A stretch of 64,000 nt of DNA from an uncultured Bacteroides sp. (GTDB taxonomy: Bacteria; Bacteroidota; Bacteroidia; Bacteroidales; Bacteroidaceae). Made by a program: the position numbers and the translations under genes. The notes under the pieces were generated by a model. That model was not told where the DNA came from, searched no databases, and saw only the letters and a program-made list of their open reading frames with translations. Positions 1 through 64,000 of this stretch are shown here, piece by piece (positions within the stretch are counted from its first letter, which is position 1; every line of letters begins with the position of its first letter). The stretch is from positions 3,481,946 through 3,545,945 of the forward strand of contig NZ_OY780936.1 of the NCBI RefSeq assembly GCF_963675905.1, written 5' to 3'.

Positions 1-1170
1 GTGAGCTGTCTGTTCAAACTGATCTCCCACAAGAATAACCTTTTCAAACTCGCAGGTATCGATGAAATCGACTATCTTTTGGTGTTCTTCAATGCTTGTA
101 TCTCCTAATTCTTTCATATCTCCCAGGATAACAACCTTGTGTTTCGCTTCCATTCTTTTGAAATTCTTCAAGGCTGCCATCATACTTGTAGGATTAGCAT
201 TGTAAGCATCAATAATAAGTTTGTTGTCCTCAGTCTCTTTTAATTGAGAACGGTTGTTTTGAGGTGTATAGTTTGTTAATGCATGATCTATCTTGGCAGG
301 TTCTACACCAAAGAAGCGCCCAATAGCAACAGCTGCTAATGCATTATCAAAATTATATTCACCAATTAACTTAGTTTGAATATGATGAATATTTCCATCT
401 TTTCCCGCTTTCCAGTCAAAAGCAAGGTATGGAGAACATGAAGTGACTTTTCCGTTCACATAAAGATTCTCAGTTGTTCCGTAATTGATGAGGTTTAATC
501 CTTCTGCGATATCCATCAGGAAAGGATTCTCATTCTGAATAAATACGATTGAATTCTCTTTTTGACGCAAATAATCGTAAAGCTCTCCTTTTGTTTTAAT
601 TACGCCTTCAAAAGAACCGAATCCTTCCAAATGAGCCTTTCCCACATTGGTAATAATACCATAATCAGGTTCTGCAATATCAACTAAAGTTTTAATTTCA
701 CCGGGGTGATTGGCTCCCATTTCAATAACAGCCAAATCATGATGACCGCGGAGTTTTAATAGAGTAATTGGCACTCCGATATGATTGTTCAGATTTCCCT
801 GAGTATAAAGTACATTATGAACTTCGGAAAGTACGGCAGCTATCAGCTCTTTAGTTGTTGTTTTACCGTTAGTTCCGGTAATTCCTATAACTTTAGTTCC
901 TAGTTTCTTACGGTGATAATTGGCAAGTTGCTGAAGAGTTTTCAAGCAATCGTCAACTAAGATAATATGATTGTTTTCCGGATCAGCATATTCAGCTTCG
1001 TCCACAACTGCATAAGCACAGCCTTCTGTTAAAGCCTTTTTTGCAAAAGAATTACCATTAAAATTGTCGCCTTTCAGAGCGAAAAAAATAGAATCGTCAG
1101 GGCAGTTGCGACTATCGGTGGTCACAACAGGGTATTGCAGATAGATTTGGTAAAGAGCAGCTATTGTCAT
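1..1170 (-). CDS. murF: UDP-N-acetylmuramoyl-tripeptide--D-alanyl-D-alanine ligase, 3' end cut by window
   Basis: Cytoplasmic ATP-dependent ligase that adds D-Ala-D-Ala to the UDP-MurNAc-tripeptide, the last soluble step of the peptidoglycan precursor. Reading the minus strand from the ATG at 1168-1170 gives an uninterrupted frame to the window edge (390 codons). It shows the Mur-ligase P-loop GTNGKTTTKE near residue 100, then VIEMGANHPGEI and the central-domain NVGKAHLEGFGS motif; NNRSQ and DAYNANPTSM lie further on, the latter a MurF hallmark. The C-terminal part lies outside the window. A -7 box at 1199-1206 supports the start. It is divergent from folP. Confidence 0.93.
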   Translation of the reverse strand, partial: MTIAALYQIYLQYPVVTTDSRNCPDDSIFFALKGDNFNGNSFAKKALTEGCAYAVVDEAEYADPENNHIILVDDCLKTLQQLANYHRKKLGTKVIGITGTNGKTTTKELIAAVLSEVHNVLYTQGNLNNHIGVPITLLKLRGHHDLAVIEMGANHPGEIKTLVDIAEPDYGIITNVGKAHLEGFGSFEGVIKTKGELYDYLRQKENSIVFIQNENPFLMDIAEGLNLINYGTTENLYVNGKVTSCSPYLAFDWKAGKDGNIHHIQTKLIGEYNFDNALAAVAIGRFFGVEPAKIDHALTNYTPQNNRSQLKETEDNKLIIDAYNANPTSMMAALKNFKRMEAKHKVVILGDMKELGDTSIEEHQKIVDFIDTCEFEKVILVGDQFEQTAH

Positions 1171-1198
1171 ATCAATAATATTTGGAAATTTCTGTATG

Positions 1199-1206
1199 CA
1201 AAATTA
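1199..1206 (-). promoter_or_regulatory. Candidate -7 box for murF
   Basis: TAATTTTG on the minus strand fits the Bacteroidetes TAnnTTTG -7 element and lies 29 bases upstream of the murF ATG. No convincing -33 TTTG was seen. Confidence 0.5.
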
Positions 1207-1326
1207 GACAAAATATTGTTATATATAAGTGCGTGCAATAAAAAATACTTCAATTTACTTTTTCTTTGCTTATAAACTATTATAGCCTTGAGGATGAATT
1301 AGTAATTTATTGACCAGCTTTCGTTT

Positions 1327-1388
1327 TAAACATGTACAAGATTGAACTCAAACATGTACATGATTGGCGGCAAACATGTACATGTTTT
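1327..1388. repeat. Three-unit TGTACA array, 22-bp period
   Basis: TGTACA begins at 1333, 1355 and 1377, exactly 22 bp apart, each preceded by AACA so that the unit core reads AACATGTACA. It sits in the 363-bp murF-folP intergenic region, which otherwise holds only the two divergent promoters. Phasing matches the arrays at 11.3 and 38.4 kb but the flanking bases differ, so this is a distinct subfamily. Function unknown. Confidence 0.75.
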
Positions 1389-1499
1389 GCAAAAGACTTC
1401 CTTATTAAATGATTAGTTTATAAGGTTATGTCAGATAGTATAAACTTATTATTGTGGAAAAGATATAAAGATTTAAAAAGAAGAATGAAAAATATTATG

Positions 1500-1507
1500 T
1501 ATTTTTG
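1500..1507 (+). promoter_or_regulatory. Candidate -7 box for folP-cdaA
   Basis: TATTTTTG, matching TAnnTTTG, 26 bases upstream of the folP ATG. Confidence 0.55.
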
Positions 1508-1533
1508 CCATAAACAAATTGTAATAAACAACA

Positions 1534-2385
1534 ATGATTAGTCAGTCTCTTTCGAAATATATAAATGTGAATGGAAGACTTTTAGATCTTTCAACTCCGC
1601 AGGTGATGGGTGTTCTTAATGTAACTCCCGATTCTTTTTATTCTGAATGCCGTGCACAGACAGACGAAGCTATAGCCGACCGTGCCCGACAGATATTGGA
1701 AGAAGGCGCTTCTATTATAGATATCGGAGCTTACTCATCGCGCCCCAATTGTGTAGATATATCTCCCGAGGAAGAATTGAACAGGTTACGATATGCATTG
1801 AAGATTTTGAATGAAGTTCATCCCGATGCAATTATATCTGTTGATACATTTCGTGCAAGCGTGGCAGAAGTCTGCGTTAAAGAATATGGAGTTGCCATCA
1901 TAAATGATATTTCAGGCGGTGAAATGGATAAAAATATGTTCGATACCGTTATAGATTTACAGGTTCCATATATCATGCAACACATGCAAGGCACTCCTCA
2001 GAATATGCAGGATTCTCCTCATTATGATAATCTGATGAGGGAAACTTTCCTTTATTTCTCTGAAAAGATACAGACGCTGCATGATAGAGGATTGAATGAT
2101 ATTATTCTTGATCCCGGCTTTGGTTTTGGAAAAACGTTGGATCATAATTATGAATTGCTTAGTCATTTAGAAGAATTTAAAATATTCGAACTCCCTATAC
2201 TTGTTGGTTTGTCCCGGAAATCGATGATTACCAAATTATTGGATATTCCTACAACTGAAGCATTAAATGGAACAACTGTTGCCAATACAATAGCTCTCAT
2301 GAAAGGTGCGGACATTATTCGAGTTCACGATGTAAAGGAGGCCGTTCAAGCCGTTAAGATTGTTCAGAAATGTAGAAATCTATAA
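1534..2385 (+). CDS. folP: Dihydropteroate synthase
   Basis: Condenses 6-hydroxymethyl-7,8-dihydropterin pyrophosphate with p-aminobenzoate in folate synthesis; cytoplasmic TIM barrel and sulfonamide target. The 283-aa length is typical. Diagnostic motifs appear in order: MGVLNVTPDSF, IDIGAYSSRP, ISVDTFRASVA, INDISGG, MQHMQGTPQNMQ, DPGFGFGKT and GLSRKSMI. The first pterin motif carries Ala where a second Gly is common (IDIGAYSSRP). It is followed after 11 bp by cdaA and is very probably cotranscribed from the box at 1500. Confidence 0.96.
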   Translation: MISQSLSKYINVNGRLLDLSTPQVMGVLNVTPDSFYSECRAQTDEAIADRARQILEEGASIIDIGAYSSRPNCVDISPEEELNRLRYALKILNEVHPDAIISVDTFRASVAEVCVKEYGVAIINDISGGEMDKNMFDTVIDLQVPYIMQHMQGTPQNMQDSPHYDNLMRETFLYFSEKIQTLHDRGLNDIILDPGFGFGKTLDHNYELLSHLEEFKIFELPILVGLSRKSMITKLLDIPTTEALNGTTVANTIALMKGADIIRVHDVKEAVQAVKIVQKCRNL

Positions 2386-2396
2386 AGAATAGTAGC

Positions 2397-3161
2397 ATGC
2401 CTATAGAATTTGGAGTAAAAGACTTTATTGATATACTTTTAGTAGCATTCCTGCTATACTACACATATAAGCTGATGAAAGCGTCAGGTTCTATTAATGT
2501 GTTTATTGGTATACTTGTTTTTATTCTTATATGGCTTGTTGTATCGCAGATTCTGGAAATGCGTTTACTGGGATCTATTTTTGATAAACTGGTAAGCGTG
2601 GGTGTGCTTGCTTTAATTGTTCTTTTCCAGGATGAAATCAGGCATTTTCTACTTACTCTCGGTTCGCATCAACGAACAAGTATCCTGGCACGGTTTCTCT
2701 CTGGAAGCAAGAAAGAACAAATGGATAAAAGTGATATTGTTCCTATTGTTTTGGCATGCCTTAATATGAGTAAACAGCGAATTGGTGCATTAATTGTAGT
2801 AGAAAAAAATGTTCCTCTTTATGATATTATTCGTACGGGCGAGGTTATCGATGCAAATGTAAACCAGCGATTAATAGAAAATATTTTTTTCAAGAATAGC
2901 CCTTTGCATGATGGGGCAATGGTAATAAGCAAAAAACGTATAAAGGCTGCAGGTTGTATTCTGCCTGTATCACATAATCTGGATATTCCGAAAGAATTGG
3001 GGCTTCGCCATCGTGCGGCTATGGGAATTTCGCAGATAACGGACTCTCATGCTGTAATTGTCAGCGAAGAAACCGGCTTTATTTCGGTTGCATATCATGG
3101 ACAATTCTATTTAAGACTTAGTGCAGAAGAGCTGGAGAGCATATTAACCAAAGAAGATTAG
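2397..3161 (+). CDS. cdaA: Membrane diadenylate cyclase, CdaA type
   Basis: Makes the second messenger c-di-AMP from two ATP. The 254-aa protein has three hydrophobic N-terminal segments (about residues 10-28, 32-55 and 64-78), then a DisA_N/DAC domain with the catalytic DGA motif at residues 172-174 and RHR at 204-206, both intact. This is the CdaA (DacA) layout rather than DisA. It follows folP by 11 bp. No cdaR- or glmM-like gene is adjacent, unlike the Firmicutes arrangement. Its stop codon overlaps the stop of the convergent acetyltransferase gene by 4 bp. Confidence 0.95.
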   Translation: MPIEFGVKDFIDILLVAFLLYYTYKLMKASGSINVFIGILVFILIWLVVSQILEMRLLGSIFDKLVSVGVLALIVLFQDEIRHFLLTLGSHQRTSILARFLSGSKKEQMDKSDIVPIVLACLNMSKQRIGALIVVEKNVPLYDIIRTGEVIDANVNQRLIENIFFKNSPLHDGAMVISKKRIKAAGCILPVSHNLDIPKELGLRHRAAMGISQITDSHAVIVSEETGFISVAYHGQFYLRLSAEELESILTKED

Positions 3162-4210
3162 TTTAGCATCAGATTCATATAAGGTTTCTGACGTTCGAAT
3201 ATCTGAAGCTCTTTTGGTAATAGTTCTGTTTTATATCCCATTAAAGCTTGTGTGAGTTCCTGAATACTGAAAGATTTAAAATCCTTATTGATTTCTGCTA
3301 TCTCTAATTTACCCGATTTTATCGAATAAAAAGCATTGTTCTTTCCAATAGACTCATCACTTATATTAAAGGAGACTTCAAGTTCAGGATGATGAATCGC
3401 ATAAATCTTAAGCAACTTTTCTGCATCAATAATCCGTGCCATTCCTAAAATATCCCCCATTTCATCGTTGGGAGGTGTAATACAGGATATATCTTTGACT
3501 TGAAATTGTTTTGCAGCAGTAAACAGAAGTGTGTCTCTTACAGAGTTGTCCTCAAAGAATAGCTCGGGTACATGAAGAGTGTTATCTTTTACATAACAAA
3601 ATAAAAGCCCTTTGATTTCTCCTTTTGACTTGGCTATTAGTAATTCTCCACTTCCAAGTTTTAGATCGTCCATGATAACTAAAAAATCATCAAAAGAATG
3701 TTGTATGCAGCATGGACGTTTTTTTATGTTTTCATCGAAGAAAAAGTAAGCTTCTTCTTGCAAGAAAGGCTGTGAAGTATATTTAGATACAGTGTATTCA
3801 GAAGAAGGTTTTAATTCTTCAACTGTGAAGGTTTTATTTGAATATTCAAAAATAGGAGTATACCCCATTTTTGAATAATAACTAAAAAGCCATTTTTCTG
3901 CAGGAATGAGCGTTGTTAAAGGTACTTCATTATTTTGCATTCGAGCAAATGACTGCAAAAGGAGCCTTTTCATCGCTCCTTTTTCTCTGTGATCAGGATG
4001 AGTGCAAGCTCCGGATATGTATCCGGTAGAGATTATATCCCCACAGAAAGTCATCGGATAAGGAAGAATCTGTAATGCCGAAATAATGTTTCCATTTTCC
4101 TCAATTGCGAGATTAACCTCGTCACTGTATCTTTTAGAAAAATACAGTTCAGTAAATGCTTCGTCATCTCCGAAGCAAAGATTCCATAGCTTTTTGACTT
4201 CCTCTTTCAT
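3158..4210 (-). CDS. GNAT-family N-acetyltransferase
   Basis: 350 aa. The N-terminal 150 residues carry a GNAT fold: NGNIISALQILPYPM is the strand before the cofactor loop, and ISGACTHPDHREKGAMKRLL contains the acetyl-CoA loop (R-E-K-G-A). A second, divergent half follows (residues about 160-350), so the protein resembles two-domain GNAT enzymes of the Eis type. Substrate unknown. It lies 7 bp downstream of the DUF2156 gene and is the last gene of the lrgA-lrgB-DUF2156-GNAT operon. The gene converges on cdaA with a 4-bp overlap. Confidence 0.82.
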   Translation of the reverse strand: MKEEVKKLWNLCFGDDEAFTELYFSKRYSDEVNLAIEENGNIISALQILPYPMTFCGDIISTGYISGACTHPDHREKGAMKRLLLQSFARMQNNEVPLTTLIPAEKWLFSYYSKMGYTPIFEYSNKTFTVEELKPSSEYTVSKYTSQPFLQEEAYFFFDENIKKRPCCIQHSFDDFLVIMDDLKLGSGELLIAKSKGEIKGLLFCYVKDNTLHVPELFFEDNSVRDTLLFTAAKQFQVKDISCITPPNDEMGDILGMARIIDAEKLLKIYAIHHPELEVSFNISDESIGKNNAFYSIKSGKLEIAEINKDFKSFSIQELTQALMGYKTELLPKELQIFERQKPYMNLMLN

Positions 4211-4217
4211 TGCATTT

Positions 4218-5111
4218 TTAGCCTTTTAATCGGGCTATATTCTTTTCTAAAAGGATGGTTGGCTGATAAGATAACTTAGCTTTTCTCAGTCCTTCTATGC
4301 CTAAATCTTCCTCCCGGTTTAGGTAAACAAACTGTTCCGGTATGTGTTTTGCGAATTCTTGATTGATAACATTATATGCTCCTTCAATCTGCGTGTCAGC
4401 TTTCTCTACATGAACTCCGAAAGTTTCATGATTAATAGGCATCCCAAAAGTAAATGCCGCAATTTTGCCGTTAACGTAAAGTATACCTCCGGTTAAACCT
4501 AATTCGTCAAAGTGATTTAATGCATAAGTCAGAGATTTACGCTCATTACCTAATCCATTTTGTTGTTCACAGTCGTTAGCCTTGCACCATTCTTCTTCCA
4601 ACCGCAAACATTCACTTATACGATCGGCTGTAATAGGAACATATTCATAATCAGTATATGTTTTATAGAACTTATTTGCATGATTTCGTTTCGGCTGAAA
4701 CTTTTTCCCTTTTAATTCAGCTAAATCGGTGCGGAGATAAATGTAATCTACATAATCTCTGTTTGATGAAAAGTCGAACTTGCCAGGCATTAGTTTTTCT
4801 ATTTCATCTTTCATGTTATTGCAAACGCCATACATCAAAAAAGATTTTTCCTCACTTGCGGCATCATCTATAATAGCCTCAAGAATCTTTTTTAAATCTC
4901 CTTCGCCAACTGGCATCATATAGGCTAGCTGGTTATTCATGTAGAATTTGAATAACAAGAATCCGTCAACAATGGCAAACTTTGTATCATACATAAATCG
5001 CCAGCTACATAAATTAGAGAATGAAAGATCGCAATTCTTTCTTTCGCTATTCATTGTAATAGAGGTAATAGCCTCTTTATCTTCTAGTGTTATATCTTTG
5101 AATTTTATCAT
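4218..5111 (-). CDS. DUF2156-family acyltransferase-like protein
   Basis: 297 aa, with no signal peptide or membrane segment. The sequence resembles the DUF2156 domain, a GNAT-like fold also forming the C-terminal half of lysyl-phosphatidylglycerol synthases: RDYVDYIYLRTDLAELKGKKF, then KRNHANKFYK, and GGILYVNGKIAAFTFGMPI. The terminal Y-L-N-R-E-E-D-L-G-I-E-G-L-R motif is characteristic of the group. It lacks the membrane half of MprF, so it is a soluble stand-alone transferase. Its substrate cannot be read from sequence. It lies between lrgB (30-bp gap) and the GNAT gene (7-bp gap). Confidence 0.78.
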   Translation of the reverse strand: MIKFKDITLEDKEAITSITMNSERKNCDLSFSNLCSWRFMYDTKFAIVDGFLLFKFYMNNQLAYMMPVGEGDLKKILEAIIDDAASEEKSFLMYGVCNNMKDEIEKLMPGKFDFSSNRDYVDYIYLRTDLAELKGKKFQPKRNHANKFYKTYTDYEYVPITADRISECLRLEEEWCKANDCEQQNGLGNERKSLTYALNHFDELGLTGGILYVNGKIAAFTFGMPINHETFGVHVEKADTQIEGAYNVINQEFAKHIPEQFVYLNREEDLGIEGLRKAKLSYQPTILLEKNIARLKG

Positions 5112-5140
5112 ACAATATTATCAACAAATTGTTTGCCAAT

Positions 5141-5836
5141 TTATAATAAGTCTAACAGTCTCAATATAGTAGGAGTGAAAAGTGCTGTAAAAATACCGTT
5201 AAAAGTAAGTCCTAAACTTGCATATGCACCATACTTGCCGCTTACGTCCATAGCTGTTGATGTGCCAACGGCATGGGCAGCTGTTCCCATTGAAAGCCCT
5301 TGTGCTATGGGACTTCCTATTTTTAAAAGAGCCAATATCTGAAATCCGAATATTGCTCCGAATAATCCAACGCATACAACCACAGCTGCAGTTAACGATG
5401 GTATTCCCCCAATTGTTTTTGTTACTTCCATCGCAATTGGAGTTGTGACAGATTTGGCAGCAAGCGACAAAATGACTTCTTTACTGCCACCTAGTAACTT
5501 GGCAATCAGAACAACCGAGATTACTCCGACTATACAGCCGGCCAGCTGTGAAAGCAAAATAGGCCACAATTGTTTTTTTATTTTCTCCAGTTGGAGATAT
5601 AAAGGAACTCCAAGTGCTACAACTGCCGGCTTTAACCAGAATTCAATAAATTGACCGCCAAAATGATATGTTTCGTAACTGATATTGCACAACCTTAAGA
5701 ATAAAATTAATGCAGCAATTGTAAGTAATATGGGGTTGAGCAAAACCCAACCAGTCTTCTTTTGTATATATTTCGAGAAGAAATAGATTCCAAATGTAAT
5801 TGCTAATAGAAATAAAGGGTTTTCGAGATATTTCAT
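5141..5836 (-). CDS. lrgB: LrgB/CidB-family membrane protein
   Basis: Integral membrane partner of LrgA; LrgAB/CidAB pairs influence murein hydrolase export and cell death in staphylococci and organic-acid transport in other bacteria. Multiple hydrophobic helices and the family segment LAAKSVTTPIAMEV followed by GTAAHAVGTSTAM are visible. I prefer the ATG at 5834-5836 (protein beginning MKYLENPLF, 231 aa), because it overlaps the lrgA stop as ATGA, a standard translational coupling. An upstream start at 5866 would add ten residues inside lrgA. Confidence 0.92.
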   Translation of the reverse strand: MKYLENPLFLLAITFGIYFFSKYIQKKTGWVLLNPILLTIAALILFLRLCNISYETYHFGGQFIEFWLKPAVVALGVPLYLQLEKIKKQLWPILLSQLAGCIVGVISVVLIAKLLGGSKEVILSLAAKSVTTPIAMEVTKTIGGIPSLTAAVVVCVGLFGAIFGFQILALLKIGSPIAQGLSMGTAAHAVGTSTAMDVSGKYGAYASLGLTFNGIFTALFTPTILRLLDLL

Positions 5837-6171
5837 TTGATCTTTCGCATTAATTGATGAACCCATCCTGTGACTACAAGTACCAGGATAGTACTTATTA
5901 TTGAAGCAATAGCAATTGGCCAGAACTGAGCTGATATAATATCAAAATAAAGCATTAATGCTACCCCGGGGGGTACAAAAAAGAATCCTAAATTAGCAAC
6001 CAGGAAATCAGACATTCCTTTTACCCATTTCAATTTTACCCAGCCTAGTTTTAGAAAAAGTGTAAGTAACAACATCCCAATTATACTTGATGGGAGTTTT
6101 ATCTCAGTGAGATAGACGGTTAATTCACCCAATGCCAGGCAACCAAATAAAATAAAGCACTGACGTATCAT
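5833..6171 (-). CDS. lrgA: CidA/LrgA-family holin-like protein
   Basis: Small membrane protein with four predicted helices, first gene of the minus-strand operon. I chose the start at 6169-6171 (MIRQCFILFG, 112 aa). An AGGA ribosome-binding sequence lies just before it, and the -7 box at 6196-6203 would make an in-frame ATG at 6198 fall upstream of the transcript start. GELTVYL and KLPSSIIGMLLL are family-typical. It couples to lrgB through an ATGA overlap. Confidence 0.9.
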   Translation of the reverse strand: MIRQCFILFGCLALGELTVYLTEIKLPSSIIGMLLLTLFLKLGWVKLKWVKGMSDFLVANLGFFFVPPGVALMLYFDIISAQFWPIAIASIISTILVLVVTGWVHQLMRKIK

Positions 6172-6195
6172 AATGTATCCTATTAAAAACTGATG

Positions 6196-6203
6196 CAAAA
6201 TTA
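6196..6203 (-). promoter_or_regulatory. Candidate -7 box for lrgA operon
   Basis: TAATTTTG on the minus strand, 25 bases upstream of the chosen lrgA ATG. It decides between the two in-frame starts. Confidence 0.5.
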
Positions 6204-6405
6204 GGGATTAATTTCTCAAATAACGAAAAAAGTATCATAAATGATTAATATGCCATATAATGTTTATTGATATTCTTTTCAAAGACTTTTAAATTTGTTA
6301 TGATACAGATTGATGCGTTATTGTATTTACTTTAAATATTTGTTCTTGTTTCTAAAAATAGCTAATTATAAACACTAAATTCTTTTTGATTTTAATATTA
6401 ATGGT

Positions 6406-6413
6406 TAAATTTG
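6406..6413 (+). promoter_or_regulatory. Candidate -7 box for first TPR regulator
   Basis: TAAATTTG, 21 bases before the ATG, with a TTTG at 6385-6388 giving a 17-bp spacer, slightly shorter than the usual 19-21. Confidence 0.5.
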
Positions 6414-6434
6414 CCAAACTAGTGAAATCATTGT

Positions 6435-8099
6435 ATGAGAAGCATTATTCAGTATATCGTTTTTATATTATTTATAGCTTGTATCCTCTCTTCCTGTCGT
6501 CCAGATCGACAGTCGGATTATTATTTGGAGCATGCAGAATCTTTGTTGGAACAACACCCTGACAGCGCTTTATTTCTTTTGAATAAGATAACTCCAAAGG
6601 ATTTATCTACTGAGGAATATGCCCGTTATTGTCTACTCATGACTCAGGCAAGAGACAAAAATGGCCTGCCGTTGACATCGGATTCGTTGATCAGTGTTGC
6701 CGTTGAATACTTTAATGATAAAAAAGATCTTGATACCAAAGCAAAAACTTATTTTTATGCAGGTAGGGTTAATCAGGATATGCAGAATGCTAAGCAAGCA
6801 ATGGAATATTTTCTAAAAGCTGCGGATTTCTCCGAAGATAGTAAAGATTATAAATTAAGATATCTGATTTATTATTATTTGGGGGATCTTTATTTAAATG
6901 AGACGCTTTTTGATTCTTCATTGAAAATGAATTTAAATGCATTTTATTATTCTCAGCTATTGGGAAATAAAGATTATATGATATATGCACTTAGGAATAT
7001 TGCTTTTGCTTATTCAGGTAAAAGAGATCATCGCAATGCCTTAAAATATTATTTCAAGGCACTAAATGTATTACCGAAATCAGACATAAGTGCTTTAGCT
7101 ATTCTACTAAATGAAATGGGCATTCAGTATAATCATTTAAAGGATTATTCCCATGCCTTGAAAGTTGTTAATAGAGCTATTAGTATAAACCAAGATAGTG
7201 CAAAACTTTTATATAATTATTTTGTTAAAGCGGAGATTTATTTCAATGTTCATCAATATGATTCGGCAGTTTATTATTACGATAAAACTACTCGTAGTTT
7301 AGATCTTTATACAAAGACAGATAGTTATAATAAACTTTCGAAAGTAGAAAGAAATCGTGGAGATATAAACAAAGCTTTATTTTATAATGATATTTATATA
7401 AATTTCAGAGATTCGATTGAAAAGAAGTTGCATGCTGATATGATTATCAAAATGCAGAATATTTACCAGCATAAAAAATCTGTTGAGAAAATACAATATC
7501 TCACATTGGAAAAGAATCAGCAAAAGATGGTTCTCTATTTAATTAGTGCTATCTCTTTAGGTGTTTTGTCTTTATTGGCTAGTGTCCTGTTGTTATATAG
7601 AAGCCGTAAAGAAAGACAGACTCGTGAGCTAGAATTAGTAGTTCAGAAAGAAAAAGAAGAATCTCAAATTGCAAAAGCCAGATTGCAAGAGAGTGAGCTG
7701 GTAAGAATTCGAAAAGAAAAAGAGTTGCTGGAAAAAGAGATGGAACTTCGTACTGACTTTTTTAGCAGACTTAATAATATAACTTTTCCATTTCTTTCTA
7801 TTCAAGAAGGCAAAGAAGGATACATCAGATTAACTCAAGAAGATTGGGAGGCAATTGTTAAGAATACAGATGCAGCTTTCGATCATTTTTCTGTCCGCCT
7901 AGCAAAATCCTTTCCTGAGCTTAAAAAAGATGAAATTCTCTTCTGCTGCTTGATAAAAATGAAATTAGGCTTAAACACGTTGTCCTCTGTCTACAATCTA
8001 ACTAAGGATGCTATTTCAAAAAGAAAAGAGCGCATAAAGAAAAATAAAATGAGAATAGAAGACGGGCGATCGTTAGATCAATTTCTGGCCGATTTTTAG
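6435..8099 (+). CDS. Membrane-anchored TPR regulator with C-terminal helix-turn-helix-like domain
   Basis: 554 aa. A lipobox-like ILSSC (Cys21) ends the signal sequence, followed by TPR-like helical repeats over about residues 30-340 in which alternating A/Y/F positions recur. A transmembrane helix lies near 365-390, a charged coiled coil near 390-440 and a C-terminal domain at about 470-554 (F-x-x-R-L, P-E-L, K-x-D-E-I-L-F-C-C-L-I-K-M-K-L). This is the layout of Bacteroidetes sensor-regulators with the sensor outside and a LuxR-like output inside. The HTH region is degenerate and DNA binding is inferred. It is paralogous to the gene at 9293 and shares the output domain of the regulator at 43086. 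Confidence 0.8.
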   Translation: MRSIIQYIVFILFIACILSSCRPDRQSDYYLEHAESLLEQHPDSALFLLNKITPKDLSTEEYARYCLLMTQARDKNGLPLTSDSLISVAVEYFNDKKDLDTKAKTYFYAGRVNQDMQNAKQAMEYFLKAADFSEDSKDYKLRYLIYYYLGDLYLNETLFDSSLKMNLNAFYYSQLLGNKDYMIYALRNIAFAYSGKRDHRNALKYYFKALNVLPKSDISALAILLNEMGIQYNHLKDYSHALKVVNRAISINQDSAKLLYNYFVKAEIYFNVHQYDSAVYYYDKTTRSLDLYTKTDSYNKLSKVERNRGDINKALFYNDIYINFRDSIEKKLHADMIIKMQNIYQHKKSVEKIQYLTLEKNQQKMVLYLISAISLGVLSLLASVLLLYRSRKERQTRELELVVQKEKEESQIAKARLQESELVRIRKEKELLEKEMELRTDFFSRLNNITFPFLSIQEGKEGYIRLTQEDWEAIVKNTDAAFDHFSVRLAKSFPELKKDEILFCCLIKMKLGLNTLSSVYNLTKDAISKRKERIKKNKMRIEDGRSLDQFLADF

Positions 8100-8218
8100 T
8101 GTTTTCATTCTCTTTTTTTTAATTTGTCCAATATTACAGTCTCAAATTATTGTTGAAATGGTATTTAATTCTTTGTTTTATAGGAGGTTAGTTTGAAATC
8201 AATATGTCCAACGCTTTT

Positions 8219-8250
8219 TTTGATTAATCAGCCTTTATTCCTTAATTTTG
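8219..8250 (+). promoter_or_regulatory. Full Bacteroidetes promoter for the DUF3244 gene
   Basis: TTTG at 8219-8222, a 20-bp spacer, then TAATTTTG at 8243-8250: both elements at canonical spacing. The ATG follows 52 bases downstream. Confidence 0.7.
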
Positions 8251-8302
8251 TATCAAGCAATTTTTGAAATCGAATTTAAAATAACATTAAAAAATAAGCA
8301 TT

Positions 8303-8680
8303 ATGAAAAAGTCATTATTCATTGCACTCTGTTGCTCGTTCTTTTTAGTTTCATCTTTGTACGCTGAAACATATACAACAGAATCAATAAATTTGCAAGC
8401 TGGTCGTGATAAAAGCTTTAGACCTACATCTGTTGTTGAAACTGCAATCCCTATTACTGCAACCATTGATGTAGATTTGGTAACTCTAGGTTTTACTTCA
8501 AATTTAGGGAACTCAACTGTTACTATTGAAAACTCTTTGGGTGAAGTTGTATATGAAAATACACTCAATGCTCAAGCCGGAACAATTCTTCCAATCTCTT
8601 TAGCAGGGTCAGAATCTGATACATACTATATTGAGATTAATAGTGGCAGCAAGAAATGGTTTGGAGAATTTGATTTATAA
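8303..8680 (+). CDS. Secreted DUF3244-family protein
   Basis: 125 aa with a clear signal peptide (MKKSLFIALCCSFFLVSSLYA, cleavage probably after A21). The remainder is beta-rich and ends with LGEVVYENTL and YYIEINSGSKKWFGEFDL, which fits the DUF3244 family, small Bacteroidales-restricted exported proteins of unknown function that have a fold similar to T9SS C-terminal sorting domains. It has its own strong promoter and its own hairpin terminator (8733-8768), so it is monocistronic and perhaps highly expressed. It stands between two TPR regulators. Confidence 0.8.
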   Translation: MKKSLFIALCCSFFLVSSLYAETYTTESINLQAGRDKSFRPTSVVETAIPITATIDVDLVTLGFTSNLGNSTVTIENSLGEVVYENTLNAQAGTILPISLAGSESDTYYIEINSGSKKWFGEFDL

Positions 8681-8732
8681 TAGAATCAATTTAATCGATT
8701 GATTAATTAGATAGTTATTGACACTCAGTTTT

Positions 8733-8768
8733 AAGCGCTGACTTTTGTGAAAAAGTCAGCGGCTTTTA
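8733..8768 (+). terminator. Intrinsic terminator after DUF3244 gene
   Basis: GCTGACTTTT (8737-8746), loop GTGA, AAAAGTCAGC (8751-8760), extended by AAGC/GCTT with one bulge, then a T-rich run. It occupies the GTG that could otherwise start the next frame. Confidence 0.7.
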
Positions 8769-8791
8769 TAAATATTAGTTTTAGTTTAGAT

Positions 8792-9217
8792 ATGAATTTG
8801 ACTAACATGCAATATAATATAGATAATATGTATAGTTGTTACAGCAATTTAGGGAACCATATATTCCGTAAGCCTGCTATGATTTGCATGGATACGGTTC
8901 ATCTTGTTAATGAAGGGATGCGAAAAGAATCTATTATAATCGATGAAGTAAAACCTAATGCTACTTTATTTCAAGGGCATGATGTTAAAGTATATTCTCG
9001 TTCTGAGAATAATTCATTGCTGATTGAAATAACCGGAATGTCTAAAAATATTAAAGCTACAGTTTATCTATTCTCTTTAGAAGGTGCTTTGTTACAAATG
9101 AATCACGTTACACAATCTAAAACTTCTATTGATATACTTTCTATGCCAAATGGGAGATATCTTATGAATATTCAAATAGGTAAGGATATCTTTACCTGGA
9201 AAATTACTAAGCAATAG
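8792..9217 (+). CDS. Hypothetical protein related to DUF3244/sorting-domain fold
   Basis: 141 aa from the ATG at 8792. A GTG at 8747 would extend it by 15 codons but lies in the loop of the preceding terminator, so I reject it. The C-terminal half (ATVYLFSLEGALLQM, then SIDILSMPNGRYLMNIQIGKDIFTWKI) has the strand pattern of DUF3244 and T9SS type A sorting domains. No signal peptide can be seen, which is unusual for the group; the true start may be further downstream, or this may be a 5'-truncated relative. A -7 box for the next gene lies after it. Confidence 0.55.
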   Translation: MNLTNMQYNIDNMYSCYSNLGNHIFRKPAMICMDTVHLVNEGMRKESIIIDEVKPNATLFQGHDVKVYSRSENNSLLIEITGMSKNIKATVYLFSLEGALLQMNHVTQSKTSIDILSMPNGRYLMNIQIGKDIFTWKITKQ

Positions 9218-9264
9218 TTATTTTATTTAAAATGGGATTTAGGATGTATTTTGGATAATTTTTT

Positions 9265-9272
9265 TAAATTTG
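9265..9272 (+). promoter_or_regulatory. Candidate -7 box for second TPR regulator
   Basis: TAAATTTG, 20 bases before the ATG. No -33 element at good spacing. Confidence 0.45.
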
Positions 9273-9292
9273 TGGATTGTTTATTATGAAAT

Positions 9293-10939
9293 ATGATAAT
9301 GAAACATCCTATCCTGTTTTTCTGTTGTTTGTTACTTCTGTTTAGTACGCTTTTCTCTTGCCGTCCTAATCGCTCATCTTCTGAAATACTGATGCGGGCA
9401 GAAGCCCTCATTAATAAATATCCTGATAGTACTTTAGTCTTATTGCGCAAAGTTAATCCTAATACTTTGGATAGGTCAGATAATGCACGATATTGCCTAC
9501 TAATGACAAAAGCGCTTTTTAAAAATTCTATTCCTATTGTATCTGATTCGCTTATCAATATTGCGATAGATTATTATAATACTAATGCGGATTCTATAAA
9601 AAAGGCTGAAGCTTATTTTTATGCTGGGCAAGTGAATGCTGATATGAAAAATTCGAAGCTTGCAATGGAATTCTTATTAAAAGCAGCCGATTTAGCTTCT
9701 TGTGGTAAAGATTATAAATTGCTATACCTTATTTATTATTATTTAGGTGATCTCTATTTAAATGAATGTTTGTGCGATTCCGCAATAATAGTGCACCAAA
9801 AGGCTCTTTTATTTTCAAAATTATTAAATGATAGTTCCTATATAACCCATGCTTTAAGAAATCTTGCGATTTCATATTCTGGTGATGGAAAGCAAGATAG
9901 TGCTTTAATTAATTATTATTTGGCTTTGAAAGTTATACCTAAATCGGATACGGCAACTCTTATAGCGTTATATAACGAGATGGGAGGAGTTTATGAAAAA
10001 TTAGGTAGATATTCTCAAGCAATTAATGCTGTGGATAAGGCGTTAGGACTTGAGACATTTATCGATAAACCTTTTTATAGTTATGTGGTTAAAGCCCATA
10101 TTTATTTGGGGATGGAAAAATATGATTCTGCAATTTATTATTACGATAAAACAATACATAGTCCTAATTTGTATACTCGGGCATCAAGTTATAATGGGTT
10201 GGCCGACGCATATAGTGCAATAGGGAATGATAAACTGGCATTTAAACTAATGCAACTTTATGATAAATGTAGAGATACTATTGAAAATCAGACAAAAAGT
10301 GATGCCGTTATTGAAGTCCAGAATATATATCAGCATGGAAAATCAAAAGAGCAGATTCAACGACTACTTTTGGAGAAGAAAGAGCAAACAATTGCTTTTT
10401 ATCATTGGGGACTTTTATCCTTTGTACTATTGCTTCTATTGTTAGGCTCCTTCTTTATTTATAGAAGCCGAAATAAGAAAGAATTATTAGAAAAAAGCAG
10501 AATGTTGTTGGAGCAAGAAAATAAGTTGATTAAAATGAGAGAGAAAGAGTCTCAACTTCGGGAAGATTTTTTTAAGAAACTTAATAAACTAAATAAAATA
10601 CCTTCATTAGAACTGATTAATACCAAAAATAAAGACTCGTTGTCAGATGATGTAGTAAGGATCTCTCTAACTGATCGTGACTGGGAGGAACTTATAAGAA
10701 ATATTGATGTGGCATATGATCATTTTACCGATCGATTAAAAAGAGAATATCCCAATTTGACACTCCAGGAAATTCATCTTTGTTGTTTGGTTAAAATTAA
10801 AGTTGCACGTAATGACTTAGCAAATATTTTTTGTATTACCCCTCAGAGTGTAAAAACAACTAAGTACAGAATTAAAAAAGAAAAAATGGGAATCCTTGAT
10901 AGAGATATAACTCTTGATCATTTTCTTGAAAAGTTCTAA
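9293..10939 (+). CDS. Membrane-anchored TPR regulator, paralogue of the 6435 gene
   Basis: 548 aa with the same domain order as the protein at 6435: signal sequence ending LFSC (Cys23), TPR-like repeats, transmembrane segment near 367-392, a coiled coil, and the C-terminal output domain (F-x-x-R-L at the start, then LQEIHLCCLVKIKVARNDLA). Several blocks match the paralogue almost word for word, such as YYLGDLYLNE and YDSAIYYYDKT, so the two arose by duplication. Ligand and targets are unknown. A second in-frame ATG lies six bases downstream at 9299. Confidence 0.8.
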   Translation: MIMKHPILFFCCLLLLFSTLFSCRPNRSSSEILMRAEALINKYPDSTLVLLRKVNPNTLDRSDNARYCLLMTKALFKNSIPIVSDSLINIAIDYYNTNADSIKKAEAYFYAGQVNADMKNSKLAMEFLLKAADLASCGKDYKLLYLIYYYLGDLYLNECLCDSAIIVHQKALLFSKLLNDSSYITHALRNLAISYSGDGKQDSALINYYLALKVIPKSDTATLIALYNEMGGVYEKLGRYSQAINAVDKALGLETFIDKPFYSYVVKAHIYLGMEKYDSAIYYYDKTIHSPNLYTRASSYNGLADAYSAIGNDKLAFKLMQLYDKCRDTIENQTKSDAVIEVQNIYQHGKSKEQIQRLLLEKKEQTIAFYHWGLLSFVLLLLLLGSFFIYRSRNKKELLEKSRMLLEQENKLIKMREKESQLREDFFKKLNKLNKIPSLELINTKNKDSLSDDVVRISLTDRDWEELIRNIDVAYDHFTDRLKREYPNLTLQEIHLCCLVKIKVARNDLANIFCITPQSVKTTKYRIKKEKMGILDRDITLDHFLEKF

Positions 10940-11091
10940 ATAATGCATTATTTGGCATTATGTAACTTCAATTGTTACCGTAAAAGCTATTACATTCTTT
11001 CTAATTTGCTGATTAATAATGAATTGTGATTTTCATTTTGTTACCCTGTTTTTTATCATTTTCTCATTTTATTCCCGAAATTTGTTTCGTA

Positions 11092-11207
11092 ATTCAAAAT
11101 ATAGAACTCCCCGGGAATACTATAAATGAGCAATGGTTAGGGATTTTATAAAGTAGTGGTTGTTAAGCGAGCAATGAATTTCACTCTCCCGGGGTTCTAT
11201 TTTTTTT
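11092..11207 (+). ncRNA. Candidate structured small RNA
   Basis: The arms TAGAACTCCCCGGGA (11102-11116) and TCCCGGGGTTCTA (11187-11199) pair with a two-base bulge, and the 3' arm runs directly into eight T residues, as in an intrinsic terminator. About 70 bases lie between, with an inner hairpin TATAAA/TTTATA (11121-11126/11145-11150) and a repeated GAGCAATG (about 11129 and 11170). A near-match to a -7 box (GAAATTTG, 11077-11084) would start a transcript near 11090. Terminators rarely enclose a 70-base loop, so I read it as a discrete RNA whose ends pair. A 6S-like RNA is one possibility; no family consensus was recognised. Confidence 0.5.
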
Positions 11208-11324
11208 AGATGTATAAATCTTTGATTTAATACTACTACTGCATTAATACCTTTCAGAAGAATACCAAACTAAAAACAGATCTTCGATTATTTTTTTAAT
11301 AATAACTAGAATTCTAATTGCATT

Positions 11325-11402
11325 CTTGTACAAAAGAAAAATTTCTTCTGTACAAATGAATTAATTGTTCTGTACAAGAGAATTTATTCTTTTGTACAAG
11401 AA
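11325..11402. repeat. Four-unit TGTACA array, 22-bp period
   Basis: TGTACA begins at 11327, 11349, 11371 and 11393, exactly 22 bp apart. Spacer bases are A/T-rich and partly symmetrical (for example GAATTAATTGTTC). The reverse complement of the array at 38.4 kb aligns along its whole length without gaps. It lies between the candidate small RNA and the CTAG element. Confidence 0.8.
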
Positions 11403-11490
11403 TACAAAAAGATTATGCCGGTTAATTAAAAACACCCAGAAGAAAAGAACTTCGCCATGGCTTAGATAAAAAGTTAGAGTTGTGAATTAG

Positions 11491-11597
11491 CGCTAGATCG
11501 CTAGATCACCGCTAGATTAAATTAAATTGATCTAGCACCCTTTTTGTGTTTATTATCAGATAGTTATATGCCTACCGCTAGATTGCTAGATCAATTT
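11491..11597 (+). repeat. CTAG element, copy A
   Basis: Six CTAG cores start at 11493, 11501, 11512, 11532, 11578 and 11586 (steps 8, 11, 20, 46, 8). Five are GCTAGATC/T and the fourth is the reverse, GATCTAGC. The element at 37.5 kb is its reverse complement with identical steps, including an exact 21-base match at 11577-11597 against 37524-37544. The rest of the 10940-11801 intergenic stretch contains no gene that I can support. Confidence 0.8.
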
Positions 11598-11764
11598 GCA
11601 AAAAAAAAGTTTTTTGAGGAGACTTATTTTTAAAATAACCAGGATTCTTTAAAGCTAGTTTTATGTTTAGAGAGCTTATTTAACTCCCATATTAAAATTG
11701 AAACAGAGTCTCTTCTTATTTGTTTTTTAATTTATTGATTGTGCTGAAATGCAGATTAAATTTG

Positions 11765-11772
11765 TATTTTTG
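11765..11772 (+). promoter_or_regulatory. Candidate -7 box for VIT1-type transporter
   Basis: TATTTTTG, 29 bases before the ATG; an overlapping TAAATTTG lies just upstream. Confidence 0.45.
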
Positions 11773-11801
11773 TTTATAGAATAAAATTTAACTCGAATAC
11801 A

Positions 11802-12674
11802 ATGGATATTGATGGAAAAATAAAAAAAGAATTTATTCGTTTTCAACGAAATGAAATAACTGAGAGCCTTGTTTATTCCCGTCTGGCTTCTATTGAGAAA
11901 GATGGTTCAAACAAGGAAATTCTTTTGAATATTGCTGCAGATGAGATTGCTCATGGAAAAGTCTTTCAGAAATATACAAAAGAAAATCCTATCCCTGACC
12001 GATGGAAGATATTCAAATATTATTGGTTAGCTCGTTTATTTGGATTGACTTTTGCTTTAAAATTGATGGAGTCTGGCGAATCAAATGCTCACAAAAACTA
12101 TGACCGATATGAAAGTTTCCCGGAATTACTTCGCCTTGGCCGTGAGGAAGAAGAGCATGAAAAGAAACTTATTGGTCTGATTAATGAAGAACGGCTGGAA
12201 TATATGGGTTCGGTTGTACTAGGATTAAATGATGCCCTGGTAGAGTTTACCGGTGCATTAGCCGGATTTACACTTGCTTTAAGCGATTCCAAGCTTATAG
12301 CGCTAACCGGAAGTATTACCGGTATTGCTGCTGCTCTTTCTATGGCTTCATCCGAATATCTTTCTACAAAATCAGAAGACAGTAATGAAAAGCATCCTGT
12401 TAAGGCGGCCATCTATACAGGTTTTGCTTATGTTGTTACAGTAGTTGCTTTGGTTCTACCTTTTATAATATGTGCCAATGTTTTGGTTGCACTTGGAATT
12501 ATGCTTGTTGCAGCATTAATGATAATTGCGATATTTAATTATTATTATTCTGTAGCCAAAAGTGAAAGCTTTAAAAAACGATTTATGGAAATGGCATTAT
12601 TGAGTTTTGGGGTTGCTTCAATTAGTTTCTTTATAGGCTATTTATTGAAAAAGTTTACAGGTATTGAAGTTTAA
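11802..12674 (+). CDS. Ferritin-like/VIT1-CCC1 metal transporter (MbfA-like)
   Basis: 290 aa in two parts. Residues 1-130 form a rubrerythrin/ferritin-like four-helix region with E-x-x-H iron-ligand motifs (DEIAHGK and EEEEHEKK). Residues about 140-290 are the VIT1/CCC1 membrane domain, with LGLNDALVEFTGALAGF and SMASSEYLSTKSE. Proteins of this build, such as MbfA, export Fe or Mn from the cytoplasm, with the ferritin-like part thought to bind the metal. It is monocistronic. The specificity for iron or manganese is inferred. Confidence 0.88.
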   Translation: MDIDGKIKKEFIRFQRNEITESLVYSRLASIEKDGSNKEILLNIAADEIAHGKVFQKYTKENPIPDRWKIFKYYWLARLFGLTFALKLMESGESNAHKNYDRYESFPELLRLGREEEEHEKKLIGLINEERLEYMGSVVLGLNDALVEFTGALAGFTLALSDSKLIALTGSITGIAAALSMASSEYLSTKSEDSNEKHPVKAAIYTGFAYVVTVVALVLPFIICANVLVALGIMLVAALMIIAIFNYYYSVAKSESFKKRFMEMALLSFGVASISFFIGYLLKKFTGIEV

Positions 12675-12782
12675 TCAATTTAAATGCCATTTTTATTCTT
12701 TTTAATGTTAAAGTATGCAACTTTAGTGCTTTGATTGATTAATTAATCTGCTATTTTGTAATGTTGATATTGCAATTATATG

Positions 12783-12790
12783 TAATTTTG
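12783..12790 (+). promoter_or_regulatory. Candidate -7 box for pta operon
   Basis: TAATTTTG, 54 bases before the pta ATG. Confidence 0.5.
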
Positions 12791-12844
12791 CAAAGTGAAA
12801 GTTGATTGCTCCGATATCAGAACATATAAATATATTATTCAATC

Positions 12845-13852
12845 ATGGATTTAATTAATGAAATTATTGCGCGGGCGAAAGCTGATCGTCAGCGAATTGT
12901 CCTTCCTGAAGGAACGGAAGAACGTACTTTAAAGGCTGCCGATCTAGTTTTGGCAGATGGAGTTGCTGATATTATTCTTTTAGGTAACCCTGAAGAGATT
13001 AAAAAGTTGGCTGCTGAATGGGGACTAAAGAACATTGATAAGGCAACAATTATCGATCCTGCTAACCATGCAAAGAAGGAACAGTATGCTGAATTGCTAT
13101 GTGAACTTCGCAAGAAAAAGGGTATGACTATTGAAGATGCTCGTAAACTTGTTCTTGATCCGCTGTATTTAGGATGTCTTATCATTAAGAGTAATGATGC
13201 AGATGGTCAGTTGGCTGGTGCTCAAAATACAACTGGTGATGTTCTTCGCCCTGCATTACAAATTATTAAAACAGCTCCAGGTATGAGCGTAGTATCTGGT
13301 AGCATGTTGCTTATAACTAAAGCTCCTGAATATGGTAAGGATGGTCTTTTGGTGATTGCAGATGTTGCTGTTTTACCAAACCCAACTGCAGAAGAACTTG
13401 CTCAGATTGCCGTAGCTACAGGTAGAACTGCCCGCGTGCTCGCAAACGTTGAACCAAAGGTTGCTATGCTAAGTTTCTCAACTAAAGGAAGTGCAAAACA
13501 TGAAATGGTTGATAAAGTTGCTGAAGCTACACGTTTAGCTAAAGAATTAGCTCCTGATATGCTTATCGATGGTGAACTTCAGGCTGATGCAGCTCTTGTT
13601 CCTTCTGTTGGAAATAGCAAAGCTCCGGGAAGTGCAGTTGCCGGACAAGCAAATACTTTGGTTTTCCCTTCTTTAGAGGTAGGTAATATTGCTTATAAGA
13701 TGGTTCAACGTCTAGGTGGTGCTGAAGCTGTTGGTCCTATTCTTCAAGGAATGGCTGCTCCTGTTAACGATCTTTCTCGTGGTTGTTCAATTGAAGATAT
13801 CTATAGAATGATTGCAATTACTGCTAATCAGGCTATTGGAGCAAAAAAATAA
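12845..13852 (+). CDS. pta: Phosphate acetyltransferase
   Basis: Interconverts acetyl-CoA and acetyl phosphate in the acetate branch of fermentation; cytoplasmic. The 335-aa short (Pta-only) form begins MDLINEIIARAKADRQRIVLP. It contains PEGTEERTLKAADL, the core TKGSAKHEMVDKV and the conserved PSVGNSKAPGSAVAGQANTLVFP. The gene starts an operon with a dehydrogenase-like gene 18 bp downstream and then ackA. Confidence 0.96.
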   Translation: MDLINEIIARAKADRQRIVLPEGTEERTLKAADLVLADGVADIILLGNPEEIKKLAAEWGLKNIDKATIIDPANHAKKEQYAELLCELRKKKGMTIEDARKLVLDPLYLGCLIIKSNDADGQLAGAQNTTGDVLRPALQIIKTAPGMSVVSGSMLLITKAPEYGKDGLLVIADVAVLPNPTAEELAQIAVATGRTARVLANVEPKVAMLSFSTKGSAKHEMVDKVAEATRLAKELAPDMLIDGELQADAALVPSVGNSKAPGSAVAGQANTLVFPSLEVGNIAYKMVQRLGGAEAVGPILQGMAAPVNDLSRGCSIEDIYRMIAITANQAIGAKK

Positions 13853-13870
13853 TTAAAAGAATTTAAAGGT

Positions 13871-14842
13871 ATGGCTGAAATGATTAAAGAACCAATAGAG
13901 AACTACGGACTAAGTTCTAAAGACCGTAAAAAGACTTTGTTCTCTAAAATTGGTATCGTAGGCTGCGGAAAGGAAGGCTCTAAAATAGCTACTGTAGCTG
14001 CTACGGCTGGTATTGAGGTAGTATTTCTTGAAATCAGTGATGAGAAAATTGAAGCAGCATTCGATAGAATTGCTGGTGAATTAGACATGCGTATTGCCAC
14101 ATGGGGTCTTACTGAGACAGAAAAGAAAACTATTCTTGGACGTATCTCGGGAACATTAACTTTTGATTCATTAAAGGACTGTGATTTTGTAATCGAAGCA
14201 GTACGCTATGATGAAAACGGAGAAAGAAGTTTGAATCACCGCAAAGAAATCTTCCTGAATTTGGAGGCTGTTTTAGCTGAAGATGCTATTATAGCAACAA
14301 ATGCTTCTTCTGTTGTAATTACAGAATTAGCCTCTGAACTTAAACATAAAGAGCGCTGTGTGTGTTTACACTTTGTAATAATGCAGCCTCAAAGCCGTGT
14401 AATGGAGATTGTTCGCGGACTTTATACTTCGGATGATTGTTACAAGAAGGTTTGTCAGTTTGCTAAACTGATTAGCTATGATTATGTAACCGTAGAAGAA
14501 TCAGCCGGTTTGATTTGTAACCGTATGTTTTTTATTCTGCTAAATGAAGCTTGTGCAATTCTTCAGGAAGGGTTAACGACCCCAATTGAGATTGATTCTA
14601 TCATAAAGTTTGGTTTGGGACAACGTCAGGGAGTCTTCTGTATGGCCGATCAAATGGGAATTGAGAAAATTGTTCCTCAAATGGAAGACCTTTACAAAGA
14701 ATTTGGCTCTTTGAAATATAAACCATCTCCACTGTTACTTCGATTAAATCGTGCTAAGCATTGGGGAGTTCGTACCGGTATGGGTTTCTATGCTTATGAC
14801 AAAGAAGGAAACCGTATGATTAATGAGAACGAGAAAAAATAA
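13871..14842 (+). CDS. 3-hydroxyacyl-CoA dehydrogenase-like protein inside the pta-ackA operon
   Basis: 323 aa, two-domain HAD fold. The Rossmann motif is GIVGCGKEG with Glu at the end of the second strand (VVFLEIS), pointing to NAD. The active-site Ser (NASS), His (LHF) and the Glu twelve residues after the His are present, as is the later Asn in ICNRMF. The Asn-Pro that normally follows His-Phe-Phe is Ile-Met here (HFVIMQP), so one substrate-contact residue is missing. It is cotranscribed between pta (18 bp) and ackA (6 bp). It may act on a short acyl-CoA or have a changed role; the usual beta-oxidation or butyrate genes are not nearby. Confidence 0.85.
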   Translation: MAEMIKEPIENYGLSSKDRKKTLFSKIGIVGCGKEGSKIATVAATAGIEVVFLEISDEKIEAAFDRIAGELDMRIATWGLTETEKKTILGRISGTLTFDSLKDCDFVIEAVRYDENGERSLNHRKEIFLNLEAVLAEDAIIATNASSVVITELASELKHKERCVCLHFVIMQPQSRVMEIVRGLYTSDDCYKKVCQFAKLISYDYVTVEESAGLICNRMFFILLNEACAILQEGLTTPIEIDSIIKFGLGQRQGVFCMADQMGIEKIVPQMEDLYKEFGSLKYKPSPLLLRLNRAKHWGVRTGMGFYAYDKEGNRMINENEKK

Positions 14843-14848
14843 GGAACT

Positions 14849-16051
14849 ATGAAAATATTAGTACTCAACTGCGGTAGCTCATCCATCAAGTATAAGTTGT
14901 TCAATATGGACACAAAGGAAGTGATGGCCCAAGGTGGAATTGAGAAAATTGGATTAAAGGGATCCTTTCTTAAACTGACTCTTCCTAGCGGAGATAAGGT
15001 TATGCTGGAAGGAGAAATATTGGAACATACAGCAGGTATTGAATATATTCTTGGCGTTTTAGTCAGTGAAAAATATGGTTGTATCAAGTCATTGGATGAG
15101 ATCAATGCTGTGGGACACAGAGTTGTACACGGAGGAGAAAAATTCAATAAGTCAGTATTGATTACTGATCAGGTGATTGAAAAGATTGTAGAATGTATTG
15201 ATATTGCTCCACTTCACAATCCACCTAACTTGAAAGGTATTCGTGCTGTTTCGGATTTAATGCCAAATGCACCTCAGATTGCTGTCTTTGATACAGCTTT
15301 CCACCAGACTATGCCTGATTATGCTTATATGTATGGTATTCCTTATCAGCTTTATAAGAAATATGGTATCCGTCGTTATGGTTTCCATGGAACTAGTCAT
15401 CGTTATGTTTCAAAACGTGTATGTGACTACCTTGGTATTTCTCAGGAAGGACAACGTATCATTACTTGTCACATAGGTAACGGTGGATCTGTAGCTGCTA
15501 TTAAAGATGGTAAATCTATGGATACTTCAATGGGATTTACTCCTGTAGAAGGTTTATTGATGGGAACTCGTGCCGGAGATATTGATGCCGGAGTTGTTTC
15601 TTATATCATGGATAAAGAGATGATTGGTACTTCTTCTATTTCAACCTTACTTAACAAACATAGTGGTGTTTTAGGAGTATCCGGAATTTCCAGCGATATG
15701 CGCGAACTAGAGGCTGCTTATGAAGCAGGTGATGAACGTGCAATTCTTGCTGAAGAGATGTATTTTTACCGCATTAAGAAGTACATTGGTGCTTATGCAG
15801 CTGCTTTGGGTGGTGTTGACATCATTGTATTTACAGGTGGTGTTGGTGAAAACCAGGCATCATGTCGTTCAGGCGCTTGCCGTGGACTTGAATTTATGGG
15901 AATTTCTTTGAATGAAGAATTAAACAACAAAGTTCGTGGTGAAGAAGTGATTATCAGCAAACCTGACTCAAAAGTGAAGGTTCTTATAATTCCTACTGAT
16001 GAAGAGTTTATGATTGCTTCAGATACTATGCAAATATTGGAAGGCGAATAG
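14849..16051 (+). CDS. ackA: Acetate kinase
   Basis: Forms ATP and acetate from acetyl phosphate and ADP, the energy-yielding end of the pathway begun by Pta. The 400-aa length is typical. It has the nucleotide-fold start MKILVLNCGSSSIKYKLF, the catalytic segment DTAFHQTMP and the signature RRYGFHGTSHRYV. GNGGSVAAI and VFTGGVGEN follow. It lies 6 bp after the dehydrogenase-like gene and ends before a bidirectional terminator. Confidence 0.97.
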   Translation: MKILVLNCGSSSIKYKLFNMDTKEVMAQGGIEKIGLKGSFLKLTLPSGDKVMLEGEILEHTAGIEYILGVLVSEKYGCIKSLDEINAVGHRVVHGGEKFNKSVLITDQVIEKIVECIDIAPLHNPPNLKGIRAVSDLMPNAPQIAVFDTAFHQTMPDYAYMYGIPYQLYKKYGIRRYGFHGTSHRYVSKRVCDYLGISQEGQRIITCHIGNGGSVAAIKDGKSMDTSMGFTPVEGLLMGTRAGDIDAGVVSYIMDKEMIGTSSISTLLNKHSGVLGVSGISSDMRELEAAYEAGDERAILAEEMYFYRIKKYIGAYAAALGGVDIIVFTGGVGENQASCRSGACRGLEFMGISLNEELNNKVRGEEVIISKPDSKVKVLIIPTDEEFMIASDTMQILEGE

Positions 16052-16076
16052 TAAGAAGCGTTCTATATATAAGAGA

Positions 16077-16111
16077 AAAGAGGTATAGTCTTTAATGAAC
16101 TATACCTCTTT
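16077..16111. terminator. Bidirectional terminator between ackA and the ROK kinase
   Basis: AAAGAGGTATAGT (16077-16089) and ACTATACCTCTTT (16099-16111) are a perfect 13-bp inverted repeat with A/T runs on both sides, between two convergent genes. Confidence 0.8.
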
Positions 16112-16133
16112 TTCTATAAAAGATAATTTTTTA

Positions 16134-17114
16134 TTATTTTAAATCCTTAACTTCCCAACCAAGAGCACTTGCTCCCAGAACAGCAGCATCGGAATCTTTA
16201 AGTTCTGAAACAAGAAGCTTAGTTTTTCCTTTAAAGATGTTCAGAACATGTTCATTAAGTGCTTTCTCAACAGGTTTCATGATGTAATCGCCAGATTTTG
16301 CTAATCCACCAAATAAAACGATAGCTTCTGGGCTTGAGAAAGCAACAAAATCAGCTAATGCTTCACCTAATAAGTGACCAGTAAATTCGAAAATTTCCTG
16401 AGCTAACTTATCACCTTTTTCTGCAGCATCAAATACATCTTTTGATGAAATTTCTTCAGCAGGAATATTACGCAATAAACTTTGGTCTGAGCGAGCAATT
16501 AAAAATTCACGAGCTGTACGGGCTACACCTGTTGCAGAACAATAAGTTTCCAAACATCCTTTACGTCCGCAACCACACATTCTACCATTTTCGCGGCGTA
16601 CGATAGTGTGTCCAAGTTCACCGGCAAAGCCATCATGTCCATAAACCATCTGTCCGTTAATAACAATTCCGCTACCAACTCCGGTTCCAAGAGTAATCAT
16701 GATAAAATCTTTCATTCCGCGAGCTGCACCATAAGTCATTTCGCCAATAGCAGCTGCATTAGCATCGTTTGTTAAAGCTGTAGGAATACCAATTTTTTGT
16801 TCAAACAATTCTGCCAAATGAATAACACCTTTCCAAGGAAGATTTGGAGCAAACTCAATAGTTCCACTATAATAGTTTCCATTTGGAGCTCCAACTCCTA
16901 TACCTTTTATCTTTTCAACTCCACCTTCTGATTCAATAAGAGGAAGCAGTTTTGCACAAACAGCATCAACGTAATCCTCAACTTTTTCAAAAGATTGAGT
17001 CTTTACGGAATCGCTGCACAAAATAGTACCACGTGCATCTACAATACCAAAAACGGAATTAGTTCCACCTATATCAATGCCTACAACGTAGGGCTTTTCC
17101 ATACCTGAGATCAT
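16134..17114 (-). CDS. ROK-family sugar kinase (probable glucokinase)
   Basis: 326 aa. N-terminal ATP-binding motif GIDIGGTNSVFGIVD, then NLPWKG and TNDANAAAIGEM, with the catalytic Asp in the latter. The ROK zinc motif CGCGRKGCLETY and the acidic GELGHT are present. It phosphorylates glucose or a related hexose in the cytoplasm; the specificity cannot be fixed from sequence. An in-frame ATG at 17102 gives a start MEKPYVVG that may be the true one. It is monocistronic and divergent from the exporter operon. Confidence 0.9.
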   Translation of the reverse strand: MISGMEKPYVVGIDIGGTNSVFGIVDARGTILCSDSVKTQSFEKVEDYVDAVCAKLLPLIESEGGVEKIKGIGVGAPNGNYYSGTIEFAPNLPWKGVIHLAELFEQKIGIPTALTNDANAAAIGEMTYGAARGMKDFIMITLGTGVGSGIVINGQMVYGHDGFAGELGHTIVRRENGRMCGCGRKGCLETYCSATGVARTAREFLIARSDQSLLRNIPAEEISSKDVFDAAEKGDKLAQEIFEFTGHLLGEALADFVAFSSPEAIVLFGGLAKSGDYIMKPVEKALNEHVLNIFKGKTKLLVSELKDSDAAVLGASALGWEVKDLK

Positions 17115-17267
17115 TATTTTTTTGTTTAAAGGGTTAATAACTAATCTACAAATTACGCAAAGTTGATTGATTTTACAAAATATTTTTTTAATTTTCTTTT
17201 GTTGAACTGCAACTTTTAGTACTACTCTTGCGTCTAATACTAAAAACGTTGATTAAACATCTTAAAA

Positions 17268-17984
17268 ATGATACATTTAGAAGACATTAACAAGACTTAT
17301 CACAACGGAGCTCCTCTTCACGTCCTTAAAGGTATAAATCTGGACATAGATCGTGGGGAGTTTGTTTCCATTATGGGTGCTTCTGGTTCCGGAAAATCAA
17401 CCCTGCTTAATATTCTCGGTATTTTGGATAATTATGATACTGGGAATTATTATCTCAATGATGTTCTGATGAAGAAGCTAAGTGAAACCCGTGCTGCCGA
17501 GTATCGTAACCGGATGATTGGCTTTATTTTTCAGTCTTTTAATCTGATTTCTTTCAAAAATGCAATGGAGAATGTTGCATTGCCACTTTTTTATCAGAAT
17601 GTGAGTCGTAAGAAAAGAAATATTCTTGCAATGGAATATCTGGATAAACTGGGTTTGAAAGATTGGGCACATCATATGCCTAATGAATTATCCGGTGGTC
17701 AGAAGCAGCGTGTGGCTATTGCACGTGCATTAATATCTCAACCGCAAATTATTTTGGCAGACGAGCCGACTGGTGCTTTGGATAGTAAAACATCTGATGA
17801 GGTTATGCAGATATTAAAAGACGTAAATGATCTTGGAATGACGCTTGTTGTGGTAACTCACGAATCGGGTGTAGCAAATAGGACGAATAAGATTATCCAT
17901 ATAAAAGATGGTCTTATTGAGTCTGTAGAAGATAATTCAAATCATAATCTATCTCCATTTGGTAATGGGAAAATGATGAAGTAA
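17268..17984 (+). CDS. ABC transporter ATP-binding protein, MacB/LolD type
   Basis: 238 aa. Walker A GASGSGKST, Q-loop FIFQSFNLI, signature LSGGQKQR and Walker B IILADEPTGALD with a downstream switch His (VVTHE). It belongs to the subfamily that energises MacB-like mechanotransmission pumps. First gene of a five-gene set with two permeases, a membrane-fusion protein and a TolC-like channel; the gap to the first permease is 3 bp. Confidence 0.94.
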   Translation: MIHLEDINKTYHNGAPLHVLKGINLDIDRGEFVSIMGASGSGKSTLLNILGILDNYDTGNYYLNDVLMKKLSETRAAEYRNRMIGFIFQSFNLISFKNAMENVALPLFYQNVSRKKRNILAMEYLDKLGLKDWAHHMPNELSGGQKQRVAIARALISQPQIILADEPTGALDSKTSDEVMQILKDVNDLGMTLVVVTHESGVANRTNKIIHIKDGLIESVEDNSNHNLSPFGNGKMMK

Positions 17985-17987
17985 ACC

Positions 17988-19256
17988 ATGAGAATAGGAC
18001 TTGATATATGGCAGGAAATATTGAGCACAATTAAGCAGAATAAGCTGCGAACTGTGCTTACCGGATTTTCCGTTTCATGGGGAATCTTTATGCTGATTGT
18101 TTTGTTAGGATGGGGGAATGGTATTATACATGCTTTTGAAGAATCATCTTCGGATATGGCAAAGAATTCCATTAAGATATTTCCGGGATGGACTAATAAA
18201 ACCTACGATGGTCTTGAATCTGGTAGAAGGATCAGCTTTAATAATAAGGACATAAATATCACAAAAAATAAATTCAGTGATAATGTTATTACTGCAGGCG
18301 CTACAGTTAAAAAAGAAGGCGTTAATCTTTCTTATAAAGATCAGTATGTATCCTTAGATCTAACCGGAGTGCACCCTTCTTATACAGAGATAGAACCTTG
18401 TAAACTTGATCAGAACGGTGGTCGTTTTATTAATGATATGGACATAGAACAAAGCAGAAAGGTTATTGTGATTCATTATAAAACAAGGGATGTTCTTTTT
18501 CGTAAAGAAAATGCTATAGGTAAGTTTGTAAATGCAGATGGAGTAATTTATCGGGTTGTGGGAGTGTACAGAGATAAAGGAAATCAAGACTCCCGGGCGG
18601 CATATATTCCTTTTACTGCTGCACAGACAATATATAATAAAGCGGATACATTAAATAATATCATATTTACTACTCGTGGACTGAATACTGAAAAAGCGAA
18701 TAAGGATTTTGAATTGGAATACCGTAAAGCACTTGGAACTTCGCACCGTTTTGATCCTACAGATATGGGTGCTATGTATATCTGGAACCGTTTTACGCAA
18801 TACTTGCAACAGATGACTGCAAAGAATATTCTCACAACGGCTGTCTGGATAATTGGTATATTTACTTTGCTTAGCGGTATTGTTGGTGTAAGTAACATAA
18901 TGCTTATAACGGTAAAAGAACGTACCCGGGAAATTGGAATAAGAAAGGCGTTGGGTGCTTCTCCTGCATCGGTATTATGGCTCATTATTCTTGAAAGTAT
19001 ACTAATAACAACGATTTTCGGATATATTGGGATGGTAGCAGGAATTGGAGTTACAGAGTATATGAATGCTGTTGAAGGAGCAAAAACCTTTGGCATGGGA
19101 GATATGCAAATGACTGTGTACAAAGATCCTACTGTAGATCTTAGTGTGGCAATAAAAGCTACATTAACTTTGATTATTGCCGGAACTTTTGCGGGATTCT
19201 TCCCGGCACGTAAAGCTGTTAAGATTAGACCAATTGAAGCATTAAGAGCAGAATAA
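17988..19256 (+). CDS. MacB-type ABC permease
   Basis: 422 aa. One N-terminal membrane helix (LRTVLTGFSVSWGIFMLIVLL), a large periplasmic MacB_PCD domain, then three C-terminal helices of the FtsX fold. The signature VGVSNIMLITVKERTREIGIRKALGASP lies before the last helices, and the protein ends PARKAVKIRPIEALRAE. It pairs with the sister permease 2 bp downstream; both probably share the upstream ATPase as a heterodimer. Confidence 0.93.
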   Translation: MRIGLDIWQEILSTIKQNKLRTVLTGFSVSWGIFMLIVLLGWGNGIIHAFEESSSDMAKNSIKIFPGWTNKTYDGLESGRRISFNNKDINITKNKFSDNVITAGATVKKEGVNLSYKDQYVSLDLTGVHPSYTEIEPCKLDQNGGRFINDMDIEQSRKVIVIHYKTRDVLFRKENAIGKFVNADGVIYRVVGVYRDKGNQDSRAAYIPFTAAQTIYNKADTLNNIIFTTRGLNTEKANKDFELEYRKALGTSHRFDPTDMGAMYIWNRFTQYLQQMTAKNILTTAVWIIGIFTLLSGIVGVSNIMLITVKERTREIGIRKALGASPASVLWLIILESILITTIFGYIGMVAGIGVTEYMNAVEGAKTFGMGDMQMTVYKDPTVDLSVAIKATLTLIIAGTFAGFFPARKAVKIRPIEALRAE

Positions 19257-19258
19257 TT

Positions 19259-20503
19259 ATGAGTATAATAGATATAGATCGCTGGGAGGAAATCCTGATA
19301 ACCATTACCCGAAACAAAACTCGTAGTGTATTAACTGCTTTCGGTATATTTTGGGGAATATTTATGTTGGTGGCTCTTATTGGAGGAGGAAATGGATTAC
19401 AGCAAATGATGAGCAGAAACTTTGCCGGATTTGCCACAAACTCCTGTTTTATAATTAGTCAGCAAACTAGTGAACCCTACAAAGGTTTCCGTAAAGGACG
19501 TAGGTGGGACTTGGAAAACCATGATGTAGAAGTACTCAAGACTCGTATTCATGAAATAGAAGATATATCTCCCTGTCTTTTCAAATGGGGATCTGCCGTA
19601 GTACGTGGAGATAAGAAAGGAACATTTACTGCAAGAGGAACACGTCCGGATTATGATAAAATAGAAAAACAGACCATGATGTATGGGCGATTCATAAACG
19701 ATGTTGATATGAGCGAACAACGCAAAGTCTGTACTATTGGAACACGTATTTATGAAACTCTTTTCAAGAAAGGAGAAAATCCTTGTGGAGGATATATTCG
19801 TGTGGATGGAATCTATTACCAGGTTGTGGGTGTTTGTTCCGGAGTTAGTAATATAAATATTGGTGGTTCCAGTGAGGAAATGATAAATATTCCGTTTTCT
19901 ACAATGCAGCAAGCTTACAATTATGGAAAAACAGTTCACATTATTTGTTTGACTGCTAAACATGGAACATCAATAAGTGCTTTGGAACCTAAAATTCAGG
20001 AATTGGTAAAGGATAACCACTTAATTTCACCTTCCGATCCTCAGGCTGTAATGGTGCTGAATATGGAAGAGATGTTTAAAATGGTAGATAGCCTATTTAC
20101 CGGTATCCGTACACTTGTATGGCTTGTTGGATTGGGAACATTATTGGCTGGAGCTATTGGTGTAAGTAACATTATGATGGTTACAGTTCGTGAAAGAACT
20201 GTTGAAATAGGTATTCGTCGTGCAATTGGTGCACGTCCGCAAGATATTATGAGACAGATACTTTCTGAAAGTATGGTGCTGACTAGTATAGCCGGATTAA
20301 CCGGGATTTCGTTTGCGGTACTTATTCTTCAGGTTGCCGAGGTTGGTGTTACTGCCAGTGGTACTGAAGCCCACTTCCAGGTTTCTTTCTGGACTGCTAT
20401 TGGTATGGCATTGCTGCTACTTTCTTTGGGTATAATGGCGGGAATGGCGCCGGCCTACAGAGCAATGTCTATAAAACCTGTAGATGCAATGCGTGATGAA
20501 TAA
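19259..20503 (+). CDS. MacB-type ABC permease, second subunit
   Basis: 414 aa with the same topology as its neighbour: an N-terminal helix (SVLTAFGIFWGIFMLVALIGG), a periplasmic domain, three C-terminal helices with VGVSNIMMVTVRERTVEIGIRRAIGA, and the ending SIKPVDAMRDE. Two different permeases rather than one suggest a heterodimeric pump. Exported substrate unknown; candidates in this family include peptides, lipoproteins and antibiotics. Confidence 0.93.
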   Translation: MSIIDIDRWEEILITITRNKTRSVLTAFGIFWGIFMLVALIGGGNGLQQMMSRNFAGFATNSCFIISQQTSEPYKGFRKGRRWDLENHDVEVLKTRIHEIEDISPCLFKWGSAVVRGDKKGTFTARGTRPDYDKIEKQTMMYGRFINDVDMSEQRKVCTIGTRIYETLFKKGENPCGGYIRVDGIYYQVVGVCSGVSNINIGGSSEEMINIPFSTMQQAYNYGKTVHIICLTAKHGTSISALEPKIQELVKDNHLISPSDPQAVMVLNMEEMFKMVDSLFTGIRTLVWLVGLGTLLAGAIGVSNIMMVTVRERTVEIGIRRAIGARPQDIMRQILSESMVLTSIAGLTGISFAVLILQVAEVGVTASGTEAHFQVSFWTAIGMALLLLSLGIMAGMAPAYRAMSIKPVDAMRDE

Positions 20504-20536
20504 TAAAATGATAATAACAATACAAATAATACGTAT

Positions 20537-21664
20537 ATGAAAAAGTACTTAAGAATCTTTATGATAGTAGTTATAGCTGCTATATTTATTGCCACTTTCG
20601 CTTTCCTTTATGTTAAATCTCAGCCAAAGGAAATTGTTTATGAAGTAATAACTCCAAAGGTAGCAGATATTGAAAAAAGTACCGTGGCTACAGGTAAAGT
20701 AGAGCCTCGCGACGAAATTCTTATTAAACCTCAAATCTCAGGTATTGTTGAAGAAGTTTATAAAGAAGCTGGCGAAATGGTCAAGAAAGGTGAAGTGATT
20801 GCTAAGGTAAAAGTTATCCCTGAATTGGGACAATTGAACTCTGCTGAAAGCCGTGTTCGTGTTGCAGACATTAACTACAAACAATCTTTGCAGGAATTCG
20901 ACCGCCAGAAAAAGTTATATAAGGACAAGCTGATTAGTAAAGAAGAGTTTGAAAAGAGCGAAGTTTCTATGAAAACAGCTAAAGAAGAACTTTCTTCATC
21001 AAAAGATAATCTTGATATTGTGAAAGATGGTATAACTAAAAATTCTGCTACATACAGTAATACAATGATACGTTCTACAATTGATGGATTGATTCTAGAT
21101 GTTCCAATCAAGAAAGGTAACTCAGTTATTATGAGTAATACATTTAACGACGGAACAACAATTGCAACTGTTGCTAATATGAAAGATCTTTTATTCAAAG
21201 GAAAGATTGACGAAACAGAAGTAGGTCGTATCAGAGAAGGCATGCCTATCAAGTTAACAATCGGTGCATTGCAGAATCTTAAATTTGATGCTAAGCTTGA
21301 ATATATATCTCCGAAAGGTGTTACTGAAAACGGTGCAAATCTGTTTGAAATTAAAGCAGCTATTAATGCTCCATCTAATGTGAATATACGTTCGGGTTAT
21401 AGTGCAAATGCAGAGATAGTTCTTGAAAAAGTATCAAAGGTCTTATCTGTTCCCGAAAGTACTGTTGAGTTCTCTGGCGATTCAACTTTTGTATATGTTC
21501 TGAAAACAGAGAAGCCGAAACAAACATTTGAAAGACGTCAGATAAAACTAGGCGTTAGTGATGGTATAAAAATAGAGATAAAGAGTGGAATTACAGCTAA
21601 GGATAAAGTGCGTGGTGCTGTTATTGAGGATAAGAAGCCTGATGCTGAAGAAAATAAAAAGTAA
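20537..21664 (+). CDS. HlyD/MacA-type periplasmic adaptor
   Basis: 375 aa with an N-terminal membrane anchor (residues about 5-25). It then shows a lipoyl/barrel-sandwich half (GKVEPRDEILIKPQISGIVEEVYKEAG), a coiled-coil hairpin, the second lipoyl half (STIDGLILDVPIKKGNSV) and a beta-barrel domain. It bridges the MacB-like permeases and the outer-membrane channel encoded 4 bp downstream. The C-terminus is Lys/Glu-rich. Confidence 0.92.
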   Translation: MKKYLRIFMIVVIAAIFIATFAFLYVKSQPKEIVYEVITPKVADIEKSTVATGKVEPRDEILIKPQISGIVEEVYKEAGEMVKKGEVIAKVKVIPELGQLNSAESRVRVADINYKQSLQEFDRQKKLYKDKLISKEEFEKSEVSMKTAKEELSSSKDNLDIVKDGITKNSATYSNTMIRSTIDGLILDVPIKKGNSVIMSNTFNDGTTIATVANMKDLLFKGKIDETEVGRIREGMPIKLTIGALQNLKFDAKLEYISPKGVTENGANLFEIKAAINAPSNVNIRSGYSANAEIVLEKVSKVLSVPESTVEFSGDSTFVYVLKTEKPKQTFERRQIKLGVSDGIKIEIKSGITAKDKVRGAVIEDKKPDAEENKK

Positions 21665-21668
21665 GTCT

Positions 21669-22985
21669 ATGAAAAAGTATATAATTCTAATTGCTGTATT
21701 GCTTGTATCGGGAGGCAGCTTTGCGCAACAAAGCTGGACTCTTAAGGATTGTGTAGAATATGCACTGAAGCATAATATACAGATTCAAAAGCAAGAGATA
21801 GCGAACGAACAGCAGAAGATTGCCCTGAATACAGCTAAAAACCAGAGACTACCTAATTTAAACGGAAGCGCTTCCCAATCGTTTAGTTTTGGCCGTGCAG
21901 CTTCTCCGGTAGATAACTCTTATGTGGATAACAATAGTAGCAATAGCAGTTTCGGTATAAACACCAGTATTCCTATTTTTACAGGCTTTCAAATTCCTAA
22001 TAATATTGAGCTAAGTAAACTCAATCTAAAGGCAGCTACTGAAGATTTGAATAAAGCGAAAGAAGATATTAGTGTAAATGTAACTTCTGCTTTTCTTCAG
22101 GTACTGTTTAATGAAGAATTGTGCAAAGTGGCTACAGAACAGATTAATTTGAGTAAGGAACAGTTAGACAGAATGAGCCGTTTGGAAGAAGTGGGTAAAG
22201 CATCTATTGCTCAGGTTTATGAGGCAAAAGCAACTTTGGCTCAGGATGAGCTTGCTGCTGTTCAGGCTGAGAATAATCGCAAACTGGCAATTCTAGATCT
22301 TACACAACTGCTGGAACTTTCTTCCCCGGAAGGATTTTCTGTTGTTTCTCCCGAAATGGAACCTGAGTTTCAGGCATTGAGTACTCCTGAAGATATTTAT
22401 TCACTGGCAATGGTTAATAAGCCGGCTGTGCTGGCAGAGCAGTACCGTTTGCAAGGGATGGATAAAAATATAAAGATTGCCCAAGGAGCTTATTATCCAA
22501 CTCTCTCTTTTAATGGAGGATTAAGTTCCGGATATTATACCATGTCAGGAATTACGGGCCGAAATTTTGGTCAGCAGTTGGGTGACAACTTTAATAAATA
22601 TTTCGGATTGTCACTTAGCATTCCAATCTTTAACCGATATGAAACACGCAATAAGGTTAAAACTGCCCGCTTAAATTACAGTACTCAGGCTCTTCAGGTA
22701 GAAGAATCGAAGAAAAGCCTTTATAAAGAGATTCAGCAGGCGTATTATAGTGCTGTAGCTGCGTTGGCTAAATTTAATTCAGGTAAGACTGCTGTTGAGG
22801 CTAGTGAAGCTTCTTTTAAATTGATGCGTGAGAAATACGAAAACGGAAAAGCAACTTCTGTAGAATTTAGTCAGGTGAAAGTTAATTTTATGAAGGCTTC
22901 TTCAGATCAGATACAGGCAAAATATGATTATTTATTCCGTGCAAAAATATTGGATTTTTATAAAGGACTTTCGCTTACTCAGTAA
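21669..22985 (+). CDS. TolC-family outer-membrane efflux channel
   Basis: 438 aa from the ATG at 21669, which opens a signal peptide (MKKYIILIAVLLVSGGSFAQ). A longer frame from 21585 would overlap the adaptor gene and lacks a signal sequence, so it is rejected. Two OEP repeats with long coiled-coil helices are visible, each starting in typical style (LKDCVEYALKHNIQI; DIYSLAMVNKP). It completes the tripartite exporter. Confidence 0.92.
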   Translation: MKKYIILIAVLLVSGGSFAQQSWTLKDCVEYALKHNIQIQKQEIANEQQKIALNTAKNQRLPNLNGSASQSFSFGRAASPVDNSYVDNNSSNSSFGINTSIPIFTGFQIPNNIELSKLNLKAATEDLNKAKEDISVNVTSAFLQVLFNEELCKVATEQINLSKEQLDRMSRLEEVGKASIAQVYEAKATLAQDELAAVQAENNRKLAILDLTQLLELSSPEGFSVVSPEMEPEFQALSTPEDIYSLAMVNKPAVLAEQYRLQGMDKNIKIAQGAYYPTLSFNGGLSSGYYTMSGITGRNFGQQLGDNFNKYFGLSLSIPIFNRYETRNKVKTARLNYSTQALQVEESKKSLYKEIQQAYYSAVAALAKFNSGKTAVEASEASFKLMREKYENGKATSVEFSQVKVNFMKASSDQIQAKYDYLFRAKILDFYKGLSLTQ

Positions 22986-22995
22986 ATAGATTTGC

Positions 22996-23003
22996 TATCT
23001 TTG
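22996..23003 (+). promoter_or_regulatory. Candidate -7 box for the secreted nuclease
   Basis: TATCTTTG, 31 bases before the ATG. It suggests the nuclease is not part of the exporter operon despite the short gap. Confidence 0.45.
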
Positions 23004-23034
23004 TTGCCCTCTTATAATTCAGCGAAAGATAGTT

Positions 23035-24654
23035 ATGAAAAGAAAAGTATTATTATTCCTGGGAATATGCTGCGGACTTTCAATTTGTTTGTCTGCATAT
23101 TCTCAGACTGAAATTAAGTCATTTACAACTGATTTGAAACCAACGTTGAACGGACAAGAGGTGGTTTTTACCTTTCCGCTCACGGTTACAAAAACATATT
23201 ATAAAAGCGCATCGGGAGATATTACTCTTTCTCCCGATGTGCTTTATTCTCCTACCGAGGTAGCCCTTCCGGGTGCAGATGCAAATAATATTGCTGCCTT
23301 GAATGAACAGAATAAACTCATCCTCAAAAGCAGCTCTTTTACTTATACCGATAACAACAATACCTTACGAACAGGAAGTAAAGTAACCAGATTACAAGGT
23401 ACTTTGTATTATAGCAATGGAACTTATTCAATATCACCGACTGTACAGCCTGTGTTTTCAGGGAATGAACGTACTTCTTCTCCCGGCGATGTTGGTGTTT
23501 GCAATTTAAAAATTGCAAGTTTTAATGTAGAATATTATATAGCGAAAAGTTCGTTATGGGGAAAAGGATATGGTGCCGATAACCAGGCTGAGTTTGACCG
23601 ACAAAGGGCGAAGATTCTGGCAGCCCTCAAGGGATTGGATGCCGACGTTTATGCTCTTTGCGAAGTGGGGCAGGGAAATATCTCAGTAACCGATTTGGTG
23701 AATGGCTTAAATGAAGTTACTTCATCTGTTAATTATGATTATGTAGCCGATAATGATTATCATGATACTACTTTTACAAAAAATGTTTTTATTTATAATA
23801 AGACAAAGGTAATTCCATATAAATCAATTTATAAGTTTGGCGTTTCTGGTTATCAACTTCGACAGATAGCTCAGGCTTTTGACTTGAAAAGCAATGGAGA
23901 ACGTTTGATTATTTCAGTGAATCATCTTAAGTCAAAGTCCGGCTCCGGAACTGGAAATAATGCAGATATTGGCGATGGACAGGGAAGCTATAACTATCAG
24001 AGAAAGAATCAAGCTCAGTTGGTTGTTAATACACTCAATACGCTTACGAGTTATTATGCCGATCCTGATGTACTGGTGGTGGGAGATATGAATGCCTACT
24101 CCATGGAGGACCCCATAAAAGTATATACCAATAATGGACTTGTTAATCAGTTGAAGCGTTATTCTCCATCAGATTACAGTTATGTATACAATGGGGCGGT
24201 AGGATACCTTGATCATTCATTGGCTACCGATAAACTTAGTCAGCAGGTAACCGGAGCACGTCCATGGCACATCAATGCTGATGAACCTTCTTATCTTGAA
24301 TACAGCTATACAACCTTTTATTCTGCCGACCCTTATCGTTGTTCCGATCATGATCCTATACTAACCGGCATTAGTCTGGGTACTTATAGCACAGGAATTA
24401 AGGATTCTGAGGTTGATAAAACTGAAAAGCTGCATATATTTGGCGATACTTCTCAGGGATATGTAACGCTTTGTGCAGCCCAAATAGATAGGGTAGAGTT
24501 GCTCACTGTAAGTGGTCAGCTTGTATTCTCGTCTGTAAACCCTAATCCCGGCCAATATTTCTTGCTTCCAATTGCTTCTTTACAGAAAGGATTCTATCTG
24601 GTTCGGGCATTCAACGACAAGAAAGCTCTTGTCTCTAAACTGTTAATCAAATAG
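23035..24654 (+). CDS. Secreted endonuclease/exonuclease/phosphatase-family protein with sorting-like C-terminus
   Basis: 539 aa. Signal peptide (to about residue 24), an N-terminal beta-rich region, then an EEP catalytic domain: KIASFNVEYYI, catalytic Glu in YALCEVG, His in VNHLKSKSGSG, VVGDMNAY, GYLDHSLAT and the terminal CSDHDPI. This order matches extracellular nucleases of the ExeM/NucH type. The last 80 residues (VELLTVSGQLVFS, then LQKGFYLVRAFNDKKALVSKLLIK) look like a T9SS type A sorting domain. A role in DNA scavenging is inferred. Confidence 0.85.
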   Translation: MKRKVLLFLGICCGLSICLSAYSQTEIKSFTTDLKPTLNGQEVVFTFPLTVTKTYYKSASGDITLSPDVLYSPTEVALPGADANNIAALNEQNKLILKSSSFTYTDNNNTLRTGSKVTRLQGTLYYSNGTYSISPTVQPVFSGNERTSSPGDVGVCNLKIASFNVEYYIAKSSLWGKGYGADNQAEFDRQRAKILAALKGLDADVYALCEVGQGNISVTDLVNGLNEVTSSVNYDYVADNDYHDTTFTKNVFIYNKTKVIPYKSIYKFGVSGYQLRQIAQAFDLKSNGERLIISVNHLKSKSGSGTGNNADIGDGQGSYNYQRKNQAQLVVNTLNTLTSYYADPDVLVVGDMNAYSMEDPIKVYTNNGLVNQLKRYSPSDYSYVYNGAVGYLDHSLATDKLSQQVTGARPWHINADEPSYLEYSYTTFYSADPYRCSDHDPILTGISLGTYSTGIKDSEVDKTEKLHIFGDTSQGYVTLCAAQIDRVELLTVSGQLVFSSVNPNPGQYFLLPIASLQKGFYLVRAFNDKKALVSKLLIK

Positions 24655-24717
24655 CCCGCCTTTGTTAAGGTGATGTCCCGCTATATATTTATAGAAAGGA
24701 CTACACTAAACACATCT

Positions 24718-24757
24718 AAGGTCTACTCTTTATATTATATAGGTGTAGACCTTTTGT
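24718..24757 (+). terminator. Intrinsic terminator after the nuclease gene
   Basis: AAGGTCTAC (24718-24726) and GTAGACCTT (24745-24753) form a 9-bp stem followed by TTTTG. Confidence 0.6.
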
Positions 24758-24896
24758 GTATAACAGGTAGCCTTTTTTTTAAAAGTCCCGCCAATCATTT
24801 GCTAAACTCTCAGCATCTTTTGACTTAACTCCGGTTTATCCTTTAACTGACTCTCTATTTCTTTTAAAAAAATGAACAAGTTCCAATAGAAATATC

Positions 24897-24904
24897 TACT
24901 TTTG
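24897..24904 (+). promoter_or_regulatory. Candidate -7 box for the GT51 gene
   Basis: TACTTTTG, 39 bases before the ATG at 24944. It overlaps an alternative start codon at 24902, which would therefore not be transcribed. Confidence 0.5.
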
Positions 24905-24943
24905 CACCGCAAAAGCAAACTATACAAACGATTTGCATTTAGT

Positions 24944-26890
24944 ATGGGACATAAAACAAAAATAGGGATTCTGGCTGTTCTTGGCCTGATTGTTATAGCA
25001 CTGATAGCTGCATACATTGGCAGAGACGCTCTGTTAAATCACTATGCAAAAGGAAAATTTGACAACTTAGAAAAGAAATACGGACTGAACATCAGTTACG
25101 CCCGCCTTCATATGCCTGGAATCAGTGAAATAGAGATAGAACAATTCTCGGTGGTTCCAAATGAAAGAGATACACTTTTAACACTTCATTCGGCAAAGAT
25201 AGACCTTAGTCTTTTGAAAATGCTTACTCTGAAAGCTGAGGTAAAAAGAGTTACAACAGATGAACTTCATATTTCTTTCGTAAAGAAAGACTCTATCTCC
25301 AACTATGATTTCCTGTTTAAGAAAAATAAGAAGAAGGAAGATAAGGAGAATAAAAAGGACTATGCCCGAAAGATATCTGATATTTTAGATATGTCCTTTG
25401 GAATGTTGCCCGAAAATGGCGATATGAAGGACTTGGTTATGAGTTATCAGCGTGACAGTGATTATACAGAAGTGCAGATTCCTACGCTTCATATTTCCGA
25501 CAATCGTTTTGTAACCGAGATTATAGTAAAAGAGGACAATACTGAACGTCACTGGATGAGTAGAGGGCGCTTAAATAACGGCGAAAAAACCGTTGAGGCC
25601 GAGCTTTATTCCAAGAATAGAGGAAAGGTATTACTTCCTTACCTGAAAAAATATTACGGTGCAGAGGTTGCTTTTGATACATTGGCTTATCGGCTCACCG
25701 AAACTGAACTGGCAGGGGGCGAAATAGCTTTATCTGGTAAAGCCGAAGTTTGCGGATTGCAGTTTTATCATGCAGCTCTTTCTCCTGAAGTGGTTAATCT
25801 GGATAGGGGAAGTTTCAATTATAAAATCAATGTGGGAAAAGATTTTGTAGAGTTAGATAGTGCAACGGTTATCCAGTTTAACAGATTGCAATTCCATCCC
25901 TATATAAAGGCACAGAAAAAAGAAAAATGGCACATAACTATGTCTGTTGATAAACCTCCGTTTACAGCCGACGATCTTTTCTCTTCCTTGCCTAAAGGAC
26001 TGTTCAGTAGTCTGGAAGGTATAAGAACAAGTGGAAAGCTCTCTTACCACTTCTTGTTGGATATTGATTTTAATAATCTGAATGCGCTGAAACTGGAATC
26101 AGATCTCAAAAGCCATGGCTTTAGCATACTCGGTTACGGAAAAGAGAATCTGGCTAAAATGAACGGTTCTTTTCTTTATACAGCTTATGAGAACGGGGCG
26201 CCTGTTCGCACCTTTATTGTGGGCCCTGAAAGTGCCGGATTCTGTGCACTCGATAGTATATCCCCGCTACTTCAAACGGCCGTTATGCAATCTGAAGACG
26301 GATCTTTCTTTGCTCATCGGGGATTCCGCCTGGATGCAATGAGAAACGCACTTATTTACGATCTTAAACGTAAGAAATTTGCCCGCGGTGGCAGCACCAT
26401 TTCCATGCAGCTGGTTAAGAATGTATTTCTGAACAGGAATAAAAATCTTCTTAGAAAGCTCGAAGAAGCCATGATTGTGTGGCTTATTGAAAATAAAGGT
26501 ATAACCTCAAAGCACCGCATGTATGAAGTCTATCTGAATATAGCAGAGTGGGGGCCAATGATTTATGGTGCACGTGAAGCATCTCACTTTTACTTTGATA
26601 AGGAACCATCACAACTAACAGCACAAGAAGCTATCTTTATGGCATCCATTATCCCAAAGCCGAAGCATTTCCGCAGTTCTTTTGATGAGAATATGCAGCT
26701 TAAACCGTGGCTGGGAAGTTATTTCCGACTAATTGCCAATCGCTTGAGCCGAAAAGGACTGATTACAGAGGAAGAAGCTGCCAATATACTCCCTGTGGTT
26801 AAACTCACCGGTGCATCAGTTAATAACTTTCCTGTACCTGTAGATTCTGTTACGGTGATTCTACCTCCCGAAGAAGTGAATAACGAATAA
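24944..26890 (+). CDS. AsmA-like/GT51 peptidoglycan transglycosylase
   Basis: 648 aa from ATG 24944 (MGHKTKIGI). A membrane helix is followed by about 400 residues resembling an AsmA-like periplasmic region, then a GT51 lysozyme-like domain: catalytic Glu in QSEDGSFFAHRGF, RGGSTISMQLVKN, RKLEEA and YEVYLNIAEWG. It polymerises lipid II glycan strands. No transpeptidase domain follows, so it is monofunctional and unlike class A PBPs. The AsmA-like leader is long compared with MtgA (about 240 aa). The start was chosen because of the promoter at 24897. Confidence 0.87.
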   Translation: MGHKTKIGILAVLGLIVIALIAAYIGRDALLNHYAKGKFDNLEKKYGLNISYARLHMPGISEIEIEQFSVVPNERDTLLTLHSAKIDLSLLKMLTLKAEVKRVTTDELHISFVKKDSISNYDFLFKKNKKKEDKENKKDYARKISDILDMSFGMLPENGDMKDLVMSYQRDSDYTEVQIPTLHISDNRFVTEIIVKEDNTERHWMSRGRLNNGEKTVEAELYSKNRGKVLLPYLKKYYGAEVAFDTLAYRLTETELAGGEIALSGKAEVCGLQFYHAALSPEVVNLDRGSFNYKINVGKDFVELDSATVIQFNRLQFHPYIKAQKKEKWHITMSVDKPPFTADDLFSSLPKGLFSSLEGIRTSGKLSYHFLLDIDFNNLNALKLESDLKSHGFSILGYGKENLAKMNGSFLYTAYENGAPVRTFIVGPESAGFCALDSISPLLQTAVMQSEDGSFFAHRGFRLDAMRNALIYDLKRKKFARGGSTISMQLVKNVFLNRNKNLLRKLEEAMIVWLIENKGITSKHRMYEVYLNIAEWGPMIYGAREASHFYFDKEPSQLTAQEAIFMASIIPKPKHFRSSFDENMQLKPWLGSYFRLIANRLSRKGLITEEEAANILPVVKLTGASVNNFPVPVDSVTVILPPEEVNNE

Positions 26891-26952
26891 AAAGGCAACC
26901 CAAATACAACCACAAGATTCTGTTCTGTCCTGCCCAAGGAAACTAATAACGA

Positions 26953-26988
26953 ATAAAAGGCAACCACTTCTCAGTGACTGCCTTTTAT
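26953..26988. terminator. Bidirectional terminator
   Basis: ATAAAAGGCA (26953-26962) and TGCCTTTTAT (26979-26988), a perfect 10-bp inverted repeat with A/T tails between convergent genes. Confidence 0.7.
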
Positions 26989-27024
26989 GAAGAAAATGTT
27001 TAGTTAAACTATATAATGAAACTA

Positions 27025-28443
27025 TTATCTTGTTCTGCCGGTGCTTCTGGAAGAACCAGATGAGCGGCTTTCACTGTTACTACCAGAGCTTCTTTCCGGA
27101 GAAGAACTTCTTACACTGACACTACTACTACTACTACTACTACTACTGCTGGAACCTCTGGAAACGCTGCTACTTCTTTCAGAAGGAGTGATAGTTGGTC
27201 GGCTGTAAGATGAACTTCTGTCTGAGTTGTCAGAAGAACGTGTTACAGAGCCTCTGGAAACGCTGCTGCTTCTTTCAGAAGGAGTGATGGTTGGTCGGCT
27301 GTAAGATGAGCTTCTGTCTGAGTTATCAGAAGAACGTGTTACAGAACCTCTGGAAACACTGCTACTTCTATCAGAAGGAGTAATAGTTGGTTGGCTGTAG
27401 GATGAACTTCTATCTGAATTGCTTGAAGAAGAACGGTTATAAGATGAACTTCTGTCACTGTTACCTGATGAACGAACCTCGTTACTACTGTTATTGTTGC
27501 CTGATTCCCGGCTGCTATTACTGCTTCTGTCAGAAGAACCGTATGAGCTTCTGCTGGATTCAGATGAACTGCTACCTGAATTATAACCTTCGTTTCTAGG
27601 AGGTCTTACAGTATTTCTGTCTCTGTTAGTATTATTATCTCTGCTTCTGTTTACATCGCTACCGGAGTTATCTTTATTTCTGTCAGAAGAAGGGATTTCA
27701 ATCACTCTATTGTTACCTCTGCCAGAAGGACGTATATCGCCTGATGGAGTCCTGCTTCTTGATGAACCAGAGCTGCGATCGGTATTGTAAAGATCGTCAT
27801 TAAATGTTCTTGATGAAGATTTTCTACTTCTGTCTTCTGATGATCTGTTTCTGGAACCATCTCTGCCAAAATCGGAACGACGATCGTTTATGAATACATT
27901 TCTTTCTTTAACCCGGAAATCGCCTCTATAAACATTATGATGATATCTGTCTGAGTAGAAACTGTGATTTTTAAAGTGGTTGCGGAAGTGACCACCACTA
28001 TAGTTCCAATAGTGATAAGGCTTTCCGAAGTAGAATAAATACGGATTAGTATATGTCAGATATATGCTAAGTCTCCATGATTTTCCTTCAGAGATAATTG
28101 GACTGTAGAAATATTCTGTATTAAGGAATTGTTCGTATTGCCAGTCTTCAAGGACCCAGCGAATATCATCATTACGAATATCAAGATATTCATAATATCT
28201 GTCCAAAGCCCAGTCATATCCAAAGATTACATCATCCATGATATAACGGACGTTATAGATGAAATCATAATTGATTTCATAAGTATCATTGTATTGATCC
28301 GTTGAAAGATCCAGCTCATAAGCCATTTTATCTGTCAGGAAGCGAGTTTCTTGTCGAACCTTATTCAAACTCATAGCAGCCATGCTCATGGTACTCATGG
28401 AAACCATACCGATGGCAATTAAGGTAAATATAATCTTTTTCAT
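27025..28443 (-). CDS. Exported Ser/Arg-rich repeat protein
   Basis: 472 aa with a signal peptide (to about residue 24). Residues 25-190 form a folded, aromatic-rich domain (LSTDQYNDTYEINYDFIYNVRY, then HYWNYSGGHFRNHFKNHSFY). The remaining 280 residues are low complexity, dominated by Ser, Arg, Asn and Asp, and include three tandem 32-residue repeats (SDRSSSYSRPTITPS core) and a poly-Ser run. The family is common in Bacteroides as a hypothetical protein; no function is known to me. Disordered basic tails of this kind could bind envelope polymers, which is a guess. Confidence 0.78.
   Translation of the reverse strand: MKKIIFTLIAIGMVSMSTMSMAAMSLNKVRQETRFLTDKMAYELDLSTDQYNDTYEINYDFIYNVRYIMDDVIFGYDWALDRYYEYLDIRNDDIRWVLEDWQYEQFLNTEYFYSPIISEGKSWRLSIYLTYTNPYLFYFGKPYHYWNYSGGHFRNHFKNHSFYSDRYHHNVYRGDFRVKERNVFINDRRSDFGRDGSRNRSSEDRSRKSSSRTFNDDLYNTDRSSGSSRSRTPSGDIRPSGRGNNRVIEIPSSDRNKDNSGSDVNRSRDNNTNRDRNTVRPPRNEGYNSGSSSSESSRSSYGSSDRSSNSSRESGNNNSSNEVRSSGNSDRSSSYNRSSSSNSDRSSSYSQPTITPSDRSSSVSRGSVTRSSDNSDRSSSYSRPTITPSERSSSVSRGSVTRSSDNSDRSSSYSRPTITPSERSSSVSRGSSSSSSSSSSSVSVRSSSPERSSGSNSESRSSGSSRSTGRTR
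27121..27147 (-). repeat. Trinucleotide microsatellite in the Ser/Arg gene
   Basis: Nine perfect ACT units (AGT on the coding strand, encoding Ser). Length changes would stay in frame and only alter the poly-Ser length. Confidence 0.85.
27155..27430 (-). repeat. Three tandem 96-bp coding repeats
   Basis: Anchor CCTCTGGAAAC recurs at 27155, 27251 and 27347, exactly 96 bp apart (32 codons). The first two copies are nearly identical, the third more diverged, so the array grew recently from its coding-strand 3' end. Confidence 0.85.
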
Positions 28444-28481
28444 AACTCAACAGTTTTATGGTTCTTTTAATGCAACAAAAA

Positions 28482-28506
28482 TAGGGCGAGGAAACTCCTC
28501 GCCCTA
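28482..28506 (-). terminator. Terminator of the DUF47-Pit-CvfB operon
   Basis: Perfect 11-bp hairpin TAGGGCGAGGA/TCCTCGCCCTA with a 3-base loop, followed on the minus strand by TTTTTGTTG. Confidence 0.8.
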
Positions 28507-28550
28507 ATGATATTCCCGATATGTATTTAGGGATTTCCCTATTTATTTTT

Positions 28551-29390
28551 TTAGTCTTTAGCTAAGCGGATTCCGTTGGCTTCAATAACAATTAATCTCT
28601 TTTTGTACAGATCTCCAACAGCCTTCTTGAATGTTTTTTTACTCACTTGGAAAGCATCATATATTTCCTCAGCCGGACTCTTGTCATTCAGCTGAATACT
28701 TCCACCATTTTCCTTGATATGCGATAATAATTTATCAGAGAAATCATCAATCTTTTCAAATCCGGGTTTCTGAAGCATGAGATCTATTTTACCATCTTCC
28801 CTCACTTGCTTTACGAAAGCTTTAAGTTGCATTCCGGTTTGTAAAGGCTGGAAAATTTCGCTGTCATATAGTAAACCACTGAACTCATTCTCGACAATGG
28901 CCTTAAAGCCAAGATCCGTTTTTTGCCAGATAAGAATGGATACTTCATCATTGGGTTGATAGGTAGGAATCTCTTTCGACAGATATCTGTCTACTTTGGC
29001 AGAAGCCACAATGCGGTAGCTTTCTTCGTCAATATATGTATAAATTACATATTTTTTGCCTACCAGCATTTTCATCTTTTGTTCCCGGAACGGCACAAAA
29101 AGATCTTTCATCAATCCCCAGTTAAGGAATGCTCCGAATTGGTTTACCCAAGAGACTTCCAGACAAGCAAACTCGCCCACCTGAACCAAAGGTGTCAAGG
29201 TTGTAGCGATTAACCGTTCTTCGTTGTCAAGGTAGAGAAAAACATTAAGGAAATCGCCAATGTTGCACTCTTCAGGTACGTAACGGGTAGGAAGCAGAAT
29301 TTCTCCTTCTTCTTCACCATCTAGATAAACGCCAAAATCGACTTCTTTTACGACCTCAAGTACGTTAAATTTCCCAAGTTCTATACTCAT
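28551..29390 (-). CDS. CvfB-like S1 RNA-binding protein
   Basis: 279 aa. Tandem S1-like domains: residues about 1-65 (FGVYLDGEEEGEILLPTRYVP), 70-140 (QFGAFLNWGLMKDLFVPF) and 150-215 (LGFKAIVENEFSGLLYDSE). A C-terminal winged-helix segment follows (SPAEEIYDAFQVSKKTFKKAVGDLYK). This is the CvfB/YitL layout, an RNA-binding protein linked to virulence gene expression in staphylococci. It lies 13 bp after the phosphate transporter gene and probably shares its transcript. Confidence 0.88.
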   Translation of the reverse strand: MSIELGKFNVLEVVKEVDFGVYLDGEEEGEILLPTRYVPEECNIGDFLNVFLYLDNEERLIATTLTPLVQVGEFACLEVSWVNQFGAFLNWGLMKDLFVPFREQKMKMLVGKKYVIYTYIDEESYRIVASAKVDRYLSKEIPTYQPNDEVSILIWQKTDLGFKAIVENEFSGLLYDSEIFQPLQTGMQLKAFVKQVREDGKIDLMLQKPGFEKIDDFSDKLLSHIKENGGSIQLNDKSPAEEIYDAFQVSKKTFKKAVGDLYKKRLIVIEANGIRLAKD

Positions 29391-29403
29391 TATAAGGAAT
29401 TTA

Positions 29404-30408
29404 TTATTTTAAGCCGAAAAGGCTTACAATTAAGTAAATGATTCCACCCAGAAATGCACTTACAGGAATTGTCAGAACCCATGCCCATAAAAGGTTTATA
29501 GTAACTCCCCAACGCACCGCAGATAATCTTTTAACAGCTCCTACACCCATGATAGAACCTGTGATGGTATGTGTTGTACTTACTGGAATTTTGAGGATTT
29601 CAGTAATAAACAGAGTCATAGCACCTGCAGTTTCAGCACAAACACCTTCCAAAGCTGTAACTTTAGTGATTTTGCTTCCCATTGTTTTTACAATGCGCCA
29701 TCCTCCAACCATTGTTCCTAGGCCAATTGCGGCGAAGCAAGATAATGGAATCCAGTCAGGCATTGTATCTACAGATCCTTTTTGGTAGTATGCAATCATC
29801 GCTGTAGCAATGATACCCATAACTTTCTGAGAATCGTTCATACCATGTCCCAAACTAAATAAGCCGGAAGAAAATAATTGCAACTTTCTGAATGAGTTTT
29901 CAGCTGTACGGGCATTCACATTTTTGAATATCCATAAAACCAATATTGTAAAAACTGAAGAGATAATCATACCAATAACAGGAGCCAACACAATAAATGA
30001 AGCAATTTTTACGATGGTGCCTGTGTGAATGGCTTGAAATCCAGCTCCACTGATAGCAGCACCTGCAAATCCTCCGATCAAGGTGTGAGAAGAGGAAGAA
30101 GGTATACCTAACCACCATGTTAGCAGATTCCATGAAATTGCAGCAATAAGTCCTGAAAGGATAATAGGTAGAGTTATATATTCTTCCAATACAGTTTTTG
30201 CAACTGTATTGGCAATACCAAATTCGCCGATAAGATATCTGGCAACAAAAAATGCGATAAAGTTAAAAACTGCTGCCCATATAACTGCTTGAACAGGAGT
30301 TAAAACTCTGGTGGTAACTATTGTTGCAATAGAATTGGCTGCATCATGAAAACCATTGATAAAGTCAAATATGAGTCCTAATGCAATAACAATAATAAGT
30401 AATGTCAT
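29404..30408 (-). CDS. pit: Low-affinity inorganic phosphate transporter, PiT family
   Basis: 334 aa, about ten hydrophobic helices. Both PiT signature copies are present: FINGFHDAANSIAT near the N-terminus and SLGHGMNDSQKVMGI in the second half. STTHTITGSIMGVG occurs near the C-terminus. It imports phosphate (possibly as a metal-phosphate complex) coupled to a cation gradient. The partner DUF47 gene lies 15 bp upstream, the usual pairing. Confidence 0.93.
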   Translation of the reverse strand: MTLLIIVIALGLIFDFINGFHDAANSIATIVTTRVLTPVQAVIWAAVFNFIAFFVARYLIGEFGIANTVAKTVLEEYITLPIILSGLIAAISWNLLTWWLGIPSSSSHTLIGGFAGAAISGAGFQAIHTGTIVKIASFIVLAPVIGMIISSVFTILVLWIFKNVNARTAENSFRKLQLFSSGLFSLGHGMNDSQKVMGIIATAMIAYYQKGSVDTMPDWIPLSCFAAIGLGTMVGGWRIVKTMGSKITKVTALEGVCAETAGAMTLFITEILKIPVSTTHTITGSIMGVGAVKRLSAVRWGVTINLLWAWVLTIPVSAFLGGIIYLIVSLFGLK

Positions 30409-30423
30409 ATGAATTGTATTTTA

Positions 30424-31086
30424 TCAGGCGTATTTTACAAGAATTGTAGTGATAACCTTTCCTGTACTATTGATCTTATTTACAGCTTTTTCAAGTTCCT
30501 GAATAATTTCTTTCAATTTTATAAGCTCTACAGCACTATAAGAATTATTTGTTGCTCCCTTGAAAAGACTCATAATAGCTTCTTCATATACAACGTCTGC
30601 TTCTTCTTCTAATCTTTTAATCTCTTTGCAGTGAGCGCGAAGACGAAGATCTGTCTTTTTAATGTTTGATAATTCATTAGCAGCATTCAGAATTTCGTTG
30701 CTACCTTTTTTGATAATTTCAACCAAAGTAATAGTGTGTTGAGGGAAACTTGTTGGTTGATAAAGTAGTACTTTTTGAGCACAACGGTTAATTGTGTCAA
30801 TAACATCATCCATAACATCAGCAAGGGCATGAACATCTTCCCTGTCAAAAGGAGTAATGAATGTGTTGTTTAATTCATGGATAATGCTCCCGGTAACTTT
30901 GTCACCTTTAACTTCTTCTGCTTTAATAAGTTTGCACAGTTCATTTCTGCGCTCTGCATTTTCACAAGAAAAAAGTTCCTGAAGATAGGTTGAAGACTGG
31001 GAGAGGACACTGGCTGTTTCTTCCAACATGGGGAAAAACTTAACATCTTTTGGAGCAAACATGCTCAATAAAGTATTAATTTTCAT
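30424..31086 (-). CDS. DUF47/PhoU-like Pit accessory protein
   Basis: 220 aa, all-helical, PhoU-like DUF47 protein. Conserved acidic motifs include EEVKGDKVTGSIIHELN, FDREDVHALADVMDDVID and EEEADVVYEEA, which in the fold bind metal clusters. DUF47 proteins are encoded next to Pit transporters and modulate phosphate uptake. First gene of the three-gene minus-strand operon, 15 bp before pit. Confidence 0.92.
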   Translation of the reverse strand: MKINTLLSMFAPKDVKFFPMLEETASVLSQSSTYLQELFSCENAERRNELCKLIKAEEVKGDKVTGSIIHELNNTFITPFDREDVHALADVMDDVIDTINRCAQKVLLYQPTSFPQHTITLVEIIKKGSNEILNAANELSNIKKTDLRLRAHCKEIKRLEEEADVVYEEAIMSLFKGATNNSYSAVELIKLKEIIQELEKAVNKINSTGKVITTILVKYA

Positions 31087-31109
31087 TGGTAGTCTATATT
31101 ATTTCGAGT

Positions 31110-31117
31110 GCAAATAT
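31110..31117 (-). promoter_or_regulatory. Candidate -7 box for DUF47-pit-cvfB
   Basis: TATATTTG on the minus strand, 23 bases upstream of the DUF47 ATG. Confidence 0.5.
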
Positions 31118-31350
31118 AGAATAATCAAATTATTCATGCAATAGTATTTAACTATTTATATTCAAAATAAATGCAGCAGAAAAAACATGTAAAACAAATG
31201 TTATTGTATTTATTATCTGGATGTCCTATCAGAATATGTCTCTAAAAAATGTGTATATCAAAAATAGTAAAGATATTGAATTTTATAAATAATGCTTAAA
31301 TAATACTTATGAAATAGTTCTGCTCTTGTAATATCTCTTTTGAGTGTTGA

Positions 31351-31449
31351 AATGTATATAAGAGTAGGTTACGTCAACGGTTGGATTCGGATGCATATAT
31401 GGAAAATGAAGATGAAAGTGGAGATCTGTTTTATTGGTCTAAAAAGTAG
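31351..31449 (+). pseudogene. Possible remnant of a coding region
   Basis: Between a TGA at 31348 and a TAG at 31447 one frame reads SRLRQRLDSDAYMENED and ends DLFYWSKK. There is no start codon with a ribosome-binding site, and the composition (acidic, aromatic end) looks like a protein C-terminus. This could equally be chance. Confidence 0.15.
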
Positions 31450-31473
31450 TAATATAAGAGGTTGAAAACAGAA

Positions 31474-31507
31474 AGTAGGAAGAAAACGAAGGTGTCTTCT
31501 TCCTACT
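31474..31507 (-). terminator. Terminator of the outer-membrane barrel gene
   Basis: AGTAGGAAGAA (31474-31484) and TTCTTCCTACT (31497-31507), perfect 11-bp stem; T-rich on the minus strand beyond it. Confidence 0.7.
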
Positions 31508-31518
31508 CGATATTTTAT

Positions 31519-32196
31519 TCAATTAAAAAACTCTTTTTTCCAAAGTCTGGCTCCAATTCTGATCACAGGAGATAAGTCTATATTAGGAATATTGTATTTT
31601 GTTCCGTTGAAATCAAGCTGCTTGTCACCTCTCAGATAAACATGCATTGCTGGCTGAACATATAAATAACGGCCGATAAAGAACTGATATCCTATACCTG
31701 CTCCTAAATCGGTACTATGCAGATTCTGCTTTAGACCAGTACTTTTCTGTTCAATTTCGAAAGTATGTAGTTCGGCGTATGTGTATATTTCGAGATTCTT
31801 CCACACATTGTATCCTAAAAATAAACCTGGAGAAGTTTTGTAGTATCTTTTAAATTCTGACGATGAATTATTTATTCCGGCAGTTTCGGCGTTGTAACTT
31901 CCTCCGTTTATAACACTTGCTCTCACACGAAATTTTTTATAGCGGTAACCAACTCCAACATGAAATCCTCCTGTAATAAACATCGGGAACAAACTCTCAA
32001 CTTCAAATGCCTGGTTTACATCATAACTTTTTTGTTTTGTTTCTTTACAACACCCAATTTGTAAAGTTTGGCGTTCATAGTTTGCATCATAACTCTTTTG
32101 TTTTGGTTCGGCAGGTTGTTGCTCAGCAGTGGTTTGAGCAAAGATTTGTGAGACTACAAATAATAAACATGCCAGTAATAAAGTAATTCTTTTCAT
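31519..32196 (-). CDS. Outer-membrane beta-barrel protein
   Basis: 225 aa from the ATG at 32194-32196, which opens a signal peptide (MKRITLLLACLLFVVSQIFAQ). Residues 70-225 show alternating strands of a porin-like small barrel (GGFHVGVGYRYKKFRVRA, then DLGAGIGYQFFIGRYLYVQPA). The mature N-terminus contains a short duplication, KQKSYD repeated about 24 residues apart around a Cys-Cys pair. Function unknown. It lies downstream of the Crp-like gene on the same strand. Confidence 0.75.
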   Translation of the reverse strand: MKRITLLLACLLFVVSQIFAQTTAEQQPAEPKQKSYDANYERQTLQIGCCKETKQKSYDVNQAFEVESLFPMFITGGFHVGVGYRYKKFRVRASVINGGSYNAETAGINNSSSEFKRYYKTSPGLFLGYNVWKNLEIYTYAELHTFEIEQKSTGLKQNLHSTDLGAGIGYQFFIGRYLYVQPAMHVYLRGDKQLDFNGTKYNIPNIDLSPVIRIGARLWKKEFFN

Positions 32197-32288
32197 AATC
32201 TTGATATTTGCTAATTTTGTTTTCTGATGCAAATATCAGGAGATATAACAGAATCATTACTCCGCATTTGTTACCAAATCATTATTAC

Positions 32289-32840
32289 TCAAAAAGAATT
32301 TCTTATGCGGCTAAGTGACTTGGGAGCAATTCCAAGATAATTAGCTATATGATATAAGGGCAACCTTTGAAAAATCTCCGGATAGTTTTTTAGTAACTTT
32401 TCATAGCGTTCTTTTGCAGGAAGTATCTGCAAATCAATGCTAAGCTGAACCAACTTTACGAATGCCTGTTCCATGAGAATCCTCCCAAACCGTTCAAGCT
32501 TAGGCATTCTTTTATATAAGTATTCCAGATCTTTGCTTTTAATTATCAATACTTCAGAATCCTCAATGGCTTTGATGTAGAGATGAGACGGAGAATTGTT
32601 TAACCGGCTGTGGTTATTAGTAATCCATTCCCCTTCAACGGCAAAGTCTGTAGTCTTTTCATCCGCATTATCCAGTATTTTGTAATAGATAAATAAACCA
32701 TAGTTTATAAAGGCTATCGAGTCACACACGTTTCCTTCTATAAGGAAAAACTCATTTTTCTTTAAATGCCTGATTTCAATAAAATTATTTAGCAAAGACC
32801 ATTCTTCGTCATTGAGATCAATGACAGAAACTATAAACAT
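32289..32840 (-). CDS. Crp/Fnr-family transcriptional regulator
   Basis: 183 aa from ATG 32838-32840. Residues 20-110 are a cyclic-nucleotide-binding-like beta barrel (EFFLIEGNVCDSIAFINYGLFIYY). The C-terminal HTH is short (LPLYHIANYLGIAPKSLSRIRN), the form found in many Bacteroidetes members. Ligand unknown. A longer frame from 32906 begins upstream of the -7 box at 32894 and is rejected. The palindrome between -33 and -7 may be its own operator. It may control the barrel gene downstream. Confidence 0.87.
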   Translation of the reverse strand: MFIVSVIDLNDEEWSLLNNFIEIRHLKKNEFFLIEGNVCDSIAFINYGLFIYYKILDNADEKTTDFAVEGEWITNNHSRLNNSPSHLYIKAIEDSEVLIIKSKDLEYLYKRMPKLERFGRILMEQAFVKLVQLSIDLQILPAKERYEKLLKNYPEIFQRLPLYHIANYLGIAPKSLSRIRNSF

Positions 32841-32893
32841 CCTTATTTTATCAGTCTCTTTCAAATTCCGAAATAAATTGTTACTAATAATAA

Positions 32894-32916
32894 CAAAAGT
32901 ACTCATTTTAAATGAG
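32894..32916 (-). promoter_or_regulatory. Crp-like gene promoter with overlapping palindrome
   Basis: -7 box TACTTTTG on the minus strand at 32894-32901. A 15-base near-perfect palindrome CTCATTTTAAATGAG follows at 32902-32916, immediately upstream of it, in a position suited to repression. Confidence 0.4.
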
Positions 32917-33068
32917 CCAGATATAAATACCTGGTTTTTAATTTCTAGACAGAGTAAATTATAGATGCCAAAACGAAATTGCTTTTAAATATGTCTGAAT
33001 GCACTATCTTTTACGTCAGATTCCCACTATTTGAATAATTATTCCCAATGGTCAATCTGTTAATGAAC

Positions 33069-33076
33069 TATTTTTG
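33069..33076 (+). promoter_or_regulatory. Candidate -7 box for GH28 gene
   Basis: TATTTTTG, 97 bases before the ATG at 33174; implies a leader of about 90 bases. Confidence 0.4.
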
Positions 33077-33173
33077 CAGTAATCTTAGTAAGATGGGTAT
33101 CTCTTTAGTCTTTACCCGGAAAAATGTGAATTTATTCATAAGCAAGACGTTTAATCAAATTATATATAGTGTT

Positions 33174-34631
33174 ATGAAGAAAATATTTGTATTTGCAATT
33201 TTAATATCCAGTTTGTTAACTGCGTTTAGTCAGGAAGTGCCTACAAGCAGCCAGGTTGGTGCATTAAAACTACCAGATACAATTGCTCAAATTGTAGCTC
33301 CTTTCGAAATGCCAAAGTTGGTAAAACCTGAATTTCCTGATCGAACAATTAATATAGAAAGTGTAGGGGCTCAACAAAATAAGCTTTGCACAAATATCAT
33401 CCAGAAAGCAATAAATAAATTGAGTAGTAAAGGTGGGGGCACAGTTGTTGTCCCTGCCGGCCAATGGCTTACCGGACGTATAATTCTGAAGAGTAATGTA
33501 AACCTGCATCTGGATAAAGATGCCGAACTTCACTTTAGTGGTGATATAAAAGATTGTTTGCCAGTTGTGTTTACAAGAAATGAAGGTATAGAGCTATATT
33601 CGTTAGGAGCATTTATTTATGCTAACGGAGCAACAAATATTGCTTTAACCGGACAAGGGAAATTAGTAGGTCCTTCACGTGATTGTGAAATTCTTAAGAA
33701 ACAAATGGAAGGTGTGGTAATCGAGAAATACATATCAACTCCGGTTGAGAAGCGAATTTTTGATGGAAAGGATGGAAAACCTGTATTTCTTCCAATGTTC
33801 TTTGCGCCGATGAACTGTAAAAACGTTTTTGTTGAAGGAGTAACCTTTGAGAAAACACTTTTCTGGAACGTGGTACCACAGTATTGCGAGAATGTAATTA
33901 TACGTGGCATTACAGTAAACAGCGTAGGTATATTCAGAAGTGATGGTATAGATATAGACTCTTCAAAGAATATTCTGGTAGAATATTGTACGCTTGATTG
34001 TGGCGATGATTGTTTTACTCTAAAGTCCGGTCGTTGCGAAGATGGATTGCGGGTTAATAAACCATCCGAGAATATTATAATCCGTTATTGCCTGGCTAAA
34101 CGGGGAGGTGGATCAGTAACTTGCGGAAGTGAAACTGCAGGAATGATAAGGAATATGTATGTACACGACTGCGTGTTTGATGGTACCAAAAATGGAATTC
34201 TTTTTAAAACACGACGCAATCGTGGTGGAGGAGGAGAGAACCTCTACTATGAACGTATTCGTCTGAATATACCCGGACCGGCTATTAAATGGGATATGCT
34301 TGGATCAAGTATGCATGTTGGTGAATTGGCTAACCGCTTGCCTGCTCGTAGTATAACTCCATTGACTCCATCATACAAGAATATTTTTATGAAGGATATT
34401 GTAATAGAGAACTGCGATAAATTTATCCGTGCAATAGGTATACCTGAAAAAAAGATTTCTAATGTAGTTATTGAAAACTGCAATGTTTCCTCAAAAGCAC
34501 TTGTCGAAATCTCGGATGTTGACGGATTTGTAGTAAAGAATACTCAGATTAAAACAAACAATAGTGCAATGAATATTGCTGGTGCTAATAATATTATTTG
34601 GGATAACGTAAAGATTACAACTAAAGATTAG
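33174..34631 (+). CDS. GH28 polygalacturonase-family glycoside hydrolase
   Basis: 485 aa from the ATG at 33174, which begins a signal peptide (MKKIFVFAILISSLLTAFSQ); a frame extending to 33048 would bury it. Right-handed beta-helix of family GH28: GGGTVVVPAGQWLTGRI at the start, SDGIDIDSS, catalytic DD in CGDDCFTLKSG, GSVTCGSET and the ILFKTRRNRGGG segment. It hydrolyses galacturonan or rhamnogalacturonan in the periplasm or at the surface. No susCD pair is adjacent, so this pectinase stands alone. Confidence 0.92.
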   Translation: MKKIFVFAILISSLLTAFSQEVPTSSQVGALKLPDTIAQIVAPFEMPKLVKPEFPDRTINIESVGAQQNKLCTNIIQKAINKLSSKGGGTVVVPAGQWLTGRIILKSNVNLHLDKDAELHFSGDIKDCLPVVFTRNEGIELYSLGAFIYANGATNIALTGQGKLVGPSRDCEILKKQMEGVVIEKYISTPVEKRIFDGKDGKPVFLPMFFAPMNCKNVFVEGVTFEKTLFWNVVPQYCENVIIRGITVNSVGIFRSDGIDIDSSKNILVEYCTLDCGDDCFTLKSGRCEDGLRVNKPSENIIIRYCLAKRGGGSVTCGSETAGMIRNMYVHDCVFDGTKNGILFKTRRNRGGGGENLYYERIRLNIPGPAIKWDMLGSSMHVGELANRLPARSITPLTPSYKNIFMKDIVIENCDKFIRAIGIPEKKISNVVIENCNVSSKALVEISDVDGFVVKNTQIKTNNSAMNIAGANNIIWDNVKITTKD

Positions 34632-34655
34632 GCTAAAGCCGATAGTTGTATTTTT

Positions 34656-34739
34656 AAAAATAGCCGGTGCATATGATCTGATCCCAGAAGCTCTTGTCTA
34701 ACTTTTTGGGTTCATTTCAGTATACGCTCGGCTATTTTT
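34656..34739. terminator. Long-armed bidirectional terminator or structured RNA
   Basis: AAAAATAGCCG (34656-34666) pairs with CGGCTATTTTT (34729-34739). Adjacent GTGCATA (34667-34673) pairs with TATACGC (34721-34727) with one mismatch and one G-T pair. An inner CCCA/TGGG is possible. The enclosed loop of about 47 bases is long for a terminator. It sits between convergent GH28 and tnaA. Confidence 0.55.
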
Positions 34740-34759
34740 ATTATAAAGTATGATATTCT

Positions 34760-36136
34760 CTATTGAGCCCTTTTCAACTTTACGGTAAAGTGTCTCATTA
34801 ATTCAGCTTCCCATTCAATTTCCATTCCTTTGGTGATTGACTCCCTGCGGTCGAAAACATTCTTAAGAGCCACTGCTACAACATCCATGTGATTATTTGT
34901 ATAAACACGCCGGGGAATAGCCAGTCGCAGTAAGTCAAGTCCGTTGAAACGGTTCTTCCGGGTTACCGGATCTCTGTCTGCCAGAATATAACCAATTTCA
35001 CATCCTCGTATACCTGCTTCCAGGTAAAGTTCTACTGCTAATGTCTGAGCAGGAAATTGCTCTTTCGGAACATGAGTCAGCACTTTGGGAGCATCTACAA
35101 AAATTGCATGTCCACCAGCCGGACGTTGGTAAGGAATACCATATTCATCCAGCTTCTTGCCCAGATATTCCACCTGCTTAATGCGAGTTTCCAGATTATC
35201 GAACTCAGTATTTTCATCAAGCCCCACAGCCAAAGCATTCATATCACGTCCGTTCATGCCACCGTAAGTAATGTATCCTTCAAAGATTATATTCTTAACC
35301 TTGGCAGCATCGTACCACTCCTGCACATTCGTGGCAATAAAACCACCCATGTTAACAATGGCATCCTTTTTGGCACTCATAGTCATTCCATCGGCATAAG
35401 AGAACATCTCCAGGCAAATCTCCTTAATGCTCTTTCCGGCATATCCCTCTTCACGGGTTTTGATAAAGTATGCATTCTCGGCAAAACGTGCTGAGTCGAT
35501 AATCACCTTTTTGCCATATTTGTCAGCCAAAGCTTTTGTTTCGCGAAGATTCTGCATAGAAACCGGCTGACCACCGGAAGTGTTATTTGTACAAGTCATA
35601 ATGATAAACGGCACCCTGCAGCCATCCTTCTTAAGAACAGCCTCCAGTTTGTTGATATCTACATTTCCTTTGAAAGGTATTTCCAGCTGAGTATCTTTTG
35701 CTTCATCAATTGTACAATCAACTGCAAACGCTTTTCTCATTTCAATATGTCCCTTCGTTGTATCAAAATGTGAGTTACCCGGACAAACATCTCCCTCTTT
35801 TATCAGGCAGGAGAATAAAACATTCTCTGCAGCTCTTCCTTGATGCGTGGGCAGCACATATTCAAATCCTGTAATTCGGGTTATGGCCTCTTTCATATTA
35901 TAAAAAGAAGATGCTCCCGCATAACTTTCATCGCCCAGCATCATTGCCGACCATTGTCTGTCGCTCATCGCTCCTGTGCCGGAATCAGTGAGTAAATCAA
36001 TATATACCTGGTCAGCGTTTAGTTGAAAAACATTATAGTGTGCCTCCTTCATCCATTGTTCGCGTTCTTCGCGGGTACTCTTTCTGATAGGTTCAATCAT
36101 TTTAATCTTCCATGATTCTGCAAATGGTAATTCCAT
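34760..36136 (-). CDS. tnaA: Tryptophanase
   Basis: 458 aa, PLP-dependent lyase that splits L-tryptophan to indole, pyruvate and ammonia in the cytoplasm. Family motifs: SDRQWSAMMLGDESYAGA, the PLP-facing THQGRAAENVLF and MTCTNNTSGGQPVS. The Lys that binds PLP is in DGMTMSAKKDAIVNMGG, and RLAIPRRVYT lies near the C-terminus. No tryptophan permease is adjacent. The 389-bp leader contains a palindrome and a short frame (see findings), and no TnaC-like peptide was recognised. Confidence 0.95.
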   Translation of the reverse strand: MELPFAESWKIKMIEPIRKSTREEREQWMKEAHYNVFQLNADQVYIDLLTDSGTGAMSDRQWSAMMLGDESYAGASSFYNMKEAITRITGFEYVLPTHQGRAAENVLFSCLIKEGDVCPGNSHFDTTKGHIEMRKAFAVDCTIDEAKDTQLEIPFKGNVDINKLEAVLKKDGCRVPFIIMTCTNNTSGGQPVSMQNLRETKALADKYGKKVIIDSARFAENAYFIKTREEGYAGKSIKEICLEMFSYADGMTMSAKKDAIVNMGGFIATNVQEWYDAAKVKNIIFEGYITYGGMNGRDMNALAVGLDENTEFDNLETRIKQVEYLGKKLDEYGIPYQRPAGGHAIFVDAPKVLTHVPKEQFPAQTLAVELYLEAGIRGCEIGYILADRDPVTRKNRFNGLDLLRLAIPRRVYTNNHMDVVAVALKNVFDRRESITKGMEIEWEAELMRHFTVKLKRAQ

Positions 36137-36525
36137 AAATGTATTTTTTGTGTTTTAGAAAAGATAATAGCAACTCAAGCCAGCTATCATTAATAGTTAT
36201 GATAACCGGCAATTCAATTTTTTAAAATAAGGCATTAAAGAGTTGGGATAAAGTGATCTCTATCCTTTACATTCAGGAATACTAATTGGTAGATGAAGCT
36301 AAAAGAATCTTTCGAATCCATAGGTCTTAATTAGTTCTGTTTCGGGTATAAAAATATACTATTTATTGTTATTTCGCAATAATTAAAGTGCAAAATAAAT
36401 ATTCAAGGTTTAATAAGGTGAAATGCTAACATTATAAAAATGTAGTTATCTGACTATTTATTCCAAAAGAACCATTTTCTTATAATTAATTGTATATTTG
36501 CGCTTATCAATCAATATTTAAGATA
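36137..36525. other. tnaA-tag intergenic region
   Basis: 389 bp between divergent genes. An imperfect palindrome with core TATCAT/ATGATA lies about 36180-36212. A 28-codon frame on the minus strand occupies 36235-36321. The tag promoter is at 36493. No RNA gene or riboswitch recognised. Confidence 0.5.
36493..36500 (+). promoter_or_regulatory. Candidate -7 box for tag
   Basis: TATATTTG, 25 bases before the ATG at 36526, and overlapping a spurious upstream in-frame start at 36490. Confidence 0.5.
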
Positions 36526-37104
36526 ATGGAACAAAACATTGAAATACAACGGTGTGGATGGTGTGGCACTGATCCTTTATATGTGCAGTATCATGATGAA
36601 GAGTGGGGACGTGAAGTTACTGACGACCATAAGATGTTTGAGTTTCTTGTTTTAGAGAGTTCTCAGGCAGGATTAAGCTGGAGCACTATCCTGAAAAAAC
36701 GCGAGAACTATCGTAAAGCGTTTGCCGATTTTGATGTGCAGAAAGTTGCTCAGTTTACAACGGAAGACGTTGACCGATTGATGCAGGATTCCAGTATTAT
36801 CCGTAATAAACTGAAGATAACATCTACCATATCCAATGCCCGCTGCTATATTGAAGTTCAAAAAGAGTTTGGCAGTTTCTGTAGCTATTTAAAGAACTTC
36901 TTGCCGGAAGGAAAGCCAATTATGAACCATTGGACTTCATTAGATCAGATTCCTGCCTCCACAGAATTATCAGATGTTATCAGCAAGGATATGAAAAAGC
37001 GTGGATTCAAATTCTTTGGAACAACAATTTGTTATGCGCATTTACAAGCTGTAGGGTATGTAAATGATCATTTAGAAGATTGTCATTACAAATTCAAAGA
37101 CTAA
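36526..37104 (+). CDS. tag: DNA-3-methyladenine glycosylase I
   Basis: 192 aa. Removes 3-methyladenine from alkylated DNA. The start RCGWCGTDPLYVQYHDEEWG carries the first zinc ligands and the catalytic acidic residues, and the C-terminal CYAHLQAVGYVNDHLEDC carries the remaining His and Cys ligands. LESSQAGLSWSTILKKRENYRKAF is the helix-hairpin-helix region. The start at 36526 follows the -7 box; a frame from 36490 begins inside the promoter. A small membrane protein gene follows after 37 bp. Confidence 0.94.
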   Translation: MEQNIEIQRCGWCGTDPLYVQYHDEEWGREVTDDHKMFEFLVLESSQAGLSWSTILKKRENYRKAFADFDVQKVAQFTTEDVDRLMQDSSIIRNKLKITSTISNARCYIEVQKEFGSFCSYLKNFLPEGKPIMNHWTSLDQIPASTELSDVISKDMKKRGFKFFGTTICYAHLQAVGYVNDHLEDCHYKFKD

Positions 37105-37141
37105 TCTTCAGCCGTTAGAATTTAGATACATCATTTAGAAT

Positions 37142-37486
37142 ATGCAATATCTTACTAAACTATCATTTATTAAAAACAGACTATTCTCTTTACTATCAAT
37201 ACTATTAAGCGTTATTTCGCTGATTGCTGTAATAAAGATTAATAGAGATATCTCTGCCCGGTATTTAGCATTAGATGGGAAGACTCAACTTTTGCTGGGG
37301 CTAACTGAATTTGTAGGCTTTTATTTTAAATTTTATATTGTAATAGCCGTCAGCTTGGTTGCTATGGGGCTGTCTATTATAGCATTAAGAAAGGAAGAGG
37401 AGAGAAGATATCGTTTAATTGCTTTTCTTCTGGGGATACTTTCGGTTATTGTTGTAATTCTGAATATAGGTAGATTTATGATGTAG
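37142..37486 (+). CDS. Hypothetical membrane protein
   Basis: 114 aa with three hydrophobic segments (about residues 12-30, 55-78 and 92-112) separated by charged loops. No family recognised. It lies 37 bp downstream of tag and may share its transcript. Its codon use looks like that of its neighbours. Confidence 0.6.
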   Translation: MQYLTKLSFIKNRLFSLLSILLSVISLIAVIKINRDISARYLALDGKTQLLLGLTEFVGFYFKFYIVIAVSLVAMGLSIIALRKEEERRYRLIAFLLGILSVIVVILNIGRFMM

Positions 37487-37523
37487 AACTTTTATTATCT
37501 TCTCTCAGAAAAATAAAAACACG

Positions 37524-37630
37524 AAATTGATCTAGCAATCTAGCAGTATACCCTTAAGTGTTTGTATACTAACACTGTATAGGTGCTAGATCAAATTATT
37601 TTGTTCTAGCGGTAATCTAGCAATCTAGCA
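37524..37630 (-). repeat. CTAG element, copy B (inverted)
   Basis: CTAG cores start at 37532, 37540, 37586, 37606, 37617 and 37625 (steps 8, 46, 20, 11, 8), the exact mirror of copy A at 11.5 kb. The reverse complement aligns with copy A without gaps. The outer and middle site clusters are conserved, and the bases between sites 4 and 5 (the 46-bp step) have drifted. Confidence 0.8.
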
Positions 37631-37685
37631 CTATGGCTCTGTCATCTTTTTTGTAAATTAGATGTCTTTTGTTATAAAATATTCA

Positions 37686-37693
37686 TATATTTG
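37686..37693 (+). promoter_or_regulatory. Candidate -7 box for the interrupted lipoprotein gene
   Basis: TATATTTG, 46 bases before the ATG at 37740. Confidence 0.45.
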
Positions 37694-37739
37694 CATTTCG
37701 ATATATTTATGAATATGTAGAACTAAAGTTGATTTAATA

Positions 37740-38339
37740 ATGAAGAGAAAAAATTATGGATCATGGATTATGCTAGCCGTCTGTGTTATAGGTTTTTATT
37801 CTTGCGGCGATTAACAAGAGGAGGAAATTAGTGTTAACGATTTTACCGGATATTATAAAATTACGTCCTTGAAGGCTGATATTAGCGTAGATCTTAATAA
37901 CGATGGATTACAATCTTCTGACTTGTATAATGAAATGACTGAACCTTATTATTTGGCGAATCCGAGAGATCCTGATTATACTCCCCTGCCAATGTATAAC
38001 TTCAATCAGATAAGCAGTTGTGCAGAAGTGCGCCCTACGGAGAGTCAGAGTACAAGCATTAAATTACTATTATTAAATTTGCCGTACCAGTACATAGCTT
38101 ATTCTAGTCTGTTAATGTATGTACACGACTTATCGTATTATTTTTATGATCTGGATGAAAATGACAATGTAGTATTGAAAGAAAAACTTGGAGATACACC
38201 AGAAGTGCAGGTTACAGAACTGGAACGATTGGATAAAGATAATTTTAAGGTAATTTATAATGCCCGAATTTATGATTTTGTATCCAAAGAATGGAAAGAA
38301 ACTTCTGTTAAAGCCCTTTATGAGCGCACCTCTATATGA
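37740..38339 (+). pseudogene. Lipoprotein gene interrupted by an in-frame TAA
   Basis: The ATG at 37740 opens MKRKNYGSWIMLAVCVIGFY followed by SCGD, a complete lipoprotein signal with Cys22-type lipobox. Then TAA (37812-37814) stops the frame at codon 25. The same frame continues QEEEISVNDFTGYYKI and onward without another stop to 38339, 175 more codons of ordinary composition. One base change from CAA, GAA or AAA explains the stop. No alternative start with a signal peptide exists downstream, so the C-terminal part cannot be exported on its own. Family not recognised. A sequencing error or true decay are both possible. Confidence 0.8.
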
Positions 38340-38435
38340 TCATAGTGTGACTCTTTAGATAGACTTTAATCTGAAAGCCGGACGGATATTTTATAACTTC
38401 CCGTTATCTTTTTATTTTTACCGGAATAAAATTTA

Positions 38436-38520
38436 TGCTTGCTTGTACAAAAGATTGTTTTCTTTTGTACAGAACAATTAATTCTTTTGTACAGAAGAAT
38501 GAAATCTTTTGTACAAGAGT
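38436..38520. repeat. Four-unit TGTACA array, 22-bp period (inverted relative to 11.3 kb)
   Basis: TGTACA begins at 38444, 38466, 38488 and 38510, exactly 22 bp apart. Its reverse complement aligns with the 11.3-kb array over the full length, with shared spacer words such as GAATTAATTGTTC. The remaining intergenic bases between 38340 and 38706 hold only the terminator at 38657. Confidence 0.8.
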
Positions 38521-38656
38521 TGATAAACCTCTCTAGGGAAAATTTAAAAAGCAAACCGGGTTCTATTAATTATTCAATTAGATAACTAAAATAGTAGGCG
38601 TGAATTCTACAGATGTGAGGTTGTACACCCAGTCAGACAGAAGAATGAACAAACAA

Positions 38657-38688
38657 AAAACGGGAAAACATAACTGCCTTCCCGTTTT
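38657..38688 (-). terminator. Terminator of the RRM/cold-shock operon
   Basis: AAAACGGGAA (38657-38666) and TTCCCGTTTT (38679-38688), 10-bp stem, with a T run on the minus strand. Confidence 0.75.
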
Positions 38689-38706
38689 ATATAAAAATAT
38701 TTCAGT

Positions 38707-39018
38707 TTAGAAGCGTCTTCTATTATATCCGCCTCCGTTTCCGCCACGATTGTTGTAGCCACTGTTGCTTCTTTCTGTTTTTGGGCGAGCAACGGTTACG
38801 TTGATTGTCTTTCCTTCAAACTCTGTTTCATTCAATGCAGCGATTGCTTTTTGACCTTCTTCGTCGTTTGGCATTTCAACAAAGCCAAAACCGCGAGATC
38901 TTCCAGTTTCTCTGTCATTGATAATATTAGCTGAAGTAACTTCACCTAATCCTGCAAATAATTCTTGTAAGCTCTCACTTGTAGTGTTGTAGCTTAAATT
39001 CGATACGTAAATGTTCAT
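38707..39018 (-). CDS. RRM-domain RNA-binding protein
   Basis: 103 aa. A single RRM fills residues 1-80, with RNP2 (NIYVSNL) and RNP1 (SRGFGFVEM), and a Gly/Arg/Asn-rich tail (NNRGGNGGGYNRRRF). Small RRM proteins with glycine-rich tails are abundant RNA-binding proteins in Bacteroidetes and cyanobacteria, often tied to cold or global post-transcriptional control. It lies 30 bp after the cold-shock gene, so two RNA-binding proteins are made from one transcript. Confidence 0.93.
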   Translation of the reverse strand: MNIYVSNLSYNTTSESLQELFAGLGEVTSANIINDRETGRSRGFGFVEMPNDEEGQKAIAALNETEFEGKTINVTVARPKTERSNSGYNNRGGNGGGYNRRRF

Positions 39019-39048
39019 CTTTATTACTATTATTGTTATTGGTTATTC

Positions 39049-39495
39049 TTATTTGTCAAGAGCGATTTTCACGGCACTAATGCCTCTGACATCACGTTCC
39101 AGCTCAAATGTAACCATATTTCCTTTTGCAATTGAAGCAGGGGCATTACTTATATGGAAAAAATACTTTTCCATACTTCCTGTTCGTTTAATGAAACCAA
39201 ATCCTTTTTCCTGGTTAAAGTGCTCTACCTGTCCTTTAAATACAGTTTCTTCTACCACATCCTCTTTCTTTGGAGTAGAAACAGCAATGTCTTCAATATT
39301 AATTTCCTGTTTGTTTTCAGGGTCAGGAGGGGTACTGGTAATAACGCCATTTTCGTCAACATAAGCTATCATATCTTCAAATGATCCACTACCAGCATTA
39401 GCCTTGCGCTCTTCTTTGCGTTTTAGCTTTTCTTGTTTTTTTAACTCTTTTTTCTTTTCTAAGTCTCTTTTGTTAAATGAATTCGATTTTGCCAT
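39049..39495 (-). CDS. Cold-shock-domain protein with charged N-terminal extension
   Basis: 148 aa. The first 35 residues are a Lys/Glu-rich helix (RDLEKKKELKKQEKLKRKEE). A linker follows, then a CSD at about residues 85-148 with RNP1 (KGFGFIK) and RNP2 (YFFHIS). Ordinary CspA proteins are about 70 aa, so the extension doubles the protein. An RNA chaperone role is likely. It is the first gene of the pair with the RRM protein. Confidence 0.9.
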   Translation of the reverse strand: MAKSNSFNKRDLEKKKELKKQEKLKRKEERKANAGSGSFEDMIAYVDENGVITSTPPDPENKQEINIEDIAVSTPKKEDVVEETVFKGQVEHFNQEKGFGFIKRTGSMEKYFFHISNAPASIAKGNMVTFELERDVRGISAVKIALDK

Positions 39496-39918
39496 TAATT
39501 ATATCTTTTTTATGCCAATACTATGCAGCCTTTGATCTTTAATCTTCTCTGGGGTCGAAATAGTTGTACCCTTCTCAACTTTGAAAAGCGGTGATTTTAT
39601 TTCTCAATATCTTAATATAAAATTAATAATTTCCCCAAAATACGCTAAGTGATAATGATGAACACTTTTGCAACTTGTTAATACATTAAACAAGTAAGTT
39701 GATTTTGATGTCGATTTTGACGATGAGAAGATCCGCCAGATAATTGCGGAGCAAAGCATTGCTTAGAAGGATACAATATAAACTTGACTGTTCAGGTAAC
39801 AAATATATGAAATAAATTTGGCTATTGAAAAAATAGCTTGAAAAAAATATTTTAGTTCTCTTTTATTTCTTCGAAATTCAGAGTAGCAAGTAACCCTTGC
39901 TTAGTTAGATAGTTAGCT
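39496..39918. other. Intergenic region upstream of the cold-shock gene
   Basis: 423 bp between the PfpI gene's 3' end and the start of the cold-shock gene, both on the minus strand. It probably contains the long 5' leader usual for cold-shock genes; no box at good spacing is clear. A plus-strand frame at 39698-39766 reads VDFDVDFDDEKIRQIIAEQ before a stop and resembles a protein tail, perhaps a remnant. Confidence 0.4.
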
Positions 39919-40497
39919 TTATTCGCTCCATATCCCGTTTTTGAACAGTTGGAACCATTTTTCAATATCATTTTTTTCAAATAAGCCGATTTTCTCAAAT
40001 ATCTCTTTCGCAAATTCAATTGTAGCAATTCCATTAGCTGTGATAATATTCTTATCGCTCACAGCCGGTGAATTTACATAATTACTCTCACCGGAATATT
40101 GCGGAGCAACTGCTTTTAAATAATTAAGGTCATTGCTGGTATGCTTTACCCTGTCTAGAATGCCCAGCTGTCCTAAGTAAGCGGTTGCCGCACAAATAGC
40201 AGCTATTAGTTTTCCCTTTTCAAAGACACTCTTCGTGAATTGGTTCAACTCATTATTTTCTCCCTTTTCCCATGCCACACCACCGGGTAAAACCAATAAA
40301 TCAATATCATTAGCATCTACTTCAGCAAACGAAATGTCTGGTGTAATTTTCAGTCCGCCCATAGATACCACAGGTTTTCCGTCTTTTGAGAAATAAACTA
40401 TTTCAAACTTCTCGCTCTTGTTAATCTCTGGTGTAAGATAAGATATTTCCCAATCGGAGAATCCGTCGAATAGGAATATGTGTACTTTTTTGTTCAT
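39919..40497 (-). CDS. DJ-1/PfpI-family protein
   Basis: 192 aa. Class I glutamine amidotransferase-like fold: VHIFLFDGFSDWEISY start, LLVLPGGVAWEKG, and the nucleophile elbow IAAICAATAYLG with its Cys. The family includes chaperones, deglycases and proteases; no substrate can be assigned. It starts 3 bp after the AlbA_2 gene ends on the same strand, so the two are translated from one message. Confidence 0.9.
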   Translation of the reverse strand: MNKKVHIFLFDGFSDWEISYLTPEINKSEKFEIVYFSKDGKPVVSMGGLKITPDISFAEVDANDIDLLVLPGGVAWEKGENNELNQFTKSVFEKGKLIAAICAATAYLGQLGILDRVKHTSNDLNYLKAVAPQYSGESNYVNSPAVSDKNIITANGIATIEFAKEIFEKIGLFEKNDIEKWFQLFKNGIWSE

Positions 40498-40500
40498 ATT

Positions 40501-41874
40501 TTATTTCTTTAAATAATATCCTCCTGTTTTCGGAGCTCCTCTAAACTCTATCACTCCTTTTTCATTCAATAATTTAAGATAGCGCATAGTAGTTCGCCAA
40601 CTTTTAGAAATACTTACAGCTATTTCAGAAGCATTTAATCCCGGTTTAGCTTTAAGTAGGTTTTTTATTGCTTGTTCATTCTCGTTTACTATGCCATTTA
40701 CTATGCCATTTACTATGTCATCAGTGGCATAGTTCTTTATTTGACGTTTAAACACAGCCGTAAAAATCCCATTAGTATTAAATTCAGGCTCAGGTAAGCC
40801 TGCTTCTTTCATAGCTTCCTTCATGCGAGGAATGCCGGAAGCAACTTTTTCAACTAGATGCATACGAGTAAACAACCCAAATATCAATGGATTGCGTGTC
40901 ATACTCTTGTGGCCGAAATCTTTGGCTACAATCGGTAACAGTCCTCCAGGGTTTGAAACTTCTACTCGGTCATCGAACATCTCTATCATAATGGTTGCAC
41001 CTTGCTCGTAATAGTCACGGTGAGATAAGGCGTTTATAATAGCTTCCTTGAATACGGTTAGAGGAATTTCCCAAATCTCTTCTCTTGGTCCGGGGCCTTC
41101 AATTTTGTAGGCCACTTGGAGTTTGCTTTCCAACCATGCCATTGCTTGCAAGTATTGTTGGTATAGTGGGCCGCCAAAAGTTTTATCGTCTATGATATAT
41201 ACTTTTGTTGTACCCTTGAAAAGAACGCATCTCACAACAACATGAGGAAACATATTTTCGGGATGCTTGCCGAAGAACATTGCTGCGGCGTTCTTAGCTA
41301 CACCCTTTTCATTGAATAGCATTAGATTCTCGAAAATCTGTTTATCTGGTGTTTCTGGACTAAGTTTGGATTCTCTACGAAAGTCCTTTATATTTTGTTC
41401 GTCAGATTCTGTATAAATGTTGAATTTAGGGCAAGGGATGTGATCAAAAAATATCTTGTTACATTCCTGAAAGAAACTTCGCATTTCTTCAACTGTACGT
41501 AGCTTTTGAGAATTTGCACCCTCACGAACAAAGATTGAACCAGAAAATATATAAGGTTTGTCTTTGCCTGATGGTACTTCAATTACCCAAACTGACTTAT
41601 TGTCAATATCCGCAGCATACATTTCACAATGGAGTGATGGAGATATTTCACTTATAGAGCCTTGAATAGCAGATCGTTTATCATTTTCAATATTTATTCC
41701 TGCTATATTGCCGTTATCATCAACTCCTATAAGTAAGTATCCTCCTTCTGCATTTGCAAAGGCGCATATTTCTTCTGTCAGCTCGCGAACTTTCGAGGGT
41801 ACTCGAACCTTGAATTCTACGTTATAGCCTTCTCCGTTATCAATGAGTGATTTAATATTTTCTGTATTCAACAT
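40501..41874 (-). CDS. AlbA_2 (Schlafen-like)/RecG C-terminal-like ATP-binding protein
   Basis: 457 aa from ATG 41872-41874. Residues 1-130 are an AlbA_2 domain (EFKVRVPSKVRELTEEICAF, then GGYLLIGVDDNGNIAGI). Residues 200-350 carry the HATPase_c_4-like region found in RecG-related regulators (FKEAIINALSHRDYYEQGA). A C-terminal winged helix follows. Before it is a repeat VNGIVNGIVNENE encoded by three 12-bp units. A frame from 42009 lies upstream of the -7 box at 41893 and is rejected. The role is probably transcriptional or antiviral regulation; unproven. Confidence 0.86.
   Translation of the reverse strand: MLNTENIKSLIDNGEGYNVEFKVRVPSKVRELTEEICAFANAEGGYLLIGVDDNGNIAGINIENDKRSAIQGSISEISPSLHCEMYAADIDNKSVWVIEVPSGKDKPYIFSGSIFVREGANSQKLRTVEEMRSFFQECNKIFFDHIPCPKFNIYTESDEQNIKDFRRESKLSPETPDKQIFENLMLFNEKGVAKNAAAMFFGKHPENMFPHVVVRCVLFKGTTKVYIIDDKTFGGPLYQQYLQAMAWLESKLQVAYKIEGPGPREEIWEIPLTVFKEAIINALSHRDYYEQGATIMIEMFDDRVEVSNPGGLLPIVAKDFGHKSMTRNPLIFGLFTRMHLVEKVASGIPRMKEAMKEAGLPEPEFNTNGIFTAVFKRQIKNYATDDIVNGIVNGIVNENEQAIKNLLKAKPGLNASEIAVSISKSWRTTMRYLKLLNEKGVIEFRGAPKTGGYYLKK
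40685..40720 (-). repeat. Three 12-bp coding repeats
   Basis: TTTACTATGCCA twice and TTTACTATGTCA once on the plus strand, encoding the linker repeat IVNG. Changes in number would stay in frame. Confidence 0.8.
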
Positions 41875-41892
41875 ATTTAAATTATAAGAATA

Positions 41893-41900
41893 CAAATATA
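41893..41900 (-). promoter_or_regulatory. Candidate -7 box for the AlbA_2-PfpI operon
   Basis: TATATTTG on the minus strand, 18 bases before the chosen ATG. Confidence 0.5.
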
Positions 41901-41999
41901 TAATTAATTTACTGATAGTAGAAGACTTCTGTTTGAAAAAATAACAAATTTGTCTCTTTGAATATGTTCTGAGATTATTCCTGTGAATGGGATAAAAAC

Positions 42000-42037
42000 A
42001 AAAAAGCACTTAAACTGTGAAGTTTAAGTGCTTTTTT
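42000..42037 (-). terminator. Terminator of tRNA-Phe
   Basis: A perfect 17-bp hairpin with tetraloop GTGA (arms 42000-42016 and 42021-42037), A/T tails both sides, just beyond the tRNA 3' end. Confidence 0.85.
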
Positions 42038-42043
42038 AAAAGG

Positions 42044-42116
42044 TGGTGCCACCAGGAATCGAACCGGGGACACAAGGATTTTCAGTCCTTTGCTCTACCA
42101 ACTGAGCTATGGCACC
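42044..42116 (-). tRNA. tRNA-Phe (GAA)
   Basis: 73 nt. Acceptor GGTGCCA pairs with TGGCACC, discriminator A. D-arm GCTC/GAGC, anticodon arm AAGGA-CTGAAAA-TCCTT with anticodon GAA, T-arm CCCGG-TTCGATT-CCTGG. The full CCA is not encoded (ACC follows). The gene stands alone with its own promoter and terminator. Confidence 0.97.
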
Positions 42117-42136
42117 TTCTTTTGTGATTGCGGGTG

Positions 42137-42144
42137 CAAAGATA
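42137..42144 (-). promoter_or_regulatory. Candidate -7 box for tRNA-Phe
   Basis: TATCTTTG on the minus strand, 20 bases upstream of the tRNA; a TTGG about 18 bases further upstream is a plausible -33 element. Confidence 0.55.
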
Positions 42145-42216
42145 GATATATTTTTGGAATTACCAACGTTTTTTGAATTTTTTCTTTAAATAATTAGATA
42201 ATTCAAATTTTTGCCT

Positions 42217-42224
42217 TATTTTTG
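42217..42224 (+). promoter_or_regulatory. Candidate -7 box for tRNA-Pro
   Basis: TATTTTTG, 15 bases upstream of the tRNA, divergent from the tRNA-Phe promoter. Confidence 0.55.
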
Positions 42225-42239
42225 TATCATTAAAGAAAA

Positions 42240-42312
42240 CGGAGTGTAGCGCAGTTGGTAGCGTACTACGTTCGGGACGTAGGGGTCGGGCGTTCGAGTC
42301 GCCTCACTCCGA
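42240..42312 (+). tRNA. tRNA-Pro (CGG)
   Basis: 73 nt. Acceptor CGGAGTG/CACTCCG with the C1-G72 pair usual for proline tRNA, discriminator A. D-arm GCGC/GCGT, anticodon arm CTACG-TTCGGGA-CGTAG with anticodon CGG, T-arm GGGCG-TTCGAGT-CGCCT. CCA is not encoded. Reads the codon CCG. Confidence 0.95.
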
Positions 42313-42333
42313 CAAAGCGATGAATAATGTAAA

Positions 42334-42915
42334 TTATTTGTCGCTTTTGTCTTTTTCGGCAGCCTTTTCAATAGGCCTGATTACTTTGCAGGGATTGCCG
42401 TACGCAAGCACACCTGCAGGAATATCTTTTGTAACTACACTGCCTGCACCAATTACTGAACCTTCGCCAATGGTTACTCCGGGAAGTACTGTTACGCTAC
42501 CGCCCAACCAGCAATTATTGTTTATTGTAACCGGTTTGGCATACATATATCCCTGATTTCTCTCTTCAACTGTAAGCGAGTGCACTACAGTGTAGATGGA
42601 ACAATTAGGACCAATAAAGCAGTTATTGCCAATTTTGATTAGTGCTTCGTCCAACGCTACAAAATTGAAGTTGATAATGGTATCGTCTCCAATTTCCATA
42701 TTGCCGAGATCTATATTTATAGGACTGTTGGGAAGAACATTACGACCTACTTTTCGTAGAAATCCTTCCAACAAGCAACGCTTACGATCTTTATCCGATG
42801 GGGGTGCCTGGTTGTACTGGAAACAAAAATCCTGCCCTTTGTCTAATAGTGGCTCGAAATCCGGGTTGAAGCCCCAATAAACTTCCCCGGCAGCCATTTT
42901 CTCTATGTCTGTCAT
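42334..42915 (-). CDS. Maltose/galactoside O-acetyltransferase family protein
   Basis: 193 aa, left-handed beta-helix acetyltransferase. An N-terminal Mac-type helical region (MTDIEKMAAGEVYWGFNPDF) precedes hexapeptide repeats. Catalytic His lies in YTVVHSLTVEERNQGY, and PVTINNNCWLGGSVTVLPGV is the family signature. It acetylates sugars with acetyl-CoA. Convergent with tRNA-Pro (21 bp). Confidence 0.93.
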   Translation of the reverse strand: MTDIEKMAAGEVYWGFNPDFEPLLDKGQDFCFQYNQAPPSDKDRKRCLLEGFLRKVGRNVLPNSPINIDLGNMEIGDDTIINFNFVALDEALIKIGNNCFIGPNCSIYTVVHSLTVEERNQGYMYAKPVTINNNCWLGGSVTVLPGVTIGEGSVIGAGSVVTKDIPAGVLAYGNPCKVIRPIEKAAEKDKSDK

Positions 42916-42940
42916 TGTCTTTTTCTTTTTAAATAAGTGC

Positions 42941-42948
42941 CAAATTTA
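42941..42948 (-). promoter_or_regulatory. Candidate -7 box for the O-acetyltransferase gene
   Basis: TAAATTTG on the minus strand, 25 bases before the ATG. Confidence 0.5.
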
Positions 42949-43035
42949 CTATAATGAATCTGTTATTTCAAAAATGTTTTAAATATTAATACATACAAAA
43001 GATATAAAATAGTTTTATTTGTTAGTCCTAATTTA

Positions 43036-43043
43036 TACATTTG
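43036..43043 (+). promoter_or_regulatory. Candidate -7 box for the PUL regulator
   Basis: TACATTTG, 42 bases before the ATG at 43086. It overlaps an alternative start at 43041, which is therefore unlikely. Confidence 0.5.
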
Positions 43044-43085
43044 TGTTATTGGATGTGTTGGAATACCTTAAATCAATCTTTATTC

Positions 43086-45986
43086 ATGAAAGCGAAAAAG
43101 CATAATTTTAGCAGGTGTCTTTTGCTCTTAATTCTATCTTTATCTCCTTTTATAAGATTATCTGCAAGTTGGAATAATTTTATAATCAATTATAAAAAGG
43201 AGGTTTATGGCAAAGGATCGCAAACCTGGCAGATTGCATCTTACAATAATAACTGGGTATACTTTGCCAATAAAAATGGATTATTGCAGTTTGATGGTAG
43301 TAGCTGGGGAGTATTTCCATTAAATAATGGATCAGATGTGCGATCGGTTTTACCCTCTTCCTCCAAACAAAGGATATATGTTGGAGGTATCAATGAATTT
43401 GGCTATTTTGAACCTGATGAGCGTGGTAAGCTGGTTTATCATTGTATGTCCGATTCGGTAAAGAAACCTCTTCGTTTTATTGGTAATATCTGGCGAATTT
43501 ATGAGAATGATAATATTCTTTATTGGCAGGCTGATGGGGTTGTGCTAAAATGTCTGAATGGAAAGTATACATTAATATCTGCAGATAGTAAGATAGATTG
43601 TTCCAATCTGGTTAACGGGATTTTGTATATTGGTACTAATAAGGGAGTTCGAATTCTTATTGGAAATACCTTTTTCCCTTTACCTGGTGCCGAAATGCTC
43701 GACTCAAAAAGAATTCGTGGAATTGTTCCTTATAAAAAGGGTGTTATAATTGCTACGGCTTATGATGGCTTGTATTACTGGGACGGGAAAGTACTTGTTC
43801 CATTTATTACTGGAGTAGAAGCGTTTATGTCACAGAATGAGATTTTTTCCATTGCATCTTCAAAGAATTTAATTGCATTGGGTACTGTGCACATGGGGCT
43901 GATTATGATAAACACTAGTACAATGCAGGTTAAGTACTTCAATGAGAATAACGGCTTGCAGAATAATACAGTACTTTCTTTAGGTTTTGATTGCCGTGAC
44001 AATCTTTGGGCCGGACTTGATAATGGAATTGATTATATATGTATGAATTCGCCGTTATCCAATCTTTATTCCTATCCATATTCTTATGGGGCTGGATATT
44101 CGGCTATTCTCTCGAATAATTATCTTTATCTGGGTACAAACCGTGGTCTTTATTACACTCATTATCCGGTATCATTAAGTGATAAGGTTATTAATATAAA
44201 TCAGATTCCTCAATCGAGCGGACAAGTATGGGATCTTTCAAAAGTGGGGAATGATGTTTTTTGTTCGCACGATAGAGGTATCTTTTTAGTAAAGGGAGAA
44301 ACAATGGAACGCATCGGAAAGATATCTGGTGTGTGGAATTGTAAGGTGATGGTAAACAACCCGGAAAAGGTGTTGCTGGGTATGTATGACGGAATTTATC
44401 TGATGCAAAAAGAGAAGGGAGAATGGAAGCCGAAAAGGAAACTTGAAGGAATGAATGAATCTGCTGAAAACTTTGAAATTGAATCTGATCATGTTCTATG
44501 GCTCCATAATAATGATAATGGATTGCTCCGCATAGAATTTGACTTAGCAAACTTTCGTGTAAGGCAGATAAAATATTACGGTAAAGAAAAAGGATTGCCT
44601 TCTAATAAAAATGTATATGTAAACAAGATTGCTAATAAGATATATTTTACTACCCCAAAAGGAATCTATAAATATAACCCGGCAAGGGATGTTGTGGAAT
44701 TATCTCCGGAAATGAATAACCTGTTAACTGGAACAAAATCTTATTTAAAACTTTATCAGTACGGAAATCATATATTGAGCTTAAGTAAAGGTGAAGTAGA
44801 TATCGCAAATCTGAATACATATAAGAAAACTGGAGAAAAAGCCTTTTATTCGATAGAACATCCCTCCATTGAGCTAGTTAGTGGATTTGAAAAACTAGTT
44901 CCATTATCGGAATCAGAAGCGATTATTCCGAATGATTATGGTTTTGCGCTTTTAAAAGTTCCGTCAAAAAAAAGACCTTTACTTCGTCCGGCAGTTCATA
45001 TACGAGCTGTTTATCTTACTTATCCAAGTGATAGCCTTATCTATTCTGATAACTTTCTTGGGAAGAACTATGTGCCGGAAATTCCTTACTATCGTAATTC
45101 TATCCGATTTGATTATAATTTGTTTTCGTTTACTCATGGCGAGGAAGCTAGTTTTCGCTATAGATTCCAAGATCAGAAAGAATGGTCTGACTATACTTCC
45201 TCTTTAACCAAAGAATTTAGTAATCTTGCTGAAGGTGAATATACATTTCAGGTTGAGGCTGTTTTTGCTGATGGAACAGCTACTATTGATGAATTTAAAT
45301 TTGTTATATTGCCCCCGTGGTACAGATCTTCGGTAGCTTATTTGTTCTATTTCATTCTTTTCTTGTTCTTTCTTTGGTATTTGTACAGATGGGACGATTT
45401 AAGAGTAAAACGTAAAAAACAACAGGCTGTTCTTGAAAAAGATCGGGAGTTATTCCAAAAAGAAAAAGAGTTTGAAAAGGAAAATGCCCGTAAAGAGCAC
45501 CAGATTATGGAACTTGAAAAAGAAAAACTGGAGTACGACCTTCAGCATAAGAGCCAGGAAATGGCAAATCTGATGATTAACTTTGTTAGGAAAAATGAAA
45601 TGCTTACTGAAATAAAGCATGAATTATTTAAAGTAATATCTACACTGAAAGGAGAGAGCACAAAACAACCAAAACAGATGTTGATGGTTGTGAATAGTAA
45701 AATTGATTCTAATATACAATCGGACGAAGTGCTGAAACGTATTGAAGAGCAGTTTGACCTTATACACAATAATTTTATGAAACGGTTGAGTGAAAAGCAT
45801 CCCGATCTTTCAGCTAATGAGAGGATGATGTGTGCATATCTGAAAATGAATCTCTCATCTAAAGAAATTGCTCCTCTTTTAAACATATCTATAAGGGGAG
45901 TAGAAACTATCCGTTATCGTCTTAGAAAGAAGTTTGAACTGGAAAGAGATGAGAACTTAATTGACTATTTAACTAACAGACTCTAG
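43086..45986 (+). CDS. Two-component-propeller/Y_Y_Y sensor with LuxR-type HTH (PUL regulator)
   Basis: 966 aa from ATG 43086 with a signal peptide (MKAKKHNFSRCLLLLILSLS). Residues about 25-640 form a two-component-regulator propeller with many short LYIGTNKGV-like blades. A Y_Y_Y domain follows (about 690-745, RYRFQDQKEWSDYT), then a transmembrane helix (about 750-770), a coiled coil (790-850) and a LuxR-like HTH at the end (LSSKEIAPLLNISIRGVETIRYRLRKKF). It lacks histidine kinase and receiver domains, so it is shorter than hybrid two-component PUL regulators. Placed just upstream of susC, it very probably senses a beta-glucan oligosaccharide in the periplasm and activates the locus. Confidence 0.88.
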   Translation: MKAKKHNFSRCLLLLILSLSPFIRLSASWNNFIINYKKEVYGKGSQTWQIASYNNNWVYFANKNGLLQFDGSSWGVFPLNNGSDVRSVLPSSSKQRIYVGGINEFGYFEPDERGKLVYHCMSDSVKKPLRFIGNIWRIYENDNILYWQADGVVLKCLNGKYTLISADSKIDCSNLVNGILYIGTNKGVRILIGNTFFPLPGAEMLDSKRIRGIVPYKKGVIIATAYDGLYYWDGKVLVPFITGVEAFMSQNEIFSIASSKNLIALGTVHMGLIMINTSTMQVKYFNENNGLQNNTVLSLGFDCRDNLWAGLDNGIDYICMNSPLSNLYSYPYSYGAGYSAILSNNYLYLGTNRGLYYTHYPVSLSDKVININQIPQSSGQVWDLSKVGNDVFCSHDRGIFLVKGETMERIGKISGVWNCKVMVNNPEKVLLGMYDGIYLMQKEKGEWKPKRKLEGMNESAENFEIESDHVLWLHNNDNGLLRIEFDLANFRVRQIKYYGKEKGLPSNKNVYVNKIANKIYFTTPKGIYKYNPARDVVELSPEMNNLLTGTKSYLKLYQYGNHILSLSKGEVDIANLNTYKKTGEKAFYSIEHPSIELVSGFEKLVPLSESEAIIPNDYGFALLKVPSKKRPLLRPAVHIRAVYLTYPSDSLIYSDNFLGKNYVPEIPYYRNSIRFDYNLFSFTHGEEASFRYRFQDQKEWSDYTSSLTKEFSNLAEGEYTFQVEAVFADGTATIDEFKFVILPPWYRSSVAYLFYFILFLFFLWYLYRWDDLRVKRKKQQAVLEKDRELFQKEKEFEKENARKEHQIMELEKEKLEYDLQHKSQEMANLMINFVRKNEMLTEIKHELFKVISTLKGESTKQPKQMLMVVNSKIDSNIQSDEVLKRIEEQFDLIHNNFMKRLSEKHPDLSANERMMCAYLKMNLSSKEIAPLLNISIRGVETIRYRLRKKFELERDENLIDYLTNRL

Positions 45987-46007
45987 TTGTATTTTTAGAA
46001 TTTACAA

Positions 46008-46043
46008 AATTGGCCTGATTCTACAATCGGGCCAATTCTGTTT
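46008..46043 (+). terminator. Terminator after the PUL regulator
   Basis: AATTGGCCTGAT (46008-46019) pairs with ATCGGGCCAATT (46026-46037) through 12 bp with one G-T pair, then CTGTTTT. Confidence 0.7.
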
Positions 46044-46118
46044 TAATTCATTTAATATATCTGACGAAATCTATTTGCGTATGGTTATATATTTGATTAT
46101 TAGATTAATATGATTTTT

Positions 46119-46156
46119 TGACGAGTTGATGACGTATTTATTTTTTTTAATTGACG
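46119..46156 (+). promoter_or_regulatory. Phased TGACG sites upstream of susC
   Basis: TGACG starts at 46119, 46130 and 46152, spaced 11 and 22 bp, on one face of the helix. They lie about 50-85 bp upstream of the susC -7 box, where an activator would bind. A candidate target of the regulator at 43086. Confidence 0.45.
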
Positions 46157-46201
46157 TAATCGTGAATAGGTGAAAATAATATAAAATAAACTATTGTTAA
46201 C

Positions 46202-46209
46202 TATGTTTG
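46202..46209 (+). promoter_or_regulatory. Candidate -7 box for susC operon
   Basis: TATGTTTG, 35 bases before the susC ATG. No -33 element, as expected for an activator-dependent promoter. Confidence 0.5.
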
Positions 46210-46244
46210 CATCGTTCAAATAGTTAATCTTAAATATAATACTT

Positions 46245-49200
46245 ATGAAAAAGTTATTATCATTTCTATTTTTATTTTGCTTTACCTTTACTGTATTTTC
46301 CCAGAATATACAGATTAAAGGTGTAGTCCTGGCAGGTGAGGATAATTCACCGTTGCTAGGGGTTAATGTGGCGGTGAAAGGTACCACCATTGGTGTAATA
46401 ACAGACTTGGAAGGACAGTTTACACTTTCGGTACCTCCTAAAAGTACTTTAGTTGTTTCGTATGTCGGCTATAAATCACAACAGGTTGTGGTTTCTGACA
46501 CGAAACCTTTGCGAATTATTCTAACTGAAGATTCAAAAACGCTCGATGAAGTAATCGTTGTAGGTTATGGTGTGCAGAAAAAGAGTGTAGTTACAGCTTC
46601 TATCAGCCGTGTAACCTCTGAAGAACTTAAGACTGCTAATCCTTCAAGGGTTGAAGATGTTTTGAAAGGCAAGGTTTCCGGTGTACAAATAACCCAAATT
46701 TCCGGGCAACCTGGTGCCGATTCTCATGTTCGTATTCGTGGTATTGGTACTATAAACAATAGTAATCCTCTTTTTATTGTTGATGGTATGGCAGTTGAAG
46801 GTGGAATTAATTATCTTAACCCAGCTGATATTCAATCAGTAGAAATTTTGAAAGATGCTGCATCAGCAGCTATTTATGGTGCACGTGCTGCTAATGGAGT
46901 TGTGTTGGTTACTACTAAGAATGGTAGTGTTGGCAAAGCAACTATAAACTATAATGTAAGCTATGGCTGGCAGAACCCATGGAAAAAGAAATCTGTGCTT
47001 AATGCGAAGGAATATATGGTGATAATGAATGAGTCGCAGATAAATGATGGAAATTCACCTTATTACACTCAAGATGAAGTTAATGCAGCTGGAAAGGGTA
47101 CTGATTGGCAAGAAGAAACTTTCTATAAAAATGCACCGATACAGAATCATCAGGTAAATGTTAGTGGAGGTACTGAAAAGGCTTCGTATTTCCTTTCATT
47201 AGGTTATTATGATCAGGCTGGTATAGTAGGTGGTAATTATGATAAGTCTAACTATAACCGCTGGAGTGTGCGTACTAATGGCACATATAATGTTTTTGAA
47301 GATAAAAACCGTAGTTTTTTGAATAACGTTAGAGTTGGAATGAACATAGGTTATTCAAGAAGTAAATCCACTGGTATAGAAACGAACTCTGAATATGGTT
47401 CTATTCTTGGTAGTGCTTTGACTTTTGATCCTACAGTTCCCGTTTATGCGGATGAAGCAACTTCTGCTGCAATTCTGGCACAATATCCAAATGCGGTAAA
47501 AGACAAGAATGGTAATGTGTTTTCTATTCCTCCAACAGGTTTTCAGGAAATTGCTAACCCTGTAGCTATGCTTAATCAACCAACTGCGGGAATTAATAAT
47601 TCGGATAAGATTGTTGCAACATTCTGGGGCGAAATTGATATTATGAACGGGCTGAAGTTCAAGAGTAGTTATGGCGCCGATCTTGCTTTCTGGGGATATG
47701 ATTCATATACATATCCGTATTTCCTAGCTGTTCAGGGAAAATCTTTAGATTATAGTACTGTTCAAAGTGAAATGAATCGTGGTTATAGATGGCAGGTTGA
47801 AAATGTATTATCTTACAAGAAAACATTTGCAGAAAAGCATAATCTTTCTTTAGTTCTTGGTCAGTCTGCACAGAAATATACTTATCGTAATTTAGGTGGT
47901 AACGACCGCGACTTACTTGAAACAGATCCTAGTAAAGCAAATATTAATTCTTCAATAGCTGATGCTAAGTTAGGAAGAGTATGGGGCGGTACAGGTGGTT
48001 ACTCAGCTTATACATTAGCTTCTTACTTTGGACGATTTGATTATAACTATGACGAAAAGTATATGGTTCAGGCTACAATTCGCCGTGATGGTTCTTCAAA
48101 CTTTGGCGCTCGGAATAAGTGGGCAACTTTCCCTGCATTCTCTTTAGGATGGAATGTCAGTAATGAAGCTTTTATGGAAAATCGTCCTGAATGGTTTAAT
48201 ACATTGAAACTTCGTTTTAGTTGGGGTAAGAATGGTAATGAAAGAATAGGAAACTTTAAATATACTTCATTAATGACAGGTGGTCAGAACTATTATTTTG
48301 GAGGTAGTTACCAAGTTAGTGAAGATCCAACTTCTGTAGGTGAAACATCTGGAACAATGCAGTATGGTAGCTCTCCGGCTGCAATTGCCAATCCTGATAT
48401 CAAGTGGGAGGAATCAGAACAAACCGATTTTGGTTTTGATGCACGTTTCTTTAACCAGGCTTTGACTTTCAGTTTTGATTATTTCAAAAAGAAAACCAAT
48501 GGCATGTTGATGGAATTGCCAATTCCTTCTTATGTTGGTCAAAGTGCTCCAACAGGTAATGTGGGCGATATGGAAAATAGTGGTCTTGAGTTTGAAATAG
48601 GATGGAAAAATAAAGTTGGTGATTTTAATTATTCAATATCGGCCAATGCATCTTATCTGAAAAACAAACTGATAAAATTAGGAAATGCTTCAGGAGAAGC
48701 AATCTATCAATCTAATTCAACAGCAGGTGTTGGTTCTTTCGTTAAAGGAAAGAATGGTGATGTGTTCCCTTACTTTTATGGATTCCTTACAGATGGAATA
48801 ATTCAAAATCAGACAGAAGCTAGTGCTTATAATTCTCAATATGGACAAGCTGCTCAGCCGGGTGATGTTCGTTTCCGTGATATCGCAGGGGCAGTTGATG
48901 AAAAAGGAAATGTTATTGGCGATGGAAAAATAACAGATGATGATAGAACTAAAATTGGTAAGGGTATGCCCGACTGGACTTATGGTTTTACTCTTGCTGC
49001 CGATTGGAAAGGATTTGATGTAAATCTATTCTTCCAGGGAACTATTGGAAATGATATTTTTGACTTTGCACAACGTACTGATATTCCAAAGAATAATCGT
49101 CCATCATGGATTCTTGATCGTTGGATTGGTGAAGGAACCTCCAATAAAATACCTCGTGTAACAGCTGCTAACCCAAATGGAAACTGGCGTTCTTCTGATC

Positions 49201-49454
49201 TTTATATAAAAGATGGTACATATCTGCGCCTCAAAACAGCTCAGTTTGGTTATACTTTGCCTAGCAGAATTACAAAGAAGGCATCTATTCAATTGTTGAG
49301 ATTATATGTATCAGCAGAGAATTTGTTAACCTTTACAGGATATGATGGCTTTGATCCTGAAGTTGCTGCATCTGGTTATACCAATATTGGTGTTGATCGT
49401 GGTATTTATCCGCAAGCCAGAACAATTTCTTTAGGTGCTAATATTACATTTTAA
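46245..49454 (+). CDS. SusC/RagA-family TonB-linked outer-membrane transporter
   Basis: 1069 aa. Signal peptide (to about residue 19), a carboxypeptidase-D-like N-terminal domain (LLGVNVAVKGTTIGVITDLEGQF), then a TonB-box-like DEVIVVGYG. The plug domain (RVEDVLKGKVSGVQITQISG, PLFIVDGM, ILKDAASAAIYGARAANGV) follows, then a 22-stranded barrel ending in Phe (ISLGANITF). It imports oligosaccharides across the outer membrane with the SusD partner encoded 23 bp downstream, here most likely beta-glucan fragments given the GH16, GH3 and GH5 genes. Confidence 0.96.
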   Translation: MKKLLSFLFLFCFTFTVFSQNIQIKGVVLAGEDNSPLLGVNVAVKGTTIGVITDLEGQFTLSVPPKSTLVVSYVGYKSQQVVVSDTKPLRIILTEDSKTLDEVIVVGYGVQKKSVVTASISRVTSEELKTANPSRVEDVLKGKVSGVQITQISGQPGADSHVRIRGIGTINNSNPLFIVDGMAVEGGINYLNPADIQSVEILKDAASAAIYGARAANGVVLVTTKNGSVGKATINYNVSYGWQNPWKKKSVLNAKEYMVIMNESQINDGNSPYYTQDEVNAAGKGTDWQEETFYKNAPIQNHQVNVSGGTEKASYFLSLGYYDQAGIVGGNYDKSNYNRWSVRTNGTYNVFEDKNRSFLNNVRVGMNIGYSRSKSTGIETNSEYGSILGSALTFDPTVPVYADEATSAAILAQYPNAVKDKNGNVFSIPPTGFQEIANPVAMLNQPTAGINNSDKIVATFWGEIDIMNGLKFKSSYGADLAFWGYDSYTYPYFLAVQGKSLDYSTVQSEMNRGYRWQVENVLSYKKTFAEKHNLSLVLGQSAQKYTYRNLGGNDRDLLETDPSKANINSSIADAKLGRVWGGTGGYSAYTLASYFGRFDYNYDEKYMVQATIRRDGSSNFGARNKWATFPAFSLGWNVSNEAFMENRPEWFNTLKLRFSWGKNGNERIGNFKYTSLMTGGQNYYFGGSYQVSEDPTSVGETSGTMQYGSSPAAIANPDIKWEESEQTDFGFDARFFNQALTFSFDYFKKKTNGMLMELPIPSYVGQSAPTGNVGDMENSGLEFEIGWKNKVGDFNYSISANASYLKNKLIKLGNASGEAIYQSNSTAGVGSFVKGKNGDVFPYFYGFLTDGIIQNQTEASAYNSQYGQAAQPGDVRFRDIAGAVDEKGNVIGDGKITDDDRTKIGKGMPDWTYGFTLAADWKGFDVNLFFQGTIGNDIFDFAQRTDIPKNNRPSWILDRWIGEGTSNKIPRVTAANPNGNWRSSDLYIKDGTYLRLKTAQFGYTLPSRITKKASIQLLRLYVSAENLLTFTGYDGFDPEVAASGYTNIGVDRGIYPQARTISLGANITF

Positions 49455-49477
49455 CCTTCGAAAAACTATATATAATT

Positions 49478-50998
49478 ATGAAAAAATATAAATTGTCATC
49501 ATTATTACTCATCCTTGGAGTTTTTATTCTAACCTCTTGTGGTGACGACTTCTTAACTGTTAATCCAACAGAATCTCAACAGGCTGGTGGAGCAGCTACT
49601 GAAGGGGCTATAAAATCAAATCTGGCATCTTGTTACCAAATATTATTGTTTGATAGTTATGCAAATAACAATTATAACAGTATCCCCTTAATGTCTGATT
49701 TGCGCTCGGACGATATTTATAAAGGTGGTGGTGATGCAAGTGATCAACATCAATTGTATTTACTCTCTTTATTTACTTCTACGCCAGCAGAAGATCTTGA
49801 CGGACTTTGGTCTATATTCTATAGTGGCCTTGCTCGTTGTAACAATGCCATTATTGCATGTGAAAATGCAGTGAATGTTCCGGAAGCCAATTTGAATCAA
49901 TATAAAGCTGAAGCTCATTTCCTTCGTGCTTACTATATGCATTGGTTATGGAAATTCTGGGGAAACATTCCTTATTTTGAAGAACCACTCGAAGCTCCTT
50001 ATATGGCAAAGCAATATACTGCAAATGAGATTTATAATAAAATCATTGCTGATTTAGATTTTGCAATTGCTGATAACAAACTTCCGATGGTTGTTACTGA
50101 AATAAATTTAGGACGGGTTACTAAGGCTGCTGCAATGATGTTGAAAGCACGTGTGGTAATGTATCAGAAAGATAATTCACAATATGGAAATGTGACAAAA
50201 GATATGGCTGAAATCATTAATAGTGGTAAATATGATTTGATGACAGATTTTGCATCAATGTGGCTAGATGAAAATGAATTCTGTAAAGAGTCAATTTTTG
50301 AAAGTAATCAGCTGCCGGAAGGCAAAACATGGAGTAGTGGTTGGAGTGGTTATGGAACTAATCTACCTGCTTTTATCTCTCCTAACAATTTACCAGCAGG
50401 TTCAAAAACCGGTGATTTTAAAGGTGGTTGGGGATTTGGCCCTGTTCGTCAGGCTGCATGGAACATGTACGAAGATGGTGATACTCGTCGCGAAGGTTCT
50501 ATCAATAAATGGGAATCTGATAAGTATTCTGCCCGTTTCCAGAATACAGGTCTATTCCAGGCAAAATATGCAGCTCGCGTAGGGTACAATCCACAAGGTG
50601 ATACTGATTTGAACTATTGTAATAACTTCCGGATTTTCCGCTACTCAGAAGTGCTGCTAAACTATGCGGAAATGGTTGTAATGAATGGCCAGGCTGCAGT
50701 GGGTGGAGTTACAGCTCAATCTTGTCTTGATAAGATAAGGAAACGTGCATTTGGAAAAGATAGTTCAATACCTGCTACAGCTGCAAATATTAAGTTAGAA
50801 CGTCGTCGTGAATTCTTGGGCGAAGGACTTCGTTTCTGGGATATTGTTCGTTGGGGCGATACAAGCTTGCTGACAGAATCAACAGCGCTTAGTACACGTA
50901 CATGGAATGATAACAAGAAATACCTGCCTATTCCACAAGCTGAGATGGATAAAACTGCAGGAAGCGATTTTGCTTTGGTACAGAATCCCGGATATTAA
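49478..50998 (+). CDS. SusD/RagB-family surface glycan-binding lipoprotein
   Basis: 506 aa. Lipobox LTSC (Cys21) followed by GDDFL, an export signal of the Asp-rich type. TPR-like helices and the family motifs LRAYYMHWLWKFWGNIPY, RYSEVLLNYAEMV and ERRREFLGEGLRFWDIVRW follow. It forms the lid of the SusC transporter and captures glycan. It lies 23 bp after susC and 18 bp before the PKD lipoprotein gene. Confidence 0.95.
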   Translation: MKKYKLSSLLLILGVFILTSCGDDFLTVNPTESQQAGGAATEGAIKSNLASCYQILLFDSYANNNYNSIPLMSDLRSDDIYKGGGDASDQHQLYLLSLFTSTPAEDLDGLWSIFYSGLARCNNAIIACENAVNVPEANLNQYKAEAHFLRAYYMHWLWKFWGNIPYFEEPLEAPYMAKQYTANEIYNKIIADLDFAIADNKLPMVVTEINLGRVTKAAAMMLKARVVMYQKDNSQYGNVTKDMAEIINSGKYDLMTDFASMWLDENEFCKESIFESNQLPEGKTWSSGWSGYGTNLPAFISPNNLPAGSKTGDFKGGWGFGPVRQAAWNMYEDGDTRREGSINKWESDKYSARFQNTGLFQAKYAARVGYNPQGDTDLNYCNNFRIFRYSEVLLNYAEMVVMNGQAAVGGVTAQSCLDKIRKRAFGKDSSIPATAANIKLERRREFLGEGLRFWDIVRWGDTSLLTESTALSTRTWNDNKKYLPIPQAEMDKTAGSDFALVQNPGY

Positions 50999-51016
50999 TT
51001 TAAACCATTTAGAGAT

Positions 51017-52468
51017 ATGAAAAATATAATTAAATATAGTTTATGGGCAATAGTGACAGTTTTTGCTCTTACTTCTTGCGATCCTCAGGAAAGCACTGAT
51101 TATGCTTTGGGAGAAACTCCTACAGAAAGTCAGTTGTCATTTACGGCAAATCCTTCTTCTTCAAATTCTAATATAATAGAGTTTACAAATAGTTCAGAAA
51201 TTAACGGTGTTGCTGTCTGGAATTTAGGTAACGGAAGCAATGCGAAGGGGGAAGCTGCTTCTTCTAAGTATCCTATGGCCGGAACTTATACAGTGACAAT
51301 GACACTATACACAAGTGGTGGGTCGGCTACGATTTCTAAAGCAATTACAATTGCGAAAAATGATTTTTCATTATTAAATACTCCAATGTATAATGCGCTG
51401 ACAGGTGGAGCAAGTAACCTTCAGGGAAAGACATGGGTATTTGACCAATATAATGATGGACACTTTGGTGTAGGACCTGCTGGTGACGTTACTCCTTCCT
51501 GGTGGAGTTGTCCAGCAAGTGGAAAAGATGGCTCAAGTCTTTATACTCAGGAATTTACTTTTACTCAGGTTGGTGTTAAGATGAGCTGGAAAAACAATGG
51601 ATCGGTATATACTAATGCTAATGGTGCTGCCGGACTAAAAGCTTTAGGATATGGTAATGCTGTTTTAAATCCAACTGCTGGTGATTATGATGTAGAATAC
51701 CAGCCAAAAGCAAGTTATACATTTAGTTTGAATGAAGCTGATAAGACAATAACGTTAAGTGATGGTGCTTTCTTTGGCCATTACGCCGGAACTTCTACTT
51801 ATAAGATTATAACTCTTACAGATGATGTGATGTATATAAAATGTGCTAGTACTGTTGAGTCTGGTAATGGATGGTGGTATCGTTTGGTTCCTAAAGAGAA
51901 GAATGTAAAACCAGTGGTTCCATTAAAAGCAGTAGCATTGAACGATAATTTCGAATCAGCTACAACCACTCTTGCTTTTGTACCTCAGGATATGGGAACG
52001 CATACTTCTGCTAATTATTCAAATCCTGCACCAACCGGACTAAATACATCTTCTAAGGTATATTTATACGAAAAAGGAACTGCATTTTATGCAAATCTTT
52101 CATATGCTGTAACAGGATATAAGTTTGATCTATCAAAGATTAATAAAGTTCGAATGAAAGTCTTTATTCCTTCTTATAATAATTATGATGATACTTTTGC
52201 TACAGCCGGAGATTGGGTGACGATAAATCAGTTGCAATCACAGGTTGCTGTTAAACTTCAGAATAATGGATTGGGAGGTAATGCATATACTACTCAGACA
52301 GAAATTGTGAAAGCAAATCTTGCAAAAGATAAATGGCTGAGTCTTGAGTTTGATTTTAGCACAGTGAAGGACAGAAAAGATTACGATAAGATTGTAATCC
52401 AGTTTGGCGCTGAAGGACATGCTGCTCCTGGTATATTCTTCTTTGATGACTTTTCATTTAGTGAATAA
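51017..52468 (+). CDS. PKD-domain surface glycan-binding lipoprotein (SusE/F position)
   Basis: 483 aa. Lipobox LTSC (Cys21). Residues 35-115 are PKD-like (EINGVAVWNLGNGSNAKGE, then YPMAGTYTVTMTLYTSGG), a middle domain rich in Trp follows (VTPSWWSCPASGKDGSS, NGWWYRLVP), and a C-terminal jelly-roll-like domain ends GIFFFDDFSFSE. Proteins at this position bind the target polysaccharide at the surface. The sequence is not close to a SusE I recognise, as usual for this fast-evolving class. Confidence 0.83.
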   Translation: MKNIIKYSLWAIVTVFALTSCDPQESTDYALGETPTESQLSFTANPSSSNSNIIEFTNSSEINGVAVWNLGNGSNAKGEAASSKYPMAGTYTVTMTLYTSGGSATISKAITIAKNDFSLLNTPMYNALTGGASNLQGKTWVFDQYNDGHFGVGPAGDVTPSWWSCPASGKDGSSLYTQEFTFTQVGVKMSWKNNGSVYTNANGAAGLKALGYGNAVLNPTAGDYDVEYQPKASYTFSLNEADKTITLSDGAFFGHYAGTSTYKIITLTDDVMYIKCASTVESGNGWWYRLVPKEKNVKPVVPLKAVALNDNFESATTTLAFVPQDMGTHTSANYSNPAPTGLNTSSKVYLYEKGTAFYANLSYAVTGYKFDLSKINKVRMKVFIPSYNNYDDTFATAGDWVTINQLQSQVAVKLQNNGLGGNAYTTQTEIVKANLAKDKWLSLEFDFSTVKDRKDYDKIVIQFGAEGHAAPGIFFFDDFSFSE

Positions 52469-52533
52469 TAATCCGTTGTTTTAGTATGAATAGGGGTGAG
52501 CTTTATTGCTGCCCCTATTTAATTCTTCAATTT

Positions 52534-53613
52534 ATGAATAAAAGAATAAAGTATTATTTGTTTTTCTTCTTTTACGGTTACTGCCTGTTAAATACTTTGG
52601 CTCAGGTCCCTAGTGGATATAATATTGTATGGGCTGATGAATTTAATGATCCTTTGATTGATGGCAAACCAATCGTTAGGGCCAATAATGATTCGTGGTG
52701 GTACGAAACCGGAAATGGTGGTTGGGGAAATAATGAACTGCAATATTATATTGCGGGTATAAATGGCAGTGATACATTAGCGGCTATTAGTAATGGAACT
52801 CTAAAAATAAAAGCCATTCAAAAAAATATTGGTTCCTCACAATATGCCTCTATTCGTATGAATACTGCGCAAAGCTGGAAATATGGTTATTTTGAGATGC
52901 GAGCCAAAATGCCTATAGGAAAAGGTACTTGGCCTGCTTTCTGGATGTTGCCCAAGAATTTTCAAAGCTGGCCGCTTGATGGAGAAATAGACATCATGGA
53001 ATATGTGGGATATGATCCTAACAGAGTACACGGTTCCATACATACCATGAGCTATAATCATAGTATTGGAACACAGCGTACTAGTAATAAAATAATTCAA
53101 AATGCAGAAACGGAATTTCATACCTATGCATTACTTTGGACTGAAGAAAAAATCCGCATTTATGTAGATGGCTATAACTATTTTACATTTAGTAATGATG
53201 GTACGAATAATAAAGATACCTGGCCGTTTAATGCTCCTTTCTATCTAAAACTGAATCTTGCCGTAGGTGGAAACTGGGGCGGAGCAATGGGGGTCGATAC
53301 TAATATCTTTCCTGCCACTTACGAAATAGATTATGTGAGGGTATACCAAAATACAACAGCCATAAATGAAACAAAAGAAGAAAAACTAATTGATTCAAAT
53401 TTTAATAATGTCAGTAATCTACTGCAGGTAAACTTTAAAGAAGAAGGTATTCATCGTTTATCGGTTACTGATATAAAAGGCAGAATAATAAAGAAAATAG
53501 AAACTTCAGATCTTGTCTCTGAAATTGATTGCTCCGGTTGGCCGAAAGGTTTCTATCTGGTTTCTGCAAACAGTGGGAAAAGCTTGTTTACCCAGAAATT
53601 TCTAAAATATTAA
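52534..53613 (+). CDS. GH16 endo-beta-glucanase (laminarinase-like) with sorting-like C-terminus
   Basis: 359 aa from ATG 52534, followed by a signal peptide (MNKRIKYYLFFFFYGYCLLN). Catalytic motif GEIDIMEYVG (E-x-D-x-x-E), with WWYETGNGGWGNNELQYY upstream and the WPFNAPFYLKLNLAVGGNWGG strand downstream, as in family 16 beta-1,3(4)-glucanases. The last 80 residues (HRLSVTDIKGRIIKKIE, then GWPKGFYLVSANSGKSL) look like a T9SS type A sorting domain. It would cut beta-1,3- or mixed-linkage glucan. 11 bp separate it from the GH3 gene. Confidence 0.92.
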   Translation: MNKRIKYYLFFFFYGYCLLNTLAQVPSGYNIVWADEFNDPLIDGKPIVRANNDSWWYETGNGGWGNNELQYYIAGINGSDTLAAISNGTLKIKAIQKNIGSSQYASIRMNTAQSWKYGYFEMRAKMPIGKGTWPAFWMLPKNFQSWPLDGEIDIMEYVGYDPNRVHGSIHTMSYNHSIGTQRTSNKIIQNAETEFHTYALLWTEEKIRIYVDGYNYFTFSNDGTNNKDTWPFNAPFYLKLNLAVGGNWGGAMGVDTNIFPATYEIDYVRVYQNTTAINETKEEKLIDSNFNNVSNLLQVNFKEEGIHRLSVTDIKGRIIKKIETSDLVSEIDCSGWPKGFYLVSANSGKSLFTQKFLKY

Positions 53614-53624
53614 AGCATGACATT

Positions 53625-55874
53625 ATGAAAAGAATATTAGTGTTTTCTATTTGCCTGTTTTTTATCTCTTCAGTTGGTTGTACTGAAGCGAAAAACCTGA
53701 AAGGCGGGCAAATAGAAAAAAAGGTAGAAGATTTGTTATTAAAAATGACACTTGAGGAAAAGGTTGGGCAGATGAATCAAATAAGTTCATCCGTTAATCT
53801 TGAAGAAATGAGCCGAGCAATAAAGAAAGGAGAGGTTGGCTCAATATTAAATGAAATAGATCCGATTCGTGTGAATGCATTGCAACGGTTGGCTGTAGAG
53901 GAATCGAGATTGGGTATTCCTTTACTGATAGCCCGCGATGTGATTCATGGTTTTAAGACTATTTTTCCTATTCCACTTGGGCAGGCAGCTTCTTTTAATC
54001 CTAAGATAGTGGAAGATGGTGCACGGGTAGCCGCTAAAGAAGCTTCATCAGTGGGTATCCGATGGACATTTGCTCCAATGATTGATATTTCACGTGATGC
54101 ACGATGGGGAAGAATTGCTGAAAGTTGTGGAGAAGACACTTATCTTACTTCTGTAATGGGTGCTGCCATGGTTAAAGGCTTTCAGGGAAATTCCTTAAAT
54201 GATCCGACTTCCATTCTTGCATGTGCAAAACACTTTGTAGGTTATGGAGCTGTTGAAGGTGGACGAGATTACAACTCGACACATCTTACAGAACGTCAGC
54301 TCAGGAATGATTATTTACCTCCTTTCGAGGCTGCTACAAAGCAAGGTGCTGCTACATTTATGAGTTCATTTAACGATAATGATGGTGTTCCTTCTTCTGC
54401 CAATCCATTTATACTAAAAACTGTTTTACGAAATGAATGGGGTTTTGATGGGTTTGTTGTTTCTGACTGGGCTTCCATCAAGGAAATGGTTAGTCATGGA
54501 TTTTGTGCCGATGATAAAGAGGCTGCAATGAAAGCTGCAAATGCCGGTGTTGATATGGAAATGGTGAGCTATACATATATGAACCACTTGAAAGAACTGA
54601 TTAAAGAGAATAAAGTGACAGAAAATACAATTGATGATGCTGTTCGTAATATTCTCCGCATAAAATTTCGTTTGGGATTGTTTGATAATCCTTATATTAA
54701 CGAGAAAGCTCCTTCTGTAATGTATTCTTCAGAGAATCTGGCTGCAGCAAAAGCGGCTGCTACTCAGTCGGCAATATTACTGAAAAATGATAATAATACA
54801 TTGCCAATTAATTCATCTGTAAAAACAATAGCTGTTGTTGGCCCTATGGCTGATGCTCCTTACGAACAGATGGGAACATGGGCTTTTGATGGAGAAAAGG
54901 CAAAAACGCAGACTCCGCTTATGGCTTTGAAACAATTTTATGGAGACAAAGTGCAGATTATTTATGAACCTGCTTTAGCATATACTCGTGATAAGAATAC
55001 AGAAAATATTTCAAAGGCAGTCAATGCTGCTAAAAAAGCCGATATAGTACTGGCCTTTGTTGGCGAAGAAGCTATACTTTCCGGTGAGGCTCACTGTTTG
55101 GCCGATCTTCACCTTCTGGGTGCTCAGAGTGCTTTGATTAAAGCTTTGGCTGAAACAGGCAAACCATTGGTTACTGTTGTTATGGCTGGAAGACCTCTTA
55201 CAATTGGAAAAGAGGTTGAAATGTCTAACTCTGTTCTTTATTCTTTTCACCCGGGAACAATGGGTGGACCGGCTATTGCTGATCTTCTTTTCGGTAAATC
55301 TGTTCCTAGTGGAAAAACTCCTGTAACTTTCCCTAAGGAAGTGGGACAAATACCGCTGTATTACAATCACAACAATACGGGCCGTCCTGCTACAAAAAAA
55401 GAAACATTACTCGATAATATTGAGGTTGGAGCCGGACAGACATCTTTGGGCTGTACATCTTTCTACATGGATGCAGGTTTCGATCCTTTATTCCCATTCG
55501 GATATGGTCTTTCATATACTACTTTTCAGTATAATAATTTAAAACTTTCTGCAACTGAATTTACTCCTAAAGGTCAGATAGAAGTTACTTTCGATTTAAA
55601 GAATACCGGGAAATATGAAGGAACAGAAGTGGCTCAGCTATATGCTCGGGATAAAGTGGGTTCGGTAACTCGTCCGGTGAAGGAATTAAAGCGTTTTACC
55701 CGTGTTACACTTAAACCAGGAGAGACAAAGAATATCTCTTTTACACTTCCGGTTGAGGAACTTGCTTTTTGGAATATAGATATGAAAAAGGTGGTTGAAC
55801 CCGGTGATTTTACTCTTTGGGTGGGAACAAATAGTCAGGAAGGTATTTCTGCTGATTTTAAAGTAGTAGAATAA
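53625..55874 (+). CDS. GH3 beta-glucosidase, lipoprotein
   Basis: 749 aa from ATG 53625, with a lipoprotein-like signal ending SSVGC. GH3 N-terminal barrel: LARDVIHGFKTIFPIPLGQ, KHFVGYGAVEGGRDYN, nucleophile Asp in DGFVVSDWASI. The (alpha/beta) sandwich has VAVVGPMAD, and a fibronectin III-like domain ends the protein. It releases glucose from the oligosaccharides made by GH16. A longer frame starts inside the GH16 gene and is rejected. 1 bp separates it from the GH5 gene. Confidence 0.94.
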   Translation: MKRILVFSICLFFISSVGCTEAKNLKGGQIEKKVEDLLLKMTLEEKVGQMNQISSSVNLEEMSRAIKKGEVGSILNEIDPIRVNALQRLAVEESRLGIPLLIARDVIHGFKTIFPIPLGQAASFNPKIVEDGARVAAKEASSVGIRWTFAPMIDISRDARWGRIAESCGEDTYLTSVMGAAMVKGFQGNSLNDPTSILACAKHFVGYGAVEGGRDYNSTHLTERQLRNDYLPPFEAATKQGAATFMSSFNDNDGVPSSANPFILKTVLRNEWGFDGFVVSDWASIKEMVSHGFCADDKEAAMKAANAGVDMEMVSYTYMNHLKELIKENKVTENTIDDAVRNILRIKFRLGLFDNPYINEKAPSVMYSSENLAAAKAAATQSAILLKNDNNTLPINSSVKTIAVVGPMADAPYEQMGTWAFDGEKAKTQTPLMALKQFYGDKVQIIYEPALAYTRDKNTENISKAVNAAKKADIVLAFVGEEAILSGEAHCLADLHLLGAQSALIKALAETGKPLVTVVMAGRPLTIGKEVEMSNSVLYSFHPGTMGGPAIADLLFGKSVPSGKTPVTFPKEVGQIPLYYNHNNTGRPATKKETLLDNIEVGAGQTSLGCTSFYMDAGFDPLFPFGYGLSYTTFQYNNLKLSATEFTPKGQIEVTFDLKNTGKYEGTEVAQLYARDKVGSVTRPVKELKRFTRVTLKPGETKNISFTLPVEELAFWNIDMKKVVEPGDFTLWVGTNSQEGISADFKVVE

Positions 55875-55875
55875 A

Positions 55876-57117
55876 ATGAAAAATATAGTTTCTTTTTTCT
55901 TTTTGTTGCTAGTATTGGTTGGTTGTCAACCTAAAACAATGCATGATCTTTCCTCTAATTCTTTTATTAAAGTTGATGGACAGAATCTAAAGAAACCAAA
56001 TGGAGATAAATTTCTTATTAAGGGAATAAACCTTGGTAATTGGTTGAATCCCGAAGGATATATGTTTTCCTTTAAAGAAGTTAGCTCTGCAAGGTTAATT
56101 GATCAGGCTCTTCGTGAAATGGTAGGGCCGGATGTTGTTAATCAATTCTGGAAAGATTTTAAAGACAATTATGTAACCTGGGAGGATATTAATTATATCA
56201 AGGAAACCGGGATGAATTCTATTCGTTTACCGTTCCATTATAAGTTGTTTACTGATGAAGATTATATGGGATTAAGTAAAGATCAGGATGGATTTGCCAG
56301 AATAGACTCTTTGATAAGTTGGTGCAGAGATGCCGGTTTATATGTTATTCTTGATATGCATGATGCTCCTGGCGGACAAACGGGTGATAATATTGATGAT
56401 AGTTATGGCTATCCATGGCTTTTCTCCAGCAAAGAAAGTCAGCAACTGTTTTGTGAAATATGGAAAAAGATAGCTGCCAGATATAAAAATGAACCGGTAA
56501 TCTTAGGTTATGACTTGTTGAATGAACCTATTGCTCCTTATTTTAATAATATGGAGGAATTAAATGCGCAACTTGAACCTCTCTATAAACTAGCAGTAAA
56601 GGCAATACGCGAAGTTGATAAAAATCATGTTGTATTATTGGGTGGTGCACAGTGGAACGGAAACTTTAAAGTATTTAATGACTCAAAGTTTGATTCGAAT
56701 ATGATGTATACCTGCCATCGTTACTGGTGTGATACTCTTCAAACGAATCTGCAGGATTTAATTGATTTTCGAAATAAGGTAAATCTTCCGCTTTACATGG
56801 GAGAGACAGGAGAAAATACTGATGCCTGGGTTAATGCTTTTCGTAGTTTGATGGAAAAAAATAACATGGGATGGCATTTCTGGCCTTACAAAAAACTAAA
56901 AACCAGTAGTTGTATGGTGAAGATTAAAGAGCCAGAAAACTGGGATATGATCATTAAATATACAGAGCAACCTCGTGGAAACTTTAAACAGATAAGAGAA
57001 GCCCGACCTGATCAGGAATTAGTAAAGAAAGCCTTAGCCGAATTTATTCAAAACTGTAAGTTTAAGTCTTGTACAAAGAATGAAGGTTATATTAAAGCTT
57101 TGGGTATGAAACCATAA
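55876..57117 (+). CDS. GH5-family glucanase, lipoprotein
   Basis: 413 aa. Signal with lipobox VLVGC (Cys17). Clan A barrel: IKGINLGNWLNPEGYMF, TGMNSIRLPFHYK, VILDMHDAPGGQ, the acid/base in DLLNEPIAP and the nucleophile in LYMGETGEN, which is the GH5 pattern. The INLGNWL start is reminiscent of exo-beta-1,3-glucanases. The subfamily cannot be set by eye. Tightly linked to GH3 upstream and 28 bp before the second GH3. Confidence 0.87.
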   Translation: MKNIVSFFFLLLVLVGCQPKTMHDLSSNSFIKVDGQNLKKPNGDKFLIKGINLGNWLNPEGYMFSFKEVSSARLIDQALREMVGPDVVNQFWKDFKDNYVTWEDINYIKETGMNSIRLPFHYKLFTDEDYMGLSKDQDGFARIDSLISWCRDAGLYVILDMHDAPGGQTGDNIDDSYGYPWLFSSKESQQLFCEIWKKIAARYKNEPVILGYDLLNEPIAPYFNNMEELNAQLEPLYKLAVKAIREVDKNHVVLLGGAQWNGNFKVFNDSKFDSNMMYTCHRYWCDTLQTNLQDLIDFRNKVNLPLYMGETGENTDAWVNAFRSLMEKNNMGWHFWPYKKLKTSSCMVKIKEPENWDMIIKYTEQPRGNFKQIREARPDQELVKKALAEFIQNCKFKSCTKNEGYIKALGMKP

Positions 57118-57145
57118 TTTTAGAATAGATTATATATCATTAGCC

Positions 57146-59365
57146 ATGAATAAAATAAAGGAATTAGTTGTTTTAAGTCTCACTCTTTTATCAGTTCCGC
57201 TGTTTGCACAGCAGAAAAAAGCTGCGTATTTAGATGACAGTAAACCGATAGAAGAAAGAATTGAGGATGCTCTTTCACGCATGACACTGGAAGAAAAAGT
57301 AGCTATGTGTCATGCACAGTCAAAGTTCAGCTCGGCAGGTGTGTCACGTTTAGGCATACCTGAGGTGTGGTGTACCGATGGTCCGCACGGCATTCGTGCC
57401 GAAGTGTTCTGGGATGAATGGAATACTGCAGGATGGACAAACGATTCTTGCATAGCTTTCCCGGCTCTTACCTGTCTGGCTGCCACATGGAATCCAGAAA
57501 TGTCTGGGCTTTACGGTAAATCTATTGGCGAAGAAGCCCGTTACCGCAACAAAAATGTGTTATTGGGACCGGGTGTAAACATATACCGCACTCCTCTGAA
57601 CGGACGAAATTTTGAGTATATGGGAGAAGATCCCTATTTATCATCTACTATGGTAGTTCCTTATATCCAGGAAGTTCAGAAGAATGGAGTGGCAGCTTGT
57701 GTGAAACACTTTGCATTGAATAATCAAGAAGTAGACCGAGACCACGTTAATGTAAATGTTAGCGACCGTGCCTTGTATGAAATCTATCTGCCGGCCTTTA
57801 AAGCAGCTGTTCAGAAAGGTGGAGCCTGGGCTATAATGGGCTCATACAATAAGTACAAAGGAGAACATTGCTGTCACAATCAGTATTTACTCAACGATAT
57901 TCTTCGCAAGGAATGGGGATTTGATGGAGTAGTAGTTTCCGACTGGGGTGGCGTGCATGATACAAAACAGGCTATTTACAACGGATTGGATATGGAGTTT
58001 GGTACCTGGACCAACGGACTGAACTGGAGTGCCAGTAATGCATACGATAATTATTATCTGGCCATGCCGTTCTTGAAGTTGATACGCTCAGGCGAAGTCA
58101 AAGAAGAAGAGGTGGACAAGAAAGTACGGAAGATTCTTCGGATGATTTTCCGTACTACCATGAACAAGAACCGTCCATTCGGGTCGTTTGGAACTGAGGA
58201 GCATGCTTTGGCGGGACGAAAAATTGCTCAGGAAGGTATTGTTCTATTGCAGAACAACAAAAATATTTTGCCGGTTGACCTTGCAAAGGTAAAGAGAATT
58301 GCCGTTATCGGTGAGAATGCCGTTAAAAGAATGACCATCGGCGGTGGAAGCTCTTCACTGAAAGTTAAATATGAGCAGTCTCCTTTGGCCGGATTAAAAC
58401 AACGGATAGGATCGCAGGCTGAAATTGTTTATGCACCGGGATATGAATCACCCGCTGTAGCCGAACAGGACGTGAAAGGTGCCAAAGCGCCCGAACAGAA
58501 AGTTATAGATGTGTTGGGATTAAGAGAGGAAGCCGTTGCTGCAGCAAAAAAATCAGATATTGTTCTTTTCTTTGGTGGACTGAACAAGAATGAACATCAG
58601 GATTGTGAAGGAGTAGATCGTAAGGAGTATGAATTACCTTATAATCAGAATGAACTGATAAGCGCATTGGCAAAAGCCAATCCGAATCTTGTGGTTGTGC
58701 TTATTACAGGCAATGGAGTAGCAATGCCCTGGGCAAAAGAGGTTCCTGCTATTGTAGAAGGATGGTATAGCGGAACGGAAGCAGGAAATGCCATTGCTTC
58801 TGTATTGGTGGGCGATGTAAATCCATCGGGCAAACTGCCTTTCACCATTCCGGTAAGCCTGAAAGATAACGGTGCCACTGTTATGGGCGACTATCCGGGC
58901 GATGGCAAGGAACAAACTTATAAAGAGAATATTTTTGTGGGATACCGTTGGGCTGATAAGCAGAAAGCCAAACCATTGTTTAGCTTTGGTCATGGACTGA
59001 GTTATACAACTTTTGCCTATGGAAAAGCAGAAATAGATAAATCAAAAATGTCTGCAGATGAGCAGCTTACCGTCAGTGTAAAAGTTAAGAATACCGGTAA
59101 ACGTTCCGGTTCGGAAGTTGTTCAGCTGTATATTAGTGATTTAAAATCCTCTCTTCCTCGTCCGGTAAAAGAGCTGAAAGGCTTTAAAAAGATTCAGCTA
59201 AATGCAGGTGAAGAGCAAAAGGTTTCATTTACTATATCTAAAGAAGAGTTAAGCTTCTATGATGATACAAAGCACTCGTGGATAGCCGAACCAGGAATGT
59301 TTGAAGCCATTGTAGGAGCCTCTTCTACAGATATCCGATCAAAAGTTTCTTTTGAATTGAAGTAG
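57146..59365 (+). CDS. GH3 beta-glucosidase, second copy
   Basis: 739 aa with signal peptide (to about residue 22, PLFAQQ). WCTDGPHGIRAEVFWDEW, NGRNFEYMGEDPYLSS, KHFALNNQEVDRDHVN, the nucleophile Asp in DGVVVSDWGGVHD, and a C-terminal fibronectin III-like domain. It is as distant from the first GH3 as different subfamilies usually are, so the two probably cut different linkages or positions. Last gene of the locus, followed by a terminator at 59416. Confidence 0.94.
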   Translation: MNKIKELVVLSLTLLSVPLFAQQKKAAYLDDSKPIEERIEDALSRMTLEEKVAMCHAQSKFSSAGVSRLGIPEVWCTDGPHGIRAEVFWDEWNTAGWTNDSCIAFPALTCLAATWNPEMSGLYGKSIGEEARYRNKNVLLGPGVNIYRTPLNGRNFEYMGEDPYLSSTMVVPYIQEVQKNGVAACVKHFALNNQEVDRDHVNVNVSDRALYEIYLPAFKAAVQKGGAWAIMGSYNKYKGEHCCHNQYLLNDILRKEWGFDGVVVSDWGGVHDTKQAIYNGLDMEFGTWTNGLNWSASNAYDNYYLAMPFLKLIRSGEVKEEEVDKKVRKILRMIFRTTMNKNRPFGSFGTEEHALAGRKIAQEGIVLLQNNKNILPVDLAKVKRIAVIGENAVKRMTIGGGSSSLKVKYEQSPLAGLKQRIGSQAEIVYAPGYESPAVAEQDVKGAKAPEQKVIDVLGLREEAVAAAKKSDIVLFFGGLNKNEHQDCEGVDRKEYELPYNQNELISALAKANPNLVVVLITGNGVAMPWAKEVPAIVEGWYSGTEAGNAIASVLVGDVNPSGKLPFTIPVSLKDNGATVMGDYPGDGKEQTYKENIFVGYRWADKQKAKPLFSFGHGLSYTTFAYGKAEIDKSKMSADEQLTVSVKVKNTGKRSGSEVVQLYISDLKSSLPRPVKELKGFKKIQLNAGEEQKVSFTISKEELSFYDDTKHSWIAEPGMFEAIVGASSTDIRSKVSFELK

Positions 59366-59415
59366 GTATTTCCATATATTTTAAGAGTTAAAAGTGATTG
59401 GTTAGATGTTGGTGG

Positions 59416-59455
59416 GAACGTAAAGTGCAAGTTGTGCTTTGCGTTCTCTTTTTTA
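59416..59455 (+). terminator. Terminator of the beta-glucan locus
   Basis: GAACGTAAAGTGCA (59416-59429) pairs with TGTGCTTTGCGTTC (59433-59446) with minor mismatch, followed by a T-rich run to 59455. Confidence 0.75.
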
Positions 59456-59655
59456 TTCTCAAAGAGTACATGTTGTTTTGCTCCTGTCTGCTTTTTTGTA
59501 GAATTTAGTTCTTTATTTATCAGCTAAATAAAGTAAATCCGGCAAAAATACAGAACTTAAATTCGTATCGTTTTGTTATTAGTGTAGAAATATAATATTC
59601 TTTTCATCGATATATAATTAGTGAACAAGGTTTAATATTATGGGAGGATTAAATT

Positions 59656-59856
59656 ATGAAACGACCGGCATCTCTTATCTGTGGCATTATTCTTTTAATA
59701 TTTGCCTTTTTACAACTTATTCGTTATACATTCGCAGTTCCAGTTGTAGTTAATGACATTACAGTGCCAATTTGGGTAAGTGCTGTTATAGCAATTATTT
59801 TTGGTATGATGGCTTTTTGGCTGTTTAATGAAAGAAAAAACGGCTTGGAAAGGTGA
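59656..59856 (+). CDS. Small two-helix membrane protein
   Basis: 66 aa with two hydrophobic helices (residues about 7-28 and 41-60) and a charged C-terminus. GGGAGG lies 9 bases upstream of the ATG, an unusually clear ribosome-binding site for this genome. Function unknown; the family is not recognised with certainty. Its TGA stop is formed by the first unit of an 11-bp repeat. Confidence 0.65.
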   Translation: MKRPASLICGIILLIFAFLQLIRYTFAVPVVVNDITVPIWVSAVIAIIFGMMAFWLFNERKNGLER

Positions 59857-59904
59857 GGGATGAGTGAAAAAGTGAGGGATGAGTGAGGGATTAGTGAGAG
59901 ATAA
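59853..59904 (+). repeat. 11-bp GTGAGGGATGA tandem repeat
   Basis: GTGAGGGATGA at 59853, then GTGAGGGATGA, GTGAGGGATTA and GTGAGAGATAA in perfect 11-bp steps from 59872. Another GTGAGGGA lies at 59958. CCATCACC near 59912 and GTGATGG near 59966 could pair. The rest of the 59857-60453 stretch contains a hairpin at 60178 and the argR control region. Confidence 0.75.
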
Positions 59905-60177
59905 AAATGCATCCATCACCTTGTAACTCTCTTTTAATGAGTGCGTTATTGCGAATGGTGAGGGAGTGATGGAAATTTTTTGTTTTATCATATTATTGTC
60001 GGAATGCGAAATAATAGAATTCAATAACAGGCAAAAATTATTCAGCAATCCCTGTCCGGTTATTGGTCAATGAATATTATTTATTCACCAGTGCTTTTTA
60101 TTTATTGGTGAATGGATTTTGTGATTATAATATAGCATAAAAAGTTATCTTTCAGATATATGCAGATGTTTGCTACT

Positions 60178-60224
60178 AATCATGAACATGTTTATCTCCA
60201 AAAATATGTTCATGATTTTTTTTA
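60178..60224. terminator. Hairpin with T run, orphan
   Basis: AATCATGAACAT (60178-60189) and ATGTTCATGATT (60206-60217), a perfect 12-bp stem, followed by T residues. It lies 320 bases after the nearest plus-strand gene and may end a longer transcript from the small membrane protein gene. Confidence 0.5.
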
Positions 60225-60367
60225 TATTCCCCGTTTATGTCGTGTAAGATTGCTGAACTTATAAATCTCTTTGTTTGTTGTTATAAAAAACATAATGAAA
60301 GAAAAGTGTATATTCTTTCCAAAATATGTGCAAAAAACAATCTATATTCGTTTTTATACTATTTATT

Positions 60368-60402
60368 ATGCATAAAATTAAAAATATTCTTGTTTTATGC
60401 AT
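60368..60402. promoter_or_regulatory. Candidate ArgR operator
   Basis: ATGCATAAAA (60368-60377) and TTTTATGCAT (60393-60402) form a perfect inverted repeat just upstream of the argR promoter. A/T-rich half-sites with TGCATAAA resemble ARG boxes and the position suits autoregulation. Confidence 0.45.
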
Positions 60403-60422
60403 TTTGTTTCCAAAATAATGTA

Positions 60423-60430
60423 TACTTTTG
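60423..60430 (+). promoter_or_regulatory. Candidate -7 box for the arg operon
   Basis: TACTTTTG, 23 bases before the argR ATG. Confidence 0.55.
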
Positions 60431-60453
60431 CGTTCAATTTAGAATAATTATAC

Positions 60454-60930
60454 ATGACGACGAACAAAAGTAAACGATTAGATTCGATAAAGATGATTAT
60501 CTCTAGCAAAGAGATAAGTAGTCAGGAAGAGCTGCTTCAAGAGTTGGCTAAGGAAGGCTATGAACTTACACAAGCTACTTTGTCAAGGGACTTAAAGCAA
60601 ATGAAAGTTGCAAAAGCTGCCACAACAAATGGTAATTATGTGTATGTTTTACCGAATGACACCATGTATAAAAGGACGATTGATGTGCCTAGTGCTGGTG
60701 AGATGTTGTTGCAAAGCGGTTTTAAATCTATTGATTTTTCCGGAAATATGGCTGTTATAAAAACACGTCCCGGATACGCAAGTAGTCTGGCTTATGACAT
60801 CGATAACCGTGAATATAAAGATATTATTGGCACTATTGCAGGAGATGATACAATATTGTTGGTTTTCAGGGACGGCTATTCCCGAAATGAAATAAGACAG
60901 TCATTGTCTCAGATTATTCCGAATATTTAA
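60454..60930 (+). CDS. argR: Arginine repressor
   Basis: 158 aa. N-terminal winged helix (ISSQEELLQELAKEGYELTQATLSRDLKQMKV, with the SRDLK recognition region). The C-terminal hexamerisation and arginine-binding domain ends IIGTIAGDDTILLVFRDG (the GTIAGDDT motif). It represses or activates arginine genes in response to L-arginine. It heads the operon, an autoregulated arrangement. Confidence 0.95.
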   Translation: MTTNKSKRLDSIKMIISSKEISSQEELLQELAKEGYELTQATLSRDLKQMKVAKAATTNGNYVYVLPNDTMYKRTIDVPSAGEMLLQSGFKSIDFSGNMAVIKTRPGYASSLAYDIDNREYKDIIGTIAGDDTILLVFRDGYSRNEIRQSLSQIIPNI

Positions 60931-60970
60931 TCTACATAATAACACTAAAAATATAACATTAAAGGAAAAA

Positions 60971-61582
60971 ATGGAAATCAATATTGAAATTCTTGTAGCC
61001 AACGAGAGTCATATTCCATACGTTGACATTATTTTAAACACAATAGAAGCAGCTGCCAAGGTTCGTGGAACCGGCATTGCAAAGCGCTCTCCCGAATACG
61101 TAAAGCAAAAAATGATTGAGGGAAAAGCAATTATTGCCCTTTGCGAAAATGAGTTTGCTGGATTTTGCTATATAGAAACATGGAGCAACAAAGCATTTGT
61201 TGCCAATTCAGGATTAATTGTTGTTGATAAATTCCGTGGTCATGGCCTGGCAAAGAAAATCAAGCGTCGTGCATTCGAACTTTCACGCCAACGTTTTCCG
61301 GAAGCTAAAATATTTGGTTTAACTTCTGGTCTTGCAGTAATGAAAATTAATTCTGAATTAGGATATGTTCCTGTAACTTTCTCAGAACTTACTGACGATG
61401 AGGCTTTCTGGAAAGGTTGTCAGAGCTGTGTCAATTACGATATTCTTCAAAGAACGGGTGGAACAAAATGTATTTGTACTGCTATGCTTTATGATCCTGC
61501 AAAACATCCGGATGATCCCTTCAACAAAGCAAAGAATGATAAAGAAGAGACAAGAGAAGCAGAAGAATCAGAAAACAAATAA
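60971..61582 (+). CDS. GNAT acyltransferase of the arginine operon
   Basis: 203 aa. GNAT core with NSGLIVVDKFRGHGLAKKIKRR (R-G-x-G-x-A loop) and an unusual C-terminal Cys pattern, GCQSC and GTKCICTAM, which could bind metal. It lies in the arg operon (40 bp after argR, 23 bp before argG) where no classical argA or argJ is seen. Bacteroides make arginine through N-succinylated intermediates, so this protein is a good candidate for the first step, N-succinyl- or N-acetylglutamate synthase. The substrate is inferred. Confidence 0.8.
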   Translation: MEINIEILVANESHIPYVDIILNTIEAAAKVRGTGIAKRSPEYVKQKMIEGKAIIALCENEFAGFCYIETWSNKAFVANSGLIVVDKFRGHGLAKKIKRRAFELSRQRFPEAKIFGLTSGLAVMKINSELGYVPVTFSELTDDEAFWKGCQSCVNYDILQRTGGTKCICTAMLYDPAKHPDDPFNKAKNDKEETREAEESENK

Positions 61583-61605
61583 GGTTATAAAAATATTAGA
61601 TAGAT

Positions 61606-62808
61606 ATGAAAAAAGAGAAGGTCGTTTTAGCATTTAGTGGTGGTTTGGATACCTCATTTTGTGCAAAGTATTTGTCAGAAGAAAAAGGATACGAAGTATA
61701 TACAGCTGTAGCTAATACTGGCGGATTTAGCGATGAAGAGTTGAAAGTAATAGAAGACAAGGCTTATAAACTAGGTGCTGTAAAGCACGTAACACTTGAT
61801 GTTACTCAGGAATACTACGAAAAAAGTATTAAGTACATGGTGTTCGGAAATGTATTACGTAACGGAACTTATCCTATCTCAGTAAGTTCAGAACGTATTT
61901 TCCAGGCAATAGCTATCATTAACTATGCTAAGGAAATCAAAGCAGACTATGTTGCTCACGGAAGTACAGGTGCAGGAAACGACCAAATCCGTTTCGACCT
62001 AACTTTTGATGTCCTTGCTCCTGAAATCAAGATCCTGACTCCTACACGTGACATGTCTCTTACTCGTGAATATGAGATTGATTATCTTAGAAAACATGGA
62101 ATTGAAGCCGACTTTAAAAAACTTGAATATTCTATCAATAAAGGTCTTTGGGGAACTTCAATCGGTGGAAAAGAAACTCTTCACTCAGAACAAGGTCTTC
62201 CTGAAGAAGCTTATCCTTCACAAGTTACTTCAACCGGAACAGAAACATTGAAACTGGAATTTGTAGAAGGTCAGATACATGCGGTTAATGGTGAAGTATT
62301 TGAAAATAAAGTTGCCGCTATCAATAAGATTGAAGAAATCGGTTCAAAATATGGTATTGGTCGTGATATGCACATTGGTGATACTATTATTGGTATAAAA
62401 GGTCGTGTTGCTTTCGAAGCTGCAGCACCTATGCTTATTATTAATGCTCATAAAATGCTGGAAAAGCATACATTGAGCAAATGGCAACAATACTGGAAAG
62501 ATCAGATTGGTACATGGTACGGAATGTTCCTTCACGAAGCTCAATATCTGGAACCTGTAATGCGCGACTGTGAAGCTATGCTTCAAAGCACTCAACGTAA
62601 CGTTACCGGTACTGTTATTGTTACTCTTCGTCCATATTGCTACACCTTAGTAGGTGTTGAATCATCTTTTGATTTGGTTAAGACAGACTTTGGTGATTAT
62701 GGTGAAGTTGGTAAAGGATGGACTGCAGAAGATGCAAAAGGATTTACCAAGATTCTTTCTAATCCTTTGAGAGTATATTACGCTAACCAAAAGAAAAACG
62801 GGAAATAA
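61606..62808 (+). CDS. argG: Argininosuccinate synthase
   Basis: 400 aa. Joins citrulline and aspartate using ATP. PPi-loop start VVLAFSGGLDTSFCAKYL, AHGSTGAGNDQIRFDL and SIGGKETLHSEQGL are present. The length and motifs are of the Bacteroidetes type I enzyme. Second-last step of arginine synthesis. Gap to argC is 21 bp. Confidence 0.96.
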   Translation: MKKEKVVLAFSGGLDTSFCAKYLSEEKGYEVYTAVANTGGFSDEELKVIEDKAYKLGAVKHVTLDVTQEYYEKSIKYMVFGNVLRNGTYPISVSSERIFQAIAIINYAKEIKADYVAHGSTGAGNDQIRFDLTFDVLAPEIKILTPTRDMSLTREYEIDYLRKHGIEADFKKLEYSINKGLWGTSIGGKETLHSEQGLPEEAYPSQVTSTGTETLKLEFVEGQIHAVNGEVFENKVAAINKIEEIGSKYGIGRDMHIGDTIIGIKGRVAFEAAAPMLIINAHKMLEKHTLSKWQQYWKDQIGTWYGMFLHEAQYLEPVMRDCEAMLQSTQRNVTGTVIVTLRPYCYTLVGVESSFDLVKTDFGDYGEVGKGWTAEDAKGFTKILSNPLRVYYANQKKNGK

Positions 62809-62829
62809 CAAATACTAGTTTTGTAGATT

Positions 62830-63798
62830 ATGATTAAAGTCGGAATTATTGGAGGAGCAGGATATACAGCAGGGGAGTTGATTCGTCTGCTTATAAACCA
62901 CCCGGATGTTGGAATCGTTTTTATTAATAGCAGTAGTAATGCTGGAAACAAGATAACAGCTGTCCACGAAGGTCTTTATGGTGAAACAGATATGGTATTT
63001 ACCGATGAATTGCCTCTTGACAAGATTGATTTGCTTTATTTCTGTACAGCTCATGGTGATACCAAAAAGTTTATTGAAAGTCATACATTGCCGGACGATT
63101 TAAAAATAATAGATCTATCAATGGATTATCGTATTGCTTCAGATGAACACGATTTCATTTATGGTCTTCCTGAACTTAATCGTCGTAGTATTTGTCAAAG
63201 TAAACATGTGGCCAACCCAGGATGTTTTGCTACATGTATTCAATTAGGTTTATTACCTCTTGCGAAAAATCTATTGCTGAATGGAGATGTCTCTGTAAAT
63301 GCGATCACTGGTTCTACCGGTGCTGGAGTAAAGCCAGGAGCTACTTCGCATTTTAGCTGGAGAAACAATAATATGTCTATCTATAAGCCATTTTCTCATC
63401 AGCATGTTCCTGAAATAAAGCAATCTGTTAAACAATTGCAGAATAGTTTTAATTCAGATATCGATTTTATTCCTTATCGTGGCGATTTTGCCCGAGGCAT
63501 TTTTGCAACTCTTGTTGTTAAGACAAGCGTGACGCTGGATGAAATTAAACGTATGTACAGTGAGTATTATGAAAAGGATTCATTTGTACACGTTGTTGAT
63601 GCGAATGTAGATTTGAAGCAGGTAGTAAACACAAACAAGTGTTTAATCCATCTAGAGAAACATGGTGATAAGCTTCTTATCATTTCATGCATAGATAATT
63701 TATTAAAAGGTGCTTCCGGACAAGCTGTTCATAACATGAACCTGATGTTCGGACTGGAAGAAACAGTAGGGCTGAGATTAAAACCGAGTGCCTTCTAA
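62830..63798 (+). CDS. argC: N-acyl-gamma-glutamyl-phosphate reductase
   Basis: 322 aa. NADPH-dependent reduction of N-acyl-glutamyl phosphate to the semialdehyde. Rossmann start GIIGGAGYTAGELIRLL, catalytic Cys in HVANPGCFATCIQLGLLPL, GSTGAGVKPGATSHFSWR, and HQHVPEI. The protein is shorter than classical ArgC of some bacteria but normal for Bacteroides. 17 bp before argD. Confidence 0.95.
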   Translation: MIKVGIIGGAGYTAGELIRLLINHPDVGIVFINSSSNAGNKITAVHEGLYGETDMVFTDELPLDKIDLLYFCTAHGDTKKFIESHTLPDDLKIIDLSMDYRIASDEHDFIYGLPELNRRSICQSKHVANPGCFATCIQLGLLPLAKNLLLNGDVSVNAITGSTGAGVKPGATSHFSWRNNNMSIYKPFSHQHVPEIKQSVKQLQNSFNSDIDFIPYRGDFARGIFATLVVKTSVTLDEIKRMYSEYYEKDSFVHVVDANVDLKQVVNTNKCLIHLEKHGDKLLIISCIDNLLKGASGQAVHNMNLMFGLEETVGLRLKPSAF

Positions 63799-63815
63799 AA
63801 CAACCAACAAAAGAA

Positions 63816-64000
63816 ATGAAACTATTTGATGTGTATCCTTTATTCGATATTAATATCGTAAAAGGAAAAGGATGTAAGGTCTGGGATGATAAAGGTAATG
63901 AATATCTGGATCTTTATGGCGGACATGCTGTAATTTCAATTGGTCATAGTCATCCTCATTATGTGGAAATGATCCAAAAGCAAGTTGCAGAGTTAGGCTT
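63816..64000 (+). CDS. argD: N-acylornithine aminotransferase, 3' end cut by window
   Basis: The ATG at 63816 opens MKLFDVYPLFDINIVKGKG followed by VWDDKGNEYLDLYGGHAVISI and GHSHPHYVEM, the conserved N-terminus of class III PLP aminotransferases of the ArgD type (acetyl- or succinylornithine). 61 codons are visible; the PLP lysine lies outside. Fifth gene of the operon. Confidence 0.92.
   Translation, partial: MKLFDVYPLFDINIVKGKGCKVWDDKGNEYLDLYGGHAVISIGHSHPHYVEMIQKQVAELG

Follow-up and report, generated by a model that had tools for sequence, protein, structure and literature searches.

IHF is a sequence-specific member of the DNABII proteins, and in the MatP-matS, Noc and SlmA systems tens of protein sites are dispersed over one chromosome. 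Dispersal is also a property of REP/BIME repeats, which are intergenic and somewhat few in divergent regions. We know of no four-site operator array with a 22-bp period for HU or IHF. HU has been described as binding DNA without sequence specificity (PMC5683647). The HU protein PG0121 of P. gingivalis was studied on a 77-bp inverted repeat, where its binding was largely non-discriminating (PMC3969353). Pairs of TGTACA are bound by the LitR/CarH regulator PmlR2 (PMC9758184).

The window, which is the whole 64,000-nucleotide stretch of an uncultured Bacteroides sp. genome (here G000) that was analysed, contains arrays of TGTACA sites. An earlier note on this DNA had reported eight such sites stepping by exactly 22 bp, and all eight were confirmed to the base (Table 1). 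TGTACA-N16-TGTACA pairs occurred 8 times in the window, versus 0 in 100 dinucleotide shuffles. The description of the two arrays as a near-identical inverted pair proved to be overstated: they agree at 61 of 72 bases in inverted alignment and at 57 of 72 in direct alignment, which is almost as good because each array is nearly palindromic, and they are just two of 54 arrays of the same kind. The earlier note was right that these are not CRISPRs, since the array spacers share one grammar, with the consensus RAASAWTnnAWTSTTY, instead of being unrelated to each other.

A third array in the window, with three sites and other arms, was absent from the earlier note (second-type array, Table 1); a similar array is carried by Bacteroides luti DSM 26991 (L156). 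In addition, GCTAGATC repeats adjoin array 1 (window 11488-11590), and similar repeats were seen beside several other G000 arrays.

Table 1. Coordinates of the window arrays, of the reach of their flanking AT rhythm, and of one further array in G000
Feature	Position	Strand	Description
Array 1, main type	11327..11398	.	four TGTACA, 22-bp period, starts 11327/11349/11371/11393
Array 2, main type	38444..38515	.	four TGTACA, 22-bp period, starts 38444/38466/38488/38510
Second-type array	1333..1382	.	three TGTACA, 22-bp period, arms resemble HU-2 promoter array
Array 1 with ~88 bp on each side	11239..11486	.	reach of AT rhythm in pooled flanks
Array 2 with ~88 bp on each side	38356..38603	.	reach of AT rhythm in pooled flanks
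Array at L087	G000 3143429-3143500		four TGTACA, 22-bp period, other arms; flanked by genes for a solute-binding protein and a transporter permease

Arrays across the chromosome

There were 203 TGTACA-N16-TGTACA pairs in the whole G000 genome (4.17 Mb), versus 12 for a reversed control pattern, and the four-site pattern had 57 exact matches. Distances between TGTACA sites were counted in 1.63 Mb of G000, a sample that is enriched for arrays because it was fetched mostly around known array places, together with a 0.5-Mb tail. A distance of 22 bp was found 183 times, 44 bp 117 times, and 66 bp 57 times, and no other distance up to 100 bp occurred more than once. Compared with its neighbouring spacings, a comparison that the earlier note had proposed as a possible refutation, 22 bp was the only distance seen below 31 bp. 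In this sample TGTACA sites formed 55 quartets, four triplets, six pairs, and one group of five, which together accounted for all 57 four-site matches of the genome. After removal of one second-type array and one beside transporter genes (L087, Table 1), there were 54 main-type arrays, all intergenic according to gene calls from a simple longest-ORF script in which short ORFs of 72-143 aa, overlapped by 7 arrays, were excluded as genes.

The half-site pattern of the oriented arrays was GGCGGC in 24 of 53 and GGCGGG in 14 of 53. The middle spacer nearly always joined one G-type and one C-type half-site, so the arrays have a polarity, and pairing into hairpins is not conserved. Polarity was random, 23 to 22, with respect to the assumed direction of replication, for which the origin was guessed from GC skew.

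The origin and terminus of G000 were only guessed, from the GC skew of partial sequence, and no bias toward the assumed terminus was found: successive 250-kb steps from it contained 10, 6, 5, 6, 5, 9, 5, and 6 arrays. The spacing of the arrays along the chromosome was no more even than random (p 0.11), so that any role in chromosome folding has to be inferred. Regional sites of the MatP, Noc or SlmA type were rejected as a model, as there was neither terminus enrichment or exclusion nor a spacing more even than random. Divergent gene regions contained 6 of the 54 arrays, versus 23% expected, a difference that was not significant (p 0.11), and the gene context of the arrays was mildly different from chance. 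A gene regulon was also rejected: the annotated neighbours of the arrays, a minority of all neighbours, were mixed housekeeping genes.

Two other kinds of repeat with this spacing were observed in G000. CTCCGGCCGGAGTT arrays with a 22-bp period were present at L050 and L064 (379864 and 1297515). DnaA-box-like TTATCCAC repeats with 22-bp spacing at L100 (3797676) may mark a replication origin; they lie 0.5 Mb away from the origin guessed by GC skew.

Distribution and conservation among genomes

Arrays with the main arms were found in eight of the 158 genomes of the genus, with 25-59 in each, and in none of the others when one mismatch to the pattern was allowed. When any arms were accepted, 3 of 61 genomes of the family and 2 of 392 of the phylum contained the four-site pattern, G000 being counted in each. 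The eight array-bearing genomes were the closest by DNA similarity at the array 1 locus among 95 genomes searched. Orthologs of array 1 were present in the same place in G205, G087, and B. luti, and five more distant members of the clade had no array 1 at the corresponding locus. Phage and plasmid records contained no DNA similar to the arrays, and none of the viral contigs matched the main-type pair. Two viral contigs did match the loose four-site pattern, but their repeats were unrelated. A mobile element in viruses or plasmids was rejected. More TGTACA arrays with other arms were seen at three loci of G202 (L264, L266, and L267), with no HU gene in the stretch read.

The sister species G205 had 49 exact four-site matches, in an order largely as in G000 but inverted. 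In 18 orthologous arrays compared between these two species, TGTACA differed at 1 of 396 aligned positions (0.25%); 13 of the 18 were places with an exact G205 array, and this biases the comparison toward conserved cores. Differences amounted to 2.8% in the spacer arms, 7.3% at the two centre bases, 8.1-8.5% in the flanks, and 10.1% in more distant DNA. Of the remaining five arrays, one had a substitution, two had lost 22 bp, one had lost 44 bp, and one had undergone a larger deletion. The G205 ortholog of array 2 lacked 44 bp of the array. No empty site was seen among the 18 pairs. Eight stretches were compared at places that seemed to lack an array, and two of them yielded no match. In other words, the arrays are conserved like protein sites: the cores are nearly invariant, the arms are constrained, and the spacer centres are free.

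Positions were also shared with more distant genomes. Of the arrays that were read, 10 of 21 in G202 and 5 of 12 in G108 lay between orthologs of both genes that flank an array in G000, and the 8 arrays of G118 gave only one-sided neighbour-gene matches with G000. Array positions were common to species that are ~25% apart, as measured by divergence at one compared locus.

Outside the arrays, AT content oscillated with a period of 22.0 bp out to ~85 bp, in register with the array, in 82 G000 flanks from arrays outside the mutually similar group. The power of this rhythm was reached by 0 of 1000 circular-shift controls, and the rhythm persisted without hairpins. It was still significant in the 20 flanks with a gene within 40 bp, where the best period was 23.5, and the best periods elsewhere were 21.0 bp in G202, 19.5 bp in G108, and 22.5 bp in G118. 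In the window arrays taken singly the rhythm was not uniformly clear, and it was weak to the left of array 1. The rhythm suggests a protein-DNA complex of ~250 bp.

HU-HIG genes and the arrays before them

One G000 array, in the interval between divergent genes, is 65 bp away from a gene (HU-1) that encodes a 146-residue HU-HIG (PF18291) protein. The PF18291 score was 106.5 bits for HU-1, 68.4 bits for a second protein, HU-2, and 72.8 bits for a protein of G036, a genome from another genus (cut-off 26.2); HU-1 and the G036 protein also passed the cut-off of HU_rel TIGR01201. The structure model of HU-1 was of low confidence (mean pLDDT 68), and its top two Foldseek hits were HU-type, with E values of 1.0 and 1.3. 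No sequence relative was found in the PDB at E 0.01. HU-1 has a conserved RGRKP tail, which resembles an AT-hook.

HU-1, HU-2, and the Lrp family were the only candidates compared by their distribution among genomes. Among the matches listed, HU-1 orthologs with 84-100% identity occurred in exactly the eight array-bearing genomes of 72, and the best matches in the other 64 genus genomes had at most 37% identity and 63 bits. HU-2 was restricted to the same eight genomes, among the matches listed for 69 genomes. An Lrp/AsnC octamer was rejected as the binder, as there was no extra gene: each of the eight genomes had 2 matches and the other 64 had 2-5. By itself the shared distribution of arrays and HU-1 is weak evidence, because clade-only genes are common. 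An array was present before the HU-1 gene in all eight genomes (8/8), with the last TGTACA 70-71 bp from the start codon; it had four sites in six genomes, three in G206, and three plus CGTACA in G108. This fixed place in 8/8 genomes makes it likely that the arrays are HU-1 binding sites.

Arrays with other arms preceded other HU-HIG genes. The second-type array was found before 14 of 14 full-length copies of HU-2, with sites at about -89, -67, and -45, some of which read TCTACA or TCTAGA instead or followed a 23-bp step. Its arms differed between the two paralog groups. The G036 genome contained three arrays with other arms, one of which ends 43 bp before the HU-HIG gene.

Two further sets of HU-HIG genes were then analysed for arrays, which were called when self-similarity within 400 bp upstream was best at a step of 22 or 23 bp and reached 27 or more of 44 matches. 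The first set was made up of 17 loci selected by similarity to HU-1: 12 in genomes without main arrays and five G000 paralogs. Eleven of these 17 genes had an upstream array, typically of several units round a palindrome such as TGCGCA, GATGTACATC or CACGTACGTG, and three of the six without one were mutually orthologous. For the second set, 17 plasmid records from named species each contributed one HU place; seven of these genes had such an array, and three of the ten that failed had a 21-bp step. An array before its own gene is therefore not universal in the HU-HIG family. Among control genes of G000, 6 of 821 had an upstream array (10 of 821 counting 21 bp), and at least two of these six looked like remote copies of HU paralog arrays. 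An earlier control sample gave 1 of 400. Of two laxer sets, one gave 8 of 500, and the other, drawn from array-centred loci in relatives, gave 15 of 354. Fisher tests against 6/821 gave 4e-17 for the first set and 6e-10 for the second, and against 15/354 they gave 2e-10 and 1e-5. As predicted, TGCGCA-N16-TGCGCA recurred in G000, 8 times at 4 places, one of them before an HU paralog, with 0 matches for the reversed control.

Several other features of these loci were observed. A GATGTACATC array with a 23-bp period, found upstream of one HU paralog, is repeated at a distant location (L089, G000 3222418, and L247). In the plasmid records (L271-L287), several HU genes without an upstream array sit in DUF4248-HU-smalltalk-amidase or HU-amidase neighbourhoods, and the longer HU-HIG genes tend to have an array, which suggests two subgroups. 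Units of ATTCACCAATAAA form a dispersed family with a 21-bp period at L069, L101, and L114 (G000 1673935, 3813160, and 4076599), possibly the arrays of yet another HU-HIG protein.

A putative HU-HIG operator and its alternatives

Taken together, position and conservation make it likely that each main array is a site for four dimers of HU-1, which probably controls its own gene through such an array. The four dimers would line up on a single DNA face at intervals of two helical turns and would read the palindromes in the grooves. On either side the complex would extend over another ~85 bp and would bend or wrap the DNA, perhaps with the help of the RGRKP tail, and such bending or wrapping would explain the AT rhythm in the flanks. 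HU-1 may set its own level via its promoter array, and the complexes at the 54 intergenic places may fold or insulate the chromosome. The cooperative binding of a dimeric protein along one DNA face, as the earlier note had envisaged it, fits the cores, the arms, the spacer centres, the 22-bp steps, and the rhythm outside; its special inverted pair does not form part of this picture.

From the genes and arrays of other paralogs we infer that many HU-HIG proteins may be sequence-specific and self-regulating, with private four-site operators, and that one such set has spread chromosome-wide here. A wider proposal, which we put forward only tentatively, is that HU-HIG proteins might be nucleoid proteins with private addresses, each paralog reading a palindrome of its own that is repeated four times with a step of two helical turns and is placed first of all before the paralog's gene. 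In one Bacteroides clade a paralog could have become a sequence-addressed architect of the whole chromosome, where it would build about 54 phased complexes of ~250 bp that resemble positioned bacterial nucleosomes.

The link between HU and the arrays is one of position, distribution and analogy, and another regulator could bind the arrays, with the HU-HIG genes merely among its targets. This appears unlikely, as array types with different letters each precede an HU-HIG gene, and a single outside regulator would not be expected to match the HU paralogs in number of specificities. The arrays could also be the remains of a mobile intergenic repeat of the REP/MITE kind, with no present function. 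Several arrays sit in larger similar segments and the oriented arrays have one common polarity pattern, which indicates that array copies share an origin, but the sparing of the cores where the flanks change strongly disfavours such a repeat. Nor did the 18 orthologous pairs behave like REP or MITE copies, with whole copies drifting and empty sites or target duplications. The positions held in common by distant species and the searches of phage, plasmid, and viral sequences described above also argue against a mobile repeat, which we consider very improbable.

Least credible is a function as RNA hairpins or transcription terminators, in spite of the terminator-like hairpins that lie beside the array at some loci. 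The variable pair of the middle spacer base-paired in 9% of arrays versus 49% when shuffled, with values near the shuffled ones elsewhere in the array, and there was no excess of stems in the 82 flanks of mutually unrelated arrays. In 6 loci the only Rfam matches were tRNAs and a group II intron, and in the window they were 2 tRNAs.

If the arrays are HU-1 sites, some HU proteins would be address-specific instead of general DNA packers. Many HU-related genes of Bacteroides-type genomes have no assigned role, and matches to HU-1 numbered 1-30 per genome in 72 genomes, among the matches listed; if each such protein has its own readable operator, its targets would be predictable from sequence alone, and a histone-like family with a general packing role would become a group of regulators that can be addressed one by one. 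The main set would offer about 54 defined places for work on folding, insulation, and transcription, and the cultured B. luti carries array 1.

A search of the open-access literature found nothing on such arrays or on HU-HIG operators. HU-1, HU-2, and the G036 protein share a family with IHF and HU through their PF18291 matches, so the fold family is already known, and private arrays serving as putative HU-HIG operators are what would be new. A parallel is PG0121, also an HU protein on a palindromic region in a Bacteroidales species; it differs in having one site versus the four of the arrays here. The likeness to PmlR2 consists of TGTACA pairs; its pairs are spaced by N12, versus N16 in the arrays. 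The sites of MatP, Noc, and SlmA belong to another protein family, and the arrays lack a regional bias. The arrays resemble REP/BIME repeats in being dispersed, intergenic, and infrequent in divergent regions, although this last was not significant, but unlike them they have a fixed four-site 22-bp geometry, the constraint of a protein site, and no conserved pairing.
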